A DNA stretch of 64,000 nt, from IMG/VR virus record IMGVR_UViG_3300007535_000003, positions 33,238 through 97,237 of that record. The stretch is one strand, 5' to 3'. The position numbers were made by a program, and so were the translations under genes. Origin of the DNA: a virus. Below are positions 1 through 64,000 of this stretch, piece after piece. Position 1 is the stretch's first letter, and each line of letters starts with the position of its first letter. The notes beneath the pieces were generated by a model that had not been told where the DNA came from, searched no databases, and saw only the letters and a list, made by a program, of their open reading frames with translations.

Positions 1-78
1 ATCTACATTATCAACATTCACACCTGCAGTACCCCATGTACCATCTGTCCTTAATACGTTTATTTGCCTATTTAACAT
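1..78 (-). CDS. N-terminal fragment of an unknown protein (runs off left edge)
   Basis: Reading leftward from the ATG at 78, 26 codons are open to the window edge; they begin MLNRQINVLRTDG and are rich in Gly, Asn and Val. The start lies 14 bases after the stop of the preceding 47-residue gene, so the two are probably co-transcribed. Nothing in the short fragment identifies a family. It belongs to the minus-strand (late) block. Confidence 0.55.
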   Translation of the reverse strand, partial: MLNRQINVLRTDGTWGTAGVNVDNVD

Positions 79-92
79 AATTACCTTTTTAT

Positions 93-236
93 TTATTCTG
101 TTACAAATTTAGCAAATTTCTTTGCTGTCCTGACTATCTCTGTGTCAGTTACTTCTTTATCGCCTTTAAGAAAGAATAAAGCCTCCCTAAGGCATTCTAG
201 CCTAAACTGTTCAACTGCTTTCTGTTGTTCATCCAT
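93..236 (-). CDS. Small hypothetical protein, 47 aa
   Basis: An ATG at 236 opens a 47-codon frame ending in TAA. The protein starts MDEQQKAVEQ, ends KKFAKFVTE, is charged and probably helical, and has no membrane segment. It lies between the terminator at 294-321 and the gene at 1-78. Its upstream region (237-293) is short and AT-rich, so a separate promoter may lie there. Family not recognised. Confidence 0.6.
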   Translation of the reverse strand: MDEQQKAVEQFRLECLREALFFLKGDKEVTDTEIVRTAKKFAKFVTE

Positions 237-293
237 AATTAATAATTTAGTACTGATACGTATATTTAGTTAAAAGGTTATATAATACTGATA

Positions 294-321
294 ATAAAAA
301 AACCCCAGCCTTACTGGGGTT
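294..321 (-). terminator. Rho-independent terminator after hsp20
   Basis: On the minus strand an 8-bp perfect stem (AACCCCAG / CTGGGGTT, 5-nt loop) is followed by a run of seven T. It lies 55 bases after the stop of the Hsp20 gene and should end that transcript. Confidence 0.8.
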
Positions 322-375
322 AGACTGGAGTTAATAACCATAGTCCATACATAAGCAAACTGATTAAGTTAGTAA

Positions 376-675
376 CTACTCAACTTTAACTTGCTTACCT
401 AGGTCTTCCAATTCAATCTTTGATATACTTATACTTAGGATACCATTTTCATATTTAGCTCTTACATTGTCAAGGTCTAGATTCCTAGGTAAAGCATACC
501 ATTCATTAAATAATACCTTACGTGCCATAGCTTCACTTTCATGACTAGCCTTAACATGCAACTAACCTAACTCGGTAATAACTTTAATATCTGATTTGTC
601 AACGCCAGGGAGTACAACATCAACTACAAAATTACCTTTATCATCTTCACGCTTATAAATCTTTTCTATCAACAT
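376..675 (-). CDS. Hsp20 / alpha-crystallin small heat-shock protein with one in-frame TAG
   Basis: ATP-independent holdase chaperone of the Hsp20 family, a gene often found in crAss-like phages. From the ATG at 675 the frame gives MLIEKIYKREDD, then the alpha-crystallin strand VVDVVLPGVDKSDIKV, and at codon 38 (564-562) a TAG. After the TAG the same frame continues with LHVKASHES and the signature LPRNLDLDNVRAKYENGILSI, ending at a TAA. The family has a polar residue at the TAG site, so reading it as Gln gives an intact 99-residue protein. With TAG as a stop, both halves would be useless. The gene lies 3 bases after the possible frameshifted end of its upstream neighbour. Confidence 0.9.
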
Positions 676-744
676 ATTTACTATCTCCCCTTTTTAGTTT
701 TACTCTTTGATTTACGCCCAGTTTTATATGATTGCCCATAGGCA

Positions 745-987
745 TTACTCTGGGGGCCTTTTATTATCTAACCTATAAATTAATTCTTCAGGGCTTGATA
801 TACTGCCTTTAAACTTATAAAATACTTCATCATCTTCAGTACCAGTCTCTTCATCAACTATTTCAGCTGCTTTTATGTTACGCCTAAACATAACATCAAC
901 TCCTGACTTATTTTCTGTACCTAAGTTAAACCTAGCTACATCAGTCCTATTATGGAGAATATCCCTAAATTCATCTTTTAAACTCAT
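745..987 (-). CDS. Hypothetical protein, 80 aa, possibly extended by a frameshift
   Basis: ATG at 987, TAA at 747-745. The protein is acidic and polar (SLKDEFRDILHNR, then EIVDEETGTEDDEVFYKF) and is not recognised. Near its end the DNA has AAAAGGCCCCC. In the next frame the sequence stays open and encodes the basic tail QSNAYGQSYKTGRKSKSKTK, reading one TAG and stopping at a TAA at 680-678, only 3 bases before the hsp20 ATG. No start codon lies in that second frame, so the tail could be reached only by frameshift or a homopolymer sequencing error. Confidence 0.6.
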   Translation of the reverse strand: MSLKDEFRDILHNRTDVARFNLGTENKSGVDVMFRRNIKAAEIVDEETGTEDDEVFYKFKGSISSPEELIYRLDNKRPPE

Positions 988-1014
988 AAGCTAAATAAGC
1001 TATTTTATTAATTT

Positions 1015-1137
1015 TTAGATATACCTATCCCCTATAATCGTAAAATTTGCCCTAAGTTTTCGCTAAACCAGTTCGTCACCTCTTGTTGGCTACACCCACC
1101 CCTATTTTTTCCATTCTATATAGACCTGTTGGGTCAT
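1015..1137 (-). CDS. Small protein, 40 aa, with three in-frame TAG codons
   Basis: With TAG read as Gln, an ATG at 1137 opens a 40-codon frame to a TAA at 1017-1015. TAG stands at codons 12, 16 and 25. The segments between the TAGs are protein-like: MTQQVYIEWKK, GWV, PTRGDELV and RKLRANFTIIGDRYI. Read with the standard code there is no gene here, and the minus strand would have an unexplained gap between the neighbouring genes. Family unknown. The gene is one of the two clearest signs of TAG recoding in the window. Confidence 0.65.
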
Positions 1138-1263
1138 AGGGTGCTTAGCTTATACTTAGGGTGTTTTTGGCACTATCGGGGACAATATACTTACTAACCC
1201 AACTTCTGACCCCCTAACTACCTCTCGGCCCTCGGGGGCGATCTACCTCTCGGTAGGTGCCTA
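1138..1263 (-). other. Short GC-rich inter-gene stretch with two hairpins
   Basis: It lies between two minus-strand genes. On the minus strand it contains CTACC-GAGA-GGTAG, a stem closed by a GNRA-type loop, and GCCC-CCGA-GGGC. An 11-base direct repeat (CTACCTCTCGG on the plus strand) occurs at 1218-1228 and 1243-1253. A frame without a start codon is open here in phase with the preceding gene, after its TAA. I cannot tell whether it is RNA structure or translated. Confidence 0.4.
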
Positions 1264-1524
1264 TTAGTTAGACTACCTGCCTAACCAATTACGGTACTTA
1301 TACTTATATTGGGTTGAAAAGGTTTCATTTTCACCCTCAAAATTTAACCTGGTTTGCCCAGATTGTTCTTGGTTAAGGTTATGTACACTTTCATCATATT
1401 TATACAAAGACCTCACATGTTCGCCTAATTCCTGATCATTAGGCATATTCCTAACAGCACTACTTACTTGCTTGTTCCTTGCTATCGCTCTCCTTATATA
1501 TTCTCCCGTAGATGTCATTATCAT
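1264..1524 (-). CDS. Hypothetical protein, 86 aa if TAG is Gln
   Basis: Start ATG at 1524 (a second ATG at 1518). Under the standard code the frame stops at a TAG at 1275-1273 after NWLGR. With TAG as Gln it adds three residues (QSN) and stops at a TAA at 1266-1264. The protein is polar, with a basic N-terminus (YIRRAIARNKQ) and an acidic Gln/Asn-rich middle. Its 5' end overlaps the 3' end of the GroES-like gene, which suggests translational coupling. Family not recognised. Confidence 0.6.
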
Positions 1525-1951
1525 TCTCTTTAGTTATATTCCACATACCTAATATATCATATATATTTAACAAAACTGAGTCCCTATATAAGTCAAATTG
1601 AAATACACTAGGCCTCTCATGATAAACTATTACATCCCCTTCTTCAAGGTCAAATTTATCCTTATTACTATTAGATATGGATAGAACTACACCACGCCTA
1701 ACATTAGCTTTAACTTCTTTCGTAATAGTTTCAGTTTCAGTCTTAGGGCCCTTCTCAATTTCCTTTAGAGACTTCTTCTTACTAACCCTATCATCCTCCT
1801 TAAATACTATCTCTTCTCGTTTCAAATGTATAGGTTCCATCGGCTTTACTAACACCTTGTCGTCTAAAGGGGTAAATGGTATCTCTAGACGTTGTATCGC
1901 TTGTTTGTCTTGTTCTTTCAATTCTGTTGATGTTTTCACTGCTTCCGCCAT
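1439..1951 (-). CDS. GroES-like (Cpn10) co-chaperonin candidate
   Basis: The N-terminal half has the Cpn10 opening pattern (FTPLDDKVLVKP) and the C-terminal half has the second barrel and end (RRGVVLSIS, DLEEGDVIVYHE, SVLLNIYDILGMW), which resembles GroES ending in SDILAIV. Between them lies a long charged loop in place of the usual mobile loop, so fit to a GroEL partner is uncertain. Phage GroES analogues such as T4 gp31 help fold capsid protein. The frame meets a TAG at 1462-1460 after 163 residues; with TAG as Gln it runs 7 residues further, through a second TAG, to a TAA at 1441-1439. The start is ATG at 1951. Confidence 0.6.
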
Positions 1952-2051
1952 AATAATTATTTATAAGTTTAGTGATTACTACCACTGTTATTAATATCAT
2001 TGTGAACTTTAATAAAGCTTCAAATATTGTATCTTCTGCCTTATTTTTCAT
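1800..2051 (-). CDS. Small single-pass membrane protein, overlaps the GroES-like gene
   Basis: ATG at 2051. Residues about 12-30 (EALLKFTMILITVVVITKLI) form one hydrophobic helix after a short charged N-terminus, followed by a long polar tail. The last 50 or so codons overlap the GroES-like gene in another frame, so the real protein may be translated to its end or the tail may be incidental. Being small, late and single-pass it could be lysis-related, but no motif shows that. Confidence 0.45.
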   Translation of the reverse strand: MKNKAEDTIFEALLKFTMILITVVVITKLINNYYGGSSENINRIERTRQTSDTTSRDTIYPFRRQGVSKADGTYTFETRRDSI

Positions 2052-2552
2052 ACCCTATTATACTCAAATTATAACAAATAGTTTCAAAAAATTTTTTATA
2101 TTATATATAGTCAAGTGAAGGTATCACTACTCTGTGTATACACCCCTCCCGCATAATATATAGCTGAGTACGGGTTCCACCTTGTATCAACCTCCCCTAT
2201 GCAGTTTTGAGGGGAAAAGGGGGGCACCTTTAACTTTTATTCCCCAAAGCCAAGGTAAGTTAATAAGTCTAAATATTACCTTAGGAGGCTTTGTAAAACG
2301 GCAACAAAGAATAACTCCTTAACCCGCCGTGTTTATTTTATGATTCTCAAATCACTATCAGGCTTTAAAAAAGTCTGGGAGTGGTTCTTTTGCTGAAGTA
2401 TCTCATAGCACTGATAGTGTTACTATGAGAAATGGTACTTATCTTCAGCTTTTCTTACACTCCCTTCATGACAGTAAGTAAAATAAGGTACCCTTGCCAA
2501 TATTCTCATAGGACTGATAGTAAGTTATAAACCTTTAAAATAATCAACAGTT
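2052..2552. promoter_or_regulatory. Divergent intergenic region with iteron-like repeats
   Basis: About 500 bases without a gene lie between the first minus-strand and first plus-strand genes, so both blocks should be transcribed outward from here. Bases 2085-2340 are AT-rich with C/G-run tracts and no clear frame. Bases 2354-2521 hold repeats of ACTGATAGT: inverted at 2354-2361, and direct inside two 17-base units at 2402-2418 and 2505-2521 that differ at one base. CTCATAG (2402-2408) and CTATGAG (2423-2429) can pair. The arrangement suits a regulatory or replication-origin region; which one cannot be decided from sequence. Confidence 0.55.
2068..2084 (-). promoter_or_regulatory. 17-base motif shared with 6499-6515, probable promoter or operator
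   Basis: ATTATAACAAATAGTTT occurs here and again, identical, at 6499-6515. Read on the minus strand it is AAACTATTTGTTATAAT, with TTTG and TATAAT-like parts, placed 17-33 bases before the ATG at 2051. Promoter function for the minus block is inferred from position. Confidence 0.45.
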
Positions 2553-3167
2553 ATGGAAAAAAAAGTCTATGAAATTGCTGGTGTCAACCGGCACAGCAAG
2601 ACCACAGTACGTGGTGAAGAGATAGAATATGTCTCACTTGCCCTGCAAGAAAAAGGTCGTAACATATTCAAAAGCTCTAACACTGACCCATTTGTCAACA
2701 TCTTTGGTAGCAATGCCAACGACAAACGCAAGATCGAACTTGTCAAAGCTTGCAAAGATGACAACGATAAGTACGATCCAGCTAAGCTTAAAGCGCTAGG
2801 TGATGTCGAAGGTTATTTTGCTACCCTCAGTGTGTCACCGTACTACGTCAAAGATCGGGAAGGTAACTATATGAAGTACCCCGATGGGCACCCTGACAAA
2901 GGGAAGCCTATGATCTCTACTCGTATCAGCGTGTTTGTTTGGGCTGGTGACGAGTCATCTCTGGAGGAGATCAAGACCATGAACATGGGTAATCGTGAGT
3001 TAGTGCCAACAACTGAACTTGACCCTAACCGATACGCATCTGCTAGTGCCAAACTGGTACTGCGTAAGGCTCAGGCTGAAGAAACAGCAAGAGGTAAGCC
3101 AGTTGATGACGAGTCCATTGGTGAGTCAGAGACTGAAGATCAGCAACAGCAAGGTCAAAAGATCTAA
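2553..3167 (+). CDS. Hypothetical early protein, 204 aa, probably abundant
   Basis: It is the first gene of the plus-strand block and stands alone, with the divergent region before it and a terminator after it. The protein has a mixed alpha/beta body (VYEIAGVNRHS, YFATLSVSPYYV, ISVFVWAGDES) and a low-complexity acidic, Gln-rich tail (DDESIGESETED, then QQQQ). Such tails occur on DNA-binding proteins, but no SSB fold could be confirmed. Codon use is much more GC-rich than in the neighbours, with many GTC, AAG and ACC codons, as seen in strongly expressed genes. Family not recognised. Confidence 0.8.
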   Translation: MEKKVYEIAGVNRHSKTTVRGEEIEYVSLALQEKGRNIFKSSNTDPFVNIFGSNANDKRKIELVKACKDDNDKYDPAKLKALGDVEGYFATLSVSPYYVKDREGNYMKYPDGHPDKGKPMISTRISVFVWAGDESSLEEIKTMNMGNRELVPTTELDPNRYASASAKLVLRKAQAEETARGKPVDDESIGESETEDQQQQGQKI

Positions 3168-3173
3168 AGTACT

Positions 3174-3201
3174 AGGGGTTACAGTGTGTAGCCCCTTTTT
3201 T
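3174..3201 (+). terminator. Rho-independent terminator
   Basis: The stem GGGGTTAC / GTAGCCCC (one mismatch, short loop) is followed by six T. It lies just after the first early gene and makes that gene a single transcription unit. Confidence 0.85.
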
Positions 3202-3260
3202 CACTAAGCTAAATCATGGTATTCCTACAAAATAAGTACCAATAACTAAATTAATTAATC

Positions 3261-3344
3261 ATGGAATTAGAAACAGCTGTTATAATTATGACATTATTTG
3301 CCATGCTTATAATAGTAATTATAAAAGGCAATAAGGATAAATAG
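3261..3344 (+). CDS. Tiny membrane protein, 27 aa
   Basis: ATG at 3261, TAG at 3342-3344. It is nearly all one hydrophobic helix (TAVIIMTLFAMLIIVII) with a lysine-rich C-terminus (KGNKDK). Its composition fits the small single-pass proteins common in phage early regions. Function unknown; the short length keeps confidence moderate. Confidence 0.45.
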   Translation: MELETAVIIMTLFAMLIIVIIKGNKDK

Positions 3345-3645
3345 TAAGTACTGATAACTAAATTGAGTACTATCAGATCTGAAAGTTTAGTCCAAATTTG
3401 GACTGTCTGAAGTATGTTGGCATATCCCCAAATAAAGCCATATAAGCTGTTTATAGTCTAAATAGACCTGTAGTACCTAAACTACCCTATGAAGGCTTTA
3501 AATCGCTTAAAAAGGGCATTTATGGGCAAATGAGGGAGAGTGTTATAGGTCGTCTAAACTCACGCCTCAATCAGCCCTAATTTCACATAATCAATAACCC
3601 AACCTATATAATACTAATAGCTATAAACCACAAAAATATACAACT
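3345..3645. other. Gene-free stretch with a 16-base perfect palindrome
   Basis: There is no convincing frame on either strand. AGTCCAAATTTGGACT at 3389-3404 is a perfect 16-base palindrome and could be an operator. GTACTATCAGA nearby again contains the ACTATCAG element of the divergent region. The stretch ends with the AAACCACAAAAA leader before the next gene. Confidence 0.5.
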
Positions 3646-4029
3646 ATGAATAAAATTGAATTAATTGGAAGAGGTACAATAATTAACATTGATGATATTA
3701 ATTATTGTATTGAATCTCACAGCCATAATGACCCTGAATTAACAAGCTCAGTCTATCCCAGTAGGTACCTTTGCGTATTTGTCATTAAAGATGGGATAAA
3801 GTTTAGGATAGGATATATTAACTACAACGAACTAACCTGGTTTGATACACAAGCAAGGGAACAACTTATAGAGCATCCTAGTGATATAAAACAAGTTACT
3901 GTTATTAATGTCTTAAATTCGGTAGAGTTTAGTGTAAAAAGACTCCACACACCTTTACATGAATTTGATAGGCTGGATGAAGAGAACAGGGAAATGGTAT
4001 TTGAAAGATTAGTTGACACTGAACTTTAA
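3646..4029 (+). CDS. Hypothetical protein, 127 aa
   Basis: ATG at 3646 after an AAACCACAAAAA leader, TAA stop. It looks beta-rich in the first two thirds (IELIGRGTIINIDDINYCI, YLCVFVIKDGIKFRIGYI) and acidic at the end (DRLDEENREMVFERL). No catalytic motif or membrane helix is seen. It is the first of a run of short genes that share the same leader. Not recognised. Confidence 0.7.
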   Translation: MNKIELIGRGTIINIDDINYCIESHSHNDPELTSSVYPSRYLCVFVIKDGIKFRIGYINYNELTWFDTQAREQLIEHPSDIKQVTVINVLNSVEFSVKRLHTPLHEFDRLDEENREMVFERLVDTEL

Positions 4030-4040
4030 ACCACAAAACT

Positions 4041-4301
4041 ATGAAAATAATAAAAATAGTATTTAGGGTATTGTTAGTACCTATAATAATAGCAGCTGAA
4101 TTAGCAATCACAGCTGTATGTGGGTGGGGTATAGGGAAACTAATCCTATACTTTACACATGTAGATGAAATAGATTTGTTAGCATGCGACAGTTCAGTCC
4201 TTGAAACTATGTACTTAGGGGTAATCATTATAGTAGCATTTGTAACAGTATGTTTACTATTATATATAATATACTTATTAATTAAAGAATTTATTATATA
4301 A
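4041..4301 (+). CDS. Two-pass membrane protein, 86 aa
   Basis: ATG at 4041, 11 bases after the previous stop, with the AAACCACAAAA leader in the gap. There are two long hydrophobic segments, residues about 5-35 (VLLVPIIIAAELAITAVCG) and 58-84 (YLGVIIIVAFVTVCLLLYII), joined by a short acidic loop. It probably sits in the host inner membrane early in infection; its role is unknown. Confidence 0.65.
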   Translation: MKIIKIVFRVLLVPIIIAAELAITAVCGWGIGKLILYFTHVDEIDLLACDSSVLETMYLGVIIIVAFVTVCLLLYIIYLLIKEFII

Positions 4302-4314
4302 TCAAATCAATAGT

Positions 4315-4521
4315 ATGACTAGAGAGCAAATAACATTAGTAATAAAGAAACGTGAGGATTTATTAGAACAAAATCCTAATTTAAGGAAGGGTCAAGCATT
4401 CTACCTAATGTTAAGTACATACTTCTATCACAAAGCAATGGAAATTACAGCTACAAAATTTGACCCATTCTATGAAGATAAGAAGATTCCCAAGTGTATT
4501 AACTATCTTTTAAATCATTAA
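4315..4521 (+). CDS. Hypothetical protein, 68 aa
   Basis: ATG at 4315, TAA stop. Small, mixed charge and helical, with a segment (NLRKGQAFYLMLSTYFYHKA) that could be an amphipathic or DNA-binding helix pair. No known family was recognised. It lies in the early run of short genes. Confidence 0.6.
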   Translation: MTREQITLVIKKREDLLEQNPNLRKGQAFYLMLSTYFYHKAMEITATKFDPFYEDKKIPKCINYLLNH

Positions 4522-4549
4522 ATACTATTAACTACAAAACTATAAGATT

Positions 4550-5071
4550 ATGAAGATTTACAGATTTAAAACTAAGGAAGAACTCATGAAAGAGTTTGGT
4601 TCTAATTTTAGAACTAAAGCACGTTTTAACAGTGAAGGTGAGATGGATTACCTATTCGGTACACCAGTGACAAAAGACTTCTATGAAGAAGTTGCAAACC
4701 AAGGTATTGCTATGATAGACAATGTAAATCCACATGCTTATCCCACCTTGTGGTCTGTCAACAATAAAATGTTAACCTGGAACTATAAACCTAAAAGGGG
4801 GGAAATAGTTGTAATTACACATTACCACAGTGGTAATATTGAAGGTACAGTTACTAAAATATTGGAAGCAAAATGGTACAGTGATTTAATATTATGTGAA
4901 GCCTTTACTGGTGATCCAATTAGAAATTTAAGACACCTAAACAAGCCTGCTTGGTTTGAAGCAGAGTATAGACCTGCTACTGAAGAAGAGAAAGAATTCT
5001 ACAGACTTGCTAAGAAAAAGGGGCGAGTTGCCATAGTAGGGCAAAGTAGTGGAAAACCACACATCTGTTAA
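4550..5071 (+). CDS. Hypothetical protein, 173 aa
   Basis: ATG at 4550, TAA stop. The N-terminus is charged and helical (IYRFKTKEELMKEFGS). A central beta-rich part (KPKRGEIVVITHYHSGNIEG) looks like a small barrel, and the C-terminal third is charged (ATEEEKEFYRLAKKKGR). No enzyme motif was found. Possibly a host-interaction protein, judging only by its place among early accessory genes. Confidence 0.65.
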   Translation: MKIYRFKTKEELMKEFGSNFRTKARFNSEGEMDYLFGTPVTKDFYEEVANQGIAMIDNVNPHAYPTLWSVNNKMLTWNYKPKRGEIVVITHYHSGNIEGTVTKILEAKWYSDLILCEAFTGDPIRNLRHLNKPAWFEAEYRPATEEEKEFYRLAKKKGRVAIVGQSSGKPHIC

Positions 5072-5126
5072 ACTAAACCACAAAGCTACAAAGTTATAAA
5101 TAAGTTAAATTAAACCACAAAATAAA

Positions 5127-5369
5127 GTGATTGAAAAAGGATTAGAAAGACTTAATAATCGTAAAGCCAAGCTTCTCAGGGATAGGGAAGCAATCAGTAC
5201 AGGTAGAATAGTATTTAGGAATAATAGGTTGTTAAACAACAAAAACTACAACCCATTGTTTGCAGAAGAATACAGATTCTCCCTCATCAGCTACATTGAC
5301 AAGAAAGTAGTGGAAATTGATGAAGAGATTGCAAAAAGTGAAGCTCCCCAGTTAGGTATGGGGAGCTGA
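5127..5369 (+). CDS. Hypothetical protein, 80 aa, GTG start
   Basis: The frame starts with GTG at 5127, 14 bases after an AAACCACAAAA leader, and ends at TGA. The protein is basic at the N-terminus (RLNNRKAKLLRDREAI) with a helical, probably coiled-coil C-terminus (ISYIDKKVVEIDEEIAKSE). The leader position supports the GTG. Not recognised. Confidence 0.6.
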   Translation: MIEKGLERLNNRKAKLLRDREAISTGRIVFRNNRLLNNKNYNPLFAEEYRFSLISYIDKKVVEIDEEIAKSEAPQLGMGS

Positions 5370-5393
5370 TTATTAACCACAAAATATAGATGT

Positions 5394-5798
5394 ATGACAT
5401 CAAAAGCATTAGTATGGTTAAATTCCAACAAAGTACAGATTGGGGATCGAGTATTATTACTACCTGACGTACTCAAGGACAACCCTACAGAAGAATTAGC
5501 AGGACATGCTGTAGTAATTACTGGGTTAATACCTACAAAGGATTATAAGACAGCCTATGTAGAAGTAGGTAAACGTCTTCCTATTGGTGTAATAGGCTAT
5601 TGCCAACCTAATTATTATAGGCTGCTTAAAGCTACTCATTACAAGGTTAAGCAAACAGGTACAAAATGGCCTAAGTCAACTAATTGGCACAAGATCACAG
5701 ATTTCTTTGTGATGCTAAAAGGTTGGGAATACCAATTTGCTATCAAGGAAGATGGTTATATGATCCCATTGCAAACCAGGAAGTGGTGGAGATTATGA
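5394..5798 (+). CDS. Hypothetical protein, 134 aa
   Basis: ATG at 5394 after AACCACAAAATA; TGA stop overlapping the next ATG (ATGA). It is probably a beta-rich fold (VQIGDRVLLLPDVL, GHAVVITGLIP), like small SH3-type barrels, followed by a Trp-rich C-terminal part (KWPKSTNWHK, KWWRL). Function unknown. Confidence 0.65.
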   Translation: MTSKALVWLNSNKVQIGDRVLLLPDVLKDNPTEELAGHAVVITGLIPTKDYKTAYVEVGKRLPIGVIGYCQPNYYRLLKATHYKVKQTGTKWPKSTNWHKITDFFVMLKGWEYQFAIKEDGYMIPLQTRKWWRL

Positions 5799-6124
5799 TA
5801 AGTAGGTGGCAAATATCCGGCAAGACCTTGGATAATAAGCTACTAGTCTCGTTTTTAAAGAAAGAGAGTTTATTAAATAGGTTTATTGATCTAACATACT
5901 TCTTTGCTTCTAAAACATCTAAGTTAAAAGCATCAAAGAGTGACCCATTTACGAGTACTAACAGCCCATTAAATATAAACGGGGATCTAAATGCTATATC
6001 ACAAGCATTTCCATGGGCAGCATCAATCGAAAGGGAACTATTCTGGTGTTCTATTGACAAAAAGTACAGAAAGTATGTAAAAACTAAAAAAAGGGAGGCT
6101 AAATATGAAAACCAGGTTAGATAG
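5795..6124 (+). CDS. Hypothetical protein, 109 aa
   Basis: The ATG at 5795 overlaps the previous stop by four bases, so it is preferred to an upstream in-frame ATG at 5684 that would overlap the neighbour by 115 bases. It ends in TAG, followed two codons later by TAA. Polar and Ser/Lys-rich (TSKLKASKSDPFTSTN), ending in a basic tail (KYRKYVKTKKREAKYE). Not recognised. Confidence 0.6.
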   Translation: MISRWQISGKTLDNKLLVSFLKKESLLNRFIDLTYFFASKTSKLKASKSDPFTSTNSPLNINGDLNAISQAFPWAASIERELFWCSIDKKYRKYVKTKKREAKYENQVR

Positions 6125-6287
6125 AGCTAAAACTAGGCTTTCAGGTCAGCTGAATAGGCCTAAGTCCAAAAATATGCGAACTCGTGGAAAGAAAGTAATT
6201 GATAAGCGAGTACCAAGGGATGAAGAGCGTATAGTTGAACTGCAACAACGGATTAGCAGGCTAAAACGAGAGCAACATACGCAGTAG
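6105..6287 (+). CDS. Small highly basic protein, 60 aa
   Basis: ATG at 6105 overlaps the end of the previous gene by 20 bases. It is very rich in Arg and Lys (MKTRLDRAKTRLSGQLNRPK) with a C-terminal heptad-like helix (EERIVELQQRISRLKREQ). It probably binds nucleic acid. It ends in TAG directly followed by the AACCACAAA leader motif, which argues that TAG is a true stop in this block. Confidence 0.6.
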   Translation: MKTRLDRAKTRLSGQLNRPKSKNMRTRGKKVIDKRVPRDEERIVELQQRISRLKREQHTQ

Positions 6288-6591
6288 AACCACAAACAAC
6301 AGAACTGTAGTAACCCATGTAGGATTAAGCCAGATGGTTGCTGCACAAACAGTAGGTCTTTAAATAAAACTATACAGACAACACCATAAATAGTTGTCAC
6401 CCCAAAGAAAGGGTATGAATGCTGAAGTACAGCTGATACAGCTCTTTCCCTACTGTTTTCCAATAACAGGTATTTTTTTGAGGACTTTTGTCCACCAGAT
6501 TATAACAAATAGTTTAAATACCGTAATTATGAGAGTACTTAAGCCACCTTAATTAACAACAACTAAAATTTATTTATTATTATTTTAGAGA

Positions 6592-6635
6592 TTAAATTAT
6601 TAAAACTAAACAGTTAAATTATTAAAACTAAACAG
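6592..6635. repeat. 22-bp perfect tandem duplication
   Basis: Two adjacent identical 22-base AT-rich units, 6592-6613 and 6614-6635, each ending AAAACTAAACAG. The second unit runs into the 5' arm of the following inverted repeat. Confidence 0.85.
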
Positions 6636-6690
6636 GTAGATCTATTCTGACAGATACGCGCTCATTGAGGGTGGGATCTACCTGTTTATC
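6630..6690 (+). terminator. Long stem-loop, probable terminator or attenuator
   Basis: AAACAGGTAGATC at 6630-6642 pairs perfectly with GATCTACCTGTTT at 6675-6687, a 13-bp stem with a 32-base loop. Only three T and then ATCTT follow, so it may attenuate or stabilise RNA rather than terminate fully. Confidence 0.5.
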
Positions 6691-6720
6691 TTATACAATA
6701 AACCACAAAAATTAAGTAAG

Positions 6721-7341
6721 ATGAAAAAAAACTTTAACAAAGAAATAGACATACTTAGACAGCTTCTCATATATAAGGAAAACTGTCAGTACGAAATGAG
6801 CTTAAGACAGCCGATAGGTGACGGACCTATGGCGCTTGTAAGTAGAGCCAGGTATGTTACAGGGTATATGTCTACAAGGTGGTTTGATCTATTTGACATA
6901 TACAAAGAGTTACAACTAACAGTTGGTTGGAATTTAAGTGATTTATTAAGTAAAAGCATAATTGACTTAGGATGTGGAACAGGATTACTTGTAGACTTAT
7001 TCAGCATAATATTTAAGAAAACTTATGGAATAGAAGCTGATTGGAATCTTTGTAAGATAGCTACAATAATGAGGCCTCATCTAGAAATATACAATGGATA
7101 TGTACAGGAAAGAGTAGACTTAATACTCAGGTTAGATCCTGACATTATTTATGCTTTTAATATCACAGGTGAACCAAGAGAAACATTTGATGAGTTATTC
7201 AGGAAGATGCGCAAGGGACAAGTATTTGTACATCTAGGGGGCTCAACAGAGATAGAAGAGTTAATAGATGAACACAAGTTTAATACATCTAACAAAGAGG
7301 AAGATAGGCAATCAGCCAGAGTACTGATAGCTATTAAATAA
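6721..7341 (+). CDS. Class I SAM-dependent methyltransferase, 206 aa
   Basis: Probably transfers a methyl group from S-adenosylmethionine; the substrate cannot be told. Motif I is clear at residues 80-93 (SIIDLGCGTGLLVD), followed by an acidic residue at the end of strand 2 (YGIEADW), as in Rossmann-type methyltransferases. No DPPY-type motif was seen, so a base-modifying N6/N4 enzyme is less likely. ATG at 6721 has the AAACCACAAAAA leader 14-25 bases upstream. Confidence 0.75.
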   Translation: MKKNFNKEIDILRQLLIYKENCQYEMSLRQPIGDGPMALVSRARYVTGYMSTRWFDLFDIYKELQLTVGWNLSDLLSKSIIDLGCGTGLLVDLFSIIFKKTYGIEADWNLCKIATIMRPHLEIYNGYVQERVDLILRLDPDIIYAFNITGEPRETFDELFRKMRKGQVFVHLGGSTEIEELIDEHKFNTSNKEEDRQSARVLIAIK

Positions 7342-7359
7342 AACCACAAAATTAAAAAT

Positions 7360-7488
7360 ATGGATTGGGAACAATCAAGAGACGAAGATAGAGAATTTGA
7401 TCCTAATGATGGACAAGATATCTACGGATGCATACTAGGAGCAATTATGTGGATAGCACTAATAGCACTAGCGATTTTCTGTAGATAA
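7360..7488 (+). CDS. Small single-pass membrane protein, 42 aa
   Basis: ATG at 7360 after the AAACCACAAAA leader; TAA stop. The acidic N-terminal half (DWEQSRDEDREFDPNDG) is followed by one hydrophobic helix (YGCILGAIMWIALIALAIF). Another AAACCACAAAAA leader follows directly after the stop. Function unknown. Confidence 0.6.
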   Translation: MDWEQSRDEDREFDPNDGQDIYGCILGAIMWIALIALAIFCR

Positions 7489-7518
7489 ACCACAAAAATG
7501 AAATTGTTAAAAATATAG

Positions 7519-7602
7519 AGAGATCTTGGAGCCCAATCAGGGCTATCGGCGACGACACGGTGGTAACCAGCCCATACAGCAGTCGTACTTCAGGTCTCCC
7601 TA
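7519..7602 (+). ncRNA. Structured segment of unknown kind ahead of the tRNA genes
   Basis: GAGATCT (7520-7526) can pair with AGGTCTC (7592-7598), and between them GCCC/GGGC and ACGAC/GTCGT stems are possible. Overall size and closing stem resemble a tRNA, but no T-arm (GGTTCGA) and no anticodon arm could be placed. It may be a decayed tRNA or another small RNA. Confidence 0.3.
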
Positions 7603-7608
7603 ACTTAT

Positions 7609-7728
7609 GGTCCGTTCGTCTAGTGGTAGGACGCCGAGCTGTTAATACTTTATACATGCACTAGCTATGTTAGAGTATCAACCATGGTTTGCCCCACGGA
7701 AACGGAGGTTCGACTCCTCCACGGACTG
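7609..7728 (+). tRNA. tRNA-Asn(GTT)-like gene interrupted by about 50 nt
   Basis: The acceptor stem (GGTCCGT with ACGGACT), the D-arm (GTCTAGTGGTAGGAC) and the T-arm (GGAGG-TTCGACT-CCTCC) are all good. After the 5' anticodon stem CCGAG the canonical Asn loop CTGTTAA follows, but the 3' anticodon strand does not come next. About 50 bases intervene before CACGG, which pairs with CCGAG except for one A-A mismatch. GTTAATACT (7641-7649) and AGTATCAAC (7674-7682) can form a hairpin across most of the insert. This could be a small intron or an inactivating insertion. Confidence 0.6.
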
Positions 7729-7733
7729 CTGTT

Positions 7734-7926
7734 AGCCATATAGCTCAAAAGTGTTACACTCAAGTTCCTAGGAATCGGCTGTAACCCCCAAGGATATGCA
7801 GAGGAGAATGGAACTTATTTGGACTTAAAATCCAATCCATTCTAGGCCACCTCACGCAGAGTCCGAGTAGCGGAAGAGCCCCTAATAAATTATAGGGAGA
7901 TCTGGGTTCGAGTCCCAGTATGGCTA
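7734..7926 (+). tRNA. tRNA-like gene with a large structured insert
   Basis: The acceptor strands AGCCATA (7734-7740) and TATGGCT (7919-7925) pair fully, and the T-arm CTGGG-TTCGAGT-CCCAG (7902-7918) is canonical. GCTC (7743-7746) pairs with GAGC (7876-7879) as a D-stem, leaving about 120 extra bases in the D-loop. The insert contains a perfect Leu(TAA)-type anticodon arm, TTGGA-CTTAAAA-TCCAA. CCCTA / TAGGG just before the T-arm is either the anticodon stem with an unusual 8-base loop or the long variable arm of a tRNA-Leu. Amino-acid identity is therefore open, with Leu favoured. Confidence 0.5.
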
Positions 7927-7961
7927 CTATTTTTATTTACAAACCACAAAAATTAAATATT

Positions 7962-8129
7962 ATGTCAGCATTAATTGCATTCCTTGTAACAATGGCATTC
8001 CTAAGTTTAATGGGCTATGCCTTATTACCTTACGGGACTAAGGAGGAAGCCTCAACGAGAAAAGTAGTAGGTATTGTAGCAATTTTAGCTACAGTAGTAA
8101 TACTAATATTAACTTTAATAATATCCTAA
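7962..8129 (+). CDS. Two-pass membrane protein, 55 aa
   Basis: The start at 7962 is chosen because the AAACCACAAAAA leader lies just upstream and the longer frame would run into the tRNA-like gene. Two hydrophobic helices, residues 2-24 (ALIAFLVTMAFLSLMGYALL) and 36-55 (VVGIVAILATVVILILTLII), flank a short charged loop. Function unknown. Confidence 0.6.
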   Translation: MSALIAFLVTMAFLSLMGYALLPYGTKEEASTRKVVGIVAILATVVILILTLIIS

Positions 8130-8132
8130 AGT

Positions 8133-8390
8133 ATGGAAAAACGTTATGCCCTTAACAGGGGAGACATCTTAGTCTTACTGTTAAATGGGAAGAAAAAGAC
8201 ATTTAGGGTCTTATCCTCAAAAGATAGCATGGGAAAAGACGCCGACAGTAGTAATAAGAAAGAGCCTTTGGATCTCAATATAAGTAGCGAGCTATTCAAA
8301 GAGATCGAAAAGAAACTGCCTGAAGTATTTTTTAAGAAAATCCGATGGAAATCTAACTCAGTAAGATTATTAAGCGTTAAAAGGAGCTAA
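8133..8390 (+). CDS. Hypothetical protein, 85 aa
   Basis: ATG three bases after the previous stop. The N-terminus looks like a small beta-barrel (YALNRGDILVLLLNGKKKTF), the rest is charged. Near its end it encodes RWKSNS from a 15-base stretch that is repeated at the start of the next gene. Not recognised. Confidence 0.55.
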   Translation: MEKRYALNRGDILVLLLNGKKKTFRVLSSKDSMGKDADSSNKKEPLDLNISSELFKEIEKKLPEVFFKKIRWKSNSVRLLSVKRS

Positions 8391-8393
8391 GAC

Positions 8394-8837
8394 ATGTGGA
8401 AATCTAACTCAAAGCAAAGCAAAGACAAAATAAGTAAGGGCAGTTTAGTAATTATTGACATGCCCGACTTTATTGGAGAATATGTACCTTCAATAAGTAA
8501 GGTAGCGTGTAGCTACAAAGAAAAGATGCTACATTTCTCTAATGTTAGCAATGCTTTTGGTAGCTTATTTGGTGAAGAACACCATTTAATAGAAGTACCA
8601 AGAGCAGTCATACTCTATAACAAGACACATTTTCTTAAGAGTGTATTAGAGCTATCTGAAGCATATAAAGAAGATAGCTTAGATTCTTTATTCTTTTACG
8701 GTCGTAAAATAGTACTACCAGTCCATGAGGGATACTTAATGCCGGTAAGTAAAATAAAGGATCCACACAAAAGAGGACTATGTTATAGAGAATGGGAAAT
8801 GTTAAAGACTAAGGGATATAGTAACCTTATAACCTAA
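8394..8837 (+). CDS. Hypothetical protein, 147 aa
   Basis: ATG three bases after the previous stop, TAA at the end. Mixed alpha/beta with an early strand pattern (KGSLVIIDMPDFIGEYV). It begins MWKSNSK, repeating the WKSNS of the previous protein's end, which suggests a local duplication. It is the last coding gene before the permuted tmRNA locus. Not recognised. Confidence 0.6.
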   Translation: MWKSNSKQSKDKISKGSLVIIDMPDFIGEYVPSISKVACSYKEKMLHFSNVSNAFGSLFGEEHHLIEVPRAVILYNKTHFLKSVLELSEAYKEDSLDSLFFYGRKIVLPVHEGYLMPVSKIKDPHKRGLCYREWEMLKTKGYSNLIT

Positions 8838-8898
8838 CTTAACTAACAAACGATTTACTTACGCTGCTAGCTAGGGCTTTAGCGGACTCGGGTTCGAT

Positions 8899-9519
8899 CA
8901 AAAGGTCGAAGTTAAACTGGGTGAATTCAGGGAAACCTAAGTCACAATGATAAGGCAACCCTGAGCCAAGCCCTTAAGAGGGAAGGTGCAGAGACTACCT
9001 GAATACAGGCTAGAGCGCCCAGCACTTAAAAGTGAAGAGATAGTCCGATACTCCTGAGAAATTAGGAGAAGAAGCGAGATGTAAATTCTTGACGTTTTGA
9101 TAAGGTTTCTTTTGTATATTTACCATTACGAGGTGTTATACTCTTCAATTCGTTAAGTATCATATCTATACGTCTACGCTTCTTGGGATGTCTGGAATTT
9201 ATGTAAGATAGTACGTTTATACATTTAGGTAAATAAGTATACCTCAGCTCATAATTAGTAAAATCACCTGATTTTTTAGTACAAATGAATCCATTATGAC
9301 CTGTTTCAAGTTTAATAAATTTTTCTATTTCCACAAGTAGGTCATATTCGTTATTACTAAAAGAAATAACAGGTGATCTTTCGCAATTCTTATGTAAACG
9401 TAAAAATGTTATCGTGCCGTCAGCATCAAAGAAACCTGTAATATATTCCCAACCCATATTTTTATTGAATATACGGACGCAGGTTTGAAATGTTACTGTT
9501 CCAGATGTTTTAACTATTG
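8899..9519 (+). mobile_element. Group I intron in the tmRNA T-loop
   Basis: A 621-nt self-splicing intron. The P1 helix is visible: exon TTCGAT (8893-8898) pairs with GTCGAA just inside the intron, with the standard U-G pair at the splice site. Core segments follow in order: GTGAATTCAGGGAAACC (P), CCTGAGCCAAGC (Q), GTGCAGAGACTA (R) and GAGATAGTCC (S). R and S form P7. The last base is G9519, as expected for group I. The homing endonuclease gene lies after S, on the other strand. Exact ends are set by restoring the T-loop. Confidence 0.85.
9062..9457 (-). CDS. LAGLIDADG homing endonuclease, 131 aa, antisense inside the intron
   Basis: Makes a double-strand cut at the intron-less allele so that the intron is copied in. 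The motif YITGFFDADGTI lies at residues 5-16; only one LAGLIDADG motif is present, so it should act as a homodimer. The later IDMILNELKSITPRNGKYT part resembles other single-motif enzymes. The length suits the family. The gene runs opposite to the tmRNA and intron, so it must have its own minus-strand promoter and cannot be made from the intron transcript. Confidence 0.85.
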   Translation of the reverse strand: MGWEYITGFFDADGTITFLRLHKNCERSPVISFSNNEYDLLVEIEKFIKLETGHNGFICTKKSGDFTNYELRYTYLPKCINVLSYINSRHPKKRRRIDMILNELKSITPRNGKYTKETLSKRQEFTSRFFS

Positions 9520-9552
9520 TCCCGAAGGCTCCACTTATCTAAACACTGTATT

Positions 9553-9693
9553 ATGAAAGCATTAAAACTACCACGGAAGGAGAAAAAGAGACGTAAGAAG
9601 GAGATACAAAAGTATCTAAGAAATGTTCTTAAGGTAGAAGCTAATACTAAAAACATCCGATTATCGGAAATAGGATACAGGCTAGTAAAATAG
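9553..9693 (+). CDS. Small very basic protein, 46 aa, inside the tmRNA spacer
   Basis: ATG at 9553, TAG stop. It begins MKALKLPRKEKKRRKKEIQK and is nearly half Lys/Arg in its first 20 residues, ending LSEIGYRLVK. It lies between the acceptor and coding pieces of the permuted tmRNA, where normally only a processed spacer is found. It could bind RNA, but that is inferred from charge only. Confidence 0.45.
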   Translation: MKALKLPRKEKKRRKKEIQKYLRNVLKVEANTKNIRLSEIGYRLVK

Positions 9694-9812
9694 CCCGTTG
9701 CCAATGATAGCAGTAGGGCAGGTGAGGAGAAAATATTATAATTTCACGGAGGTTGGTAACTCAGGTAGCCCCTGGGGTGTAACCTGCCCTTTGTTTTCAA
9801 CGTTAAAAATAT

Positions 9813-9958
9813 GGGGCCTAATTGGTTTTGACGTTATGGTACCCAGTTAGCACGAAAGGTGTAAGTAATTTTTAAATGGCGAATCTGAAATGATGCAATT
9901 GCTTAGAGCAGCTGCTTAATCGGTGAGTCTTGGGGGACATTAATAGTCCCCCTTTTTC
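9813..9958 (+). ncRNA. ssrA: Permuted tmRNA, coding piece with tag reading frame
   Basis: This piece starts with the 5' acceptor strand GGGGCCT (9813-9819), then AATTGGTTTTGACG, the D-loop-like part typical of tmRNA 5' ends. CCCAGTTAGC (9842-9851) pairs with the acceptor piece. The tag frame ends GCA GCT GCT TAA; read back to the Bacteroidetes-like GGC GAA start it gives GESEMMQLLRAAA. Known Bacteroidetes tags also begin GE and end in AA but are shorter. The piece closes with a terminator at 9932-9958. tmRNA rescues stalled ribosomes and tags the product for proteolysis. Confidence 0.85.
9932..9958 (+). terminator. Rho-independent terminator of the tmRNA locus
   Basis: GGGGGAC (9932-9938) pairs with GTCCCCC (9946-9952), loop ATTAATA, followed by five T. 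It ends the tmRNA precursor before the next coding gene. Confidence 0.9.
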
Positions 9959-9982
9959 TTTAACCATTAAAACTAACCAAAC

Positions 9983-10531
9983 ATGGATAACTTATTTAGG
10001 AAGACACTACTCCAAGATCTTAAAGATCAATATTTGGAGTTACGGAAAGACTTCTTTAGGGCTAAAAAAAGAGGCAACAAAAGGGAAGCAAATTCCCTGC
10101 GAGAACAGCTTTCAACACTTTCCGCCTTAATCGGAGAAATTGAGAATATGGAAAAGAAGAAAGCATCATCCAGCTTTGAAGGAGACAAAAAGTACTTAAG
10201 GAAATACTTATTTGATACACTAACTGCTTCTTTGACTGAATCCAAAGATAGTCGTAAAGGTAGACTTTTCAGAGATAAGTGTATCAACGAAGTTGCAACT
10301 ATAACGAAAGCTTCTCATAAGCACTTGTTTGAAGAAGATGATAAGTTAAGTCCAGAAGAGGCGTATAATATCATTAATACGCTTAGTAAGTTTGGTATGA
10401 AGGAATTCAGGGAAAGAATCAGTGAAGCAAGAAAAGACGACAGGGGTAGAGACAGAATTGTCAAGTTTGTCTTTTCAAATTCACCTGAAGATCGAAATAA
10501 AATCGATATGGTGATTAAGAAAGTTCTATAA
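9983..10531 (+). CDS. Hypothetical helical protein, 182 aa
   Basis: ATG at 9983, TAA stop. Strongly charged and helical throughout; residues 8-55 (LLQDLKDQYLELRKDFFRAK and on) look like a coiled coil. No enzyme motif and no membrane helix. It starts a three-gene group (9983-12151) between the tmRNA and the large RNA candidate. Not recognised. Confidence 0.7.
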   Translation: MDNLFRKTLLQDLKDQYLELRKDFFRAKKRGNKREANSLREQLSTLSALIGEIENMEKKKASSSFEGDKKYLRKYLFDTLTASLTESKDSRKGRLFRDKCINEVATITKASHKHLFEEDDKLSPEEAYNIINTLSKFGMKEFRERISEARKDDRGRDRIVKFVFSNSPEDRNKIDMVIKKVL

Positions 10532-10552
10532 ACCCTGAAAAAACCGATTAAA

Positions 10553-11611
10553 ATGAACAAATACAATGCTTCTGCATCGGAATTATTTGATGCAGCCGAA
10601 TACTTTTACAAAATGGCTGTCCGTTTTGAAGACAGGTATTGGAATCATGGCAACAACCAAAGTGATATGAGTGCCATGCATATGTACAAACTGAAAGCTG
10701 CTGAAGCTGAAAGCTACGCTGAATTGCTTATTCAAGAGGGGTTAAGCAATACCCTAGGATTTGGTCCTGAATGGATTAAAAAGAATTTTGTAGCTCTTAA
10801 TCCAGCTAATATTAAAAGTGAGGTAAGTAAAGCTAAAGAAGCTGGTAAAAGTGAAATCCCTAATGCTGAAATAGTTAATGATGAAGCTGAATTCATTAGC
10901 AAAAAAGTAGGTATGAAATTACGGGAAGAAGAAGCAGCTGTACTTAGCAAAAAAAGGCAAATACGTGAAAGTGAACCTCCATTTGTAACTAGCTTACGTT
11001 CTGAAATTATAGAACTACTTGAAAAAGGTCTAAGGGGCGAATTGGTTACATTATTAACTAAGTTCCATTTTAGGGATGTTGAATATCCTGCAGAAAGAGC
11101 TTACAGGTTTATCAACTTAGTTAAAGAGCAATTCAATATATTAGAACCCTCAAGTTCTTTAAAAGAAGCTAAAACAGCCAGAAGGGTAGCTGAACTAAAA
11201 ACTCAGCTGCTTAATAAAAAGAGAAGAGAATTCAGGAAAAAGTACACTAAAAAGCATGGTAAATTGCCTAAGCCCGAATTACTCAATGCTATACAACTAA
11301 GCGATCAGGAAATAGCTCCTTTAGTTGAAAAAGCTAATAAATGGGGCACAGAAAAGATACCTGTAAATACCTATGTTTATGCTAGATACACGGTACATAA
11401 TTGTAATGGTGTAGATGTAGAAGAGGGCTATGCCAAAAGACATAAGAATAAGCCTAATGAGCTATGGCATAGCAATAGGTTTGTATGCTTCTTAAGTGAT
11501 GTAGAGAAGTGGAGACCTATCTACGATATCATTCACAACAAAGAAAGGGAGATGAAGTGGTATTTCAATAACAACCCTGTATCAGGCAAATATCAAAGAA
11601 ATAAAGTTTAA
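10553..11611 (+). CDS. Hypothetical protein, 352 aa
   Basis: ATG at 10553, TAA stop. The N-terminus is helical and Ala-rich with TPR-like spacing (ASELFDAAEYFYKMAVRF). The middle is a long charged helical region with a basic stretch (LLNKKRREFRKKYTKKHGK). The C-terminus looks globular, with Trp and aromatic residues (DVEEGYAKRHKNKPNELWHS). No known domain was recognised. Confidence 0.7.
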   Translation: MNKYNASASELFDAAEYFYKMAVRFEDRYWNHGNNQSDMSAMHMYKLKAAEAESYAELLIQEGLSNTLGFGPEWIKKNFVALNPANIKSEVSKAKEAGKSEIPNAEIVNDEAEFISKKVGMKLREEEAAVLSKKRQIRESEPPFVTSLRSEIIELLEKGLRGELVTLLTKFHFRDVEYPAERAYRFINLVKEQFNILEPSSSLKEAKTARRVAELKTQLLNKKRREFRKKYTKKHGKLPKPELLNAIQLSDQEIAPLVEKANKWGTEKIPVNTYVYARYTVHNCNGVDVEEGYAKRHKNKPNELWHSNRFVCFLSDVEKWRPIYDIIHNKEREMKWYFNNNPVSGKYQRNKV

Positions 11612-11626
11612 CCTAAGTAACATATT

Positions 11627-12151
11627 ATGTCAAAAAGTAAAAAAGAAAGAAACACTTCACACGACGCAATAGAGTTAATACTCGTAAGCGTGCGTATCAA
11701 CGAGCTCAGGAGCTTAAGGTTACGGTTATTTAACGACATTTATTTAATACGTTCAACCTGTCAAAACTCCAAGTTTACAAGAGCTTCTAGTACTATCAAC
11801 AATATGAGTTTACTCATAAGCGAGATAGATGCTAGAAGAAAAAGCTTAACAAGGAGAAGTAGATCCTTGATGGTAAGAATGATTAAGCTAACCAATAAAA
11901 CATTTCAAGAAAAACCATCAGAGCTAGTGCCCTTACACAATAAAGATATTGAAACTGGGTATGTAGAACTGACGGAAGTAACTGAACAAGGTGAACTTAT
12001 ACCCCATTTACTACTACTTGATAGTGGTAAAATAGAACCAGCTAACAATGTAAGAGCTAAACAGATCATGGCAAGAGGTCCCAGCTATACCGGGTTCACC
12101 TTCGATAAAATAAAAGCCTTGGCTATAATGTCTGAAACCTGGCCAAGGTAG
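11627..12151 (+). CDS. Hypothetical basic protein, 174 aa
   Basis: ATG at 11627, TAG stop. The first 100 residues are basic, Arg/Ser-rich and helical (ISEIDARRKSLTRRSRSLMV). The last 70 look beta-rich (TGYVELTEVTEQGELIPHLL). It lies directly before the large RNA candidate. The basic character suits RNA or DNA binding, but nothing specific is seen. Confidence 0.65.
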   Translation: MSKSKKERNTSHDAIELILVSVRINELRSLRLRLFNDIYLIRSTCQNSKFTRASSTINNMSLLISEIDARRKSLTRRSRSLMVRMIKLTNKTFQEKPSELVPLHNKDIETGYVELTEVTEQGELIPHLLLLDSGKIEPANNVRAKQIMARGPSYTGFTFDKIKALAIMSETWPR

Positions 12152-13450
12152 CACATAATATTTTTTGTGGTTTGAGTCGATTTAGGTGCGAGCCTATTTC
12201 GGCTTCAATTTTTGTAGCAGTTCTTGAGAGAACCTTCACCCTACCGCCTTTGGATTCGGCAATGTTGGGAATACCAAGGACAATGCCTACTACCTATTAG
12301 CTACTCAATATCTACAAAACTACTCTCCTTATGAAGTATCCTAGGAAGATGGGTTCCAATTATTGATTTAAGCGCACTCTGAGGAACTGGCAGACCCGAT
12401 GGATACATTAAGGTAAATAGGTCTAACGCAACCCATGGTCAAATCCGTACTCTTAAGTGTGTGGGTATTACCCTTAAGAGCTTATGCATGCTCGCACTTC
12501 CCTTTACGAAAAGGTTGAACTAAGAAGTAACTGAATACGGGGCTGTATATACTGTATACAGTGGGGCTGGAAACACCAGAAGACTACGATGATGCTACCT
12601 AGTAAATAGGCCAAGTGAACACTTAACTTTGAATTAAGTTAGTAACGGGGGGTCCAAATTCCTTAGAGTCGTTGTATAGACCTTGAGTACCGAGTACAGA
12701 GTAGATAATTTATCCCCCAGTAAAGTGGTGTAGTTCAAGCCGCAGTAGCGAAATATGAACTGTCGTCTGTGATTTCGGCTGGGGTAAGAGGAGGAGGGAT
12801 GGATACGTGTGCTTCACCGTTTGTATGGTAAGAAGCTACATGTTATACGCCCTAGCCAAGATCTGAAGCATGAATCGTCAAGTTGGGGCTTAGGAATAAG
12901 TTTGATAAATAGCCTGCGATAGGTCGCAATCCCTATCAGTTTCAACCATCGAGTAATGTGGAGGATACATACATCAATGAGGCGGTAATGCCGCCCAGTA
13001 TCATGGTAGTGCGCTTTATAACTGATGCAGCCATTTCCAGTTATATTTGCTTGGAGCTACTTATGATGCGATACTCTGTAGGACAGAGGGTCTTTAAACT
13101 TAGCAGGTAACCGTAAGTGTGGAGAACAAAGTTAAGTCCCTAGAGTAGAACAGACCTCTAACAGTTCTACAAAATTCAAATAGTAAACAAGGGTTTACAA
13201 CGGAGCCGTTAGGCTGTTGTATAATATATACCCAAATAAATGTCAGTGTATTTCTTGCCTAACCACAGCAAGAGACTGACTAATAGTGACTATAAGAGTA
13301 TTAAGCTAAGGAGGTTGTGAGTGGATGTGGTTCATGAGGTACCAAGTGCATTTTAAAAGCTTGGGTGGATGACTTCATTGAATCATAGCTTAATATTAAG
13401 TAAGGAAATAGGACTGGGGCTTAAGAAAGTCCCAGCTCCCCAGTCCTTTT
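12152..13450 (+). ncRNA. Candidate giant structured non-coding RNA, about 1.3 kb
   Basis: No frame on either strand looks coding, and base composition is more balanced than in nearby genes. Many stems are visible: CTCTTAA / TTAAGAG enclosing GGGT / ACCC (12450-12481), CTTAA / TTAAG (12622-12638), GGCGG / CCGCC (12982-12996), CTCTGT / ACAGAG (13074-13088), GTAGAAC / GTTCTAC (13146-13171) and AGCC / GGCT inside ACAAC / GTTGT (13197-13220). A long-range 9-bp pairing joins ATTAAGCTA (13299-13307) to TAGCTTAAT (13386-13394). It ends in a strong terminator. Giant RNAs such as GOLLD and ROOL are known from phages near tRNA genes; membership in either could not be tested. Confidence 0.7.
13411..13450 (+). 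terminator. Rho-independent terminator of the large RNA
   Basis: GGACTGGGG (13411-13419) pairs perfectly with CCCCAGTCC (13438-13446), followed by TTTT. An alternative inner pairing CTGGG / CCCAG is also possible. Confidence 0.85.
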
Positions 13451-13463
13451 AAACTATTAAAAA

Positions 13464-13778
13464 ATGAAGGTAAAAAAGTATAAATATCTAATACCTATAA
13501 TAAGCATAAAAGCTGAAGGTACCTTAGTACATTTGATACAGCGCAATATTCTGTACAAAGCTAAAAAAGTACTAGGGATCAAAATACCAATAGAAAAGAT
13601 CTTTCAAAAAGACAGGGGGATCTCAGCTTGGAAAGAGACAGCGGGTCATAAGCAGACTAAATGGAGAATAGTCTACATAAAAGATGAAGATAATAACATC
13701 AGATTAGGGCCCGTTATTCAAGACAAGAAACTTTTAAAGTTTTTAAACAAGATTACTAACCAAAATTATGCAAAATGA
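13464..13778 (+). CDS. Hypothetical protein, 104 aa
   Basis: ATG 14 bases after the terminator T run; TGA stop overlapping the next ATG (ATGA), so the two genes are coupled. Basic, mixed alpha/beta (YKYLIPIISIKAEGTLVHLI, then IFQKDRGISAWKETAGHK). Not recognised. Confidence 0.6.
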   Translation: MKVKKYKYLIPIISIKAEGTLVHLIQRNILYKAKKVLGIKIPIEKIFQKDRGISAWKETAGHKQTKWRIVYIKDEDNNIRLGPVIQDKKLLKFLNKITNQNYAK

Positions 13779-14275
13779 AAAGAGGAGCTAGCAAACCCAG
13801 TAGTGTTTTATCGCTTGGAGAAATAGTATATTTTCTACAAGAAGAGGTTGTAGACAATGACAACAAGTTGATAAGGACTACCTGGTATGATCCAAAGGGT
13901 ATAAGAGTAGTATCTGTTGTCTTAGACGGCAACAAAGTTGTAGTAAATCGAAAAGATATCGTCGAGTCTATTATGTCTAAAGGAGAGATAGAAGGAGACC
14001 ATAAGATATTTGAAATGTCTTTCGATATCAACAAAGAATCGATTTACACAGACAAAGATTCCGCAATAGAAGATGCGTGGGATCTCAATGAGAAGTCCCT
14101 GGAACAAAACAGGTATGCAGTATCTGAAAAGAAAAAGGAGTTATCTGACCTTGAAGAAAAAGTTAAAATGGTCAAAGTTCAGATAGATGCTGGAAATAAA
14201 GTATCTCAATTTCTCGAAGATTGGCTTGAAAAATTAGGTGATGGGGAAACCTACACTGATGATCAAGCTGTTTAA
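13775..14275 (+). CDS. Hypothetical protein, 166 aa, C-terminal coiled coil
   Basis: ATG overlaps the previous stop by four bases. The N-terminal half is beta-rich (LGEIVYFLQEEVVDNDNKLI, IRVVSVVLDGNKVVVNRKDI). The C-terminal half is a long charged helix (VSEKKKELSDLEEKVKMVKV), probably a coiled coil. No catalytic motif. Not recognised. Confidence 0.65.
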   Translation: MKRGASKPSSVLSLGEIVYFLQEEVVDNDNKLIRTTWYDPKGIRVVSVVLDGNKVVVNRKDIVESIMSKGEIEGDHKIFEMSFDINKESIYTDKDSAIEDAWDLNEKSLEQNRYAVSEKKKELSDLEEKVKMVKVQIDAGNKVSQFLEDWLEKLGDGETYTDDQAV

Positions 14276-14312
14276 CCTTAAGAATTATTAACCAACTAAA
14301 CAATTTAAAAAA

Positions 14313-14735
14313 ATGGCTAAAAGCAAAAAGAAAGTACAAGATGAAGTACAGGAACAAGAAACTGCAACTACAGTGGAAAATGAAGCTACAGAAGCTTCTG
14401 GTTCAGACAACACCCAAACTGCTAACGCTGAGGATGATACGGTCTTTGGTACGGTAGTATGGAACGACAAAAAGAAGAAAGGATTTGGTTTTATCCAGAT
14501 GGATGGTGAAAAGCAAGAAGAAGGTAATGATATCTTTATGCACCATTCCCAAATTATGGCTTACAAAGATGGTAAGGTACCAAATCTTGAAGCTGGTGAT
14601 AGGGTATCCTTTATACTTGTAGATCCCCCGGAGAGCAATAGCAAACAAAAACCTATTGCTTCTGAAGTAGTTCTCGAGGAAAAAGCTCCCAAAGAGGATA
14701 AACCCAAAGAGGAAAGCAAATCTGAAAATAAGTAG
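14313..14735 (+). CDS. Cold-shock domain protein with acidic tails, 140 aa
   Basis: Residues about 45-110 form a CspA-type OB fold that binds single-stranded RNA or DNA. The two nucleic-acid-binding motifs are visible as KGFGFIQM (RNP1-like) and NDIFMHHSQI (RNP2-like), followed by LEAGDRVSFILVDP. Host CspA proteins are about 70 residues; this one has extra N- and C-terminal tails rich in Glu, Lys and Thr. Likely role: RNA chaperone early in infection. Ends in TAG, with a TAA two codons on. Confidence 0.8.
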   Translation: MAKSKKKVQDEVQEQETATTVENEATEASGSDNTQTANAEDDTVFGTVVWNDKKKKGFGFIQMDGEKQEEGNDIFMHHSQIMAYKDGKVPNLEAGDRVSFILVDPPESNSKQKPIASEVVLEEKAPKEDKPKEESKSENK

Positions 14736-14766
14736 TGTTAAACTCTAAAAACTAAAAAGCTAACCA

Positions 14767-15222
14767 ATGGGTAAAAATAATCAGGAAAAACAGCAACAGA
14801 ATAAAGGTAATTCTCTTACTGATCCTATCAAAACTAAGAGCGGTAAGGAAATCAAGGGTTTAGAAACTGATGTTAACAAAGAAGTAAGCAGTATCATCAG
14901 TAATAGAAAGACTGAACCTTATGAAACAGTCAAAGGTAAATTGGCTGAAAAAGAGTTACAAAGAAGGGCAGATGTTTTAATGAATGCCCTTTATACGGAG
15001 TACCCAAAGGTGGTTAATATGGTCAAAGAAATAGGGCCGGATCTTGATCCAGAATACAACGAGGATGACAAGGAAGTAAAACCTAAACGTTATTCTGCTG
15101 AAGCCTGGAAAAAGAAGACCAAGACTCTAGAGAGATTTGAATCTCTTAAAAAGGCTATTGAGACTGTCAGAAAAGATGGCAACTATGAATTGCTGGACAA
15201 GTATTTTAATCAGTACAAATAA
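14767..15222 (+). CDS. Hypothetical charged protein, 151 aa
   Basis: ATG at 14767, TAA stop. The first 35 residues are polar and disordered-looking (KNNQEKQQQNKGNSLTDPIK); the rest is helical (LAEKELQRRADVLMNALYTE) with a charged C-terminus. Follows the cold-shock gene and may be co-transcribed with it. Not recognised. Confidence 0.6.
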   Translation: MGKNNQEKQQQNKGNSLTDPIKTKSGKEIKGLETDVNKEVSSIISNRKTEPYETVKGKLAEKELQRRADVLMNALYTEYPKVVNMVKEIGPDLDPEYNEDDKEVKPKRYSAEAWKKKTKTLERFESLKKAIETVRKDGNYELLDKYFNQYK

Positions 15223-15230
15223 TAAGGCGT

Positions 15231-15617
15231 ATGGAAGACAAATTAAAGCTTCCAACCAGCATACAAAGAGAAATAGATGAGATAGCTTCATCAAGAAATG
15301 ATGAGGTAATGTCTCTAGTACACATCTGGCGCAACAGGCAAATAAAGTATAAGTTTGATCCTGTAGTTCATGATGGTAAGAGCAACAATCAATTAATAAG
15401 AGGAGGGTGCCAATGTTCATACTGTAAACACCTTAAACTCTATGTCCAAAAGAAGTTGGAACATCACAGATTGAAGAAGTTTATAGATAAGTGTGATATG
15501 TACGGCATAGAAGTAAGTGAACTGGATGATTTATTAAAAACCCTTGATGAGATTAAAATTAAAGTTCAGTATGAGAAATCTATTAAAGATAAAGTTAAAC
15601 AAGAACTAAAACTCTAG
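15231..15617 (+). CDS. Hypothetical protein with a Cys/His cluster, 128 aa
   Basis: ATG at 15231, TAG stop. The centre has GGCQCSYCKHLKL, a CxCxxC arrangement with a nearby His that could bind one zinc ion. A long charged helix follows (VQKKLEHHRLKKFIDK). No known domain recognised. Confidence 0.6.
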   Translation: MEDKLKLPTSIQREIDEIASSRNDEVMSLVHIWRNRQIKYKFDPVVHDGKSNNQLIRGGCQCSYCKHLKLYVQKKLEHHRLKKFIDKCDMYGIEVSELDDLLKTLDEIKIKVQYEKSIKDKVKQELKL

Positions 15618-15625
15618 CAACCACT

Positions 15626-16654
15626 ATGAAGATTTCAAAGGTAATTAAGACTATCCTATTTGTAATGATTGTTATGTCTTGTGCCTCTTTTTACACTCTA
15701 TACAGCTTTTATAAAAATAATAATGATAAACTTGAATCCGCTGAAAATATTCAGGGACAAGAGTCATTAGATGCTAAAATTCTAAAAATAATCTATTTCA
15801 ATAGAGCTTTAGAATTAGCTAAAAGTACAGAGTGTATAGAAGAAGTAGAGGTAGATAATACTAACTACAGACGGGAATCAGTCGAGAGCTTTATAGGAAA
15901 ATCTATTCCTTCTAATAATAGTATAACCGTTTCTAACCTGCTCATTTACAGGAAGGAAACCCTGGTTATATATGCAGGGAATAGCAAGACTCAATTTTTC
16001 TATAAGACTCTTACAGAAAGTTACAAAGGCGCTATAAACGTCTACAAACCACTAATCCAAGTACCGGAATATTTAGGTTACTCTATAAGAGGACCTACCA
16101 GAGCAGCTATAAATAAAACTGCTAATAAACCTGACAATCAACTAAATACTATGAAGAAATGTGAATTTTCAAAGGAACAGAAAAAGAAAGTTGAAAGGGT
16201 AGCAAAGGTATTATTCGACTATAAGTACATATACATTGAGGGTAATAATCTTGTTTTCTCTCAATTTAGAAAGAGCTCGTTAGTTAGCTTATTAGCTCCC
16301 AACGAAGCTACCAAAGTACCTATATTTGAGTTGATAGTAAACGAAATCCCTAAAAAGCTAAGTACTTTTGCTTATGGGAACCAATCCTTTGCTCCTCTTT
16401 ATATGGCTGGTATTGTGTACCTCTTAAATATGCACCCGCCAGCTATAGCTGATTATGTATATCATAAGTTTATAAGGATTAGTAATAATTACAATCCCCA
16501 AGCTACGGCAAGATCAGCTATAAAAAATATCATTGATGAAGAAGAAAAAGTGAACAATAGTTCGATACTTATGAGTAAAAGGGCTAGAGATGCTGTTAAC
16601 ATGGGTGAAAGCAGTAAACTTGAAGTTGAAAGTATACTTAACATGATGCCATAG
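15626..16654 (+). CDS. Membrane-anchored or lipoprotein-like protein, 342 aa
   Basis: ATG 9 bases after the previous stop, TAG at the end. The N-terminus is a basic start followed by a hydrophobic segment (TILFVMIVMSCASFYTLYSF); the VMSC at residues 15-18 could be a lipobox, otherwise the segment is a signal anchor. The rest is a roughly 300-residue presumably exported domain with no recognised motif. The next gene encodes an exported lytic transglycosylase, so a cell-envelope role is plausible. Confidence 0.6.
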   Translation: MKISKVIKTILFVMIVMSCASFYTLYSFYKNNNDKLESAENIQGQESLDAKILKIIYFNRALELAKSTECIEEVEVDNTNYRRESVESFIGKSIPSNNSITVSNLLIYRKETLVIYAGNSKTQFFYKTLTESYKGAINVYKPLIQVPEYLGYSIRGPTRAAINKTANKPDNQLNTMKKCEFSKEQKKKVERVAKVLFDYKYIYIEGNNLVFSQFRKSSLVSLLAPNEATKVPIFELIVNEIPKKLSTFAYGNQSFAPLYMAGIVYLLNMHPPAIADYVYHKFIRISNNYNPQATARSAIKNIIDEEEKVNNSSILMSKRARDAVNMGESSKLEVESILNMMP

Positions 16655-16722
16655 TATACTAAAGCCCTTACCTAAACCTTTTATAGTTTATAACGTAAAA
16701 GGCCTCATAAGTTATAAGTAAA

Positions 16723-16745
16723 GGGCGAGTTAAGTTAACTTGCCC
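16723..16745 (+). terminator. Inverted repeat between envelope genes, possible attenuator
   Basis: GGGCGAGTTAA pairs with TTAACTTGCCC (one G-T pair, almost no loop). A second inverted repeat, CCTTTTA / TAAAAGG, lies just upstream (16676-16701). No clear T run follows, so this may be a weak terminator or a processing site. Confidence 0.4.
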
Positions 16746-16768
16746 TATGTTTAACTAAACTACTATTT

Positions 16769-17431
16769 ATGAATAAGTTTTTTATAATCATAGCTTCTGT
16801 GATTACTATGTTTTTGCTATGTAGTCCAAAGCTAAACAAGGGCTCTTCTATACCGATAGACAAAGAAAAATCTATGGCTACTTATGAAAGATTAGTAGCT
16901 AAAGAGCAACTAAACCTAAGTAACAAGGATACAGAAATGGTCAAAGCGCTTAAAATAGCGTTAAAAGGCAAAACTCATTTATTCAATGATTCTGTTACAA
17001 ACAGGTTAAATAGGATAGCATCCACACATGGTATTAAACCTTCTTGGATTGTTTATGTCATGGTTAAAGAAAGTGGTGCCGATCCTACTAAGCAGAATGA
17101 AATATCAAATGCTACTGGCATTATTCAATTTATGCCTAGTACAGCTAGGGCACTAGGCACATCTACTAAAGAACTACTCTCTATGAATATTTATGAGCAG
17201 CTTCATTACGTAGATAAATACCTCAGTGCTATAGGAAAGTCTCATCTTATAAGATCCTATGAAGACTTATACTTAGCTATATTCTGGCCCAGAGCTTTGG
17301 GCAAGAGCCCTGATTATGTGATAAGTTCTAAGAAAAGTCTTGTAAGTAAACAAAATCCAACTATCTCTGGCGAAAGAAGGGATGGTTCTATTACAGTAAA
17401 GAGTTTTAAGAAGTATGCACTAAAATTGTAA
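16769..17431 (+). CDS. Lytic transglycosylase (SLT fold), 220 aa, exported
   Basis: Cleaves the MurNAc-GlcNAc bond of peptidoglycan. Residues 1-18 are a hydrophobic signal or anchor (FFIIIASVITMFLLC). The SLT core lies at about 85-175: the catalytic Glu in VYVMVKESGADPT, then ATGIIQFMPSTARALGT, the family's GxxQxMPxTA motif, and YEDLYLAIFWP in place of the usual AYNAG. It lies in the early plus-strand block rather than among virion genes. A role in lysis, entry or superinfection control is possible. Confidence 0.8.
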   Translation: MNKFFIIIASVITMFLLCSPKLNKGSSIPIDKEKSMATYERLVAKEQLNLSNKDTEMVKALKIALKGKTHLFNDSVTNRLNRIASTHGIKPSWIVYVMVKESGADPTKQNEISNATGIIQFMPSTARALGTSTKELLSMNIYEQLHYVDKYLSAIGKSHLIRSYEDLYLAIFWPRALGKSPDYVISSKKSLVSKQNPTISGERRDGSITVKSFKKYALKL

Positions 17432-17453
17432 CAAATATTGTTTATTAATAAGA

Positions 17454-17490
17454 AAATACCCGCTCAATTTAAAAGTTGGACGGGTATTTT
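17454..17490 (+). terminator. Rho-independent terminator, possibly two-way
   Basis: AAATACCCG pairs with CGGGTATTT around an 18-base loop, with A before and T after the stem. It separates the envelope genes from the replication genes. Confidence 0.8.
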
Positions 17491-17508
17491 ACTTAAAAAC
17501 TTTTTATT

Positions 17509-17910
17509 ATGGAGATTACCCTAGATCTAAATGAAGCTATCAACTTTCAAAAAAAATTAAACAGCGAACTAGGTAAATTAAGGAAAAAATTACTTTGTTC
17601 CAAGGATGAAGAGGAAAGAGATAAACTGTTAGATGAATATGAATATATTTCTAACTCTCTTGTAAAGATAAAAGTTAAAATAAGGGAGAAGAATATTCAA
17701 GAAAATATATCAGAGAATATCTATAAGTTATCTGAACTGAAATCCCTAAAAGAGATTTTAGTAAAAACGAGAAAAGTAAATAGAATTAGAGAAATTGAAA
17801 AAGAAATTATAAGGTTGGAAAGATTATTAAGGGTATCTAACTCATTTACTACCATTGCTATTGATAAAGAAATGAAAAAACTTGTAAATATTTTAAATAA
17901 TACAAAATGA
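17509..17910 (+). CDS. Coiled-coil protein, 133 aa
   Basis: ATG at 17509; TGA overlaps the next ATG (ATGA). Nearly the whole sequence is charged helix with heptad spacing (FQKKLNSELGKLRKKLLCSK, IREIEKEIIRLERLLRV). Coupled to the 401-residue gene downstream, so the two products may act together. Family not recognised. Confidence 0.65.
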   Translation: MEITLDLNEAINFQKKLNSELGKLRKKLLCSKDEEERDKLLDEYEYISNSLVKIKVKIREKNIQENISENIYKLSELKSLKEILVKTRKVNRIREIEKEIIRLERLLRVSNSFTTIAIDKEMKKLVNILNNTK

Positions 17911-19112
17911 ACATACAAAATAGTAAGTTGGTAATACTACACGATAGAACTGGGAAAGAAATACAGTTTAATGATAGGAGAATGATAGAATATACTATAA
18001 TCTCCATGATTAACAGTGTTGTAAATAGACCTCTAAGTGTCATAGATGCAGGCAAAGAATACTATGGATTATTGAATTTAGCTGCAGGAAAACCTCTATT
18101 AGAAGGAGTAGATATAGGCTCTACTTTAAGTAGAAATCCTATCAAACTAGTTAAGATGCTTGAAGGTACAGATGGTACAGTAATTAAGGAAGCTGAGAAT
18201 AAAGCTTCTCAAATAGCTAATATAATTATGGACAAAGGTGATAAAGACACTAGTTTAACTTCTTCCTTTTTTAGCTATTTTTTAGGAGAATTAACACCCT
18301 ATATGCTAAACAACAATATCCTTATTCCTTGTTATGATTATAGAAGCCCTGCAGTTGTTATCCATAACTTAGTAGGTAAAGAAGATTCACTAGATACATC
18401 CAGTATTGATAAGATTATAAATACTTTTAAGAAAATAGAAGTATATTTAGCTTGTCTACATAATACTAATAAAATTGAAGAAAAAAGAACAGTTGGGAAA
18501 GTTGGAGAAAAGTACAGATCTAAGTTCAAGGATATATTAAAGAACATTGCACGTGATAAAGTACCTAAGAGAGCTGATATGTACGACCCTAAAAATATTA
18601 AACATATATTAGATTTGTACTCATTATCTGAGGAATTCCTTAGGGAACAATGTATAGAAGCAAACAAAGTAAATATAGAAGAAATTGATAAATCTATAAA
18701 TAAGATTGATAAACAAGAGAACATATCAAAGGTACTATTAACATCTGAAGAAGGGTCAGAGGATAATAAAGATGACTACAACCTTACAATTAATTTAACA
18801 GATACTTTTAAAGAAGACTTAAGGACAATATATGAAAGTATTGAAGATAAAGAACAGGCATTTGATTTAAGTCTTTTTATTATTAATTATTTGAGAATTA
18901 ATTCCTTGATGGGAGATTATACTGATACAACAACGTTATTTTCTAAGTTAGATACAGGTAAGAGTATTACTACATATTCAGACTTATATGAAATGTTAAC
19001 TTCTGTAACTAGGGATTATTTAGATACAAAGTCCTATTTAAATGAAGTATCTAACAAAATCCCAAAAAGTATTTTACAATTCTCTAAAAACTTATTGAAA
19101 CAAAATACGTAA
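17907..19112 (+). CDS. Hypothetical protein, 401 aa
   Basis: ATG overlaps the upstream stop by four bases, and its own TAA overlaps the next ATG (TAATG). Mostly helical and acidic-to-neutral, with a beta-like start (SKLVILHDRTGKEIQF). Long helical segments rich in Lys, Asp and Ile occur throughout. No motif was recognised. It is translationally linked to genes leading into the DNA polymerase. Confidence 0.65.
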   Translation: MNIQNSKLVILHDRTGKEIQFNDRRMIEYTIISMINSVVNRPLSVIDAGKEYYGLLNLAAGKPLLEGVDIGSTLSRNPIKLVKMLEGTDGTVIKEAENKASQIANIIMDKGDKDTSLTSSFFSYFLGELTPYMLNNNILIPCYDYRSPAVVIHNLVGKEDSLDTSSIDKIINTFKKIEVYLACLHNTNKIEEKRTVGKVGEKYRSKFKDILKNIARDKVPKRADMYDPKNIKHILDLYSLSEEFLREQCIEANKVNIEEIDKSINKIDKQENISKVLLTSEEGSEDNKDDYNLTINLTDTFKEDLRTIYESIEDKEQAFDLSLFIINYLRINSLMGDYTDTTTLFSKLDTGKSITTYSDLYEMLTSVTRDYLDTKSYLNEVSNKIPKSILQFSKNLLKQNT

Positions 19113-19294
19113 TGTATATAAAAGCATATAGGAAAGTTTCAAACAAATGTAAGACATGTGGGGGTGAAGGAAAAATTACCAACAAAAGGTATAGTTGGCA
19201 TAAAAATACTTGTCCTACATGTAGAGGTGAAGGAATAACGACTAGAGAAGAGGAAGTAAAGATTCCTCTTAGTCATCTTAATGATTATACCTAA
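19112..19294 (+). CDS. DnaJ-type zinc-finger protein, 60 aa
   Basis: Two CxxCxGxG-type repeats, CKTCGGEG and CPTCRGEG, 19 residues apart, as in the Cys-rich zinc centre of DnaJ. The J domain is absent. It probably binds one zinc ion and may contact protein or DNA. It is coupled to its neighbours by one-base overlap upstream and direct adjacency downstream. Confidence 0.75.
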   Translation: MYIKAYRKVSNKCKTCGGEGKITNKRYSWHKNTCPTCRGEGITTREEEVKIPLSHLNDYT

Positions 19295-19747
19295 ATGGTA
19301 ATTTGTGTAATTGATAAAACTCACAGTAGAAGTAAAGATTTATATGAAAGATTGAAAGAGGAGTATACTGAAGGTAGGGTACTCTATTTAGCTTCTATCG
19401 ATAAGGTAGAAGAAGTCGCTACGATGCTAAAGATGTCAAAGAACTTTGGCTTAGCTAAAGAAGTAGAAAAAATTTGGCAAAGTTATAACGAAGCTATAGC
19501 AGATAATATCATAGACTATATTAAACATTTTAAGAACGAAGAAGATATAGTACTAGTCAATGTAACAAGTGAAAAGGATAGAGCTCTGTTTGTTGAAAGA
19601 TGCTCATTTGATGTGCATTCTATATTCTTGGAAGGAGCTCCTAAGAGCTACATACATGACACTGTACTAAACATAAGGATGAATATGACTTTACAAACTA
19701 GTAAGTACGATGATATATCTGCTAACAAAGAAGAAAGTACTGTTTAA
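19295..19747 (+). CDS. Hypothetical protein, 150 aa
   Basis: ATG directly after the previous stop. An alpha/beta pattern starts with a strand (MVICVIDKTHS) and includes later strands (RVLYLASIDKV, EDIVLVNVTS) that suggest a Rossmann-like fold without a nucleotide-binding loop. Its end overlaps the start of the DNA polymerase gene. Not recognised. Confidence 0.6.
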   Translation: MVICVIDKTHSRSKDLYERLKEEYTEGRVLYLASIDKVEEVATMLKMSKNFGLAKEVEKIWQSYNEAIADNIIDYIKHFKNEEDIVLVNVTSEKDRALFVERCSFDVHSIFLEGAPKSYIHDTVLNIRMNMTLQTSKYDDISANKEESTV

Positions 19748-21683
19748 AGATGGTGATATTAACTACAGTACTAAAATATCAGAGGTTATATCTGATTTAA
19801 AGGAACAGAAAGTAATTGCCCTAGATATAGAAACTAATGGATTTGATACCTTGACTAACAAAGTATTAATGCTCCAGTTAGGTACTAGAGAAGGTAACCA
19901 ATATGTTATAGATTCTAGGGATTATGATATAAGTAAATTCAAGGAAATATTAGAGGATAGTAGTAAAGTATTTGTAGGCCATAATATAAAGTTTGATTAT
20001 AATTCCTTAAAGAAGCACAATATAGTATTAAGTAGGGTATATGATACTATGCTGTCAGATATTGTAATATATAACGGCTATTACTCTAAAGATTATATTA
20101 AGAAAAACAAGAGATTCTCATTAGCAGGTGTGTACAAACATCACTTTAATAAAGCCATTGAGAAAGAAACTAGGGATACTTTTAAAACAATAGGCAGCAC
20201 ACCATTTAGCTACTCTCAAGTACTCTACGGAGCTAATGATGTTAAGTACCCATTAGAGATAATGAAGGTTCAAAGAAATTTACTAAATGAATTTGATTTG
20301 GTAGAATGTGCTAAGTTAGAGAATAAAGTTACTTTGGCTTTAGCTGATATAGAGTATAATGGTTTTTATCTCAATAGGGACAAGTGGGGAAAAGTAGCTA
20401 AGGAGTATAGTAGAAAAGTTAAGGAAACTACTGACAAATTAGATAGAATACTGATAAGTAAGGATAAATCATATAAGAAAAAGTATTACCAAAAAGATTT
20501 ATTCGATGAACAGTATGAAGATAAGAGGTTCACAGTAGTTAATTGGGATAGTCCCCAACAGGTATATGAAATATTAACAAATGTATTTGACATATATCTT
20601 GTAGATAAGCATGGTAAACCTTCTACTAGTACTAAAGCTATAGAATATTTAACAAGTACCCATGAAATTACTGATAAACTATTACAATATAGGCAAGAAA
20701 GTAAGGCTTTAAATGCTTTTGGGGAAAACTTTGCTAGAGATTCTACAGATAAGGAAGGTAGGATACACACTAAATTTACTCAAATTGTGGAGACTGGTAG
20801 AGTTAGTTCTAGCAAACCTAATTTACAACAGATTCCTAGCTCTAAATTATTTAGGGAATGCTTTGAAGCCCCTAAAGGTAGGAAGATAATTACTGCAGAC
20901 TATAGTACTCAAGAGGGCCGTATTATGGCTGATCAGTCCAAAGATGAAGCTTATGTAGATTTCTTTAAGAATGGGGGCGGTGACGCCCACAGTTTTGTAG
21001 CAACTAAGATGTTTTCAGCTAAATTTGGTAAAGAATTCATAGTAACTAAGTACAATGAGAATAAGGAGTATAGACAACAAGGTAAGAAATTAAACTTCTC
21101 TATATCTTATGGTGGTACTGCCTTTTCTTTATCAAAGAGTTTGAAGATATCGGTGGAGGAAGCTCAGGAGCTCATAAACGCCTTTTTTAGAGGATTTAAG
21201 CAACTCAAAGAGTATTTTGATACTAACTCCCGTTTCGGCCTAAACAACGGCTATATTCGCACTAATACGATCACTAAGCGTAGGAGGTGGTTTCAAGAAT
21301 ATGAAGATTATTTAGTGTATAAGGAAAGAGCTAATCAGTCTGATAGATCTTTAGATTATTATAAGAGGTATAAGACTCTAGAGGGATCTATTGGTAGGAA
21401 GTCACAAAATACACCTGTTCAGGGTACTGCAGGGGATATGACTAAACAAGCTTTAGTGTATATTAGGGATAAACTATTAGAGAACGGTGTAAAACCACTG
21501 TCTAGTGCTGAAGCTAAGTTGGTTAGTGTGGTACACGATGAATGTAGCTTAGAGGTAGTAGAAGGTAAAGCTGAATTCTACGCTAAGATACAAAGGGAAG
21601 CTATGGAGAAAGCTGCTAATCTACTCACTGAAGATCTAGATATTCCTGTAGATCAAGAGATAGGAGATCATTGGTCTCATTAA
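19710..21683 (+). CDS. polA: Family A DNA polymerase with 3'-5' exonuclease, 657 aa
   Basis: Replicative polymerase of the phage. The exonuclease domain (about 25-200) has ALDIETNGFD (ExoI), GHNIKFDYNSL (ExoII) and a later YGANDVKYP (ExoIII region). The polymerase domain has motif A IITADYSTQEGRIMADQS, motif B RQQGKKLNFSISYGG and motif C VSVVHDECSLEV, whose two Asp residues bind the catalytic metals. There is no 5'-3' exonuclease domain. Family A enzymes are typical for one branch of crAss-like phages. The start overlaps the previous gene by 38 bases. Confidence 0.95.
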   Translation: MIYLLTKKKVLFKDGDINYSTKISEVISDLKEQKVIALDIETNGFDTLTNKVLMLQLGTREGNQYVIDSRDYDISKFKEILEDSSKVFVGHNIKFDYNSLKKHNIVLSRVYDTMLSDIVIYNGYYSKDYIKKNKRFSLAGVYKHHFNKAIEKETRDTFKTIGSTPFSYSQVLYGANDVKYPLEIMKVQRNLLNEFDLVECAKLENKVTLALADIEYNGFYLNRDKWGKVAKEYSRKVKETTDKLDRILISKDKSYKKKYYQKDLFDEQYEDKRFTVVNWDSPQQVYEILTNVFDIYLVDKHGKPSTSTKAIEYLTSTHEITDKLLQYRQESKALNAFGENFARDSTDKEGRIHTKFTQIVETGRVSSSKPNLQQIPSSKLFRECFEAPKGRKIITADYSTQEGRIMADQSKDEAYVDFFKNGGGDAHSFVATKMFSAKFGKEFIVTKYNENKEYRQQGKKLNFSISYGGTAFSLSKSLKISVEEAQELINAFFRGFKQLKEYFDTNSRFGLNNGYIRTNTITKRRRWFQEYEDYLVYKERANQSDRSLDYYKRYKTLEGSIGRKSQNTPVQGTAGDMTKQALVYIRDKLLENGVKPLSSAEAKLVSVVHDECSLEVVEGKAEFYAKIQREAMEKAANLLTEDLDIPVDQEIGDHWSH

Positions 21684-21695
21684 TTTAAACTTATT

Positions 21696-22121
21696 ATGAA
21701 TAAAATTAAAATTAGATATAAAAATACATTTACAAAGCCTATCAGTTATCATAGTTTATCAAAAGAATGGTATATATTCTTACCTAATAATTTAATTAAG
21801 CTATTTAAATATGGAATAAAATATCCCATTTTATATTGGTTTAATAAAAAGCATTATACAGGTATATGTGAATGTGGCCATAATTTCAGTGAACATCACC
21901 ATGGTGTTATTATGAATGTAGATTCGTTATACTACCCATTACAAGTAAATGGGGTTATAGGTCAAGAATGTGAGCATAACGGCTTTAATGGTGAAAAATG
22001 GGCTGATGAAGATGGTAGTATCTGTAGGTGTAATAGCTACGTAGACAAAGGCTGGATATTCAGGAAGAATAAAGATTATAAATTCAGATTGCATGGAAAA
22101 ATTGGACGATCTAAAACCTAA
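21696..22121 (+). CDS. Zinc-binding hypothetical protein, 141 aa
   Basis: ATG 13 bases after the polymerase stop. The central region has a Cys/His set, CECGHNFSEHHHG, then a CEHNG and a final CRCNSYVD, enough for one or two zinc sites. The N-terminal third is basic and aromatic. The pattern recalls short zinc-binding phage proteins of unknown role. Its end overlaps the next gene. Confidence 0.6.
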   Translation: MNKIKIRYKNTFTKPISYHSLSKEWYIFLPNNLIKLFKYGIKYPILYWFNKKHYTGICECGHNFSEHHHGVIMNVDSLYYPLQVNGVIGQECEHNGFNGEKWADEDGSICRCNSYVDKGWIFRKNKDYKFRLHGKIGRSKT

Positions 22122-22407
22122 GCAGATAAAGGAAGAGGACTTTGATGCTTATGTAGATATATATGATAAAAAGTATACATGGTTCTACAAAAATAAGGTA
22201 TTGCTTATAGAGAAAAAAGGAGGTGAATTTGAATTTCTTGAGTGGCATGCCCACAATGGACCTGTATATGATTTAAGCTTGTCTACAGTAAGGTGGCTTG
22301 TAGATAAAAAGAAGATAAATTCAAAACGTATCAAATTAGTATTAAAATTAGCAGGAAATGAACAATCAGACTCTAACAGAACCAGTATCAGAAATAGGGG
22401 CAACTAG
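22093..22407 (+). CDS. Hypothetical protein, 104 aa
   Basis: ATG overlaps the previous gene by 29 bases; ends in TAG. The N-terminal half is alpha/beta with aromatic residues (VDIYDKKYTWFYKNKVLLIE); the C-terminus is basic. Overlaps on both sides suggest a tightly coupled operon. Not recognised. Confidence 0.55.
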   Translation: MEKLDDLKPKQIKEEDFDAYVDIYDKKYTWFYKNKVLLIEKKGGEFEFLEWHAHNGPVYDLSLSTVRWLVDKKKINSKRIKLVLKLAGNEQSDSNRTSIRNRGN

Positions 22408-22744
22408 ATTGTTATTGGATATAGTAAGGGATAATCTACCTAAGGAATATAATAAAGACTATGAGTCATTGAACAATGCTGTAGATAAGATAACACCTGA
22501 AAGACTATCTTCTACAAGACATTTAAAGACTTGTGATGAACTGTTTAGACGAAGAATCTTACTTACTATTCATACACCTTATAACAGCTCCTATGACAAT
22601 CTCTTGCTTAAACAAGAGAAAGTTAAAAGAAATGCACTTCCTCGATTTATAGAGGAATATGTGAGAAAGAGAGGTACTAAGCATAAAAGGCTTTCACATT
22701 TTGAAAGAGAAGGTAAGGTCTTTTGTGTTAAACACTACAAGTAG
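22358..22744 (+). CDS. Hypothetical basic protein, 128 aa
   Basis: ATG overlaps the previous gene by 50 bases; TAG stop two bases before the next ATG. Charged and helical, with a basic C-terminal half (FIEEYVRKRGTKHKRLSHFE). Its place between polymerase and helicase genes suggests a replication role, but no motif shows one. Confidence 0.55.
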   Translation: MNNQTLTEPVSEIGATRLLLDIVRDNLPKEYNKDYESLNNAVDKITPERLSSTRHLKTCDELFRRRILLTIHTPYNSSYDNLLLKQEKVKRNALPRFIEEYVRKRGTKHKRLSHFEREGKVFCVKHYK

Positions 22745-22746
22745 AT

Positions 22747-23310
22747 ATGAATATTGATATTGAAGTACTTAAAGATTACAAACTTACCCCTAATGAATAC
22801 GTAGTAGCACACACAGTGCAGAATAAAAACTACAAGGACTTTAGGGCATTAAGTAAATTAATACAAATGGATGATATTCTTCGTAGCTTAGAGAAAAAGG
22901 GATTTATTAAAGTTCCTGAAGAAGAAGGCATAAGCTTAGATGATATCACAGTGAGAAATAAGTTACTATTTGTATTTGACGAAAGAGACTATTTTGATGA
23001 TATATATGAAGAATACCCTGTCAAGGTTATAAGACCTGATGGTGTAAAAGATTATCTTAGAGCAGATGTAAAAAGGAGTAGAAAGATATACTATAATAAG
23101 GTAAATAGCTCTAGAAAAAGACATGAGAAAATATTGAAAGCCCTAAGATTTGAAAAAGAAATTAGGGAAAAAGAAAACTCGTGGAAATACATGAAAAAAT
23201 TGCCTAAATGGCTCTCATCTGAAGAATGGAAAGTATTTGAAGAGAGGATGAGAGATGAACAGCAGGAAAAAAGTAATAAAAAACCTGAGTATGGCCAACA
23301 ACTCAAATAG
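22747..23310 (+). CDS. Hypothetical replication-linked protein, 187 aa
   Basis: ATG at 22747, TAG stop. The N-terminal 60 residues (LTPNEYVVAHTVQN, then DDILRSLEKKGFIKV) read like a winged helix, in which a recognition helix is followed by a beta wing. The C-terminal half is a charged helix (SSRKRHEKILKALRFEKEIR) with Trp-rich end. Lying directly before the helicase gene, it could load the helicase or bind the origin; this is inference from layout. Confidence 0.6.
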   Translation: MNIDIEVLKDYKLTPNEYVVAHTVQNKNYKDFRALSKLIQMDDILRSLEKKGFIKVPEEEGISLDDITVRNKLLFVFDERDYFDDIYEEYPVKVIRPDGVKDYLRADVKRSRKIYYNKVNSSRKRHEKILKALRFEKEIREKENSWKYMKKLPKWLSSEEWKVFEERMRDEQQEKSNKKPEYGQQLK

Positions 23311-24241
23311 AGTGTTGCATTATAAACAAATTGCCCTACCCGCCAGGGAAATTATTCAGTATATGGATAAAAGACGGAAAGGGGATATTACTTCGTTAAA
23401 GACTAAGTGGAAAAAGTTTAATGATCAGTGTATGGGAGGTATTGAGCCAAATAGTATCTACACTATAGCAGGCATATCAGGAAGTGGTAAATCAGCATTT
23501 GCCAACAGTCTAGAAACTGACCTATTCGACCAGAATCCCAATGAAAACTTTGTTGTACTTTCCTTCAATTTCGAGATGTTAGCTTCAAAGCAAGTGGGGA
23601 GGAAGCTGTCATACAAATTAGATAAAACAACACAAGAGCTTTATAGCGGCTTGTCCAACCACAAACTATCAGAATTTGACTACCACAAAGCTATTGAAGA
23701 AGCTAAAAAAATTAAAGATCTACCTATATATTATGTAGATACCCCTGGAACGGTCTCTCAGATTAGAGAGACTATCACTGATTTTTCCAATAGAGTCGCT
23801 AAAGATAGGTGGCTCATAATATTACTCGATCACACCTTGTTAACAAGAGGTAAACAAGGTGAAAAAGAAAGGGAGACATTAGCTGAATTACAGTATATGT
23901 TCATGGAAATTAAGAAGTATGACCAAAATACTATAATTCAGTTGTCTCAAATGAACAGAGAGATAGAAGCTAAAGAAAGGATTATGGTTAATACTATGCA
24001 TTTTCCGGTGCGTAGGGATATATTTGGTGGTGATTCTGTATTTCAAGCATCAGATTATCTTTTAGTGCTGCATAGGCCAGAAATGCTTAATATCTCCTCG
24101 TATGGGCCTGAAGGTTGGCCTACCAAAGATCTCATTTACATGCACTTTTTAAAAGTGCGAGAAGGAAACCCAAGTATTTTAGTTTTTAAGAATAACTTAA
24201 AGTACAATAAGATTGAAGATTATAACCTTAAAGATTCGTAA
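23291..24241 (+). CDS. dnaB: DnaB-type replicative helicase, RecA-like core, 316 aa
   Basis: Hexameric ATP-driven DNA unwinding. Walker A is IAGISGSGKSAFANSL; the Walker B region is WLIILLDHTLLTRG; motif H3-like TIIQLSQMNREIEA and the late LLVLHRPEM and FLKVREGNPS parts fit the DnaB family. The N-terminal domain of cellular DnaB is missing, as in many phage helicases. The ATG at 23291 is chosen; an in-frame ATG at 23255 would overlap the previous gene by 56 bases. Confidence 0.85.
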   Translation: MANNSNRVLHYKQIALPAREIIQYMDKRRKGDITSLKTKWKKFNDQCMGGIEPNSIYTIAGISGSGKSAFANSLETDLFDQNPNENFVVLSFNFEMLASKQVGRKLSYKLDKTTQELYSGLSNHKLSEFDYHKAIEEAKKIKDLPIYYVDTPGTVSQIRETITDFSNRVAKDRWLIILLDHTLLTRGKQGEKERETLAELQYMFMEIKKYDQNTIIQLSQMNREIEAKERIMVNTMHFPVRRDIFGGDSVFQASDYLLVLHRPEMLNISSYGPEGWPTKDLIYMHFLKVREGNPSILVFKNNLKYNKIEDYNLKDS

Positions 24242-24297
24242 TACTGACTGTATCAAAAAACAGAAGTATTACTAGTCGAATTTCTAAATTTGAGACA

Positions 24298-24783
24298 ATG
24301 AACAAAAAATTGTCATTTGTAGTCGATATGACTAAGCCCGTTAGTAACAACTTTGCTGAAAACGAAGGCACTTTCGACTATTATAAGCGAGCTTTAGTAC
24401 GTAACGTAAAGAAACTCGGACTTACTATTTCTGGTGAAGATCGCCCAGAAATACGTCGGGGTGTTGACCAGGCAGGATTCGGTAATGTACTTACCGTTGG
24501 TACCTCCCGCACCCACGATATGGAATGGATCGAACGCATGGATTACGTGTGCGAAAAAGGATATACTCCCGTATTGAATCTGATTAAGGACTGGGACTTA
24601 ATCAGCAGGAAGCTGGTAGAGTATTACAAAGACAAATACCAGATGGATCTCAAATATGGTTCTACCGTCTCATTCCACGACGGTTTTGTCAAGATTGGGA
24701 CTGAACTGGTAACCAATCGTGAGCTTGATAAGATCATTGACAAGCTTGATGATATGGTACGTAGGGGATATCTCTACAGATAG
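24298..24783 (+). CDS. Hypothetical protein, 161 aa, GC-rich codon use
   Basis: ATG at 24298, TAG followed at once by TAA. It is flanked by a possible Bacteroidetes-type minus-7 box (TAAATTTG at 24285-24292) and by a terminator, so it is probably its own transcript. Codons are markedly more GC-rich than in the neighbours, as in the gene at 2553. The protein is mixed alpha/beta (ISGEDRPEIRRGVDQAGFGN, SFHDGFVKIGTELV). Function unknown; likely abundant. Confidence 0.7.
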   Translation: MNKKLSFVVDMTKPVSNNFAENEGTFDYYKRALVRNVKKLGLTISGEDRPEIRRGVDQAGFGNVLTVGTSRTHDMEWIERMDYVCEKGYTPVLNLIKDWDLISRKLVEYYKDKYQMDLKYGSTVSFHDGFVKIGTELVTNRELDKIIDKLDDMVRRGYLYR

Positions 24784-24805
24784 TAAGTGATTAAAGATAT
24801 AATAT

Positions 24806-24840
24806 GCTTAGGGGTTGTATATCTTCCCCTAAGCTTATTT
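24806..24840 (+). terminator. Rho-independent terminator
   Basis: GCTTAGGGG pairs perfectly with CCCCTAAGC around an 11-base loop, then TTATTT. It ends the transcript of the 161-residue gene. Confidence 0.85.
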
Positions 24841-24859
24841 AACTATAAAACATATTAAT

Positions 24860-25294
24860 ATGATTGAACAAGGAACTACTAAAGAAGATCTTATAGGTAA
24901 AAAGCTCAGAGTAGAGAAAAACACTGGTATGCATAACTATGGCCCAAAAGGAGCTATCTTATATGTAAACAAGAGTACCGCTGTTAATAACAACACTATA
25001 ACAGGAGCTATAAAAGAAGACGGAACGAAGGGAAACTCTATTCTTTTCAGTGAAGTATCAATAGTAGACGAATCTATAAGTGGCCTAAAAAAAGATAAAG
25101 ATAAACTTATTGAAGATAAAATAGATATTGAAGATAAAATATGTAACATAGACGAAAAAATTGAGTTTATGAAAGTACAAGGATTATCTAAATTCAATGA
25201 AGAAGAGTATAAAGTATTTAAAGTTCTACAAGAGTTAAAGACCTATAAAACAGATATGGAATTAGCTAAATCCGTAGCTAAAATAATAAAATAA
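24860..25294 (+). CDS. Hypothetical protein, 144 aa, C-terminal coiled coil
   Basis: ATG at 24860, TAA stop one base before the next ATG. The first 70 residues are beta-rich (GPKGAILYVNKSTAVNNNTI, NSILFSEVSIVD); residues 75-110 are a charged repeat-like helix (KDKDKLIEDKIDIEDKICNI). It is coupled to the Sak4-like ATPase. Not recognised. Confidence 0.65.
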   Translation: MIEQGTTKEDLIGKKLRVEKNTGMHNYGPKGAILYVNKSTAVNNNTITGAIKEDGTKGNSILFSEVSIVDESISGLKKDKDKLIEDKIDIEDKICNIDEKIEFMKVQGLSKFNEEEYKVFKVLQELKTYKTDMELAKSVAKIIK

Positions 25295-25295
25295 T

Positions 25296-25943
25296 ATGGC
25301 TAGAGAAGCTTATAATATTGCAGTTACAGGTAATAGTGGGAGAGGTAAAAGTTATTCTCTGCGAAATTTAGATCCTGAAACAACTGGTTTTATAAATATG
25401 GAAGCAAAGCCTCTACCATTTAAGAACAACTTCAAATTTTATTACGTCCCAAAAGATTGGAACGACGCTTATAATAAATTAATAGAATATGCCAAAAATG
25501 ACAGTGTAAAAACAGTTGTACTTGAAAGTTTCACTCAGTATATGGACAGTGTACTAAAAGCATCTAGGGAGATTAAGAAAGGTTTCGATATATGGAACTT
25601 CTACAATCAAAAAATAGGTGAATTAAACTATATAATAAAAAGGTATCCTAAAGATATTATAGTTACTGCACATACTGAGAAAGTTGAAACTGACAATGGA
25701 GTGGTAGAAGAACGCATATTCGTAAAAGGAAAGGAATGGAAAAGCGATATAGAAAAAGACTATACAATTGTACTATACGCCGATGCCAAAATATCAGATT
25801 CTTCCAAACGTGACTACTTCTTCAGATTAAATACGGATGGTATAATTAATGCAAAGACTCCGCCTATGTTGTTTGAGGATCAGGAAACAATCCCCAATGA
25901 CGTCAAAGAAGTATTAGACGAATTAGACAGAGTATTTAATTAA
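25296..25943 (+). CDS. Sak4-like RecA-fold ATPase (phage recombination), 215 aa
   Basis: Small RecA-like ATPase that in phages works with SSB in single-strand annealing recombination. Walker A is AVTGNSGRGKSYSLR at residues 8-22; a beta strand ending in an acidic residue (VKTVVLESFTQY) serves as Walker B; DIIVTAHTEKVET fits the sensor strand. The SSB gene follows 19 bases later, the usual Sak4 partner arrangement, which supports the assignment. Confidence 0.75.
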   Translation: MAREAYNIAVTGNSGRGKSYSLRNLDPETTGFINMEAKPLPFKNNFKFYYVPKDWNDAYNKLIEYAKNDSVKTVVLESFTQYMDSVLKASREIKKGFDIWNFYNQKIGELNYIIKRYPKDIIVTAHTEKVETDNGVVEERIFVKGKEWKSDIEKDYTIVLYADAKISDSSKRDYFFRLNTDGIINAKTPPMLFEDQETIPNDVKEVLDELDRVFN

Positions 25944-25962
25944 TTAAACACAGATATATATT

Positions 25963-26571
25963 ATGCCATTATACGACATGACCAAAGATGTTCAAAAAGA
26001 GGGTAACGGTAGTGCTTATTTGGAAGCTGGTATTCATGAAAACATCGTGCTAAGTGATGTATCATATAACGAATCTAGGAATGGTAACAAATTTCTAGCT
26101 TTCTATTTCTCCGATGAGAATGGGAATCAAGTACCTAAAACAGAATGGGAACCCAATGGAGAGAATCAAGAAAGCAAAGTTAATAAACAACTAGCTAGAA
26201 TAAAGCATATTGCCGTAAACTCAGGTATTTTGAGCGAAGATGAGTTCGTCTTCAAAGCAGAAGATTTTGAGAGTTTCGCTAAACAAGTAGTTGAGAAACT
26301 AAAATCTAAACAAGATCAATGGAAAGATCATAAGCTTAGGGTAAAAGTAGTATATGATTTTAACAACTATACAACTTTGCCTAGCTACGCTAAATTTGAT
26401 TGGCTAGAAAATATGAATATACCTGCGGATCAATCAAAGATTAAGATCTTGCCTATAGATAAAATGGAGAGAGATAAACCTGATTCTACTCAGACTTCAT
26501 CTAACCCATTTGATAGTAATACCCAGGAACAGGGTAAGAGTTCAAAGACTGATGAAAATGTTCCATTCTAA
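25963..26571 (+). CDS. ssb: Single-stranded DNA-binding protein, 202 aa
   Basis: Coats single-stranded DNA in replication and recombination. The N-terminal 150 residues look like an OB-type fold (ENIVLSDVSYNESRNGNKFL, KLRVKVVYDFNNYTTLP). The last 40 residues are low-complexity and end in DENVPF, matching the acidic tip (DDDIPF) by which SSB proteins recruit partners. Paired with a Sak4-like ATPase. The fold is inferred; the tip is the strongest evidence. Confidence 0.7.
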   Translation: MPLYDMTKDVQKEGNGSAYLEAGIHENIVLSDVSYNESRNGNKFLAFYFSDENGNQVPKTEWEPNGENQESKVNKQLARIKHIAVNSGILSEDEFVFKAEDFESFAKQVVEKLKSKQDQWKDHKLRVKVVYDFNNYTTLPSYAKFDWLENMNIPADQSKIKILPIDKMERDKPDSTQTSSNPFDSNTQEQGKSSKTDENVPF

Positions 26572-26615
26572 ATTAGCATATAATATCCCTCTTCGGAGGG
26601 TACATATATATACCC

Positions 26616-26648
26616 AGGGCTTTGTTTTACAACAAGGCCCTATTTTTT
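26616..26648 (+). terminator. Rho-independent terminator after ssb
   Basis: AGGGCTTTGTT pairs with AACAAGGCCCT (one G-T pair), then T runs. A small hairpin CCCTC-TTCG-GAGGG lies just upstream at 26587-26600. Confidence 0.9.
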
Positions 26649-26669
26649 GCTAGCTCAAGTATAATAACA

Positions 26670-27061
26670 AGCTCGATAGCGGAACCAGAAGACGCACTGA
26701 TTAGCCTTGACCCCTAAGGCTTGAAATTGGGGGGAGGCCTTGCTATCCTAAGAAACTGAATCTTTTTATATCAATGACAAGATATAAAGATAGCAACGCT
26801 CGTGGGCGTAGAATAACGAGCAAAGGTACAACTGTGCACTAAGTATTATATACCTGCAAAGAATATTAAATACGTATAGTTGATTACCGGTCAGGACGCA
26901 CTAAATGGTAGTAATAGAATCCATTCAAAGAATCTATTGACCCGATAAATACTAAGTTATAGTGCAATATCCAGTAATAGACACGTTGAATTGAAGTTCG
27001 ACTTAATACTACTAACAAGTAAAGTAAGTAAGTGTTGCAGGTTCAAGCCCTGCTCGAGCTT
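26670..27061 (+). tRNA. Interrupted tRNA gene, Leu-like 5' half
   Basis: The acceptor strands AGCTCGA (26670-26676) and TCGAGCT (27054-27060) pair fully, and four more outer bases pair, an unusual extension. The T-arm GCAGG-TTCAAGC-CCTGC (27037-27053) is canonical. The 5' half (TAGCGGAACCAGAAGACGCACTG) follows the tRNA-Leu pattern, but the GG of the D-loop is missing. About 330 bases of intron-like sequence separate the halves. The anticodon could not be fixed because the splice sites are not certain. Confidence 0.55.
26705..27030 (+). mobile_element. Probable group I intron inside the tRNA gene
   Basis: It has a P7-like pairing of the R and S core segments: GCACTA (26898-26903, in CAGGACGCACTAAATGG) with TAGTGC (26960-26965, in AAGTTATAGTGCAA). 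A P1-like hairpin AGCCTT / AAGGCT lies near the 5' end. P and Q segments are less clear. No endonuclease gene is inside. Ends are approximate. Confidence 0.5.
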
Positions 27062-27068
27062 GTTACTA

Positions 27069-27138
27069 GCCGGGTAGCTCAACGGTAGAGCCTAGGATTT
27101 TACCCTAGAGAAGCGAGGTTCGAGTCCTTGCCCCGGCA
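27069..27138 (+). tRNA. tRNA-Lys(TTT), intact
   Basis: A complete cloverleaf of 70 bases without CCA. The acceptor pairs GCCGGG/CCCGGC with one mismatch at position 7. The D-arm is GCTC-AACGGTA-GAGC, the anticodon arm CTAGG-ATTTTAC-CCTAG with anticodon TTT, and the T-arm CGAGG-TTCGAGT-CCTTG. It lies 8 bases after the interrupted tRNA and probably shares its transcript. Confidence 0.85.
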
Positions 27139-27152
27139 CTAAATTAATAAGC

Positions 27153-27404
27153 ATGAAAAAATATAATACATTTGTAACATACGCAACTAACGACAAGGGC
27201 GAAGATATCACAGAAGATAACAAATTAATATGGCATAAGTATAAAAAGGGTAGTAGAAAAGAATATGTAAGCGTATCTAAAAGAGCTCAAGATGGGGATA
27301 TACCTCAATTGAATGAACCTAATAGTAGAACTGTTTCATACTACACGAGAAATATACCTAAATTCGGCGAAGAGAGAACTGAGTTCATTATTTTTGAAAG
27401 CTAG
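27153..27404 (+). CDS. Hypothetical protein, 83 aa
   Basis: ATG at 27153, 15 bases after the tRNA; TAG stop four bases before the primase ATG. Polar, basic and rich in Tyr (IWHKYKKGSRKEYVSVSKRA). No motif recognised. Probably co-transcribed with the primase. Confidence 0.6.
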   Translation: MKKYNTFVTYATNDKGEDITEDNKLIWHKYKKGSRKEYVSVSKRAQDGDIPQLNEPNSRTVSYYTRNIPKFGEERTEFIIFES

Positions 27405-27408
27405 TACT

Positions 27409-28386
27409 ATGCTATACGACACTGATAAACTTACACCTGTTACAGAGGAAAATATTTTAAAGAGAACTACTGAGTATGATATTTACTCTTACTATATAGG
27501 AAGAAAAGTACCAATAAATACTAAATTTAATAGTCCCCTAAGAAAAGATGATGATCCTTCATTTGGTTTATTTATGGCCAAAAAGACCAGGAGTCTATTA
27601 TTTAAAGATCAGGGTACTGGTATAGTAGGTAACTGTTTTAAGTTTGTACAATTATATAAACAATTAGCTACTTATAGAGATGCCTTAAATAAAATAAATA
27701 AGGATTTAAGTTTAGGCTTGTTAGAAAGGTCACAAAAAGGCTTACTAGTAAGGGACAAGTACAAGCCTAGTAGGACTAAGATAGCTGTAAAGAAAAGGAA
27801 TTTTACAAAATTTGATTTGGATTATTGGTCTCAGTTCTGTATTACAAGAGAGACGCTAAGGAAGTTTAATATATTCCCTATAAGTAAATTATGGATAAAT
27901 GATGCGGTATCCAAGTATTTTTATAGTAAAAGAGAGCCTATGTATGCTTATAGGATATATAATAAGTTTAAAATATATAGGCCACATAGTTCTAAAGATA
28001 ACAAGTTCCTAAATAACTGTAACAAGCACGATATACAAGGGTTCCAGCAGTTGAAAAAATCTGGGGAACTAGTTATTGTAACCAAATCCTTAAAGGATGT
28101 TATGGTTCTATACGAACTGGATTTTAGTTCTATAGCTGCTAACAGTGAATCTACTCCAATACCTAAAGATGTAATGTTAGATCTAAAGAAGAGGTTTAAT
28201 AGGGTGGTAGTGTTATATGATAATGATAGCACTGGTGTAAAGGGTATGATTGATATGAAGAAGGCATACAACTTAAAATGTATCTTTATACCCTTAGGGT
28301 ATAGAGCTAAAGATATAAGTGATCTTATAAAAAAAGTAGGTTTTAACAAAACTTATACAATATTAAACAAGCTACTTTATGGATAA
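27409..28386 (+). CDS. DnaG-type primase (TOPRIM), 325 aa
   Basis: Makes RNA primers for DNA replication. The N-terminal part resembles the DnaG zinc-binding domain in layout (FNSPLRKDDDPSFGLF, DQGTGIVGNCFKFV) but has few Cys residues, so zinc may be lost. The TOPRIM-like part is VIVTKSLKDVMVLYE, with Lys in the usual Glu site, followed by VVVLYDNDSTGVKGM, with the conserved Asp pair. The start at 27409 is chosen because a longer frame overlaps the upstream gene. The end overlaps the next gene by 8 bases. Confidence 0.75.
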   Translation: MLYDTDKLTPVTEENILKRTTEYDIYSYYIGRKVPINTKFNSPLRKDDDPSFGLFMAKKTRSLLFKDQGTGIVGNCFKFVQLYKQLATYRDALNKINKDLSLGLLERSQKGLLVRDKYKPSRTKIAVKKRNFTKFDLDYWSQFCITRETLRKFNIFPISKLWINDAVSKYFYSKREPMYAYRIYNKFKIYRPHSSKDNKFLNNCNKHDIQGFQQLKKSGELVIVTKSLKDVMVLYELDFSSIAANSESTPIPKDVMLDLKKRFNRVVVLYDNDSTGVKGMIDMKKAYNLKCIFIPLGYRAKDISDLIKKVGFNKTYTILNKLLYG

Positions 28387-30427
28387 ATGTATCAAAAAAG
28401 AGGAAATAGCAATTAGTCTAGAGCACTTAAATGCTATAACAGCAACCAGAACAGCTGTACTAGATCAAGGCCACACATATACATATATTTCTAATTCAGC
28501 TGTAGATCTTTTTAACAGGGTGATATCTTCATTAGCTAATAAGCTTACAAAAGATAAACAGGACTTATCAGAATTTAAAGCTAAAGAAGTTAAATCTGAT
28601 TTAGATTTAGATAGTATTAATAGGTTAGAAAGAAGAATAAAGATTACTTCAGAGGCTATAGATGTAAGTAAATACCTTAAAGGCAGGCCGTTCTCCAACG
28701 GCTATAAAATAACAACTGACCATACAGTAAATGAAACTAAACTTAGTGAAATACCTTTAAGTTTGCATATAGACAATAAAGGGAAAGCTCTTATATTTAC
28801 TAGAGCTTTATTGGGGAAATCAATAATACAGATATTAGAAGAGAGTGGGCATATTGGTCCAGTTAATATGAGATGTGCAGTGGAGGTTCTGCTAAATAAT
28901 TCTGATCTGATTACAATACCAAAGAACTATAAGGATCTATTGCCCCCAATATCCACACACTATGGGATAATTTCAATATCCACATACTATGGGATAATTT
29001 GTCGTTCAGAACAACAATCTATATGGACCTACATAGCAAAAGTTATAAAAATGTCTTCTGAGGACCTTGATTATCAACCCTATTTTAAAGAGATTAAGCT
29101 TGGTAGAGCTATAACAGCTATAATGGGCAGTGCTGTACCTAGTGCAGTAGTAGAAAAAATAGTGCAAGAAGTTAAGGACTTGGCAGATTCTGCTAATACT
29201 AACCTAGAAAAAGCTGTTAGTATAGTAGAAGGTCATGATATATTATTTTATTACAATAGGCATAATAATCTATTCTTAGAAAAATTGCCAGAAGGAGTTG
29301 TAGAAAGTGCCAATATTAATGCTCAAGAAAAAGGCGGATCATTAGCAGGTAGTTGTATGAACGGCTATTCTAATTATAGTAAGTTGAATTTTTATGCCTA
29401 TAATCCTGATAGAATTAAGTTGCTAGTTTTAAAGAGTAAAGTACCTAATAAAATCTTAGCTAGGAGTATTCTATGGTTACCAGATGATGGTAAGGTATAT
29501 ATGGATAGAATATATTCTATTTCAGAGACATGTGCTAGAATACTTAGGAAATATGCTAAGGATAAAGGGTTCATAGGTATACATCACAGCTCTGTGATAT
29601 CTGATACTGGGTATGATGCCAAATTTGTATTAGAAGACTTGTACGCACCTAATATTAAGCACTATAGACTCCCTTATTTAGACTCTCTAAACAGGAGAGG
29701 TTTTGTACTCACCAAGGATAACAAAGTCAAAGTTACATTATCTTATGGTCCATTTAATACCCCTGAGAAAGATAAATGGGTAAAAAGAAAAGTAGAAGAT
29801 GATGAAGTTAAGTATATTGATGAGTCGGATATTTCAAATAAGAATAGTCTTAATGTAGATAAAGATAAAATAGCAACTCTTACAAAAATAATAAATACTT
29901 CTAAAACAGAAGATCTGGATAATGAGGTAAGTTTTAACACTGATGCTAATATTAAAGCAAAAAAGGTAAGCTCTGATCCTAATTTAGAAGGCGTTATCAG
30001 TGATATTAATAAAATACTGTCAACAAGGTATGGGGTAAAGAGTCCACTACGGTCTAAAAACATGGGTATCAAAAGAATATTTAGTCAATACATGACTTTA
30101 AACAGTGTAACAAACAGAAACTTTTTTAACCGTATTAATGTAGACGAAGCAGTAAATACAAAAACATTCAATAACACAATTTGCTCTGTAGAAATTGGCA
30201 GCAAGGATGTTATATATAAGGATAAGCACTTAGTAAAGAATTTACTATTAAATCCTGATATAGATTTTTATGTAACAAAAAAGAATATTGTGACAGATCC
30301 TAATTATCTAAATGTGACTCAGTCAGGTCCCTATTGTATCATATTACATAAAAATAATATCTTTAAAGTTTTTGGTAAGAACAATATAAAAGAAGTAAGT
30401 ACCAATTATTACAAACATACGGCCTAA
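28379..30427 (+). CDS. Large hypothetical protein, 682 aa
   Basis: ATG overlaps the primase end by 8 bases; TAA stop. A central stretch (GSLAGSCMNGYSNYSKLNFY, then ILARSILWLPDDGKVYMDRI) resembles a segment of uncharacterised proteins in many large phages. The C-terminal third is charged and probably helical. A 27-base tandem duplication at 28947-29000 gives ISTHYGII followed by ISTYYGII. Operon position between primase and nuclease genes suggests DNA metabolism; no catalytic motif was identified. Confidence 0.65.
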   Translation: MDKCIKKEEIAISLEHLNAITATRTAVLDQGHTYTYISNSAVDLFNRVISSLANKLTKDKQDLSEFKAKEVKSDLDLDSINRLERRIKITSEAIDVSKYLKGRPFSNGYKITTDHTVNETKLSEIPLSLHIDNKGKALIFTRALLGKSIIQILEESGHIGPVNMRCAVEVLLNNSDLITIPKNYKDLLPPISTHYGIISISTYYGIICRSEQQSIWTYIAKVIKMSSEDLDYQPYFKEIKLGRAITAIMGSAVPSAVVEKIVQEVKDLADSANTNLEKAVSIVEGHDILFYYNRHNNLFLEKLPEGVVESANINAQEKGGSLAGSCMNGYSNYSKLNFYAYNPDRIKLLVLKSKVPNKILARSILWLPDDGKVYMDRIYSISETCARILRKYAKDKGFIGIHHSSVISDTGYDAKFVLEDLYAPNIKHYRLPYLDSLNRRGFVLTKDNKVKVTLSYGPFNTPEKDKWVKRKVEDDEVKYIDESDISNKNSLNVDKDKIATLTKIINTSKTEDLDNEVSFNTDANIKAKKVSSDPNLEGVISDINKILSTRYGVKSPLRSKNMGIKRIFSQYMTLNSVTNRNFFNRINVDEAVNTKTFNNTICSVEIGSKDVIYKDKHLVKNLLLNPDIDFYVTKKNIVTDPNYLNVTQSGPYCIILHKNNIFKVFGKNNIKEVSTNYYKHTA

Positions 30428-30438
30428 ATTTTCAAAAT

Positions 30439-31686
30439 ATGCCAGATATAAGCTTGAGAATGTTAAAGAATGTGCTGTCTATACAATCTAAATCTACTTA
30501 CAGCAAAGATAGTAAAGACAATGATTTGCAGATAAGGAGGTACATAAAGTCTGTGCTGTCTTCTAATAATATTAAACATTTTGAAGATGGGTACGGCAAC
30601 ATATATGCTGTAAAAGGCAAAACAGAACTGTACGATTGTATAGTAGCTCATGTTGATACAGTACACAACATTAACAACAACGTAGAAGTGAATAGAAATG
30701 GGGATTACCTATATGCCTTTGACCCTATAAATGTTAAACAAGCAGGTATAGGGGGTGATGATCTTGTAGGGGTTTATATAGCTTTACAAGCTCTAAAAGA
30801 TAGGGATAATATAAAAGCTGTATTCTACAGAAACGAAGAGATAGGTAAACTGGGTAGTAAATTCTCAATAAGTAATAATAAGACATTTTATAGCAACTGT
30901 AAATTTGTTATACAAAACGATAGAAAAAATAACACGGATTTTATAGTTAAATCTAGTGGTATAGATATTTGCAGTAACAGTTTTAAAAAAGATGCTAAGA
31001 TATATCTTGACAAAAATGGGTATAAAGAAAGTACAGGTTTGTCTTCAGATATTGATACTTTAGTAAGTGGTGGTATAGGCATAAGTGCTGTAAATCTTTC
31101 TTGTGGTTATTTTAGGCCCCACTCTGATACTGAAGTTGTAAGTATTAGTGATGTAAAACGTGCTTACAGCTTAACTACAGATTTATTTGATAACTTGATT
31201 AAGAAATATAAACATACTTATACTCCCCCAAAAAATACTAATAATAACCAGTACTACTTTAGTGGTTATAACACAAATACTGGTATTGATGATGTATATG
31301 CTAAGCAGCATTCTTCAGAGTATAAAGAAACATTAAACAAGATTGATTCGACTAAGAAAAATGAATATAAACTTTTCCTTAAGCTTAAAGGTGTAGATTT
31401 CTACATATTGAAAAACCACGAAGATATTGAAGTTCCTATAAAAGGGCACACTTGTAGTGAATGTAGTAAAGAAGAAACTACGTATTTTATCCCTGATGAA
31501 AATAGGTTCTTCTGTATAAGCTGTAATAAGTTTATAAACAATGATTTAAATTTAAGGAAGAAACTAATTATAAAGGATTCAAAACACGTATTTTACCATA
31601 ATGGTATAAACAACAGATGGATTAGGGATAATGCTGTCTGGGATAATACTTTTGATTTCTATAGACACAAAAGATATGGAGAATAA
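30439..31686 (+). CDS. M20/M28-type zinc metallopeptidase with a zinc ribbon, 415 aa
   Basis: Probable di-zinc aminopeptidase-like enzyme. The metal ligands line up in order: AHVDTVH (HxD), GGDDLVGVYIAL (Asp), FYRNEEIGKLGS (catalytic EE), VIQNDRKN (Asp) and CGYFRPHSDTEVV (final His). Residues about 330-370 add a zinc ribbon, CSECSKEET and FCISCNK. The N-terminal peptidase part is close to the usual length of the family. The substrate and the reason a phage carries it in a replication operon are unknown. Confidence 0.75.
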   Translation: MPDISLRMLKNVLSIQSKSTYSKDSKDNDLQIRRYIKSVLSSNNIKHFEDGYGNIYAVKGKTELYDCIVAHVDTVHNINNNVEVNRNGDYLYAFDPINVKQAGIGGDDLVGVYIALQALKDRDNIKAVFYRNEEIGKLGSKFSISNNKTFYSNCKFVIQNDRKNNTDFIVKSSGIDICSNSFKKDAKIYLDKNGYKESTGLSSDIDTLVSGGIGISAVNLSCGYFRPHSDTEVVSISDVKRAYSLTTDLFDNLIKKYKHTYTPPKNTNNNQYYFSGYNTNTGIDDVYAKQHSSEYKETLNKIDSTKKNEYKLFLKLKGVDFYILKNHEDIEVPIKGHTCSECSKEETTYFIPDENRFFCISCNKFINNDLNLRKKLIIKDSKHVFYHNGINNRWIRDNAVWDNTFDFYRHKRYGE

Positions 31687-31693
31687 TAACTTT

Positions 31694-31755
31694 AATTAGG
31701 GGCTTTCGTATAATGCGAAATGCAACGTGGGTTCATGTTGAGCCCCTAATTTTAT
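31694..31755 (+). terminator. Rho-independent terminator with an internal hairpin
   Basis: AATTAGGGGCT (31694-31704) pairs with AGCCCCTAATT (31741-31751), followed by TTATT. TTTCG / CGAAA forms a second small stem inside the loop. Confidence 0.8.
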
Positions 31756-31759
31756 TATT

Positions 31760-32281
31760 ATGAAGCGAAAGAAGAATAGGAAGGTAAAGAATGCTACTAT
31801 TAAAACAGTAGATGGTATAAAGTTTAAGTCTAAGTTGGAAGCTCATTGTTACAATAGACTTAAAGAAAATAATATAAAGGCTGAATATGAGGGTAAAAAG
31901 TTTGAAATTATACCAGCTTTTATATATAATAATGAGAAAGTAAGGAAAATGACCTATACTCCAGATTTTGTTGGTACTTATAAAAATAAGAAGTTTGTAA
32001 TAGAGTGTAAAGGGAATCCTAATGATGCTTTCCCATTAAGGTGGAAGATATTTAAGTATTATCTATATAATACTAGGTCTAAGTATGATTTGTATTTACC
32101 TAGGAGTATGAAACAGGTAGATGAGACAGTTGAAAAAATAAAAAACAATGGAACTAATTTACATAACAGCAAAAATGATGGAGCCAGGAGAAGCAGGGAT
32201 AAAGGAGAAAATAAAGGCTCACAAAAAGGAAATAAAAAGACTGAGAAAAAGGCTAAGAATGATAAGAAAATGGAGAAATAG
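31760..32281 (+). CDS. DUF1064-like PD-(D/E)XK endonuclease, 173 aa
   Basis: The core is KFKSKLEAHCYNRLKE (Glu), then MTYTPDFVG and FVIECKGNP, the PD-ExK catalytic arrangement of phage endonucleases related to T7 endonuclease I and Holliday-junction enzymes. The C-terminal 50 residues are a lysine-rich, low-complexity tail (GENKGSQKGNKKTEKKAKND) likely to bind DNA. It ends in TAG. The neighbours are recombination genes. Confidence 0.75.
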   Translation: MKRKKNRKVKNATIKTVDGIKFKSKLEAHCYNRLKENNIKAEYEGKKFEIIPAFIYNNEKVRKMTYTPDFVGTYKNKKFVIECKGNPNDAFPLRWKIFKYYLYNTRSKYDLYLPRSMKQVDETVEKIKNNGTNLHNSKNDGARRSRDKGENKGSQKGNKKTEKKAKNDKKMEK

Positions 32282-32295
32282 GGGGTTACCTTGGT

Positions 32296-33333
32296 ATGAA
32301 CGAGAAGCAATATTATAAAGAAAAGGGGGTATCTAACTCCTCGTTAAATTGGTTTTTATATTCCCCCGCTTATTTTAGGAAAAGATTAGATGAAGAGATA
32401 GCTGAAGAGCAGAAATCATGGCAATCTATCGGTCGTAAGGTGCATATGGCTATACTAGAACCAGAAGAATTTGAAAAAAACTATATATATTTAGAATATC
32501 AACAGCCTAAAAGCCCACAACAAAAACAATTCTGCGAAGAGTATGTTAAAGATAGGCGCAATAGACCTAAAGCTACTAAAATATCTAGTAAGATTAAAGC
32601 TTATGGAAAAGCTTACAATACTAAAGCTATCAAGGAAGAAGATGTGAAGAAAAAGGCTGAAAGTCTACAAAGAAAGCTTAAGGATTATATAAACTACTTA
32701 GAGAAATCTAAGGAATACAAAGATATATTGACTAAAGCTGAATGGAATCTAATTAACCGTTTGAAAGAAGCCGTATTTGAGCATAAAATAGCTACAGAGG
32801 TGTTGGGTATGGGTGGGAGTAATGAGCTCTTTAAAAGCCAAATTTCGGCCTATAGTGAGCTTCCTATATTTTGGAAGTACCCAACTGATATTGATGTAGA
32901 CTGTAAGTCAATGGTTGACAGGCTTGTTATAGATAAAGAGAATAAAACAATAAAGTTAATCGACTTGAAAACAACTAGTAATATAGGTAAATTTAGCGAC
33001 TCATTTAATGACTATAGTTACTATAGACAGCTAGCTTTTTACTGGCTAGCAGTTTATTACATGGCTAAGAATGATAGCTCAATACCTGACATACGTGATT
33101 ATAAGAAAGAAACATATATTATAGCTCTACAGAAAAGGGACATACCAGAGTGTAGAGTTTACAAGATACCAGAGCACAAACTTAACGAGGGATTAGCAGA
33201 GATAGAGAGAATATTACCAGAAATTGCATGGCATATAGAAAATGACAAATGGTTCCATACTAAAGAGTACTACACAGGAAACGGAATCGAAAAACTATTT
33301 AAACATGATGAACAACATGCAAACGTTAAGTAA
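32296..33333 (+). CDS. RecE/RecB-like PD-(D/E)XK exonuclease, 345 aa
   Basis: Likely 5'-3' exonuclease that feeds single strands to the annealing proteins. The start (GVSNSSLNWFLYSPAYFRKR) and SIGRKVHMAILEPEEFEKNY are typical for the RecE-like PDDEXK group. The catalytic core is VDCKSMVDRLVID, KTIKLIDLKTTS, then the YYRQLAFYWLAVYYMA helix. Works with Sak4 and SSB in the same block. The end overlaps the next gene. Confidence 0.8.
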   Translation: MNEKQYYKEKGVSNSSLNWFLYSPAYFRKRLDEEIAEEQKSWQSIGRKVHMAILEPEEFEKNYIYLEYQQPKSPQQKQFCEEYVKDRRNRPKATKISSKIKAYGKAYNTKAIKEEDVKKKAESLQRKLKDYINYLEKSKEYKDILTKAEWNLINRLKEAVFEHKIATEVLGMGGSNELFKSQISAYSELPIFWKYPTDIDVDCKSMVDRLVIDKENKTIKLIDLKTTSNIGKFSDSFNDYSYYRQLAFYWLAVYYMAKNDSSIPDIRDYKKETYIIALQKRDIPECRVYKIPEHKLNEGLAEIERILPEIAWHIENDKWFHTKEYYTGNGIEKLFKHDEQHANVK

Positions 33334-33868
33334 TCTTAACAAAGGCAGAACAACTGAAAAGACTCAAGCAACTAGATTTCTAATGCCTCTGGTATCCAAG
33401 GGATCTGATGGTACTTATCTTGAATTTATTAAGAAAGGAATTGATAATTGCTATCTGTATGAAGAAGATAAATTAATACTAGTTTATGAACATACAGATG
33501 ATAATATTAGCCTTGAAGAAAAAATGAGGGGTAATAGCTTGTTTGAAGACAGTATTGATATTAAAAACGAGAATAAAGTAGGGTATATATTTAATGTACC
33601 TGAACAATATAAACAAGACTTAGAGAATTTTAAGCAGGGTAAATATTCTGAGTTTAGTAAAGATATGAAAGATACTATACTCTCCTTCTGGAATTTAGAC
33701 CCCAAGGATGAAACTAACGTCCTTTATGGTGTACTAAATAAAACTGAGATAGGTAAAGACTATGCTCAAGACCAAAAAGAAGATAACGATGAGTTTGAAG
33801 GAGATGAAGTATGGATGAAACCGAATATAGAGATTGAACAATTTTCAAACATATATTCAAAAGCATAA
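33305..33868 (+). CDS. Hypothetical protein, 187 aa
   Basis: Several ATGs are possible; 33305 limits overlap with the nuclease gene to 29 bases. Acidic, mixed alpha/beta (DGTYLEFIKKGIDNCYLYEE, NKVGYIFNVPEQYKQDLENF). It may be a partner of the preceding nuclease by gene order. A terminator follows. Not recognised. Confidence 0.6.
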   Translation: MMNNMQTLSNLNKGRTTEKTQATRFLMPLVSKGSDGTYLEFIKKGIDNCYLYEEDKLILVYEHTDDNISLEEKMRGNSLFEDSIDIKNENKVGYIFNVPEQYKQDLENFKQGKYSEFSKDMKDTILSFWNLDPKDETNVLYGVLNKTEIGKDYAQDQKEDNDEFEGDEVWMKPNIEIEQFSNIYSKA

Positions 33869-33894
33869 GTTGGTTAGTTAGGGTTTAATAAGTT

Positions 33895-33925
33895 GGGGTG
33901 TCATTCGGTTGGCACCCCTTTTATT
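33895..33925 (+). terminator. Rho-independent terminator
   Basis: GGGGTG (33895-33900) pairs with CACCCC (33913-33918) around a 12-base loop, followed by TTTTATTTT. Confidence 0.85.
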
Positions 33926-33940
33926 TTAAATTAAATTATT

Positions 33941-34102
33941 ATGAAAATATATATAGATCCAGATAAGTACTCAGAAGAAGATTTAGGGCTGCTTATAAAT
34001 GCTTTAAGAGATATAGGCATATATGCTGAAGCAGCTGAATTAGAAACTGAAGTCTTAAATAGAAGAGTAGATGAAACTATTGAACAAAACGATAACAATT
34101 AA
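33941..34102 (+). CDS. Small acidic protein, 53 aa
   Basis: ATG at 33941 after the terminator, TAA stop. It reads MKIYIDPDKYSEEDL, then helical and acidic (AEAAELETEVLNRR). Good codon pattern and position 8 bases before the next gene support it. Function unknown; it could modulate the glycosylase gene product next door, but there is no direct evidence. Confidence 0.6.
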   Translation: MKIYIDPDKYSEEDLGLLINALRDIGIYAEAAELETEVLNRRVDETIEQNDNN

Positions 34103-34110
34103 GTTAGGTA

Positions 34111-34914
34111 ATGAGATGGATTAAATACAATGAGTGGATCGCCTTAAAGATTTATTCGTATATATTTGATAAGATACACAGAAGAAAACTTTTATATGAT
34201 AATTATTATAGTATGCAACAATTAAATTTACAATTTAAAGAAGATCCACGACTAGTAGAAAAGCGGCAGAAGCTGCTAGATAACTGGTATAAGATACTTA
34301 AAGATGAATTCAATAAGGACTATATGCAGCGAATATCAGCTTATTTAGCTAATAGGTATAAAGAAGCTGAGGTATATCCACCTAAACATCAAATATTTGA
34401 GGCATTTAAACAATGTTCTTATAATAAGACTAGGGTGGTAATGATAGGTCAAAACCCGTATCATACCCCTGGTACTGCACATGGTCTAGTATTTAGTAGT
34501 CTGCAGAAGAAGACTCCACCTAGTTTAAAGAATATTTTTGTTGAGATAGAGAATGAATTAGGCAAACACACGTTTAATCATAACGACTTAACTCAATGGG
34601 CTAATCAAGGTATACTATTGCTCAATGCTTCGCTTACAGTTGAAAGGGGAGACCCGTTATCTCATACAGATATAGGGTGGGATAACTTCTTAAAAGCTGC
34701 TATAACTAAGCTGAACAAGCATAATAACCAAATAGTATATTTGCTGTGGGGTAAATTTGCACAATCTTTCAAACCACTAATAGATACTGACAAACATATT
34801 GTATTAGAAGCAGCTCACCCTAGCCCATTCTCTGCAGACAGGGGATTCTTTGGCTGTGGACATTTTAAGGAAGTAAAAGATAAGTACCCAGATATAGATT
34901 TTAATGTATACTAA
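34111..34914 (+). CDS. ung: Family 1 uracil-DNA glycosylase with catalytic Asp replaced by Asn, 267 aa
   Basis: Family 1 enzymes excise uracil from DNA. The motifs are GQNPYHTPGTAHGLVFSS, LLLNASLTVERG and HPSPFSADRGFFGCGHF. In the family the first is GQDPYH, and its Asp activates water; here the codon is AAC (34453-34455), giving Asn. The Asn/His uracil-binding residues of the other motifs are kept. The protein may thus bind uracil-DNA with little cleavage. An in-frame ATG at 34213 would give the usual length of about 230 residues; the longer start adds a basic N-terminus. Confidence 0.9.
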   Translation: MRWIKYNEWIALKIYSYIFDKIHRRKLLYDNYYSMQQLNLQFKEDPRLVEKRQKLLDNWYKILKDEFNKDYMQRISAYLANRYKEAEVYPPKHQIFEAFKQCSYNKTRVVMIGQNPYHTPGTAHGLVFSSLQKKTPPSLKNIFVEIENELGKHTFNHNDLTQWANQGILLLNASLTVERGDPLSHTDIGWDNFLKAAITKLNKHNNQIVYLLWGKFAQSFKPLIDTDKHIVLEAAHPSPFSADRGFFGCGHFKEVKDKYPDIDFNVY

Positions 34915-34915
34915 A

Positions 34916-35080
34916 ATGAAAAATTTACTAAGAGTCTTTATTATAATAGCGCTTACGGCAGCTATAATAACCAGTTTTATACAAAAAGACTATTTCCTAT
35001 CGACTAGTATTTTATGGATAGTATTAATGCTAGAAGCAATTTTAGATATTTTAGATAGGCACAAAATTAATAAAAAATAA
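34916..35080 (+). CDS. Small two-pass membrane protein, 54 aa
   Basis: ATG overlapping the glycosylase region's end by spacing of one base; TAA stop. Two hydrophobic segments: residues 4-20 (LLRVFIIIALTAAIITSF) and 28-45 (LSTSILWIVLMLEAILDIL). Ends in a short basic tail. Function unknown. Confidence 0.55.
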   Translation: MKNLLRVFIIIALTAAIITSFIQKDYFLSTSILWIVLMLEAILDILDRHKINKK

Positions 35081-35084
35081 TGCG

Positions 35085-35810
35085 ATGGCTAAAAATATTC
35101 AAAGGAGAAATTTTATAATCCTTATCTTAAGCGAAATGCTAAGTTATATGGGTCTAGAAGCATATCCTCATAATAGTGATAATGTTACACTTATATATTA
35201 TCACGGTAGTAAAGTAAAGGTAGTTAAAGTAGTAAAATTTGAAAAATTATTAAGATTTTGTGGGTTAGATTATCTAGTAGATAAATACTCTTTCCTGCAC
35301 GAAACAGCTTTCTTTCAAAAGTTAACTGAATGTAAGTACTTTAACCCCACTATATTTAGACCTGGTAATAGTAGGGATACATATAAACAGGCTAAGGAGC
35401 AAAAGCTAAATACTTTATTTACAAGCTTTGTCAATCATGTATCAAATAATAGATTAAGTTTATATAAAAACCCTTATATATTTACTATCCATGAAAGAAT
35501 GCACCTTAAAGCTATAGACTATTTCTTTGTGTTTAATACAGAAGAAACATTAGCCTTGCAAGCTAAAGCAATAAGGGATTCTTTACTAAGCCCTGAAACA
35601 GTAAGGGAATACATATTGGAAGATAAAGGTAAGAATTACTTTATACCTGATGGGGCTGTAGAAGATTGTATAAATGAATTGATTGATAGTGTAGTACAAG
35701 TAAAAGGTAATTTAGAAAACTACCTAAGGGAAGTAACAGCGAATACTGTAAAGAAAGATATCCTGAATATCTATAATTATTACGTTATGAGAGATTACTA
35801 TGAAAACTAA
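35085..35810 (+). CDS. Hypothetical protein, 241 aa
   Basis: ATG four bases after the previous stop; its stop overlaps the next gene. Mixed alpha/beta with aromatic-rich start (FIILILSEMLSYMGLEAYPH) and a helical C-terminus (VQVKGNLENYLREVTANTVK). No catalytic motif was recognised. Operon position is at the end of the replication block. Confidence 0.65.
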   Translation: MAKNIQRRNFIILILSEMLSYMGLEAYPHNSDNVTLIYYHGSKVKVVKVVKFEKLLRFCGLDYLVDKYSFLHETAFFQKLTECKYFNPTIFRPGNSRDTYKQAKEQKLNTLFTSFVNHVSNNRLSLYKNPYIFTIHERMHLKAIDYFFVFNTEETLALQAKAIRDSLLSPETVREYILEDKGKNYFIPDGAVEDCINELIDSVVQVKGNLENYLREVTANTVKKDILNIYNYYVMRDYYEN

Positions 35811-36015
35811 AAAAGATAAATTCTTTAAAAAACCTAGGAGAGTAGTTATAAAATGCTTGAATCCTAACTGTGACGCTCAAAAACCTTTTATTATGAATGT
35901 TAATAACATTCATGAGAGTGAGATCAGTGAAATATTAAACTGCCCTAGATGTGGTAGTAATAATATAGAGATAGTAGAAGTAACTACCCCTAGAAAACAA
36001 ACACTCGTTATATGA
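35800..36015 (+). CDS. Zinc-ribbon protein, 71 aa
   Basis: Two Cys pairs, CLNPNCDAQ and CPRCGSNN, 33 residues apart, form a zinc ribbon. The N-terminus is basic (KTKKDKFFKKPRR). Probably binds nucleic acid or a polymerase. Overlaps both neighbours slightly, so it is translationally coupled. Confidence 0.65.
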   Translation: MKTKKDKFFKKPRRVVIKCLNPNCDAQKPFIMNVNNIHESEISEILNCPRCGSNNIEIVEVTTPRKQTLVI

Positions 36016-36203
36016 AAAAAATAGATGAAATTGTAGAATATAATTACGCACCAGGTTATTCCTTAGTCCATTTTATTGGGGACGGAAGGTTTAACTCCCT
36101 AGTACGAAACAGTGACCTTGTTTGTACACATCTAAAAGAAAGGCAAGAGCCTAAACAAAAAAAGGTGGAAATCAATTTGTATGAAATCCACCTACATCTT
36201 TAA
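36012..36203 (+). CDS. Hypothetical protein, 63 aa, last gene of the early block
   Basis: ATG overlaps the previous stop by four bases (ATGA), TAA stop. Mixed alpha/beta, with a basic stretch (KERQEPKQKKVE) and a C-terminal strand. Not recognised. Confidence 0.6.
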   Translation: MKKIDEIVEYNYAPGYSLVHFIGDGRFNSLVRNSDLVCTHLKERQEPKQKKVEINLYEIHLHL

Positions 36204-36224
36204 AAAGATCATTTAAAACAGTAA

Positions 36225-36256
36225 TGGGGGGCTTGTTGCTGAGTCCCCTATTATTT
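36225..36256. terminator. Terminator between the converging blocks, possibly two-way
   Basis: GGGG (36226-36230) pairs with CCCC (36245-36248) around an imperfect stem-loop, followed on the plus strand by TATTATTTTTT. It lies between the last plus-strand gene and the stop of the giant minus-strand gene. On the minus strand the stem comes 10 bases after the stop but no long T run follows. Confidence 0.65.
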
Positions 36257-36257
36257 T

Positions 36258-39200
36258 TTACCTAAACCATGCTAACATACTACCCATATCTGTAAGTCTA
36301 TAATACTGTTTCCAGAATGGTAACATATTATTAAGGTGTTTGGCATATCGAGGATTACCTTTTAATGGTCCCTTTTCTATCTCATCAAATATACTCTGTC
36401 CAGGATCTGCAAATTCTGAGAAGAAATTTATAAGGTTCTCAATTATAGCCAAAGAAGCTGCAGGAGACCTAAGTATCCTTTGAAACTCTCCAGGACTATA
36501 GAAAAATAAAAGCTCTGACCTTAACCTAAGGGCATGGAATGCTATTGTTTGATACATGTACTCTTCCCTATCATCATCTGCTTCTTTAAGACCTTTTAGA
36601 GCTGCCCAGCCAATTATTATAAATGCAGCTAAGAATATATGATCACCTAGAGTCCTGCGTATATTAGCTCTTTCTACTGCTGTAACTCCTTTCCAATGAG
36701 CTCTAGCCATATCAGCTTTAAACCTCATAAGATCCCATATTATCTTAGGCATTATCCTAAGGAATGAGATATAAGCACCTTCAACAGAGGATTCTAGCAG
36801 TTCATTGTACTTAAACTTATAGTTACCATTTTCATCCTTTAGCCTCGAATGTTCCCACCTACGTTTAAATCCTGGTACAACAAACTTCCTAAACATCATA
36901 CCTGCTTGACCTAAAGCATGTCTCTGAATAGCGTTAGAGCCTTCTTTAGAGTATTCACCGTGCATTCTAGATAAAACTCTTTTGATCTTATTACCAAATT
37001 GTAGAGCTTCATCTCTAGTCCAATCAGACTCTTTCTCAACTCTATCATTTAATTTAATCTTGCCTGTTTCCTTATCTACTTCAATTGCGTGATAAAGTGT
37101 CATATCTCTTCCGTTGGACCTTTTCATGATATTCCCATCTTTATCATATATTTTCTGTGATAGAGCCATTGATACTGCAAATCTTACTTGCATCATATAT
37201 TCGCCCATATGAGACTGGAAGAATGCTAGATTACTAGTCATTAACTGTCTAAACTTATTGTGCTTCCTCATTCTGGGATCATTACCATAGTCGTGTAGTA
37301 TATCCCACCACTCTTCTAACCTACTCAATTTGTTAGTAGGAGCCCTACTGCCTATATCATTGAATATACCTGGTAGATTCGTCTTAAATATTATACCAGC
37401 TCTTTCATAGTCTTTCATATTAGTATATTCACCAGCAAAGGCTTCTACACGTTGCATAACTTGGCCTAATCCCCAGTTAGCTATACCTTGTACTAAGTTT
37501 AGACCTAGTAGATTATAAGCTGAGTACTTATTAATATTTTGTATAACTTTAGTAGTATCTACAGACTGGCCAAATACAGAGAACTCGCCCATTTGCTCCA
37601 TAGACTTACCATACATAGCGTGTTTCATCCAATCCTCAAACTGTTCAGCTATATAACTTCCTTTCTCTTTAGTAACTTCTTTACCCCTAAGGGACCTTAG
37701 AGCATTTTTAATAGGGTTGCCTTTAGCTACTAATCTCAACTTCCTATTATTAAGGTGGAATTGAGTAAGTTCCATGAACGGCAATATTTCACTCTTGTAC
37801 TTATAGTCTATCCCCATTGTAAACCTCATATTATACAAAGAAGCTAGATCATATGACTGTTCACTTTCATTTATATTAGATGAGTAGAATATAGGTAAGA
37901 ACATTCGTTCATTGCCGTTTTCATCTTGAAGCTTTAATATCTCACTCCTCTGTTTCTCAGTTTTCCCTGTTCCTACAGTTTCACCTTTCTGTATATCTTC
38001 AGGCCGCCTAGTAAATGCTTTCCTACCAGTACCCTTTAAAGCTTTACCTATATTATATCCTGATCTTAATCTTTCTACGAAAGTTTTCGATACTCCAGGC
38101 AGCCTAGTACCTAGTCTGTACTTATATGGGAGCCTCATATCTATTTCAGCATTCTTGTTTACTATATATTCATAGTATTTAACTCGTGGATCATCTGGAT
38201 TCTTACTTTTTATATTCGTTAGTTTCTCCCACTCAGGATTCTTCCACATGTCTATAGGTGTTCTATACTCCCATTCATTCTCACGTATCCACTTAAGTAT
38301 TTCTGAAATAGCTGTTTCATTATCTTCAAGGATATCAGTAATATCCCTCTTAAAGTCTCCTGGGGAGTAGTCATTATCAATAAGCTCTGTCTTTGTCTCT
38401 TCTGATAATATACCTTGTTCTACTAATGTGTCATAAAATAAGGCTTTATCTTTCCTATATTTATTAGTATCAAAATTAGTATTATTATTTTTCCACCTAT
38501 TAATCTCTTTACCCCTAGCCCTAGCAGCTTTTTTAGGATTTACACCGCTATAATCTCTTCCAAAAGCTATCTCTTTAATTAGGTCTAACTGGCTATGAAA
38601 TTCGCTGTGAAACTCTGACACATAGTGTTGTGTGTACTTAGAGTTATGACTCTTATATTCATATAGATTAGGTTCTAGTAAGAATTCTTTACCACCGCTA
38701 GTATATCTTACCCAGTTACCATAGTCCTCACTTTTAGTAACTACAGCCTCTTTAAAGTTATTAGCACCTTTTTCACTTATATATATAGTTCTGCCTACCC
38801 TAAATGCTACATCTCCAGATATTATAAACGACTGTGTTTTCTCTAGCATAAAATCATACAGACTCTCAGGACTAGATATAGTAGTATAGCCTTGTTTCTT
38901 TTCTAGCTCCCTTGTAAGTTCAACTACTTCATCCCTAACATCTATAGATTCATCTCTAGACTTATTATGCTGAATCATAAAGGCTTTAACAGCTGATGCT
39001 ACAACCTCATCATTACTATCTAATACACTATCAGCCCATCTAGCTAAGAAGGGTATATCATACTTAGCCTTCTCTATTTCATTACGTAGGCTATTCCTTA
39101 TATTCTGTTTTATCAAGTCCTCATTTTGCTTCACTTCTTCATCAAGAAACTGTGCTAAAGGCTTAGCTTTTTTATCTTCTTTAGACCACTGACGCCATTC

Positions 39201-42200
39201 TTTTTCTTTCTCTAATTTAAACTCCTCATATGCCCTAGTATCAAATTCACTAAGAGCATTTACTAATATCTCAGATGAATCCCTAGTATACAGACTTTTT
39301 ATAGAGTTCTTCATTTCTATAGTACTAGTAAGGAAATCACGTATTCCAGAAAATTGCTCTTGTATTTCACTTTGTTTAGTAAACTTTAGATATTCTTCTT
39401 TCATTTCTTCTAAAGTATCAAAAGCAACTAGATAGTCATACCATTGGCGGAATAATTCTGCTAACTCTTTATTAGTAACTTCACCTTTATCTATCCTATC
39501 TTTTAAACTCCAATATCTATCATATATATGCTTAGTATGTTTACCAGCTACAGAAGCAAATCTAGCTAGTGCTACTATAGGGCTATCCTCTTTCATCTTT
39601 TCATATTCTTCAGACAGCTTAGCCACTTGTTCTCTCTTACCCCTATTTTTGTATAGTGATATCTTAGTCTCTAATCTTTCTAAGACTTTATCCTTCAGTT
39701 TATCAGCCCTAGTTATATTACTATCAATAGCTCCTTGAGCTGATACTATGCCCCTTATCATAGCTATATTCTTCTTCTCTTCAGCTGTAAGCTCCCTATC
39801 AACTCTTTGTTCATAAGAGTCTACCAGGGTTTCCTCAGCAGCTTCTGTAGGCTTCTGACTTACAACTTTTTTAGCTAATTTCCTAACGGCAGACTTTTCA
39901 ATATGTAATAGTTGCTTAATCCTATCAAATATACGCATCAGTACTCTTTCCCACCTACTAGCTTTTTGTAGTCTCTGCTCATTATCTTTGATATTATTGA
40001 ATATATCAGCAGTATCTCTACCTATTGCTGTAGCTAGTACTTCTTTCTTTAGGGTAATATCATCAACACCTACCAGATCAGAATAAGTATTATATACTTC
40101 TTGTTCTATACTAGATCCTTCAAGTTCTTTTAAAGCCTTCTTAACTAGTGGGTTCTCTAACCCACCCATCAAGTCTATAAGCAAGTGGCCAAACTCATGG
40201 CCTATAGTATCTGTAGTCCATTTATTAGGGTTAACCCGTATTACTCTACCATTTTGTTCAAGTAAGCCTTTTTGCTCAATAGAATAATCTTCTGCTACAT
40301 CTTGTACATAAGGGAAGGTATTAAGCATTATATCTTTCTTACGCTCAAAGTCAGCCCTATTTTCTTTATCAAGAATATCAGTACCAAGATCGTTAGTGTT
40401 GACCGTCATTCTATAACTACCTTCCTGAGTAGTCTCAGCTTCACTATTGTTTACTAAAGATTCCCATATATTTCTTGTAACAATATTAAGCCTTTGTTTT
40501 TTATCAGATATGAGATTACCGTTATTCTTAAGAGCTATAGAATTAAGCTTTCTATATACCTTTTTAGCTAATCCCTCTCCTCGACGTCTATCAAACTTTA
40601 TCCAACGTACTCTGAGATTATTGCCTTCTCTTTCTAATAACACATCTCCTATCTTACCTTCACCGTCACTTACCTTGTACTGAATACTTTCACCGCTAGA
40701 TATTCTAAGAATATGTTCTAAGGACTCTTTATTTTCTTCTGAAGGCTCCATTACAACATCTTTAAGATCATATCTCTGCTCATATTGATCTAAAGATATA
40801 AGATCTTCATTAGCCTGCCTGCGCATCTCATCTATCTCTTGCTGATTACGCTTAAGTGCAAAATTGTCTATCTCTACAGTATATACATCTCTACCAGCCT
40901 GCCTACTAGCATCCTGTTTCTTTAATAGCTTCAATAAACCAGGATTATTACTATTAATAGCATTGACTAACTTAAGAGCCTTAGCATAATTATTACTACC
41001 TTCAGAATCTGCTTTAACCCATATTTTATCTTGATACCGCTTACCTGCTATACCATCTTGAGCTATTAGATGGTCTTCTACAGATTTACGAGTAAAGAAT
41101 CTCTTATCTTGTGGTTGTATTCTTACTCTACCCGCCCTTTGTTCATAGGAAGGCTCATTTTTAACAAATTCTCTAAAGCCCTGTATATCTTGTTCAGAGC
41201 CTAGTATATGAATTTGATCAGGATTAAATACAGCTGGATAACCTTCTGCTATTATAGAATCAAAATTTCCATATTTTTCTAGCTCCCCTATTTGCTTATT
41301 CTTAATAAACTGGCCACCTCCTGTATTAGGATCATATATATCTAAAAGACCCAGATAGTTTTGCTTAGCCTTTTCATTACTTATATTGTCTATATATCCC
41401 CTACGCTCTATATCCATACCCTTCTCTATATCGGATACAGTTCCTTCGCCGTATTTAGAGTCTATAAAGTTTTTTACAGCTCTAAGATCTTTGTAACTAA
41501 AAGGGTTCTTTATATCTAATAAAGCATATACTATAGACTTACCTACATAAGGTTCTTTTCCAACTTTATCAAAAAAGAAAGCATCACTAGTTCTACCATG
41601 GCCTTTTTCAAATCCTACCTCCTTCATATTAGGGTGAGATGAAGAGTGCTGGTATATTTCCCTAGTTGTACTACTAGAAAATATAGTATTTAAGTATTGA
41701 GAGTAAGCTTCTAAAGCTTGTTGTTTTTGTTGTGGGGTTACTTCAAAATTACTAATAGATTCAGATTTAATATCTTCAAGCATTTGCTTATAAGATTCAG
41801 CGTGTCTGTCTATTGTACTATCAGGTACATTAGCTCTATTTTCACCTCTTGCTATTTGTGCTTTTATTCTTTGTTTAGCCAGTTCTGGATTTAAATCCAT
41901 CAACTTGTATTGAACATTAGCAGTAGGTATTTCTTTTTTGATAGCTTCAATAAAAGGTAGTCTTTTATCTTTCGTTAAATTAGTAGTATCAAATACAACT
42001 TGTTTACCTTGTTTAATTGCTGCTACAGCTCTTTTAGCAGCCTCTTCATATATTTCTTTATCTTTAGATTTGTCATTTATATCACCTGTAAACTCAACTC
42101 TCATTGCGTCAGGTTCTATAACTACTAAATTTTCTTGCGGTAAAGATTTTATAAAAGTGGACTTTCCACTACCACTTGTACCGATGGGTAATATAACATC

Positions 42201-45200
42201 TGGTTCACTTTTAAACCCTAAAGCTTCATATACTTTATTAGCTAAATCAGGGTTTTGCTGAAATACAGCATCCACTCCTTCTTTAACTCTAGGAGCTCTT
42301 TGTTCACTACTAGGTAAATCCTCTACTGTTATAGTCCTATCTAATCTCCTGTTTATAATATACTCAGAGAATGTAAGTATTTCTTCAGTAGCACTATTTA
42401 CCAACTTTTTACCTGATATAGCCCTGAACAAATCAGTAAACAAGGCTACTATCTTATCCCACAATGAGGGAGATGTTGTTTGAAGTTCCCTTACAAAATT
42501 AGGATTGGCTATAATCTCTGATACAAATTCTAAAGGATTTTTAAGTCCATAAGACTTACTATTAGGCAACCTCCTTAAAGCCTCTTGCCAGTATCTCCTT
42601 ATTTTATCATGGAACTCTCTCTCTGTTTTAGTGGTAGGCTCCAACAAAGACCTTACAGTTAGACTATGCATACCTTCGTGTATCATAGAGACACCAAAAT
42701 AACTAAACATAGAGGAGTCTAACCTCTCCATAGAAATATGAATAGTATTTTTATTTGGATCGTAATACATATAAGCATTAGAATGCCCTTCACTATCAAA
42801 TTGAGTAGTAATAACAGCATCAGTCTTTTCTATTAGATCCAACCAAACTCTATACTTATTACTATGAAAGAATGTATCGTAATTATCCCTAAGTTTTTTG
42901 ACAACTTTTGGTACATGAGTATCTTCAATCTTTCCATCAAATATTGTATCTCTTATTTGTATAGAATTTAACTGTGATATTCTATCCTCAGTCTCAGCAA
43001 CAAGCTTATCTACCTGATTTCTATAGTACCTGATTCTAGATTCCAGTAGTGAAATGGCATTACTGTATTCCTTTTTTGCTATCTTAGCTATAGGATCTAC
43101 AGGAGTTAATCCAGTCATTCTAGTGAAATAATCTTGACTTATTTTTCCATCTTGAAGGTCTTCTATAAGATCATCTACATCATAGGTAGCTAGTTTTCTA
43201 TTCCCTTCAAAATACATACCTAAGGAGCTGTAATCATAAGACCTTAATATTTCAGCAATTTCTGGTAATGCTGCAAAAGCTTCAGAAGGTACCATCATAC
43301 CAGCCCCATAGTCACTCTTTATACGCCTTATAGCCTCTTCGTATATTTCTATGTTCTGGTTATACTCTTCTATCATAGATGATAAGCTCATAGCAGCTTC
43401 AGTGGTTATTTCACTTTCTTGCAACCTATTAGTTCTGCCATAGTCATCAACAAAATATATATTATCAGAATCAAATGTAACATACTCTTCATAAGTACCA
43501 TCAGATGTAAATGCTTGCTCCTCAATATATATAATACCATCATTACCCCATGCTTTCCATGTCTTAACATCTTCAGTACCTATATTAGCTACAGTATCGT
43601 ACTCTACCTCTTCAGATGAAAACTTCCTAGGATTACGCATATTGAGGAATAGCGGCCTAGTCTGTATATTCTCTTCACTAACCCCAGTTCTTTCAGCACT
43701 AGACTTACCATACCGCCTAGCAAAATTAATATTAGGTGTAGCATAGAATGCTGCTTTATCGCTAGTACCAGAGAATTGTTCAGTACTACCATGCCATAGT
43801 ACTTCGGGTTCCCCGTTAACATCTACAGCTTTAGAAGAATTCTTAGGATCGTTAACCCAATCACCAAACCATTCTTTAAACTCTGAAGTCCTTGTATGCA
43901 AATAAGTCCTTAAAGCTGTATTGAAATCATATGTAGACTCTAACTCGCTGAATAAATTAGATATATTATCGTTAGGAGCTTTATACTGATTTTTATCATA
44001 AGCATCGGTTACCTCACCACTACTTATCATACTCTTAAGTAAAGTAGCTTCCTCTTCATTAAGATTAGGGAATGCTTTCTGTATAGTACTTACAGTATGG
44101 TCTGCTTTACCCTTAGGTAATTTCTTAGTTGTTAGACTCTCGCCTTTAGCGCCCATACTCTTAGCTGTCTTATCTACATCTTCTTCAGGAGTGATAGTGT
44201 CTTGTAAGGATTCTTTACTATAGAATACAGCTAAATTATCAGCTTTACTTACCTCTGTAAAGTCTTCATATATTTTCTTACCACTTTTACTAATACTGCG
44301 TATGCCATTAGCATCGAACAGTGTATTCCTCGGCTTGTCTTTAGAACTAGCTAAATTAGCTTTATTTTCTTCAAAGAGTGTATCTTTGAGACCATACTCT
44401 TTAACCTTATGCCCCCTAGAACTATAACCACGTCTATCAGTTAGCCTATATACTGGATCTTTAACAGCATTATAACCTATATATTCATATAGATACACTT
44501 CATCACCCCAAAGACGCTTTATAAATGGTTTATAAACAGGAGTACCATGAGAATTACTACCTACCCATAGTTCATTCTTCTCGCTATCTACAGTAATAAG
44601 GGCTGATTCTCTGTTACCCCACCCTACAGTATTATATAGAGCAGCATCTTGTACTTCAGGTACAATATTATCATTAAACCAACTATGCTTGAAGAATTCA
44701 TCTAGTACTTCAGCAGCTATACTACTAAAGTTCTCTTCATGATTAAGGTCTTGTATTTGCCAAGATATATAATCACTGAACCCAACATCCCTTAAGTACT
44801 GAAATGGTATATATTCAAAGAAAGAATTAAGGGTACCATTGAACCCTGACGTAAAGAAAGCATAAGCTACAAGATCTTTACCTAATCTCCTTACAGCATC
44901 ATTGGGATATGATAATAGTTCTTTCCAGCCTTTAGTAACTTCATCCTTATCCCACTTCTCAGCTATATCAATAGTATTTGTAGCTAATTTATCGTAATCA
45001 GATTCATTCTCTGCTAGCCTAGGACTTAACATATCTAACAGTTTATTCTTCTTAAGATCTTGGTACTTATTAGGGCTGAATTTGACATTGTATACTCGCC
45101 TAGCTACACTATTATTACCTTTGAGTAATTTATTAACACTAGCTGAATCATACCCCATATATTCAGGATCTGAAAAGAATCTAGATACTATAGCAGAATA

Positions 45201-48200
45201 TATTTCATTAGCTGAATAGTTTACTACATCCTTCATTAAACGATTATCTGAAGTATACATAGTACCAGTAAATTTAAGTACCTGGTTATGTATGTAGTCA
45301 AACCCATCCGTAGAAGTAATAGTTCTATTCTTTAATATAGTATGTAAAGCTGGTAATACGTTGTTCATGTATTCCCCTAGGAAAGTATCTGTAAAGCTCT
45401 TTTTAAAGTTCTTTATGACATTATCCCTAAGTACTTTATTGTACTTATTTTCATATATCCTAGCTTCAACTAAGTTCTTACCATACTGTGCAGTATCTAT
45501 CCTAGAGGCCATTACAGCTTCTGTTAGAGCTGCCCCATACCCTTTTAATTCTTGGTACTTACCTAGTATCTCTAATTGTCTAGCATAATATTCAAAGTCA
45601 TTAGCATGTTTACCAGAAGCATCCTTCCTGAGCCTAGTAAAGTTGAAAGGCTTACCAGTACTTTCAGTTTCAAACTTCTCTACCCCTTGTTTCTTAAGCT
45701 TCTCAAACTCTTCTTTCATCCTCTTCTTATAGATACCTCTAACTACACTAACAGCAGCAGTATTTATAGCAGCTATGCCAGAACCTGATTTATCTGTGAG
45801 TGAGTCATAGTAAGCTAAATCTTTCAAAATAGGCTGTGCTAAGAAGTAGAATGTCCTATCCCCTAAACCGGACCTTAATAGCAAGTTAGCTACATTCTGT
45901 GTAGTATTGTTAACATTAACATCAAATATATAGGGGTCTTTGCCTATATCAACAAGAGCACTAATAGCAGCTGACATCCAGTCTGATACATACTCCCCAT
46001 CTACACCTTTATGTACTGCTAAATTAGTTGTACCAGTTGTAGTCTTTTCAATTTTTGTTATTTTTTCATATTGAAACTGCACATATCCCTTACCTTCTAG
46101 CCTACTATATTCTTCTTCAGACCATCCTTCTACTTTAGACCATTCCTCAGGAGTTATTTTATCTAAGCTGTATTCATCTGTTGTAGCTCTAACTAATACA
46201 GATCTACCCTCTGTATCAGTGAATTTTACAACATCACCTTTTTTTACATGTTTTCTAGCCTCAGGACTCCTACTAGTAGCTGTTCTATCCCCGCTTATTA
46301 TTAAATCCATTGTAGACTTACCTCGGAACTCTGGCCTCATTTTTCTTCCTCCTTGACCGTCTTTAAAGTTCATGGGCATAGTTACACTTGGTTTAATATC
46401 TGTACCAGCTACATTAGTTGTATTAGTAGGAGTAAACTTCTGTCCTACTTTATATCCTTCTTGAAGAGCTTTTTCTATTAAATCAGCAGTCTGTTTTTGA
46501 ATGCCTGGTTTCACAGACTCTCTATTACCAGCGACATTTAAAACTTTAATATTATTATCTGCAATCCATTTAGCTAATTCTCTAGAAGATGGATTTACTA
46601 TATAGGGTTTATTAAGCTTTTTTGCTAAATTTACAGTAAGCTTAGTACCAGGTGAAGTAGTATTCCCTACTAACAGAGTACCATCACTATTTTCAATATT
46701 TTTCCTAGTACGCTTAGGATATATTTTAGGATCATACTCTCCTTCTACCAGCCCGTATTTACTAGAAAGACTTTCATCCTTGCCTTTTTCAGTTATAAAT
46801 CCTTGAGGAGCAGTACCGCCAGTTTCTATACCTAGGTTAAGAGCAGCAACTAATCCACCCTGATCAGCCCCTGTTTGACCCCCTGATATTATTTTAGATA
46901 GACTTACTTTTACAGTTCTCTCGCCACTTATATAGTCTTTAACAAACCTATAAAAATCAAATTTATATGAAGCCTCTTCACCTTCTAAAGTGCCCCTAAG
47001 TACACTTTCGCCAGGTATCTCTACATCAAATAGTGTAGTCTGTTCAGTATCAATAGTCTCTATAGCATCACTGTCATACAGCATACTCATCGCTGTTTCT
47101 TGTAGACCTTCTTCTATCTTGATGCCTCCGCCAACTTCTTTTGTAGAAGCTTCTATTATTTTATTAACTGTCTCTTCATTATTACTTATCCAATGTGCTT
47201 CTTCAAATGTAACATCAGGTAAAGGCATTTTCATAGATACCCACTTATCTAATACCTTACTATTGTAAGAATCTATTATACTTTTATAGGAAGCTATGTC
47301 TTTATACGGTATAGGAGTAGTTTGCAGAGCATTAGGTAACTTAGCAGCTTCAATAAGCTTATTAGCAGGTATACCATTTACTTTAGTTTTCTTCAACTTC
47401 TCTATATACCTAGACTTCTCTGTAGCTGGTACTTCTTTTATATAATCTTGATATTGTTCAGGTAGTACCCCATTTAAGTTAAATTCGCCCATTAGCTCAT
47501 AAGCAGTACTAAAAGCTTCTTTTAGCATATCATCTGGTGTCTTCTCTAACTCTGCAGCCTCTTTAGTTTGTGGTATACCTAAATCAGTATCTATATATAA
47601 ATCAGCTATTTGCCCTACAATATGATGTACATTATTAAGAGCAAATGAACCTATTAAGTTCTTACCTTCAATATATCTACGCTTAGAGTCAGCTTGGAAT
47701 CTAGGCGTTAAACTATAGTTATCTGGCAACTCTGTCTCAGTCTTTACTTCGCTAGCTATTTTCTTAAGTCTATCTGTGTAAGTATCTAAAGGTGTATAGG
47801 TTTGTACTGCGTGCTTAGAATCTAATAATATACTCCTATAGCTAGCTATTAGTATATTTTCAATAGCAGCTGGTGTATTCTGTTCTAATATACTTCTTTG
47901 AGCAAATTCTTCCCTATGCTCTTTCACCCACTTCTCTACTAACTCGTCAGACTTTTTCTTTATACTATCTTTAACATCTTTTATACCTTGGTTAAGGTCT
48001 TGTATCATACTATGGACAGTATCTATAGCCTCTTTTCTATCAGCTATATCCTCTTCTACAGCTTCTAAATATACACCTTGGTACCTATCAAGAGCATCCC
48101 TAAACTCAGATTGAAGATAATCTAATTCTTCTTTACTCAGCTCCCTACTCTGTAATATTCTCTTAATCTCTCTAGTGTACAACTTTCTTACATCCTCTAT

Positions 48201-51200
48201 TTCTTTAGCTACCCCTTCTTCCCTAGCATATTTATATATACGCTGTTCAAAATTATTTACCTTGCCAGGCTTATCCTGTGAATCAGTCAAATAGGGAACA
48301 AGTATAGGATTACCATCCTTATCTAGTTCATAATTTTCCCTAAATACAAATAATTTGTCAATATCGAAATCAGAACCTGTAAGAGTAGTAAACTCTGCAG
48401 GCAGTATAACTGCATCTTTATAATTCTCTGGTAAGAAACCTACTATATTTAAGCTAGATACAGAGTTAGGACCTTGAGTAGGAACCCTATAACCTAAGGC
48501 TTGTGGGTTATTTTTAAGGAACTTTTTCTTCTGTTCAAAAGTGAGATTCTTATAGTTGGGTATTGCATCTTTATACAAATCAACACTGACAACAGCGTCC
48601 ATAGATATAATATTGCCCCCTTTACCTATCCTGTAGTACTTAAGATCTTCCTTAGCTTCTTGCAACCATGTAATCTTATCCTTGTACTTATCTAACCCTT
48701 CAGTAGACTTAAGACGTCTACCAAAGTTAGATACTTGTATAAAGGGCTTACCAGGTATCAAAAGATCTATAATATTCTTATTAATAAGTGATACAACCCT
48801 ATTCTCTATCCACTTTCTGTTTGGCAGAGAATCAAATTCTGGATAATTACCGTTAGCATCTGGAGTAAGGGCATCTACTATGTTGTTAGGACTGTTAGAC
48901 CTTACAGCATCCTCTCTGAGGACTTCTAAGAGCTTCAATTCATTTTCGACTACTCCAGTACTAGGATTGATCCCCATGCCAGTGAGGAGCTTCCTAGCCC
49001 CTATTGTGGACAATCTACCAAGGGACTTGTTAATAGTATTAAGTATTTCTTTACCAGTAACATCTTTACCTTGTAGACTATAAATACCAGCTTTATTAAC
49101 ATTATACATAGGAACTTTCTTAACCTGTGTACCTAAAGCTATTTCAGTTTCTTCGTGGGGATCAGTCATAATCTGTCTCCTAAGAAACTCAAACTTCTGA
49201 CTATATACAGCTGCTTTATCTAACGAGTTTATATCTTCATGCTCAGCATCTGCATAAAATTCAAACCTATCCCTATTACCTACTTTGGTAGCGGTATCAA
49301 ATTTAACTTGATGTATTTTTTGTAAGTCGCCGTTAAGATTGAAAGTACCCCCAGGAGCGTAATCCCCTTTTAGCTCCATTCGATCTAACAACTCTTCAAG
49401 CTCAGTATCTTTGACTATATCCCTGGTAAGTACGGCCATAGACATTTTATCGTATGTAGGTACAGCCATACCCCTTTCATAGCTAGGGCCAAAGTATACT
49501 AACTTTAACGGTGGAAGTGGGTTAGTATCAAATTCGCCTCTCTCACCCTGTAAATCTGCTAAAGCTTGATCATCTTCTATATGCCATTCGCCTAAACGTT
49601 CTTTTATAGACTTATACATTTCAGGTGAAATAAATACCTGTGCATCTGTTTGGTCTACTTTTTTGTAGTTATTAAGCTTATTAGTAGAAAGTCTATCAGC
49701 TTCTACTGAAGAATACCCTTGTTCCAGCAGTAGATTCATGTAGTTATTCTTCAACTGCGGATAGTATACGCTGCTAACAATATTAGTATCTAGCGTAATA
49801 CTGTTGTATTCAGTTTCATTAGCTAACCTATGACCGCTTGGGAAATCAGTACGTAGATTCTCACCTGTAGACCCTAGTACAGAGGAACGCTTAACTTTAT
49901 TTACATCAGTACTAAAAAATGCTGGATCGCCTAATAGAACTTTATCTGTCTCTATTGTAGATACTAGGTTGTTAACAGCATAAGTAGCTATAATATCTTT
50001 AATAGCATGGTTAGTATTTCCCCCATATCTTTCCTTAGCTATATTATCTACAAGAGTACTATCTAAGTACTTGTTGCCTTGTATAGTTACTTTCTTACCT
50101 TCTACTTTAGTATCTATAATACCATATTCAGAAGCTAATTTAATAGTATCTAGTATATTAGATACTACTATATTCATAGCGTCCTGCTTTATATCTTTAG
50201 CTCGTTTCTTATTCAGGCTAGTAAACTCGTGAAACTTAGTACCATCACCTAAATAGTTACCTTGATTATCTTTAAATACTTTATATAAAGCTCTACCAAT
50301 CTGTTTATAAACAAAACCAGATCTAGGCTTAATATTGTCTAACTTATAATGATAGTCTTCTACCAGATGAGTAGTTTCCCCGGTCTTTAAAGCTTCTTCA
50401 ATCTGTTCTTTTGTCTGCTCTATCCTATTCTGTTCATCTAATATATAACCTTCTATTATCCTGATTATTTCAGAATCATAAGGTATTATAGTTTCCCCTT
50501 TATTATTCAGGGTAAAACTAAAATCAACAGGTTCTATACCACTGAAGTAATAGAAACTAGACCTATCAGCTAAAGTAGGCAATGGCAGCTTACCATGCTT
50601 AGTAGAATGCAACCTAGCTATTAAGTCTTCCATAGGGTTCATTCCCTCGTAGGATCTGCCCTGATCTAGGTATTCTCTAACAAAGGCAGAAAAAGTATCT
50701 AGTTTAAACTTAGCCCTAGCATTTGCATCTTCGCTAATACGTTTTAATATGTAAGAATTCTTATTGAATACAGCAGACCTATGGAGCTGTAAAGCCTCAG
50801 GATCTTTCTTTAACTTCCTTATAAAGTCTGTAGTAAAGCTGTTAAGCATATACTTAAAGTGGGCATTCCCTTGAGGACCCAATATAGTAGAAGACAGATT
50901 CTCAGGACTATACTCAGCAAAATACTGGCCTAAGTCCCTGGCTATACTTTCATTCAAGAACAATTCACTAGTATCATATCTATCCCCATTAGCTTTAGTA
51001 GGGAAATTGTCTAAAGAAGCTTGGTACAAAGTACCAGATCTTTCAAATAAGCCCTTTAGCCTATTAAGCAGATTCATAGCAGCACCGTATCTACCAGATG
51101 TATCATCTTGATCTAATACATATAGTAAAAGATCTTCATCAGTAGGTATATTTATACTATTGAGTAGACTACTGAGGGACCTTAGTAGCTTACCTAATTG

Positions 51201-54200
51201 ATTTTCATCTTTGTTCTTAGCAATAGCCACAGAATCTCTTACTAACTTGTTGTAAGTATCGTTATACTTACGCATCTTAGACTTATCTATCTTATTATCT
51301 TTAGTAACTAAATCGCTTTTAGCTAGTCTCTGTCCCCATTCTAACACATATCGCCTAGAAGCAGATTGTATCTCAGCGTCACCAAACCTAAATCTAAACT
51401 TATTTTTCCTATCATCAAAATAGGCATTAATAAACTTATTCTTATGCAGCCTGGTGCTTACTAGGAATTGAGTACGTACTAATTCATTATGATCATTTAA
51501 TCTATTATATAAGACTTCATAAGGAAAGTAATTCTCACTCTTAGACTTTAACCTCTCCAACATCTCTTCTACACTGTCTACATCATGTAAATCATTTAGT
51601 ACTTTATTCCATGTAGAAGTAAAGTCTACAAACTTAAACATATCTGTATAAGCATCTTTCTGCTTACTCTCAGGAAGAGTAAGTACCATCATCTTTATAT
51701 CAGACCTTATATTCTCCCTACCATCAAATTGGAATGGCGCTTTATTGTACTTTTCAAATTCTGATTGACCTCTACCACTAGTATACTCATTATCTAAATA
51801 GTCTTCTTTCTTCCTAGTAATATTTAGAGATGACAGATAGTCCTCAGCTAAAGATTGGAAATACTCAAAGTTGTCCAATATATCTTGATATAAGTCTATT
51901 AACCTATCAGCTTCAGCTATCTCTCCTTGAGCAAACTCTTTTTCTTCTTGGTTAGAAGCCTTTTCAACTTGTTCAGAGAAATATTCTTTATTATCTCTTA
52001 TTACATCTCTTTTTCTGGCTACATCCTGCTTTACCGTATCAAAGTCTATTTTCTCAACATCTTCTACTCTATGCACTTCATTGAGAGTTAGAGCTTTAAA
52101 TACTAAGTTTTTGGTAATAGTCCTTTGCAGATCAGAGCTATACCCTTGCGAATTAAGATACGCTGTAGCACCTTTGAATATAGGAGCTGCTTTAGATTTT
52201 TTAGGTCTTGCGTATTTAAATCTACCTTGTTCTACAGCCCTAAATACATTCTCTACATCTAAACTGGATAATTGAACATCTCCAGTAAATAGGGTATATA
52301 TTATATTCCAAAGCTCCTGAAAGAATCTTTTTATTGCGCTGGGTTCTTTAAACTTATCCTTGTTATCAGTAAGTACAAATTCCCTAAACCTTTCAGCTAA
52401 TCTCTCTTCAACCTCTAAATTAGAGGCTCTAGCCATATCATACTTTCTCCTGGCTTTATCGTACATCTCTCCCCTTTGCTCGGGAGTAAGCAATGATAAG
52501 GATACTCTGTGAAATGCCTCATGGAAAGCAGTACCATACTCAGCAGCTCTAGACAGTATAATCATATCAGATCTAGTCTGGCCAAATGCTTCTTCGCCAG
52601 AAGATATCACTTTAATTAAGCTGTCTACAACATGTACATTCTCTTTAGGCAATTTATTCCTAAGCCATTTTAGCTCTCTCTCTATATCTATTTTTTTATA
52701 TGTAGAAGGAGCTTGACTCCTAAGCCTAAAAGGACTTATTTCATTAGGATCGTCACCAGCATTTCTAGGCTTGTTTTGTCTTTCATTGTACTCATCTGAA
52801 ACATCTTTAGTATAGATATAGCCCATGTTAGTACCACCGAATACAGACTTGAACTGCTCCATTACAGCTTTAGCTACATCCTCATTAGTAACAGATTCCC
52901 TTTCAACTGCTTGAAGTTCTGATTTAGCGCTAGACTTAGTGAGTACCTGTATCTTCCTATTCTCATCCACCCTAAGCACAGGGTCGGTAAACATAGTCTT
53001 CTCTTTACCTTCCTCTATAATAGCATGCTTGGTAACTAACTCTGTATTAGCTGGTATATTCTTAAATTTCTCTACAGTGTCTACAGTTCTGTAGAATTTC
53101 TTAGACTTAGATTTAGGCTCTTGTTTAGACATTACAGTTTTAGATGCATCTTCAGACGTCTTTTCTTCAGATTTAGAATTAGTAGGAGTCACACTACCAG
53201 AAGTATCATTACCAGAGTTGGTAGGACTTATAGAGTTTATATCGTAGTGTATAGACGGTGCATGAAATATCGGCTTTTCAGCATCTGTCATTACTAATCT
53301 ATTATCTATAAGATATTCAGAGTAAGTAGTATCATTAGCTCTTACTTCTATATCCCCTAACTTAAACGATCTATCAAATGTCTTACCTAGTTTATTAATG
53401 CTAGCTACATAATTCTTGTTGGCCTTAGCCCACTCTACAAACTTATTAATATCATCTGAAGATATTTCGCTTATATCTGATTTACCTGTAAGATCTATAA
53501 TACCACTTTCTCCATAATGGAGCTTTCTTTCCTCTACATATAGTTGCTTACGCTTTAAATCAGTTTTAGTAGGATCTGTAACTTTGGTATATTTGATACC
53601 CTCCAATGCTAATATATTAATAGCTTCACCCGCTGTAAGATTTTCAACATTAGGTATATTAAGGGCTGTATTATAGCCACCTTTTAGATGCGCTGTAAGT
53701 ATAGCCTCTAATAGTATTCTAGAATGTTGATCAGATAACTTTGAAGGATTAAGTTTAAAAGGAAATTCCTTGCCATTTTGAGTAGCTTCTGTAATAAGGA
53801 ATACATTACCTGGATTACCTGTATATTCTGCAAAGCCCCCTTTACTAGAGTGCAACATACCAGAGTTATCAGCTATAGCTACTTCAGCTTCTTTAGCTGT
53901 AACAGGGAATACATCAGTTATTTTCTTATTACGTTTTTCTTTTGTCAAAGAGGCTGTTATAGGTCTACCCCGACCTTTCTGAAGGTTAGTAACAGAAGGC
54001 CTATTTCCTTTGAGTATCTCCCTAAGCACTCGAATCCTATTAGCCCTAGTCTTACTCATTATGTTCTCTTTATAGATTTCTGTTTGTTCTTTAGTAAGAT
54101 CACTAGGTACTACAAAGGCATCATAACTAGATACATGGGAATGTACAATAGCAACAGTATTACCTTTAGCGTTCTTTACAGTACCCTTTATAGGTATTTG

Positions 54201-57200
54201 ATCTGTAGGATTAAAGAAAGATTTAGGATTAGGCAGATTATCTTTTATAATACTGTTTATCTCTTCATCTGTAAATGTTTTCTTACTTTGTAAATACTCC
54301 TTAAGCTTTGTATTATCATTCCAAAATATCTTATAAGTAAAATCAATACTAAATTCTATAATATGATCTTTAAGGTTTGTAGTAGAAAAGTACCTATCTT
54401 CCTTATTGTAGAACTCATCAGGCTCTGTACCCCTTACTTGCTCATCCCCATAATAAGCTACCATTTGTGAAGGATCGTATACTTTAAGAGTATCTTCAGC
54501 TAAATGTCTACTAGCTTCATGCAGCTCTATAAAGGTTCTACCAGATTCTTCTGGTGTAACAGGCTCTAGTATCTCCTCGCTAGTTAGAACTTCTTCAGCT
54601 CTTTCCCTAGCTTTATCATCTATTAAACCCTGCTCAGTTTCGTTTCCGGTCTCAGATTCAGCTGCTCCTTCTGGTGCTTCCTCAACTCTCCCTTCAACGT
54701 CTGATAATTCTGCAGCGGACTTTGTAAGGTTAATTTCTTTCGGAGTTGCGGATCGAATAGCATTGCCAATTCGTTTAAGTTCATTTTGTAATTTCTCCTT
54801 TTTAATCTTAGTACCAAATCGTTTATTTTGTATCATGTTAGCCATTGCTTGGCTTAACTGGTCATTGTATATTTGAGCTACCTGTTTTCTAATACCAGCT
54901 TTCACCCAAGACGTATAGCCACCTTTATTATCTTTACCTTTGACATGTAATCTACCCTTACGATAATATACAGCATACTCTTCACCAGTTTCAGGTGATC
55001 TTACTATGACAAAGTCTTCATTAGCTTCTTTCATTGTTTGCATAGCTTGAAGCCTAGCAAACTCTATTGTAGCTATAGCTGCAGATAGCTCTTCAACAAG
55101 TACAGGATTCTTAAAGGTAACTGATCTATTATCACTATCACGCAGAGTAACACCACTAGGATTGCCCTTATTATCTTCCTCTATAGAATCTAGCCTATTA
55201 TTAGTAGGTATAGTGTATTCATTGCCTTCTATAGTAATAGTCCTACCATCTCCCCTAGTTCTTACATCAAATATGTAATTACCTAGTATAGTAACACCTA
55301 AATCTTTTGGTTTAGATGTACTATCTCTTGTAGCTATATCATATTCATTACCCCCTACATCTATGAATTTAGTATCACCACTATCCTTATCATAAGTAAG
55401 ATACCCTGTCTTACCATCATGTAAAGCTGGTAACATATCAGTACCACTAGCTTCAAATACTGTGGTTATAGGCTGGTTAGTTAAAGTATAATTAGCATAC
55501 CTATCTATAACATCCTGCTCAGCTTGAGCTTTAGTCCTAGGAGCTACTTTCGTAGTTTCCCCTATAGCTGCTTCACCAGTATAATATTCTTGTTGTTGTT
55601 CAGTCTCCCCAAATATAGTAGTCTTATACTCTTGGGTTTTATTATCTACATACTCTTCTACTGTTTGACCATACAATTCTGACTCAGGTACTCCTTCTAC
55701 GCCTCTTCCCTGCTTTTCTAAAACTGCTAACTCAGCATCATATTTAGCATTAATTTTATTAGGATGGTATTGATTCCAATAGTCGCTCAAAGATTCAACT
55801 TCACCATCTATTATTTTTTGAATTGCAGGTTGTAGTGATGCTCTTGCTCCATAATAGAACCCATACCCTCTATTAGTTAAGTCTACTGTAATTTCTTCAG
55901 CAGTCTTCCCTTTTTTAATTTGAGCAGCAATAATTTTATCAAGAAGCTCTAGTTCATTCTTAAGTCTGTCTCCCGTAAAGGTTTCTTCACTTTTATCTCT
56001 TGGTCTTTTAACTAATATACTCCCTTTAACAATTTCAGACTGCTTTAACTCTTCTTGCCTCCTTCTCTCAATTTCTTGTCTCTGTTCTTCAGTACCACGC
56101 CTTTCCTCTTCAGTATAGAGACCCTCAGCCATTGTAGCAGTACCTTTCTGCTCTTCCTCTACAGCTAATTCACCTAGTGTCTGTTCTACTTCTTCCTCTT
56201 GTTTCTTCTTTTCTTTCTCATCAGTATTTACTATAGTCTTAGCCCTATCAGCTAATTCAGCTGTATTTCTTAATAGCATCCTATACTCATCCTGCCTAAT
56301 CTCTTTATCAGCAGTAGCATCAAATAAATCACTATGGGCTTGTTTAATTTCTGGATCAGAACTGGTTACTAAGTCTTTTTCACTAAAATCAGATCTATCT
56401 AGCTTTTTATTGTACTCTGTCTCAGTATTTCTTATCTCCCTATTAAGCTTATTCCTAAACTTTTTAGCGAAGCTTTTAACATTAGGTATATCATGTTGTT
56501 CAGCTAAATCGAATGCTTCTAACTTTTCTTTAAGAGCATCTAACTTAAGCTTAGTACTAAGAACATCTATAAAATCCTTACCCAAATCTTCAGCAGTATT
56601 CCTAACTTCTCCTTCTGTTTGGTTTAAGTATTCTACCCTAGATTGCTCATCTCTTTTAGCTTGAGTATACTTTTTATTAAGATTGGCCATTTTAGAAGCT
56701 GCAGCTAATGCTTCTGACTCGCTTAATTTACTGAGATTCCTATTAGACTTATAATTCTTAAGTATCTTAGCACCAGCCTTAAAAGCAGCCTTTTCATCTT
56801 CTATCATCTCATTGGTAATACCATAGTCTTTGGCAAGTTTGGATCCCTTAATCCTATCCATTATATCAAGGAATCTTTTCGATCTATCCTGACCATATAT
56901 AAGGTTACTAGTCTTTTGTTTAGCACTCCTCTTACCGAGCCCCATAAACTTACCTAGTATCTGTTCCCTATAAGTATCTTTTTCAGCTTGAGATTCGAGA
57001 TCGAACATTTGCTCTACCTCTTTCTTAGTTCTAGCAGATGACAGTATATCCCTGAAATTAGCAATAGTAGATGAAGCTGCTGTAAAAGAACCACCCATTA
57101 AAGCACCTGTTCTAGTAGCTTCCCTAAACTCTTTACTATCAGCTAATTCTTGTTCGCCTAAACCTAGTATAGCATTTGTAGATCTGATTGATGCATCAAA

Positions 57201-58541
57201 ATATGTCTTTATATAATCTTTAACATCAGATATCTCCTCTAGAGTACCATCTTTATACGCTTCTTGCCATATAAACTGATTACCTTCTTCTATAGCCTCT
57301 GTATAAGCATTACATACAGTAGAACCTACACCTACAAAGGCTCTCCTCATAGCAGCAGAACCAAAGGCTTTGCTTATATTAGGGAACCAAGGTATAGCTA
57401 ATATAACTGTTTGAGCTATATCTTCTGACATTAAGCTCATATTAGCTTTCTTAAGGTCATCAAGGCCCTCATAAGCATTCATTCTAATAGCTCTAGCCTC
57501 CTCTTCATCAGGCTCTCTACCGTAAGTATTTATAAAATCTTGTTCCTCCTGAGCTAATTTCTCTTCATACGCTTGACCAGCTTCAGCCTCACTTTCATGC
57601 TCACGCATCTTAACCAAGGCAAACGCCCCAATACCTGCACCTACTACTGTACCTAGTGCCATACCCCATGGACCACCTAAACCTAAACCAGCTAAAGCTT
57701 TAGTAGCTATTGCGGGACCTAATGCTGCACCTAACTGCCACATCCAGTCAAAAGCTCCGCCAGCTAGTACTTCCCCAGATTCATATTTAAGAAAAGTACC
57801 AAAGCCATAGTCACTTGGTATGAATGGGTTACCAGTACCCTCATCGGCTATAGCAGCTGCTTTCTTAAGCTTATAAGGCAGCGATTGTTCAAACTCTCTT
57901 ATTTCTTCTTCTTTAGCCTGTATATCCCCCTGAAGTGATTCTACTTTAGTTAAAGCTAATTCCCTACTAGCTCTTAAATCCCTAAACTCTTCCATAGATA
58001 AATTATCAGAATCTTTTAGCTGTTCATCTATCTTATCTAGTTCATTCTGGGCGGTAGCTAGTTCATCAACAACCCTAGATTTTTTAAAAGAGTTATAATG
58101 TTCCCTAAATGAATCAGCCCAATTAGACCATCCACTCTGAAAGTTGGTTTGTATAACTCTAGGATCTGCGGAAGGTTGGTTTTTATAATCACCTTTGGCT
58201 ATGAACGGTAGATTTTGAGCTACTCTAATCTTAGCAAGCTCTTTAACTAATTCCCTATTTTGCTGTCTTTGAGCTTCAGCAATAGCAGTACCAATAGAAC
58301 TAGCTCCTTTGCCTACTTCAGGGCTATATGATAGTTCATCAGTACCTTCAGAACTAGAGTAGTAGTCGCTGTAGTCTACAGGGTAAGCACCTATATTATC
58401 AGCACTTACATTACTGCTAGCTGCTTTATTGCCTACAGCAAGATCTGTATCAATATCAGTATTAATATCAACCTGGTCACCACCAGGTGTATTATAATTC
58501 ATATCGCTTAAGTAAGCTTTATATTCAGGGTTATTAGCCAT
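36258..58541 (-). CDS. Giant polyvalent protein, 7427 aa, with predicted virion RNA polymerase
   Basis: One open frame of over 800 kDa, no TAG codon, TAA stop. Visible parts in order: a hydrophobic stretch at 273-307; charged coiled-coil-like segments; HEAFH at 2007-2011; a central region with SDFDIDKLFVF (DFDID at 3391-3395), the metal-binding motif of the crAss virion RNA polymerase; a SLOG/Moco-carrier-like domain at 3880-4025 (SGGQTGADQGG); an ASCH-like domain at 4055-4160; an ADP-ribosyltransferase-like domain at 4893-5040 (FKEWFGDW, VLWHGST); HEGMH at 5288-5292; a P-loop kinase at 5445-5600 (GTSGSGKST); a second ART-like domain at 5620-5795; a GNAT-like domain at 5947-6033 (RRGEGLAKKVYRKL); HEFGH at 6115-6119; and a hydrophobic helix near 7300. 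Other crAss-like phages split this into several genes. It is probably packaged, injected and used to transcribe early genes and counter host defence. Confidence 0.85.
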   Translation of the reverse strand: MANNPEYKAYLSDMNYNTPGGDQVDINTDIDTDLAVGNKAASSNVSADNIGAYPVDYSDYYSSSEGTDELSYSPEVGKGASSIGTAIAEAQRQQNRELVKELAKIRVAQNLPFIAKGDYKNQPSADPRVIQTNFQSGWSNWADSFREHYNSFKKSRVVDELATAQNELDKIDEQLKDSDNLSMEEFRDLRASRELALTKVESLQGDIQAKEEEIREFEQSLPYKLKKAAAIADEGTGNPFIPSDYGFGTFLKYESGEVLAGGAFDWMWQLGAALGPAIATKALAGLGLGGPWGMALGTVVGAGIGAFALVKMREHESEAEAGQAYEEKLAQEEQDFINTYGREPDEEEARAIRMNAYEGLDDLKKANMSLMSEDIAQTVILAIPWFPNISKAFGSAAMRRAFVGVGSTVCNAYTEAIEEGNQFIWQEAYKDGTLEEISDVKDYIKTYFDASIRSTNAILGLGEQELADSKEFREATRTGALMGGSFTAASSTIANFRDILSSARTKKEVEQMFDLESQAEKDTYREQILGKFMGLGKRSAKQKTSNLIYGQDRSKRFLDIMDRIKGSKLAKDYGITNEMIEDEKAAFKAGAKILKNYKSNRNLSKLSESEALAAASKMANLNKKYTQAKRDEQSRVEYLNQTEGEVRNTAEDLGKDFIDVLSTKLKLDALKEKLEAFDLAEQHDIPNVKSFAKKFRNKLNREIRNTETEYNKKLDRSDFSEKDLVTSSDPEIKQAHSDLFDATADKEIRQDEYRMLLRNTAELADRAKTIVNTDEKEKKKQEEEVEQTLGELAVEEEQKGTATMAEGLYTEEERRGTEEQRQEIERRRQEELKQSEIVKGSILVKRPRDKSEETFTGDRLKNELELLDKIIAAQIKKGKTAEEITVDLTNRGYGFYYGARASLQPAIQKIIDGEVESLSDYWNQYHPNKINAKYDAELAVLEKQGRGVEGVPESELYGQTVEEYVDNKTQEYKTTIFGETEQQQEYYTGEAAIGETTKVAPRTKAQAEQDVIDRYANYTLTNQPITTVFEASGTDMLPALHDGKTGYLTYDKDSGDTKFIDVGGNEYDIATRDSTSKPKDLGVTILGNYIFDVRTRGDGRTITIEGNEYTIPTNNRLDSIEEDNKGNPSGVTLRDSDNRSVTFKNPVLVEELSAAIATIEFARLQAMQTMKEANEDFVIVRSPETGEEYAVYYRKGRLHVKGKDNKGGYTSWVKAGIRKQVAQIYNDQLSQAMANMIQNKRFGTKIKKEKLQNELKRIGNAIRSATPKEINLTKSAAELSDVEGRVEEAPEGAAESETGNETEQGLIDDKARERAEEVLTSEEILEPVTPEESGRTFIELHEASRHLAEDTLKVYDPSQMVAYYGDEQVRGTEPDEFYNKEDRYFSTTNLKDHIIEFSIDFTYKIFWNDNTKLKEYLQSKKTFTDEEINSIIKDNLPNPKSFFNPTDQIPIKGTVKNAKGNTVAIVHSHVSSYDAFVVPSDLTKEQTEIYKENIMSKTRANRIRVLREILKGNRPSVTNLQKGRGRPITASLTKEKRNKKITDVFPVTAKEAEVAIADNSGMLHSSKGGFAEYTGNPGNVFLITEATQNGKEFPFKLNPSKLSDQHSRILLEAILTAHLKGGYNTALNIPNVENLTAGEAINILALEGIKYTKVTDPTKTDLKRKQLYVEERKLHYGESGIIDLTGKSDISEISSDDINKFVEWAKANKNYVASINKLGKTFDRSFKLGDIEVRANDTTYSEYLIDNRLVMTDAEKPIFHAPSIHYDINSISPTNSGNDTSGSVTPTNSKSEEKTSEDASKTVMSKQEPKSKSKKFYRTVDTVEKFKNIPANTELVTKHAIIEEGKEKTMFTDPVLRVDENRKIQVLTKSSAKSELQAVERESVTNEDVAKAVMEQFKSVFGGTNMGYIYTKDVSDEYNERQNKPRNAGDDPNEISPFRLRSQAPSTYKKIDIERELKWLRNKLPKENVHVVDSLIKVISSGEEAFGQTRSDMIILSRAAEYGTAFHEAFHRVSLSLLTPEQRGEMYDKARRKYDMARASNLEVEERLAERFREFVLTDNKDKFKEPSAIKRFFQELWNIIYTLFTGDVQLSSLDVENVFRAVEQGRFKYARPKKSKAAPIFKGATAYLNSQGYSSDLQRTITKNLVFKALTLNEVHRVEDVEKIDFDTVKQDVARKRDVIRDNKEYFSEQVEKASNQEEKEFAQGEIAEADRLIDLYQDILDNFEYFQSLAEDYLSSLNITRKKEDYLDNEYTSGRGQSEFEKYNKAPFQFDGRENIRSDIKMMVLTLPESKQKDAYTDMFKFVDFTSTWNKVLNDLHDVDSVEEMLERLKSKSENYFPYEVLYNRLNDHNELVRTQFLVSTRLHKNKFINAYFDDRKNKFRFRFGDAEIQSASRRYVLEWGQRLAKSDLVTKDNKIDKSKMRKYNDTYNKLVRDSVAIAKNKDENQLGKLLRSLSSLLNSINIPTDEDLLLYVLDQDDTSGRYGAAMNLLNRLKGLFERSGTLYQASLDNFPTKANGDRYDTSELFLNESIARDLGQYFAEYSPENLSSTILGPQGNAHFKYMLNSFTTDFIRKLKKDPEALQLHRSAVFNKNSYILKRISEDANARAKFKLDTFSAFVREYLDQGRSYEGMNPMEDLIARLHSTKHGKLPLPTLADRSSFYYFSGIEPVDFSFTLNNKGETIIPYDSEIIRIIEGYILDEQNRIEQTKEQIEEALKTGETTHLVEDYHYKLDNIKPRSGFVYKQIGRALYKVFKDNQGNYLGDGTKFHEFTSLNKKRAKDIKQDAMNIVVSNILDTIKLASEYGIIDTKVEGKKVTIQGNKYLDSTLVDNIAKERYGGNTNHAIKDIIATYAVNNLVSTIETDKVLLGDPAFFSTDVNKVKRSSVLGSTGENLRTDFPSGHRLANETEYNSITLDTNIVSSVYYPQLKNNYMNLLLEQGYSSVEADRLSTNKLNNYKKVDQTDAQVFISPEMYKSIKERLGEWHIEDDQALADLQGERGEFDTNPLPPLKLVYFGPSYERGMAVPTYDKMSMAVLTRDIVKDTELEELLDRMELKGDYAPGGTFNLNGDLQKIHQVKFDTATKVGNRDRFEFYADAEHEDINSLDKAAVYSQKFEFLRRQIMTDPHEETEIALGTQVKKVPMYNVNKAGIYSLQGKDVTGKEILNTINKSLGRLSTIGARKLLTGMGINPSTGVVENELKLLEVLREDAVRSNSPNNIVDALTPDANGNYPEFDSLPNRKWIENRVVSLINKNIIDLLIPGKPFIQVSNFGRRLKSTEGLDKYKDKITWLQEAKEDLKYYRIGKGGNIISMDAVVSVDLYKDAIPNYKNLTFEQKKKFLKNNPQALGYRVPTQGPNSVSSLNIVGFLPENYKDAVILPAEFTTLTGSDFDIDKLFVFRENYELDKDGNPILVPYLTDSQDKPGKVNNFEQRIYKYAREEGVAKEIEDVRKLYTREIKRILQSRELSKEELDYLQSEFRDALDRYQGVYLEAVEEDIADRKEAIDTVHSMIQDLNQGIKDVKDSIKKKSDELVEKWVKEHREEFAQRSILEQNTPAAIENILIASYRSILLDSKHAVQTYTPLDTYTDRLKKIASEVKTETELPDNYSLTPRFQADSKRRYIEGKNLIGSFALNNVHHIVGQIADLYIDTDLGIPQTKEAAELEKTPDDMLKEAFSTAYELMGEFNLNGVLPEQYQDYIKEVPATEKSRYIEKLKKTKVNGIPANKLIEAAKLPNALQTTPIPYKDIASYKSIIDSYNSKVLDKWVSMKMPLPDVTFEEAHWISNNEETVNKIIEASTKEVGGGIKIEEGLQETAMSMLYDSDAIETIDTEQTTLFDVEIPGESVLRGTLEGEEASYKFDFYRFVKDYISGERTVKVSLSKIISGGQTGADQGGLVAALNLGIETGGTAPQGFITEKGKDESLSSKYGLVEGEYDPKIYPKRTRKNIENSDGTLLVGNTTSPGTKLTVNLAKKLNKPYIVNPSSRELAKWIADNNIKVLNVAGNRESVKPGIQKQTADLIEKALQEGYKVGQKFTPTNTTNVAGTDIKPSVTMPMNFKDGQGGRKMRPEFRGKSTMDLIISGDRTATSRSPEARKHVKKGDVVKFTDTEGRSVLVRATTDEYSLDKITPEEWSKVEGWSEEEYSRLEGKGYVQFQYEKITKIEKTTTGTTNLAVHKGVDGEYVSDWMSAAISALVDIGKDPYIFDVNVNNTTQNVANLLLRSGLGDRTFYFLAQPILKDLAYYDSLTDKSGSGIAAINTAAVSVVRGIYKKRMKEEFEKLKKQGVEKFETESTGKPFNFTRLRKDASGKHANDFEYYARQLEILGKYQELKGYGAALTEAVMASRIDTAQYGKNLVEARIYENKYNKVLRDNVIKNFKKSFTDTFLGEYMNNVLPALHTILKNRTITSTDGFDYIHNQVLKFTGTMYTSDNRLMKDVVNYSANEIYSAIVSRFFSDPEYMGYDSASVNKLLKGNNSVARRVYNVKFSPNKYQDLKKNKLLDMLSPRLAENESDYDKLATNTIDIAEKWDKDEVTKGWKELLSYPNDAVRRLGKDLVAYAFFTSGFNGTLNSFFEYIPFQYLRDVGFSDYISWQIQDLNHEENFSSIAAEVLDEFFKHSWFNDNIVPEVQDAALYNTVGWGNRESALITVDSEKNELWVGSNSHGTPVYKPFIKRLWGDEVYLYEYIGYNAVKDPVYRLTDRRGYSSRGHKVKEYGLKDTLFEENKANLASSKDKPRNTLFDANGIRSISKSGKKIYEDFTEVSKADNLAVFYSKESLQDTITPEEDVDKTAKSMGAKGESLTTKKLPKGKADHTVSTIQKAFPNLNEEEATLLKSMISSGEVTDAYDKNQYKAPNDNISNLFSELESTYDFNTALRTYLHTRTSEFKEWFGDWVNDPKNSSKAVDVNGEPEVLWHGSTEQFSGTSDKAAFYATPNINFARRYGKSSAERTGVSEENIQTRPLFLNMRNPRKFSSEEVEYDTVANIGTEDVKTWKAWGNDGIIYIEEQAFTSDGTYEEYVTFDSDNIYFVDDYGRTNRLQESEITTEAAMSLSSMIEEYNQNIEIYEEAIRRIKSDYGAGMMVPSEAFAALPEIAEILRSYDYSSLGMYFEGNRKLATYDVDDLIEDLQDGKISQDYFTRMTGLTPVDPIAKIAKKEYSNAISLLESRIRYYRNQVDKLVAETEDRISQLNSIQIRDTIFDGKIEDTHVPKVVKKLRDNYDTFFHSNKYRVWLDLIEKTDAVITTQFDSEGHSNAYMYYDPNKNTIHISMERLDSSMFSYFGVSMIHEGMHSLTVRSLLEPTTKTEREFHDKIRRYWQEALRRLPNSKSYGLKNPLEFVSEIIANPNFVRELQTTSPSLWDKIVALFTDLFRAISGKKLVNSATEEILTFSEYIINRRLDRTITVEDLPSSEQRAPRVKEGVDAVFQQNPDLANKVYEALGFKSEPDVILPIGTSGSGKSTFIKSLPQENLVVIEPDAMRVEFTGDINDKSKDKEIYEEAAKRAVAAIKQGKQVVFDTTNLTKDKRLPFIEAIKKEIPTANVQYKLMDLNPELAKQRIKAQIARGENRANVPDSTIDRHAESYKQMLEDIKSESISNFEVTPQQKQQALEAYSQYLNTIFSSSTTREIYQHSSSHPNMKEVGFEKGHGRTSDAFFFDKVGKEPYVGKSIVYALLDIKNPFSYKDLRAVKNFIDSKYGEGTVSDIEKGMDIERRGYIDNISNEKAKQNYLGLLDIYDPNTGGGQFIKNKQIGELEKYGNFDSIIAEGYPAVFNPDQIHILGSEQDIQGFREFVKNEPSYEQRAGRVRIQPQDKRFFTRKSVEDHLIAQDGIAGKRYQDKIWVKADSEGSNNYAKALKLVNAINSNNPGLLKLLKKQDASRQAGRDVYTVEIDNFALKRNQQEIDEMRRQANEDLISLDQYEQRYDLKDVVMEPSEENKESLEHILRISSGESIQYKVSDGEGKIGDVLLEREGNNLRVRWIKFDRRRGEGLAKKVYRKLNSIALKNNGNLISDKKQRLNIVTRNIWESLVNNSEAETTQEGSYRMTVNTNDLGTDILDKENRADFERKKDIMLNTFPYVQDVAEDYSIEQKGLLEQNGRVIRVNPNKWTTDTIGHEFGHLLIDLMGGLENPLVKKALKELEGSSIEQEVYNTYSDLVGVDDITLKKEVLATAIGRDTADIFNNIKDNEQRLQKASRWERVLMRIFDRIKQLLHIEKSAVRKLAKKVVSQKPTEAAEETLVDSYEQRVDRELTAEEKKNIAMIRGIVSAQGAIDSNITRADKLKDKVLERLETKISLYKNRGKREQVAKLSEEYEKMKEDSPIVALARFASVAGKHTKHIYDRYWSLKDRIDKGEVTNKELAELFRQWYDYLVAFDTLEEMKEEYLKFTKQSEIQEQFSGIRDFLTSTIEMKNSIKSLYTRDSSEILVNALSEFDTRAYEEFKLEKEKEWRQWSKEDKKAKPLAQFLDEEVKQNEDLIKQNIRNSLRNEIEKAKYDIPFLARWADSVLDSNDEVVASAVKAFMIQHNKSRDESIDVRDEVVELTRELEKKQGYTTISSPESLYDFMLEKTQSFIISGDVAFRVGRTIYISEKGANNFKEAVVTKSEDYGNWVRYTSGGKEFLLEPNLYEYKSHNSKYTQHYVSEFHSEFHSQLDLIKEIAFGRDYSGVNPKKAARARGKEINRWKNNNTNFDTNKYRKDKALFYDTLVEQGILSEETKTELIDNDYSPGDFKRDITDILEDNETAISEILKWIRENEWEYRTPIDMWKNPEWEKLTNIKSKNPDDPRVKYYEYIVNKNAEIDMRLPYKYRLGTRLPGVSKTFVERLRSGYNIGKALKGTGRKAFTRRPEDIQKGETVGTGKTEKQRSEILKLQDENGNERMFLPIFYSSNINESEQSYDLASLYNMRFTMGIDYKYKSEILPFMELTQFHLNNRKLRLVAKGNPIKNALRSLRGKEVTKEKGSYIAEQFEDWMKHAMYGKSMEQMGEFSVFGQSVDTTKVIQNINKYSAYNLLGLNLVQGIANWGLGQVMQRVEAFAGEYTNMKDYERAGIIFKTNLPGIFNDIGSRAPTNKLSRLEEWWDILHDYGNDPRMRKHNKFRQLMTSNLAFFQSHMGEYMMQVRFAVSMALSQKIYDKDGNIMKRSNGRDMTLYHAIEVDKETGKIKLNDRVEKESDWTRDEALQFGNKIKRVLSRMHGEYSKEGSNAIQRHALGQAGMMFRKFVVPGFKRRWEHSRLKDENGNYKFKYNELLESSVEGAYISFLRIMPKIIWDLMRFKADMARAHWKGVTAVERANIRRTLGDHIFLAAFIIIGWAALKGLKEADDDREEYMYQTIAFHALRLRSELLFFYSPGEFQRILRSPAASLAIIENLINFFSEFADPGQSIFDEIEKGPLKGNPRYAKHLNNMLPFWKQYYRLTDMGSMLAWFR

Positions 58542-58556
58542 AAAAAAGTTTATTCG

Positions 58557-60593
58557 TTATTTAGTTTTAACGTCTTCTGCAATTGATCTCCTAGAAGGAG
58601 TTGTCTTACCTCTATTCTGTTGCATCTGAAGTAATTCCCTTAGAGCATTCCTCTGACTACGTACATCCTTTGTAATACCAAACATCCTAGCATATTCTTC
58701 AGACTGGGGCTGTCCACTAGTAACTGGTATTAGCTCTGAAGTAAGAGCATTAGTCATATCTTCAGCTCTGTCGGGTAGAGCAGTATATAGATTAATACGC
58801 ACTATCTCTTTAGTGTTTCCATTACTATCCTCTATTTCCTCTATATAAGCTGAACCAGAATCTACAAGATCTTTAAGGCTAGGTAAGTCAGTACCATGTT
58901 TATCTTCAGCTCTTTCTATCATATTCTCTGCTTGATTCTTAGACATCTCTATGGTACCACGGGAATATAGTTGACCTTCCCTAGTTAATATCTTATTGTT
59001 AACTTGAGCTGGTTCATACTTATATTTTCCTTCAAGACCTGCCAACTCTTTACCTAACATGTTTGCTTTAGTATATTTATCTGCCTTCTCTCTTATACCT
59101 TCTGGTAGTGACTCTTCAGCACTTTTAATACCTTCCTTAATATCTCTAGATATATCAGCTAGTAATTCTTTCTTTTCTGTATCACCAACAGTCTCATCCC
59201 TCATTTTGGCTGGTATATCGCCATAATCTTCCTCTAAATTGCTATCAGTAGCTAATTCATATGCTTTAGCTAATTTGTTGTAATTAGAACTTTTTTGACT
59301 AGAAGATGTTGGAGCTCCCATATAGCCTACATATTCATACTTGCCTGAAGATTTCAGGTTGCTAGGAGTTAAACCTTTCTTAGACACATCACCTAACAGC
59401 TTACTAGCCTCATCTATAGCAGAGATTTTCTCAGCATTAGCTTGTATATTTGCTAGATCTTCAGGTCTACCTAAACCTAAGTCAGGTAATATACTGCTTT
59501 CTTCAGCAAATTGGCCTAAGTCTAATCTACCCTTATCATCTGTATTCATCCAACGATGCATAGTCTCTTGATCGAAAGTTTGAACTTCCTTAGTCATAAG
59601 ATCTTCAGCTCTTTGAGCGTACATAATATCAAACATGCTCGCACCAGCTTGTTCCTGCTGTGCTTGACGCCTACTCTCTACAGCAGACCAGTTAGTATCA
59701 ATACCTGACTCAGCTGCAATAACTCTCCTAGCTGTTTCATCATATAAAGCTCTCTCTATATTATTGACTAGATCCCTAGACATTTCAGGAGCTTCCCCAG
59801 CTTTTACTTGCTGCCTAGCTATATACTCGGCTTGATCACTCAATGCTCTACCCGCTTTACTAGTTCTAAAGTCATTAGGTATACGTCTTAGTACTAAATC
59901 GTCAGACTCTTCATCTTGAACATAACCTAACATCCTACCTACCCTATCAGGTAGTACTCCTGTCTGACCAAATTCTAAAGTATCTTCACGTATATCATCA
60001 AGCATAACATCCCTAATATATTCATTAGGATCTGCCATCTCTTCAGGAACTGTACTAAACCTAAGAGTCCTACGACCTTCAGGTGTAACAGCGCCTTCAG
60101 TTTCATACTCAGCTAACTGTTCCCTTATCTGATTAACTTTCCAAGAAGGTAGTTGATAGCCATACTCCTCTAATCTTTCCCTGGTTTCTGCCGCTTCTTG
60201 TGCAGCACTTTTAGCTTCTCCCCAAAAGGGATCTGATAATATTTCAGACCTAACATTTTGAAACCTATTCTTAAAACCAGGAGACCTAAGATTATAGCCT
60301 TCTTCTTCAGCTAATTGGTTTATAGCTTGTTTAGCTGCGTTAGCTTTAGCTTTAGCTGTCCTAGCATCTCCACCACCGATACCTAAAGCTCTACCTGAAG
60401 TACCTTCTGCAGCTTCCTCTGTGGACAATTGTCCAGAGCCTAAACCACCTATAAACTGTTGAGCAGCCTGACGATAAGCATCTTGTTCTTTCTGCATCTG
60501 CCCAGCCATAGCACCTAACTCCTGAATTGGGGGAGCTACGTAACTAGGTTGATAATAACCTTGAGCAGGTTGTGTATATTGACTAATTGGCAT
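58557..60593 (-). CDS. Large probable virion cargo protein, 678 aa
   Basis: ATG at 60593, TAA stop 15 bases before the giant gene's ATG. Mostly helical and polar, with an N-terminal Gln/Tyr/Pro-rich part (SQYTQPAQGYYQPSYVAP), a Gly/Ala stretch, and long charged helices (NQIREQLAEYETEGAVTPEG). No enzyme motif. In crAss-like phages, large helical proteins encoded next to the virion polymerase are carried in the capsid; this role is inferred from position and composition. Confidence 0.6.
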   Translation of the reverse strand: MPISQYTQPAQGYYQPSYVAPPIQELGAMAGQMQKEQDAYRQAAQQFIGGLGSGQLSTEEAAEGTSGRALGIGGGDARTAKAKANAAKQAINQLAEEEGYNLRSPGFKNRFQNVRSEILSDPFWGEAKSAAQEAAETRERLEEYGYQLPSWKVNQIREQLAEYETEGAVTPEGRRTLRFSTVPEEMADPNEYIRDVMLDDIREDTLEFGQTGVLPDRVGRMLGYVQDEESDDLVLRRIPNDFRTSKAGRALSDQAEYIARQQVKAGEAPEMSRDLVNNIERALYDETARRVIAAESGIDTNWSAVESRRQAQQEQAGASMFDIMYAQRAEDLMTKEVQTFDQETMHRWMNTDDKGRLDLGQFAEESSILPDLGLGRPEDLANIQANAEKISAIDEASKLLGDVSKKGLTPSNLKSSGKYEYVGYMGAPTSSSQKSSNYNKLAKAYELATDSNLEEDYGDIPAKMRDETVGDTEKKELLADISRDIKEGIKSAEESLPEGIREKADKYTKANMLGKELAGLEGKYKYEPAQVNNKILTREGQLYSRGTIEMSKNQAENMIERAEDKHGTDLPSLKDLVDSGSAYIEEIEDSNGNTKEIVRINLYTALPDRAEDMTNALTSELIPVTSGQPQSEEYARMFGITKDVRSQRNALRELLQMQQNRGKTTPSRRSIAEDVKTK

Positions 60594-60597
60594 ATTA

Positions 60598-63378
60598 TTA
60601 ATTATTATTTTTTAAATATCTTTTATACGCAGTATTAAATATATCACCCCTAGTAGGATTGAAATTAATACTACCTTGCTGACCTACATCATAATCAGGT
60701 AAGTACTGATTAAGTGCTCCACGCCACATTTCAGTATTACGCCTAGACTGTACATCTTGCATAACACCCCTAGCACCAGCACCTAACTGACTCATACCAG
60801 TACTTATTAACCTATCCTTAGCTGCCTGAGTGCCTAACCTACGATTTAAGTTAGCCTCTTCTAACTGCTGCCTACGTTGTGCTTCCCTAGAGCCCATGTT
60901 AGCTAACATACTAGCATTCTGTTGCCTATATTGATTCTCTACATTTTCTTTACGTCCGTATATATTAGCTTTGGTCCTAGCGTCTTGACCTTGTAATGCA
61001 GCTAAATTAGCTAAGTATTGCGCAGAACTAGGAGCTGTTTCCCTTAAGTTTCTTTCAGCTGTCCTAGAAGCTATATTAGCTTGTTGTAGTTGAGGCCTAA
61101 CATCGTATCGCCTATCCCTCATTAGATTAAGTATCTCTTGCTTATAGGGATTCTGTTGGTAATTTATATCTGTTTGAGCTTTTTTACCAAACAGCCCTTT
61201 ACCTATATTATATAAAGCAGGCGCAAATTGAGCTGCTACACCTACCCCAGTACCTACTTTGCCCCAGTTAATACCTTGTCCACCAGCTTCAGGTGCTTCT
61301 GGTGAGCTCATAGGAGCTAGTTGAGGATTGTTAACATCGTAGGTTTGTTCCTGTCCTATACCCCTTATACCAGATAACTTGTCAGGATTAGAGGTATCAA
61401 GTTGCATCGCAGCCTCATCATCTATATCTATATTATTTAAATCATACAACTCTGGACTTAAATTATGCCCTACAAATCTACCAGGATCATGAAGAGGCCT
61501 ATTAGCGGATGTACCACTAGGTGTCCAAGTATTGCCTATAGTTTGATTATAGGGACTAGGAGCTAACTGTGGGTTATTAGCATTATAAGTCTGACCCATA
61601 CCTTGTAAAGGTAAAGAACTCATTTTAGAACTCTCACCCCACCCCCAGTCATCAGAGTTACCCCACATAGCTTCTATAGGACCCCATCCGGTTGTACCAC
61701 CTTCCTGCATTTTACGGTTGCCTCCAGAAGTTTTCTGACTCTCTTGTTGTTGCATTAAATCCATATATTCTTTATTCACTTTAGCTAACATCTTCTCTGC
61801 AGTACGTTTAGCTATCGGAGTAGGCTTACCTTCCATTACTTTCTTATAGTTATTATACGCTCTTTCTAATCTCCTACCTAATTCTTTATATTCCTTATTA
61901 TCACTATTCTTAAGATCACCTAGAACTTGAGTACCTTTAGGTAGGTTCATATCTATACCACCATTTTTATGTGTAGGAGTACCTTGTGGTACCTGTTTAA
62001 TAACACCAGCTGGGGTTCTATAAGTTTCTCCCTTCTCTAATTCAGCATTAGGACCGCTATTACCATAAGGTATCATACCGCCCATAGGCATTTGATAAGG
62101 AGAAGTATACTGACTTTGGTGTTGGGGCTGCATTTGTGCTTGTGCAGCTTGTGCTGTTTGTTGGGCCTGCATAGCTTGCTGTTGTTGAGCTGCTTGTTTA
62201 TCTCCTTGTATTTCACTGCCTATCATGCCTGCACCAGAAGATATCATGCCCATACCAGCCCCCTGTAATCCTGGAACAAACATAGCTCCAGCTCCTCCTA
62301 ACGCTAACGCACCACCCAGTATACCCTGTTTATTCTCACCTATCCAACCACCTAAGTTGTATTCAGGTAATTCACCCTCATAATTTTTAACCTTTTTAGC
62401 TGCTCTATCTAAAAGCTTCTCCTTTATATCAAAGTCACCTTCTTCACTAGTACCTATCATAAACCCCTGATTTCCGTATAGATTACCTTCTTTACCTACC
62501 CTAACAGGGGATTCAGATTCGACTATACCGAATCTATCATTAACTCTAGATAACCTACTCCTCAAAGAATCTGGGGATTCTGTTTGACCTAAGTAACTAG
62601 CAACATTAGAGGGGTATACCTGATTTAAATACCAACCCATGTTAGACCTATTTATAGGCCTAAAATTAGGATTTGATATATATTCACCAGGTTTACCGTA
62701 TTCTTTGGTCTTAGCCATATTATGAGAATAGACATCAGCACTTGGGGAACCTGATACAGGACCACCTTTTTGGTATTTCACTTTGTTCGTTTTTTCAGAC
62801 ATCTTATTTTTATTATTATTCTGTTCTACGGGTATGTAATTATTATCGCTACCTTTTTCATAATAGACCCTATCATATATTTCTGGTGTCCTATCTAAAA
62901 ACTTATTAGCTAAAGGATTCTTTAAATCCCATTTATCATAAAAGGATACGTATTGACCTCTTTCATCTTCACCTCTACCTACTGTTATATCCCCAGAAAA
63001 AGTTAAATAAGGTAGCTCACTAACTCCACCTTCCCTAGTATCTAAAACAGCCTTATCTTTATCACCAAGAGCTTTCATAGCTCTATTGAGAAATTTCCCC
63101 CTATTGTAATCTTTAGGAGTATAATAAGTAACATCCTGTTCCTGGCTTATAGAAGGAGCGTATTTAGACTTGTTAAAGCTTCTAGTGGGTTCTCTACCCC
63201 CTAAAGCATATCTCCACATATCTTCCCTTCTTTCGCCTACAGGTGCTCTACCTCCACCTACTATAATATTGCCTATTGCTGGAAGTATATTACCCAGTGT
63301 ATTACTATAACCTAGAGGTTGAATATTTTTATATATCCTTTTATCTAACTTAGTAAATTTGGGATCTCCGTTTGCCAT
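60598..63378 (-). CDS. Large probable virion cargo protein, 926 aa, Gln/Ala- and Gly-rich
   Basis: ATG at 63378, TAA stop 4 bases before the next gene. A segment (NAELEKGETYRTPAGVIKQV, then GTPTHKNGGIDMNLPKGTQV) resembles a conserved stretch in crAss-like virion proteins. There is a Gln/Ala-rich tract near residues 390-425, hydrophobic Gly/Ala stretches (GGALALGGAGAMFVPGLQGA) that may cross a membrane, and a repeated TYxxNNPQLAP motif in the C-terminal half. Likely ejected with the DNA. All Gln residues use CAA or CAG, not TAG. Confidence 0.65.
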   Translation of the reverse strand: MANGDPKFTKLDKRIYKNIQPLGYSNTLGNILPAIGNIIVGGGRAPVGERREDMWRYALGGREPTRSFNKSKYAPSISQEQDVTYYTPKDYNRGKFLNRAMKALGDKDKAVLDTREGGVSELPYLTFSGDITVGRGEDERGQYVSFYDKWDLKNPLANKFLDRTPEIYDRVYYEKGSDNNYIPVEQNNNKNKMSEKTNKVKYQKGGPVSGSPSADVYSHNMAKTKEYGKPGEYISNPNFRPINRSNMGWYLNQVYPSNVASYLGQTESPDSLRSRLSRVNDRFGIVESESPVRVGKEGNLYGNQGFMIGTSEEGDFDIKEKLLDRAAKKVKNYEGELPEYNLGGWIGENKQGILGGALALGGAGAMFVPGLQGAGMGMISSGAGMIGSEIQGDKQAAQQQQAMQAQQTAQAAQAQMQPQHQSQYTSPYQMPMGGMIPYGNSGPNAELEKGETYRTPAGVIKQVPQGTPTHKNGGIDMNLPKGTQVLGDLKNSDNKEYKELGRRLERAYNNYKKVMEGKPTPIAKRTAEKMLAKVNKEYMDLMQQQESQKTSGGNRKMQEGGTTGWGPIEAMWGNSDDWGWGESSKMSSLPLQGMGQTYNANNPQLAPSPYNQTIGNTWTPSGTSANRPLHDPGRFVGHNLSPELYDLNNIDIDDEAAMQLDTSNPDKLSGIRGIGQEQTYDVNNPQLAPMSSPEAPEAGGQGINWGKVGTGVGVAAQFAPALYNIGKGLFGKKAQTDINYQQNPYKQEILNLMRDRRYDVRPQLQQANIASRTAERNLRETAPSSAQYLANLAALQGQDARTKANIYGRKENVENQYRQQNASMLANMGSREAQRRQQLEEANLNRRLGTQAAKDRLISTGMSQLGAGARGVMQDVQSRRNTEMWRGALNQYLPDYDVGQQGSINFNPTRGDIFNTAYKRYLKNNN

Positions 63379-63386
63379 ATCCTATA

Positions 63387-63599
63387 TTATTTATTAGCTT
63401 TCCTAGCGTTCCGTGCGAAATTAGCTTTCTTAGCTATCTTACCACCTTGTTTCAAACCTTTCTTTATACAAGCTTGTGTAACACCATTATAGCCTTGTTT
63501 TTTACACCAGCGAGTAAAGCTGCCTTCAGTACCTTTACGCTTCATACGTTTAGAAGCTTTACCCATCCAATCCTTATTAGAACCTTTCTTTTTAGCCAT
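63387..63599 (-). CDS. Small basic protein with Cys/Trp pattern, 70 aa
   Basis: Very rich in Lys and Arg. The order Trp...Gly-Ser-Phe-Thr...CKKQGYNGVTQACIKKG...Ala-Arg matches a short domain (DUF5872-like) that I recall from phages and large eukaryotic DNA viruses; this is from memory, not a search. It probably binds the packaged DNA or another virion part. ATG at 63599, TAA stop. Confidence 0.7.
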   Translation of the reverse strand: MAKKKGSNKDWMGKASKRMKRKGTEGSFTRWCKKQGYNGVTQACIKKGLKQGGKIAKKANFARNARKANK

Positions 63600-63609
63600 G
63601 GCTTTAATT

Positions 63610-64000
63610 TTATCTATATGATAACCTATACTTAGTTACAAATAATGGGAAGTTAAATCTATACCCATTAACATTATCATATTTAAGTTCTACAATTAAA
63701 TATTTATCACGCATCCTCTCCTTGAAACTCTTACTAGAGTCTAAGTTACCAGCATCGAATATATCTGGATTATCAGCTAGATCTACAGTAACTGCATTCC
63801 TAGGAATTCGCATAGACCAGTCTTTACCACGCTTATCTATATTGTCGCCTACAGTAAGACTTACCCAATCTGAATTCTGATAAGTGTTGTATACCCTAGC
63901 TTCATCTAATGTATCATAAAATATATTCTTATCGCTAGAGTCTGTAGATTTATTTATATAGTTAAATACATCAAATATCTTAGTTAAGCCTATATCAGAA
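63610..64000 (-). CDS. C-terminal part of a virion gene running off the right edge
   Basis: The frame is open from the window edge to TAA at 63612-63610, about 129 residues. It is mixed alpha/beta and ends RFNFPLFVTKYRLSYR; a middle part has WSMRIPRNAVTVDLADNPDI and MRDKYLIVELKYDNV. No TAG occurs in it. The internal Met at 63813 is not the start, because the same frame continues upstream. Its place upstream of the cargo genes suggests a structural role; identity unknown. Confidence 0.6.
   Translation of the reverse strand, partial: SDIGLTKIFDVFNYINKSTDSSDKNIFYDTLDEARVYNTYQNSDWVSLTVGDNIDKRGKDWSMRIPRNAVTVDLADNPDIFDAGNLDSSKSFKERMRDKYLIVELKYDNVNGYRFNFPLFVTKYRLSYR

Follow-up and report, generated by a model that had tools for sequence, protein, structure and literature searches.

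Three proteins of crAss-like phages, gp67, gp66 and gp65 in phi14:2 and gp47, gp50 and gp49 in crAss001, are found within virions, and the polymerase of phi14:2 is responsible for early-gene transcription (PMC10172136, PMC10136315). In crAss001 virions, gp45, gp46, gp47, gp49 and gp50 were all detected (PMC10172136), and RNA polymerase genes encoding as many as about 6,000 aa have been described for crAss-like phages (PMC10136315). Here, we analyzed a 64-kb window, the right-hand part of a 97,237-bp virus record, in which one ORF of 7,427 codons (36258-58541, minus strand) begins with ATG and has zero internal stops under translation table 11. Judging from colinear blastp and profile matches, which place the parts in the order gp67-gp66-gp65 along the chain, the encoded protein is the virion RNA polymerase cargo in merged form, corresponding to phi14:2 gp67, gp66 and gp65 or to crAss001 gp47, gp50 and gp49.

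The protein has in common with phi14:2 (Steigviridae; gp66, PDB 6vr4) a homologous core with its flanks, the DFDID motif, the order of parts and the three chain units. However, phi14:2 has three genes with end cysteines, whereas this phage has one gene without seam cysteines, an additional SLOG/ASCH-like cassette in the catalytic unit, and a kinase and a third zincin in the gp65 part. In the nearest relatives, the giant RNA polymerases of Suoliviridae (cr118_1, cr4_1, cr1_1) and of the IMG/VR genome L011, gp67 and gp66 are already fused (4.3-4.9k aa), but the gp65-like protein has its own gene, and a Cys lies on either side of that seam. p-crAssphage (Carjivirus communis, Intestiviridae) has the same three units in gp44, annotated as an RNA polymerase catalytic subunit fused to another subunit, and gp45, which has a zincin; it differs in that gp66 and gp65 are fused while gp67 is separate, with a Cys pair at the gp67 seam. 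Ten other fully fused crAss-like proteins (L023, L032, L060, L075, L145, L147, L148, L150, L157 and L163) carry all units in one ORF with few or no Cys, are 4.6-5.7k aa long and mostly represent separate fusion events on the tree; L023 and L032, both checked, have no SLOG cassette in the polymerase. The N4 virion RNA polymerase (Schitoviridae) is likewise a giant single chain with an HExxH domain that is ejected with the DNA, and the virion polymerases of N4-like phages are reported to be Cys-free, which was explained by their having to pass the tail or the periplasm (PMC3715699, PMC3915230), but it is of the unrelated single-subunit T7-like type and about half as long as the 7,427-aa protein. 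The first-pass annotation had likened the protein to polyvalent proteins, in which zincin, ART and other effector domains are strung on one injected chain (PMC5512222). The several unrelated domains (SLOG, kinase, ART-like and zincins) fit that description as an analogy, on a chain that would likewise be injected; however, polyvalent proteins are effector strings, whereas the backbone of the 7,427-aa protein is a conserved crAss-like transcription block, i.e., a polymerase train.

PHROG profiles matched a terminase large subunit, a portal, a major head protein and a DNA polymerase in the genome. The genome is that of a crAss-like phage (Crassvirales), given the terminase, portal and major head protein together with the giant RNA polymerase block and its Crassvirales neighbours, although the matched PHROGs may not be crAss-specific and it is the RNA polymerase relatives that belong to Crassvirales. 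Upstream of the giant gene lie two further minus-strand genes without Cys, encoding the cargo proteins C2 (gp46-like, 678 aa, 58557-60593) and C1 (gp45-like, 926 aa, 60598-63378), both of which match cargo genes at the same positions in relatives such as L010 and L011. The ORF of the muzzle protein crosses the record ends and extends from 1193 to 1323 aa when these are joined (63379-64000 plus the opposite end, L001:3-3581). Because this ORF continues unbroken across both ends, the genome looks circular or circularly permuted, and complete at 97,237 bp. A single tRNA-Lys (TTT) gene is located at 27069-27139. The terminase large subunit ORF of 1,046 aa (L002:10325-13465; record 27325-30465) contains, between the two terminase halves, an HNH-like insert with helicase/primase-profile matches, which is probably an intein.

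The giant protein shows colinear similarity to its relatives over much of its length, between about residue 250 and residue 7427, with 25-37% identity; therefore, the ORF is not a chance reading frame, and the 7427-residue protein called earlier from the DNA letters is real. The features described below are all on the minus strand. The gp67/gp47-like N-terminal part, detected by a profile seeded with phi14:2 gp67, spans residues 297-1825 (53067-57653). A glycine-rich hydrophobic segment at about residues 262-312 may, from its hydropathy, insert in a membrane. The closed gp67|gp66 seam, located by profile borders and Cys positions, covers residues ~2109-2191 (51969-52217) and has no Cys. Profiles further delimited the gp66 N-part (residues 2192-2900; 49842-51968), the gp66 C-part (residues 4180-4720; 44382-46004) and the gp65/gp49 core (residues 6760-7427; 36261-38264). 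The closed gp66|gp65 seam, at residues ~4721-4825 (44067-44381), was placed by alignment with split relatives, whose start Met and Cys are lost here.

The RNA polymerase core occupies residues 2904-3405 (48327-49832), with the catalytic DFDID at residues 3391-3395 (48357-48371); the DxDxD pattern was found in 83/83 aligned relatives. In tblastn searches with the polymerase part, crAss-like phages were hit throughout, GenBank relatives being 23-32% identical and the best of them belonging to Suoliviridae. Among PDB entries, phmmer found 6vr4, the phi14:2 virion RNA polymerase, at 9.5e-33, and a 25-sequence profile matched 6vr4 with E=1.1e-175. Furthermore, residues 2690-3660 modelled with AlphaFold2 (pLDDT 78.6) matched 6vr4 in Foldseek (E=9.3e-35, TMq 0.66), followed by weak fold matches to cellular polymerases, plant RDR2 and other phage polymerases. 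The polymerase identity of the core, with its gp66-type fold, is thus certain, and the proposal of a virion-type DFDID polymerase, with an RNA polymerase fold around residue 3391, is borne out. The ~130 residues right after the catalytic motif (residues 3406-3545), which are represented by 1-25 residues in cr118_1, cr50_1 and cr113_1, form a second variable site near the active centre.

Most of the accessory domains named in the first-pass annotation were recovered. The SLOG domain (cpYpsA, residues 3884-4025; 46467-46892) matched Pfam PF12694 at 1.6e-35, and the P-loop kinase (polynucleotide-kinase/zeta-like, residues 5449-5585; 41787-42197) matched AAA_33 at 1.6e-17 and the PHROG polynucleotide kinase at 2e-13; both assignments are certain, and an NCBIfam search returned nothing beyond the kinase. 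The ADP-ribosyltransferase-like region (residues 4907-4996; 43554-43823) matched ART-PolyVal in Pfam at 6.6e-7 and 30.6 bits, just below the curated cut-off of 31.2. The predicted metallopeptidase-like character resolved into three zincins with conserved HExxH sites. Zincin 1 (residues 1956-2108, HEAFH at 2007; 52218-52676) retains the motif in 46/49 relatives. The His and Glu of the motif and a downstream third-ligand Glu were invariant in 28 sequences, and the second His was present in at least 90%. Its model (pLDDT 78) has the strand/helix order of zincins, and its top fold matches were all PPEP-1 zincins, at E values of ~0.3 that fall below significance. The motif of zincin 2 (residues 5200-5390, HEGMH at 5288; 42372-42944), which is present in phi14:2 gp65, was conserved in 14/15 relatives and that of zincin 3 (residues 6060-6330, HEFGH at 6115; 39552-40364) in 15/15. 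The suggested ASCH domain (residues 4045-4168; 46038-46409) remains only a possible, ASCH-like one, with a weak PDB match to an ASCH-fold amidohydrolase (E=1.3) but no ASCH match in Pfam. No support was found for the GNAT-like part: residues 5920-6065 had no Pfam or PDB match, and the GNAT motif is seen by eye only.

The SLOG and ASCH-like domains lie in a cassette of ~514 residues (~3657-4170; 46032-47573) that interrupts the catalytic subunit. The flanks of this site are 0-30 residues apart in the nearest relatives and others (L011, L012, L016, L019, L038, cr1_1, cr4_1 and cr118_1 among them). Several relatives instead have comparable domains near the gp66 C-terminus, adjoining the gp66|gp65 seam, which is open there: L028 has cpYpsA with RNase H (14600-16162), L012 has RNase H with a DprA-like domain (14060-15307), and L016 has RNase H (11000-12445). 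The SLOG, RNase H and DprA-like domains may be exchangeable cassettes.

We then compared the fusion state among relatives. In the first-sampled IMG/VR and GenBank relatives with both parts visible, gp65 was separate in 71/76 and fused in 5/76, in agreement with the earlier statement that the polymerase region is mostly divided among several genes. Among 94 dereplicated genomes, the two seams occurred in every pairing of open and closed states. A tree built from 163 polymerase cores had nine state changes at the gp66|gp65 seam, one of them in this phage; its nearest relative, L011, has the seam open. None of the relatives sampled, at loci limited to 10-kb flanks, had a protein longer than 7,427 aa. 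The protein is the longest and most complete crAss-like transcription-block fusion met here, and it has in addition the insertion inside the polymerase.

What the fusion replaces was overlooked in the first-pass annotation. While inspecting the gp66|gp65 seam, we came unsought upon a rule, which was then checked in ~160 relatives: when the three parts are encoded by separate genes, every facing end has a Cys within a few residues, and often the proteins have no other. In phi14:2, the only Cys of gp67 is its last residue, those of gp66 are at 3 and -2, and that of gp65 is at 3. In crAss001, gp47 has a Cys at -3 and gp49 one at 5, while gp50 has one at 5, one at -9 and a further internal one. 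In the first set of 94 dereplicated genomes, Cys was found at the gp66 C-end in 76/79, the gp65 N-end in 72/72, the gp66 N-end in 30/31 and the gp67 C-end in 25/27. On the other hand, the free ends had none (gp65 C-end, 0/73; gp67 N-end, 0/26), and other ORFs used as a control had an N-end Cys in 8/167 and a C-end Cys in 20/167. A second scan of 65 further genomes, with thresholds and profiles unchanged, gave 49/53, 45/46, 26/28 and 11/11 for the same four ends, respectively, and 0/56 for the free gp65 C-end. With both scans pooled, Cys was present at the gp65 start in 117/118 and at the gp66 end in 125/132, and at the free chain C-terminus in 0/129. The chain interior in the 94 genomes was tenfold poorer in Cys than other ORFs (0.07% vs 0.69%). 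Cys codons at the seam were 134 TGT and 7 TGC, compared with 304 and 63 in the chain interior, so that the TGT bias is somewhat stronger at the seam. Translational coupling, gene adjacency or a nucleotide motif as the cause of the end cysteines was considered and rejected: crAss001 gp47 and the pair gp50 and gp49 are encoded on different strands, yet the end cysteines are kept, which rules out explanations by adjacency or coupling.

The Cys pair is found at shifted gene boundaries in eight genomes (L055, L077, L110, L125, L134, L139, L162 and L169). Among proteins scored as closed at gp67|gp66, 12 in the second scan and 3 in the first start with a Cys, and their upstream partner ends with a Cys in all eight readable cases, indicating that the pair lies wherever the gene border really is. 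Where the genes are fused, the seam cysteines are absent. The ten fully fused proteins of the second scan have zero Cys, some of these ORFs ending at the locus edge, and the 7,427-aa protein has a single Cys, at 410, with none at either seam.

Most exceptions to the rule could be traced. In L027, L038, L079, L101 and L137, the polymerase gene is interrupted before its last part, and the true last part ends with a Cys or has one nearby; in L113, an extra ORF ending in Cys precedes gp65; start calls are over-long for crAss002 gp33 and L126; and the Cys lies 32 and 24 residues from the end in L057 and L083, respectively. Among the split relatives sampled, L121 (7286-13990) alone lacks the expected Cys at the polymerase and gp65 ends without an explanation, and its polymerase ORF has ten internal Cys. 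Note that some Suoliviridae chains have 10-20 internal cysteines, and strict Cys avoidance is therefore not universal. Some C1-type cargo proteins upstream of gp67 (L091, L092, L094, L095 and L099; p-crAssphage gp47, with Cys at -2, is an example of the type) also have a Cys near one end, with no obvious partner; this Cys is possibly a further joint. A literature search for disulfides or cysteines in these proteins, which did not reach the phi14:2 polymerase paper or the 2018 crAss-like family paper, found none, and within that scope the rule is new.

Since each facing end carries a lone Cys, the pieces of split relatives are probably disulfide-joined. We consider it probable, from sequence comparison, that this phage carries its whole virion-packaged transcription apparatus in one chain, that split relatives join theirs tail to head by disulfides, and that fusion replaces both the joint and its cysteines. 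The wider proposition, to which we incline with more reserve, is that the virion RNA polymerase of crAss-like phages would always be one covalently continuous train. Lone cysteines at their ends would staple separate gp67, gp66 and gp65 together by disulfides, the train would leave the virion as a single thread and be set free when the disulfides are reduced in the host, and fusion would be a recurrent alternative to the staple. The chain would be packaged near the portal, precede the DNA through the tail as a partly unfolded thread, refold in the host and transcribe early genes, and the ART-like, kinase, SLOG and zincin domains would act on the host or on the chain itself. In the oxidised virions of split relatives, disulfides would link gp67, gp66 and gp65 into a single train, which may separate in the reducing cytoplasm. 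A continuous chain would preserve stoichiometry and order during threading. Gene fusion would have replaced the gp66|gp65 joint in this phage and about eight other lineages, and we propose that seam cysteines disappear because fusion makes the staple unnecessary. The crAss001 tail contains disulfides, but proteomics of crAss001 under reduced and non-reduced conditions reported no links between these proteins (PMC10172136). Gut habitats are oxygen-free, so that disulfide formation there is less obvious, which counts against a stapled train.

It is unlikely, though worth serious attention, that the chain is instead a polyprotein precursor, which zincins lying close to the seams would cut, either inside the infected cell or in the capsid, the long ORF being an expression trick. 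Three HExxH domains are present, one next to the border between gp67 and gp66 and two in the gp65 part, and processing by zincin-like peptidases is a role proposed for polyvalent proteins (PMC5512222); the three zincins could cut the chain before or after packaging, in which case its uncut length would be irrelevant to ejection. However, the chain is not known to have a cleavage site, and relatives with separate genes have the zincins equally, so that these are not there to cut a fusion joint. We regard as improbable a plain gene fusion, in which split and fused forms are alike in function through non-covalent contacts and the end cysteines of split relatives serve another purpose, for example a shared zinc site between the two ends or homotypic disulfides. 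Fusions of neighbouring cargo genes are indeed common (gp67 with gp66 in Suoliviridae, gp66 with gp65 in Intestiviridae), and two facing cysteines plus other ligands could bind zinc; on the other hand, no His or second Cys was seen accompanying the end cysteines, whose exact positions vary (2-7 at N-ends, -1 to -9 at C-ends), and the cysteines vanish when a seam closes and move with the boundary, as a joint between those particular ends predicts.

That an assembly or sequencing error removed a stop codon and joined two genes is very improbable. The fusion is known from one record, and a search of IMG/VR with its own polymerase sequence gave no close relative and thus no sister genome in which to check it. 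At the gp66|gp65 seam, however, the start of the relatives, M-ICPNLN, aligns with AFPNLN (~residue 4824), and a lost-stop artefact is unlikely because the fused protein has lost both the start Met and the Cys, which is conserved otherwise; other lineages also have fully fused homologues. Protein trans-splicing by a split intein in the relatives has a negligible chance of being the explanation since, despite the Cys at the downstream N-end, the upstream piece also ends in Cys, nothing resembling an intein extension separates the Cys from the terminus in the split relatives read through, and the downstream Cys is at residue 2-7 rather than directly at a splice point.

The 7,427-aa protein indicates that a catalytic RNA polymerase subunit can tolerate an effector cassette of ~500 residues inside it. 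The seam-cysteine rule bears on how proteins of several hundred kilodaltons exit a phage head, in the right order and stoichiometry, through tail constrictions that are under 50 angstroms in crAss001 (PMC10172136). It makes a continuous-thread model simply, cheaply and decisively testable in cultured crAss001 and phi14:2, for which natural fusions such as the 7,427-aa protein are the covalent control.
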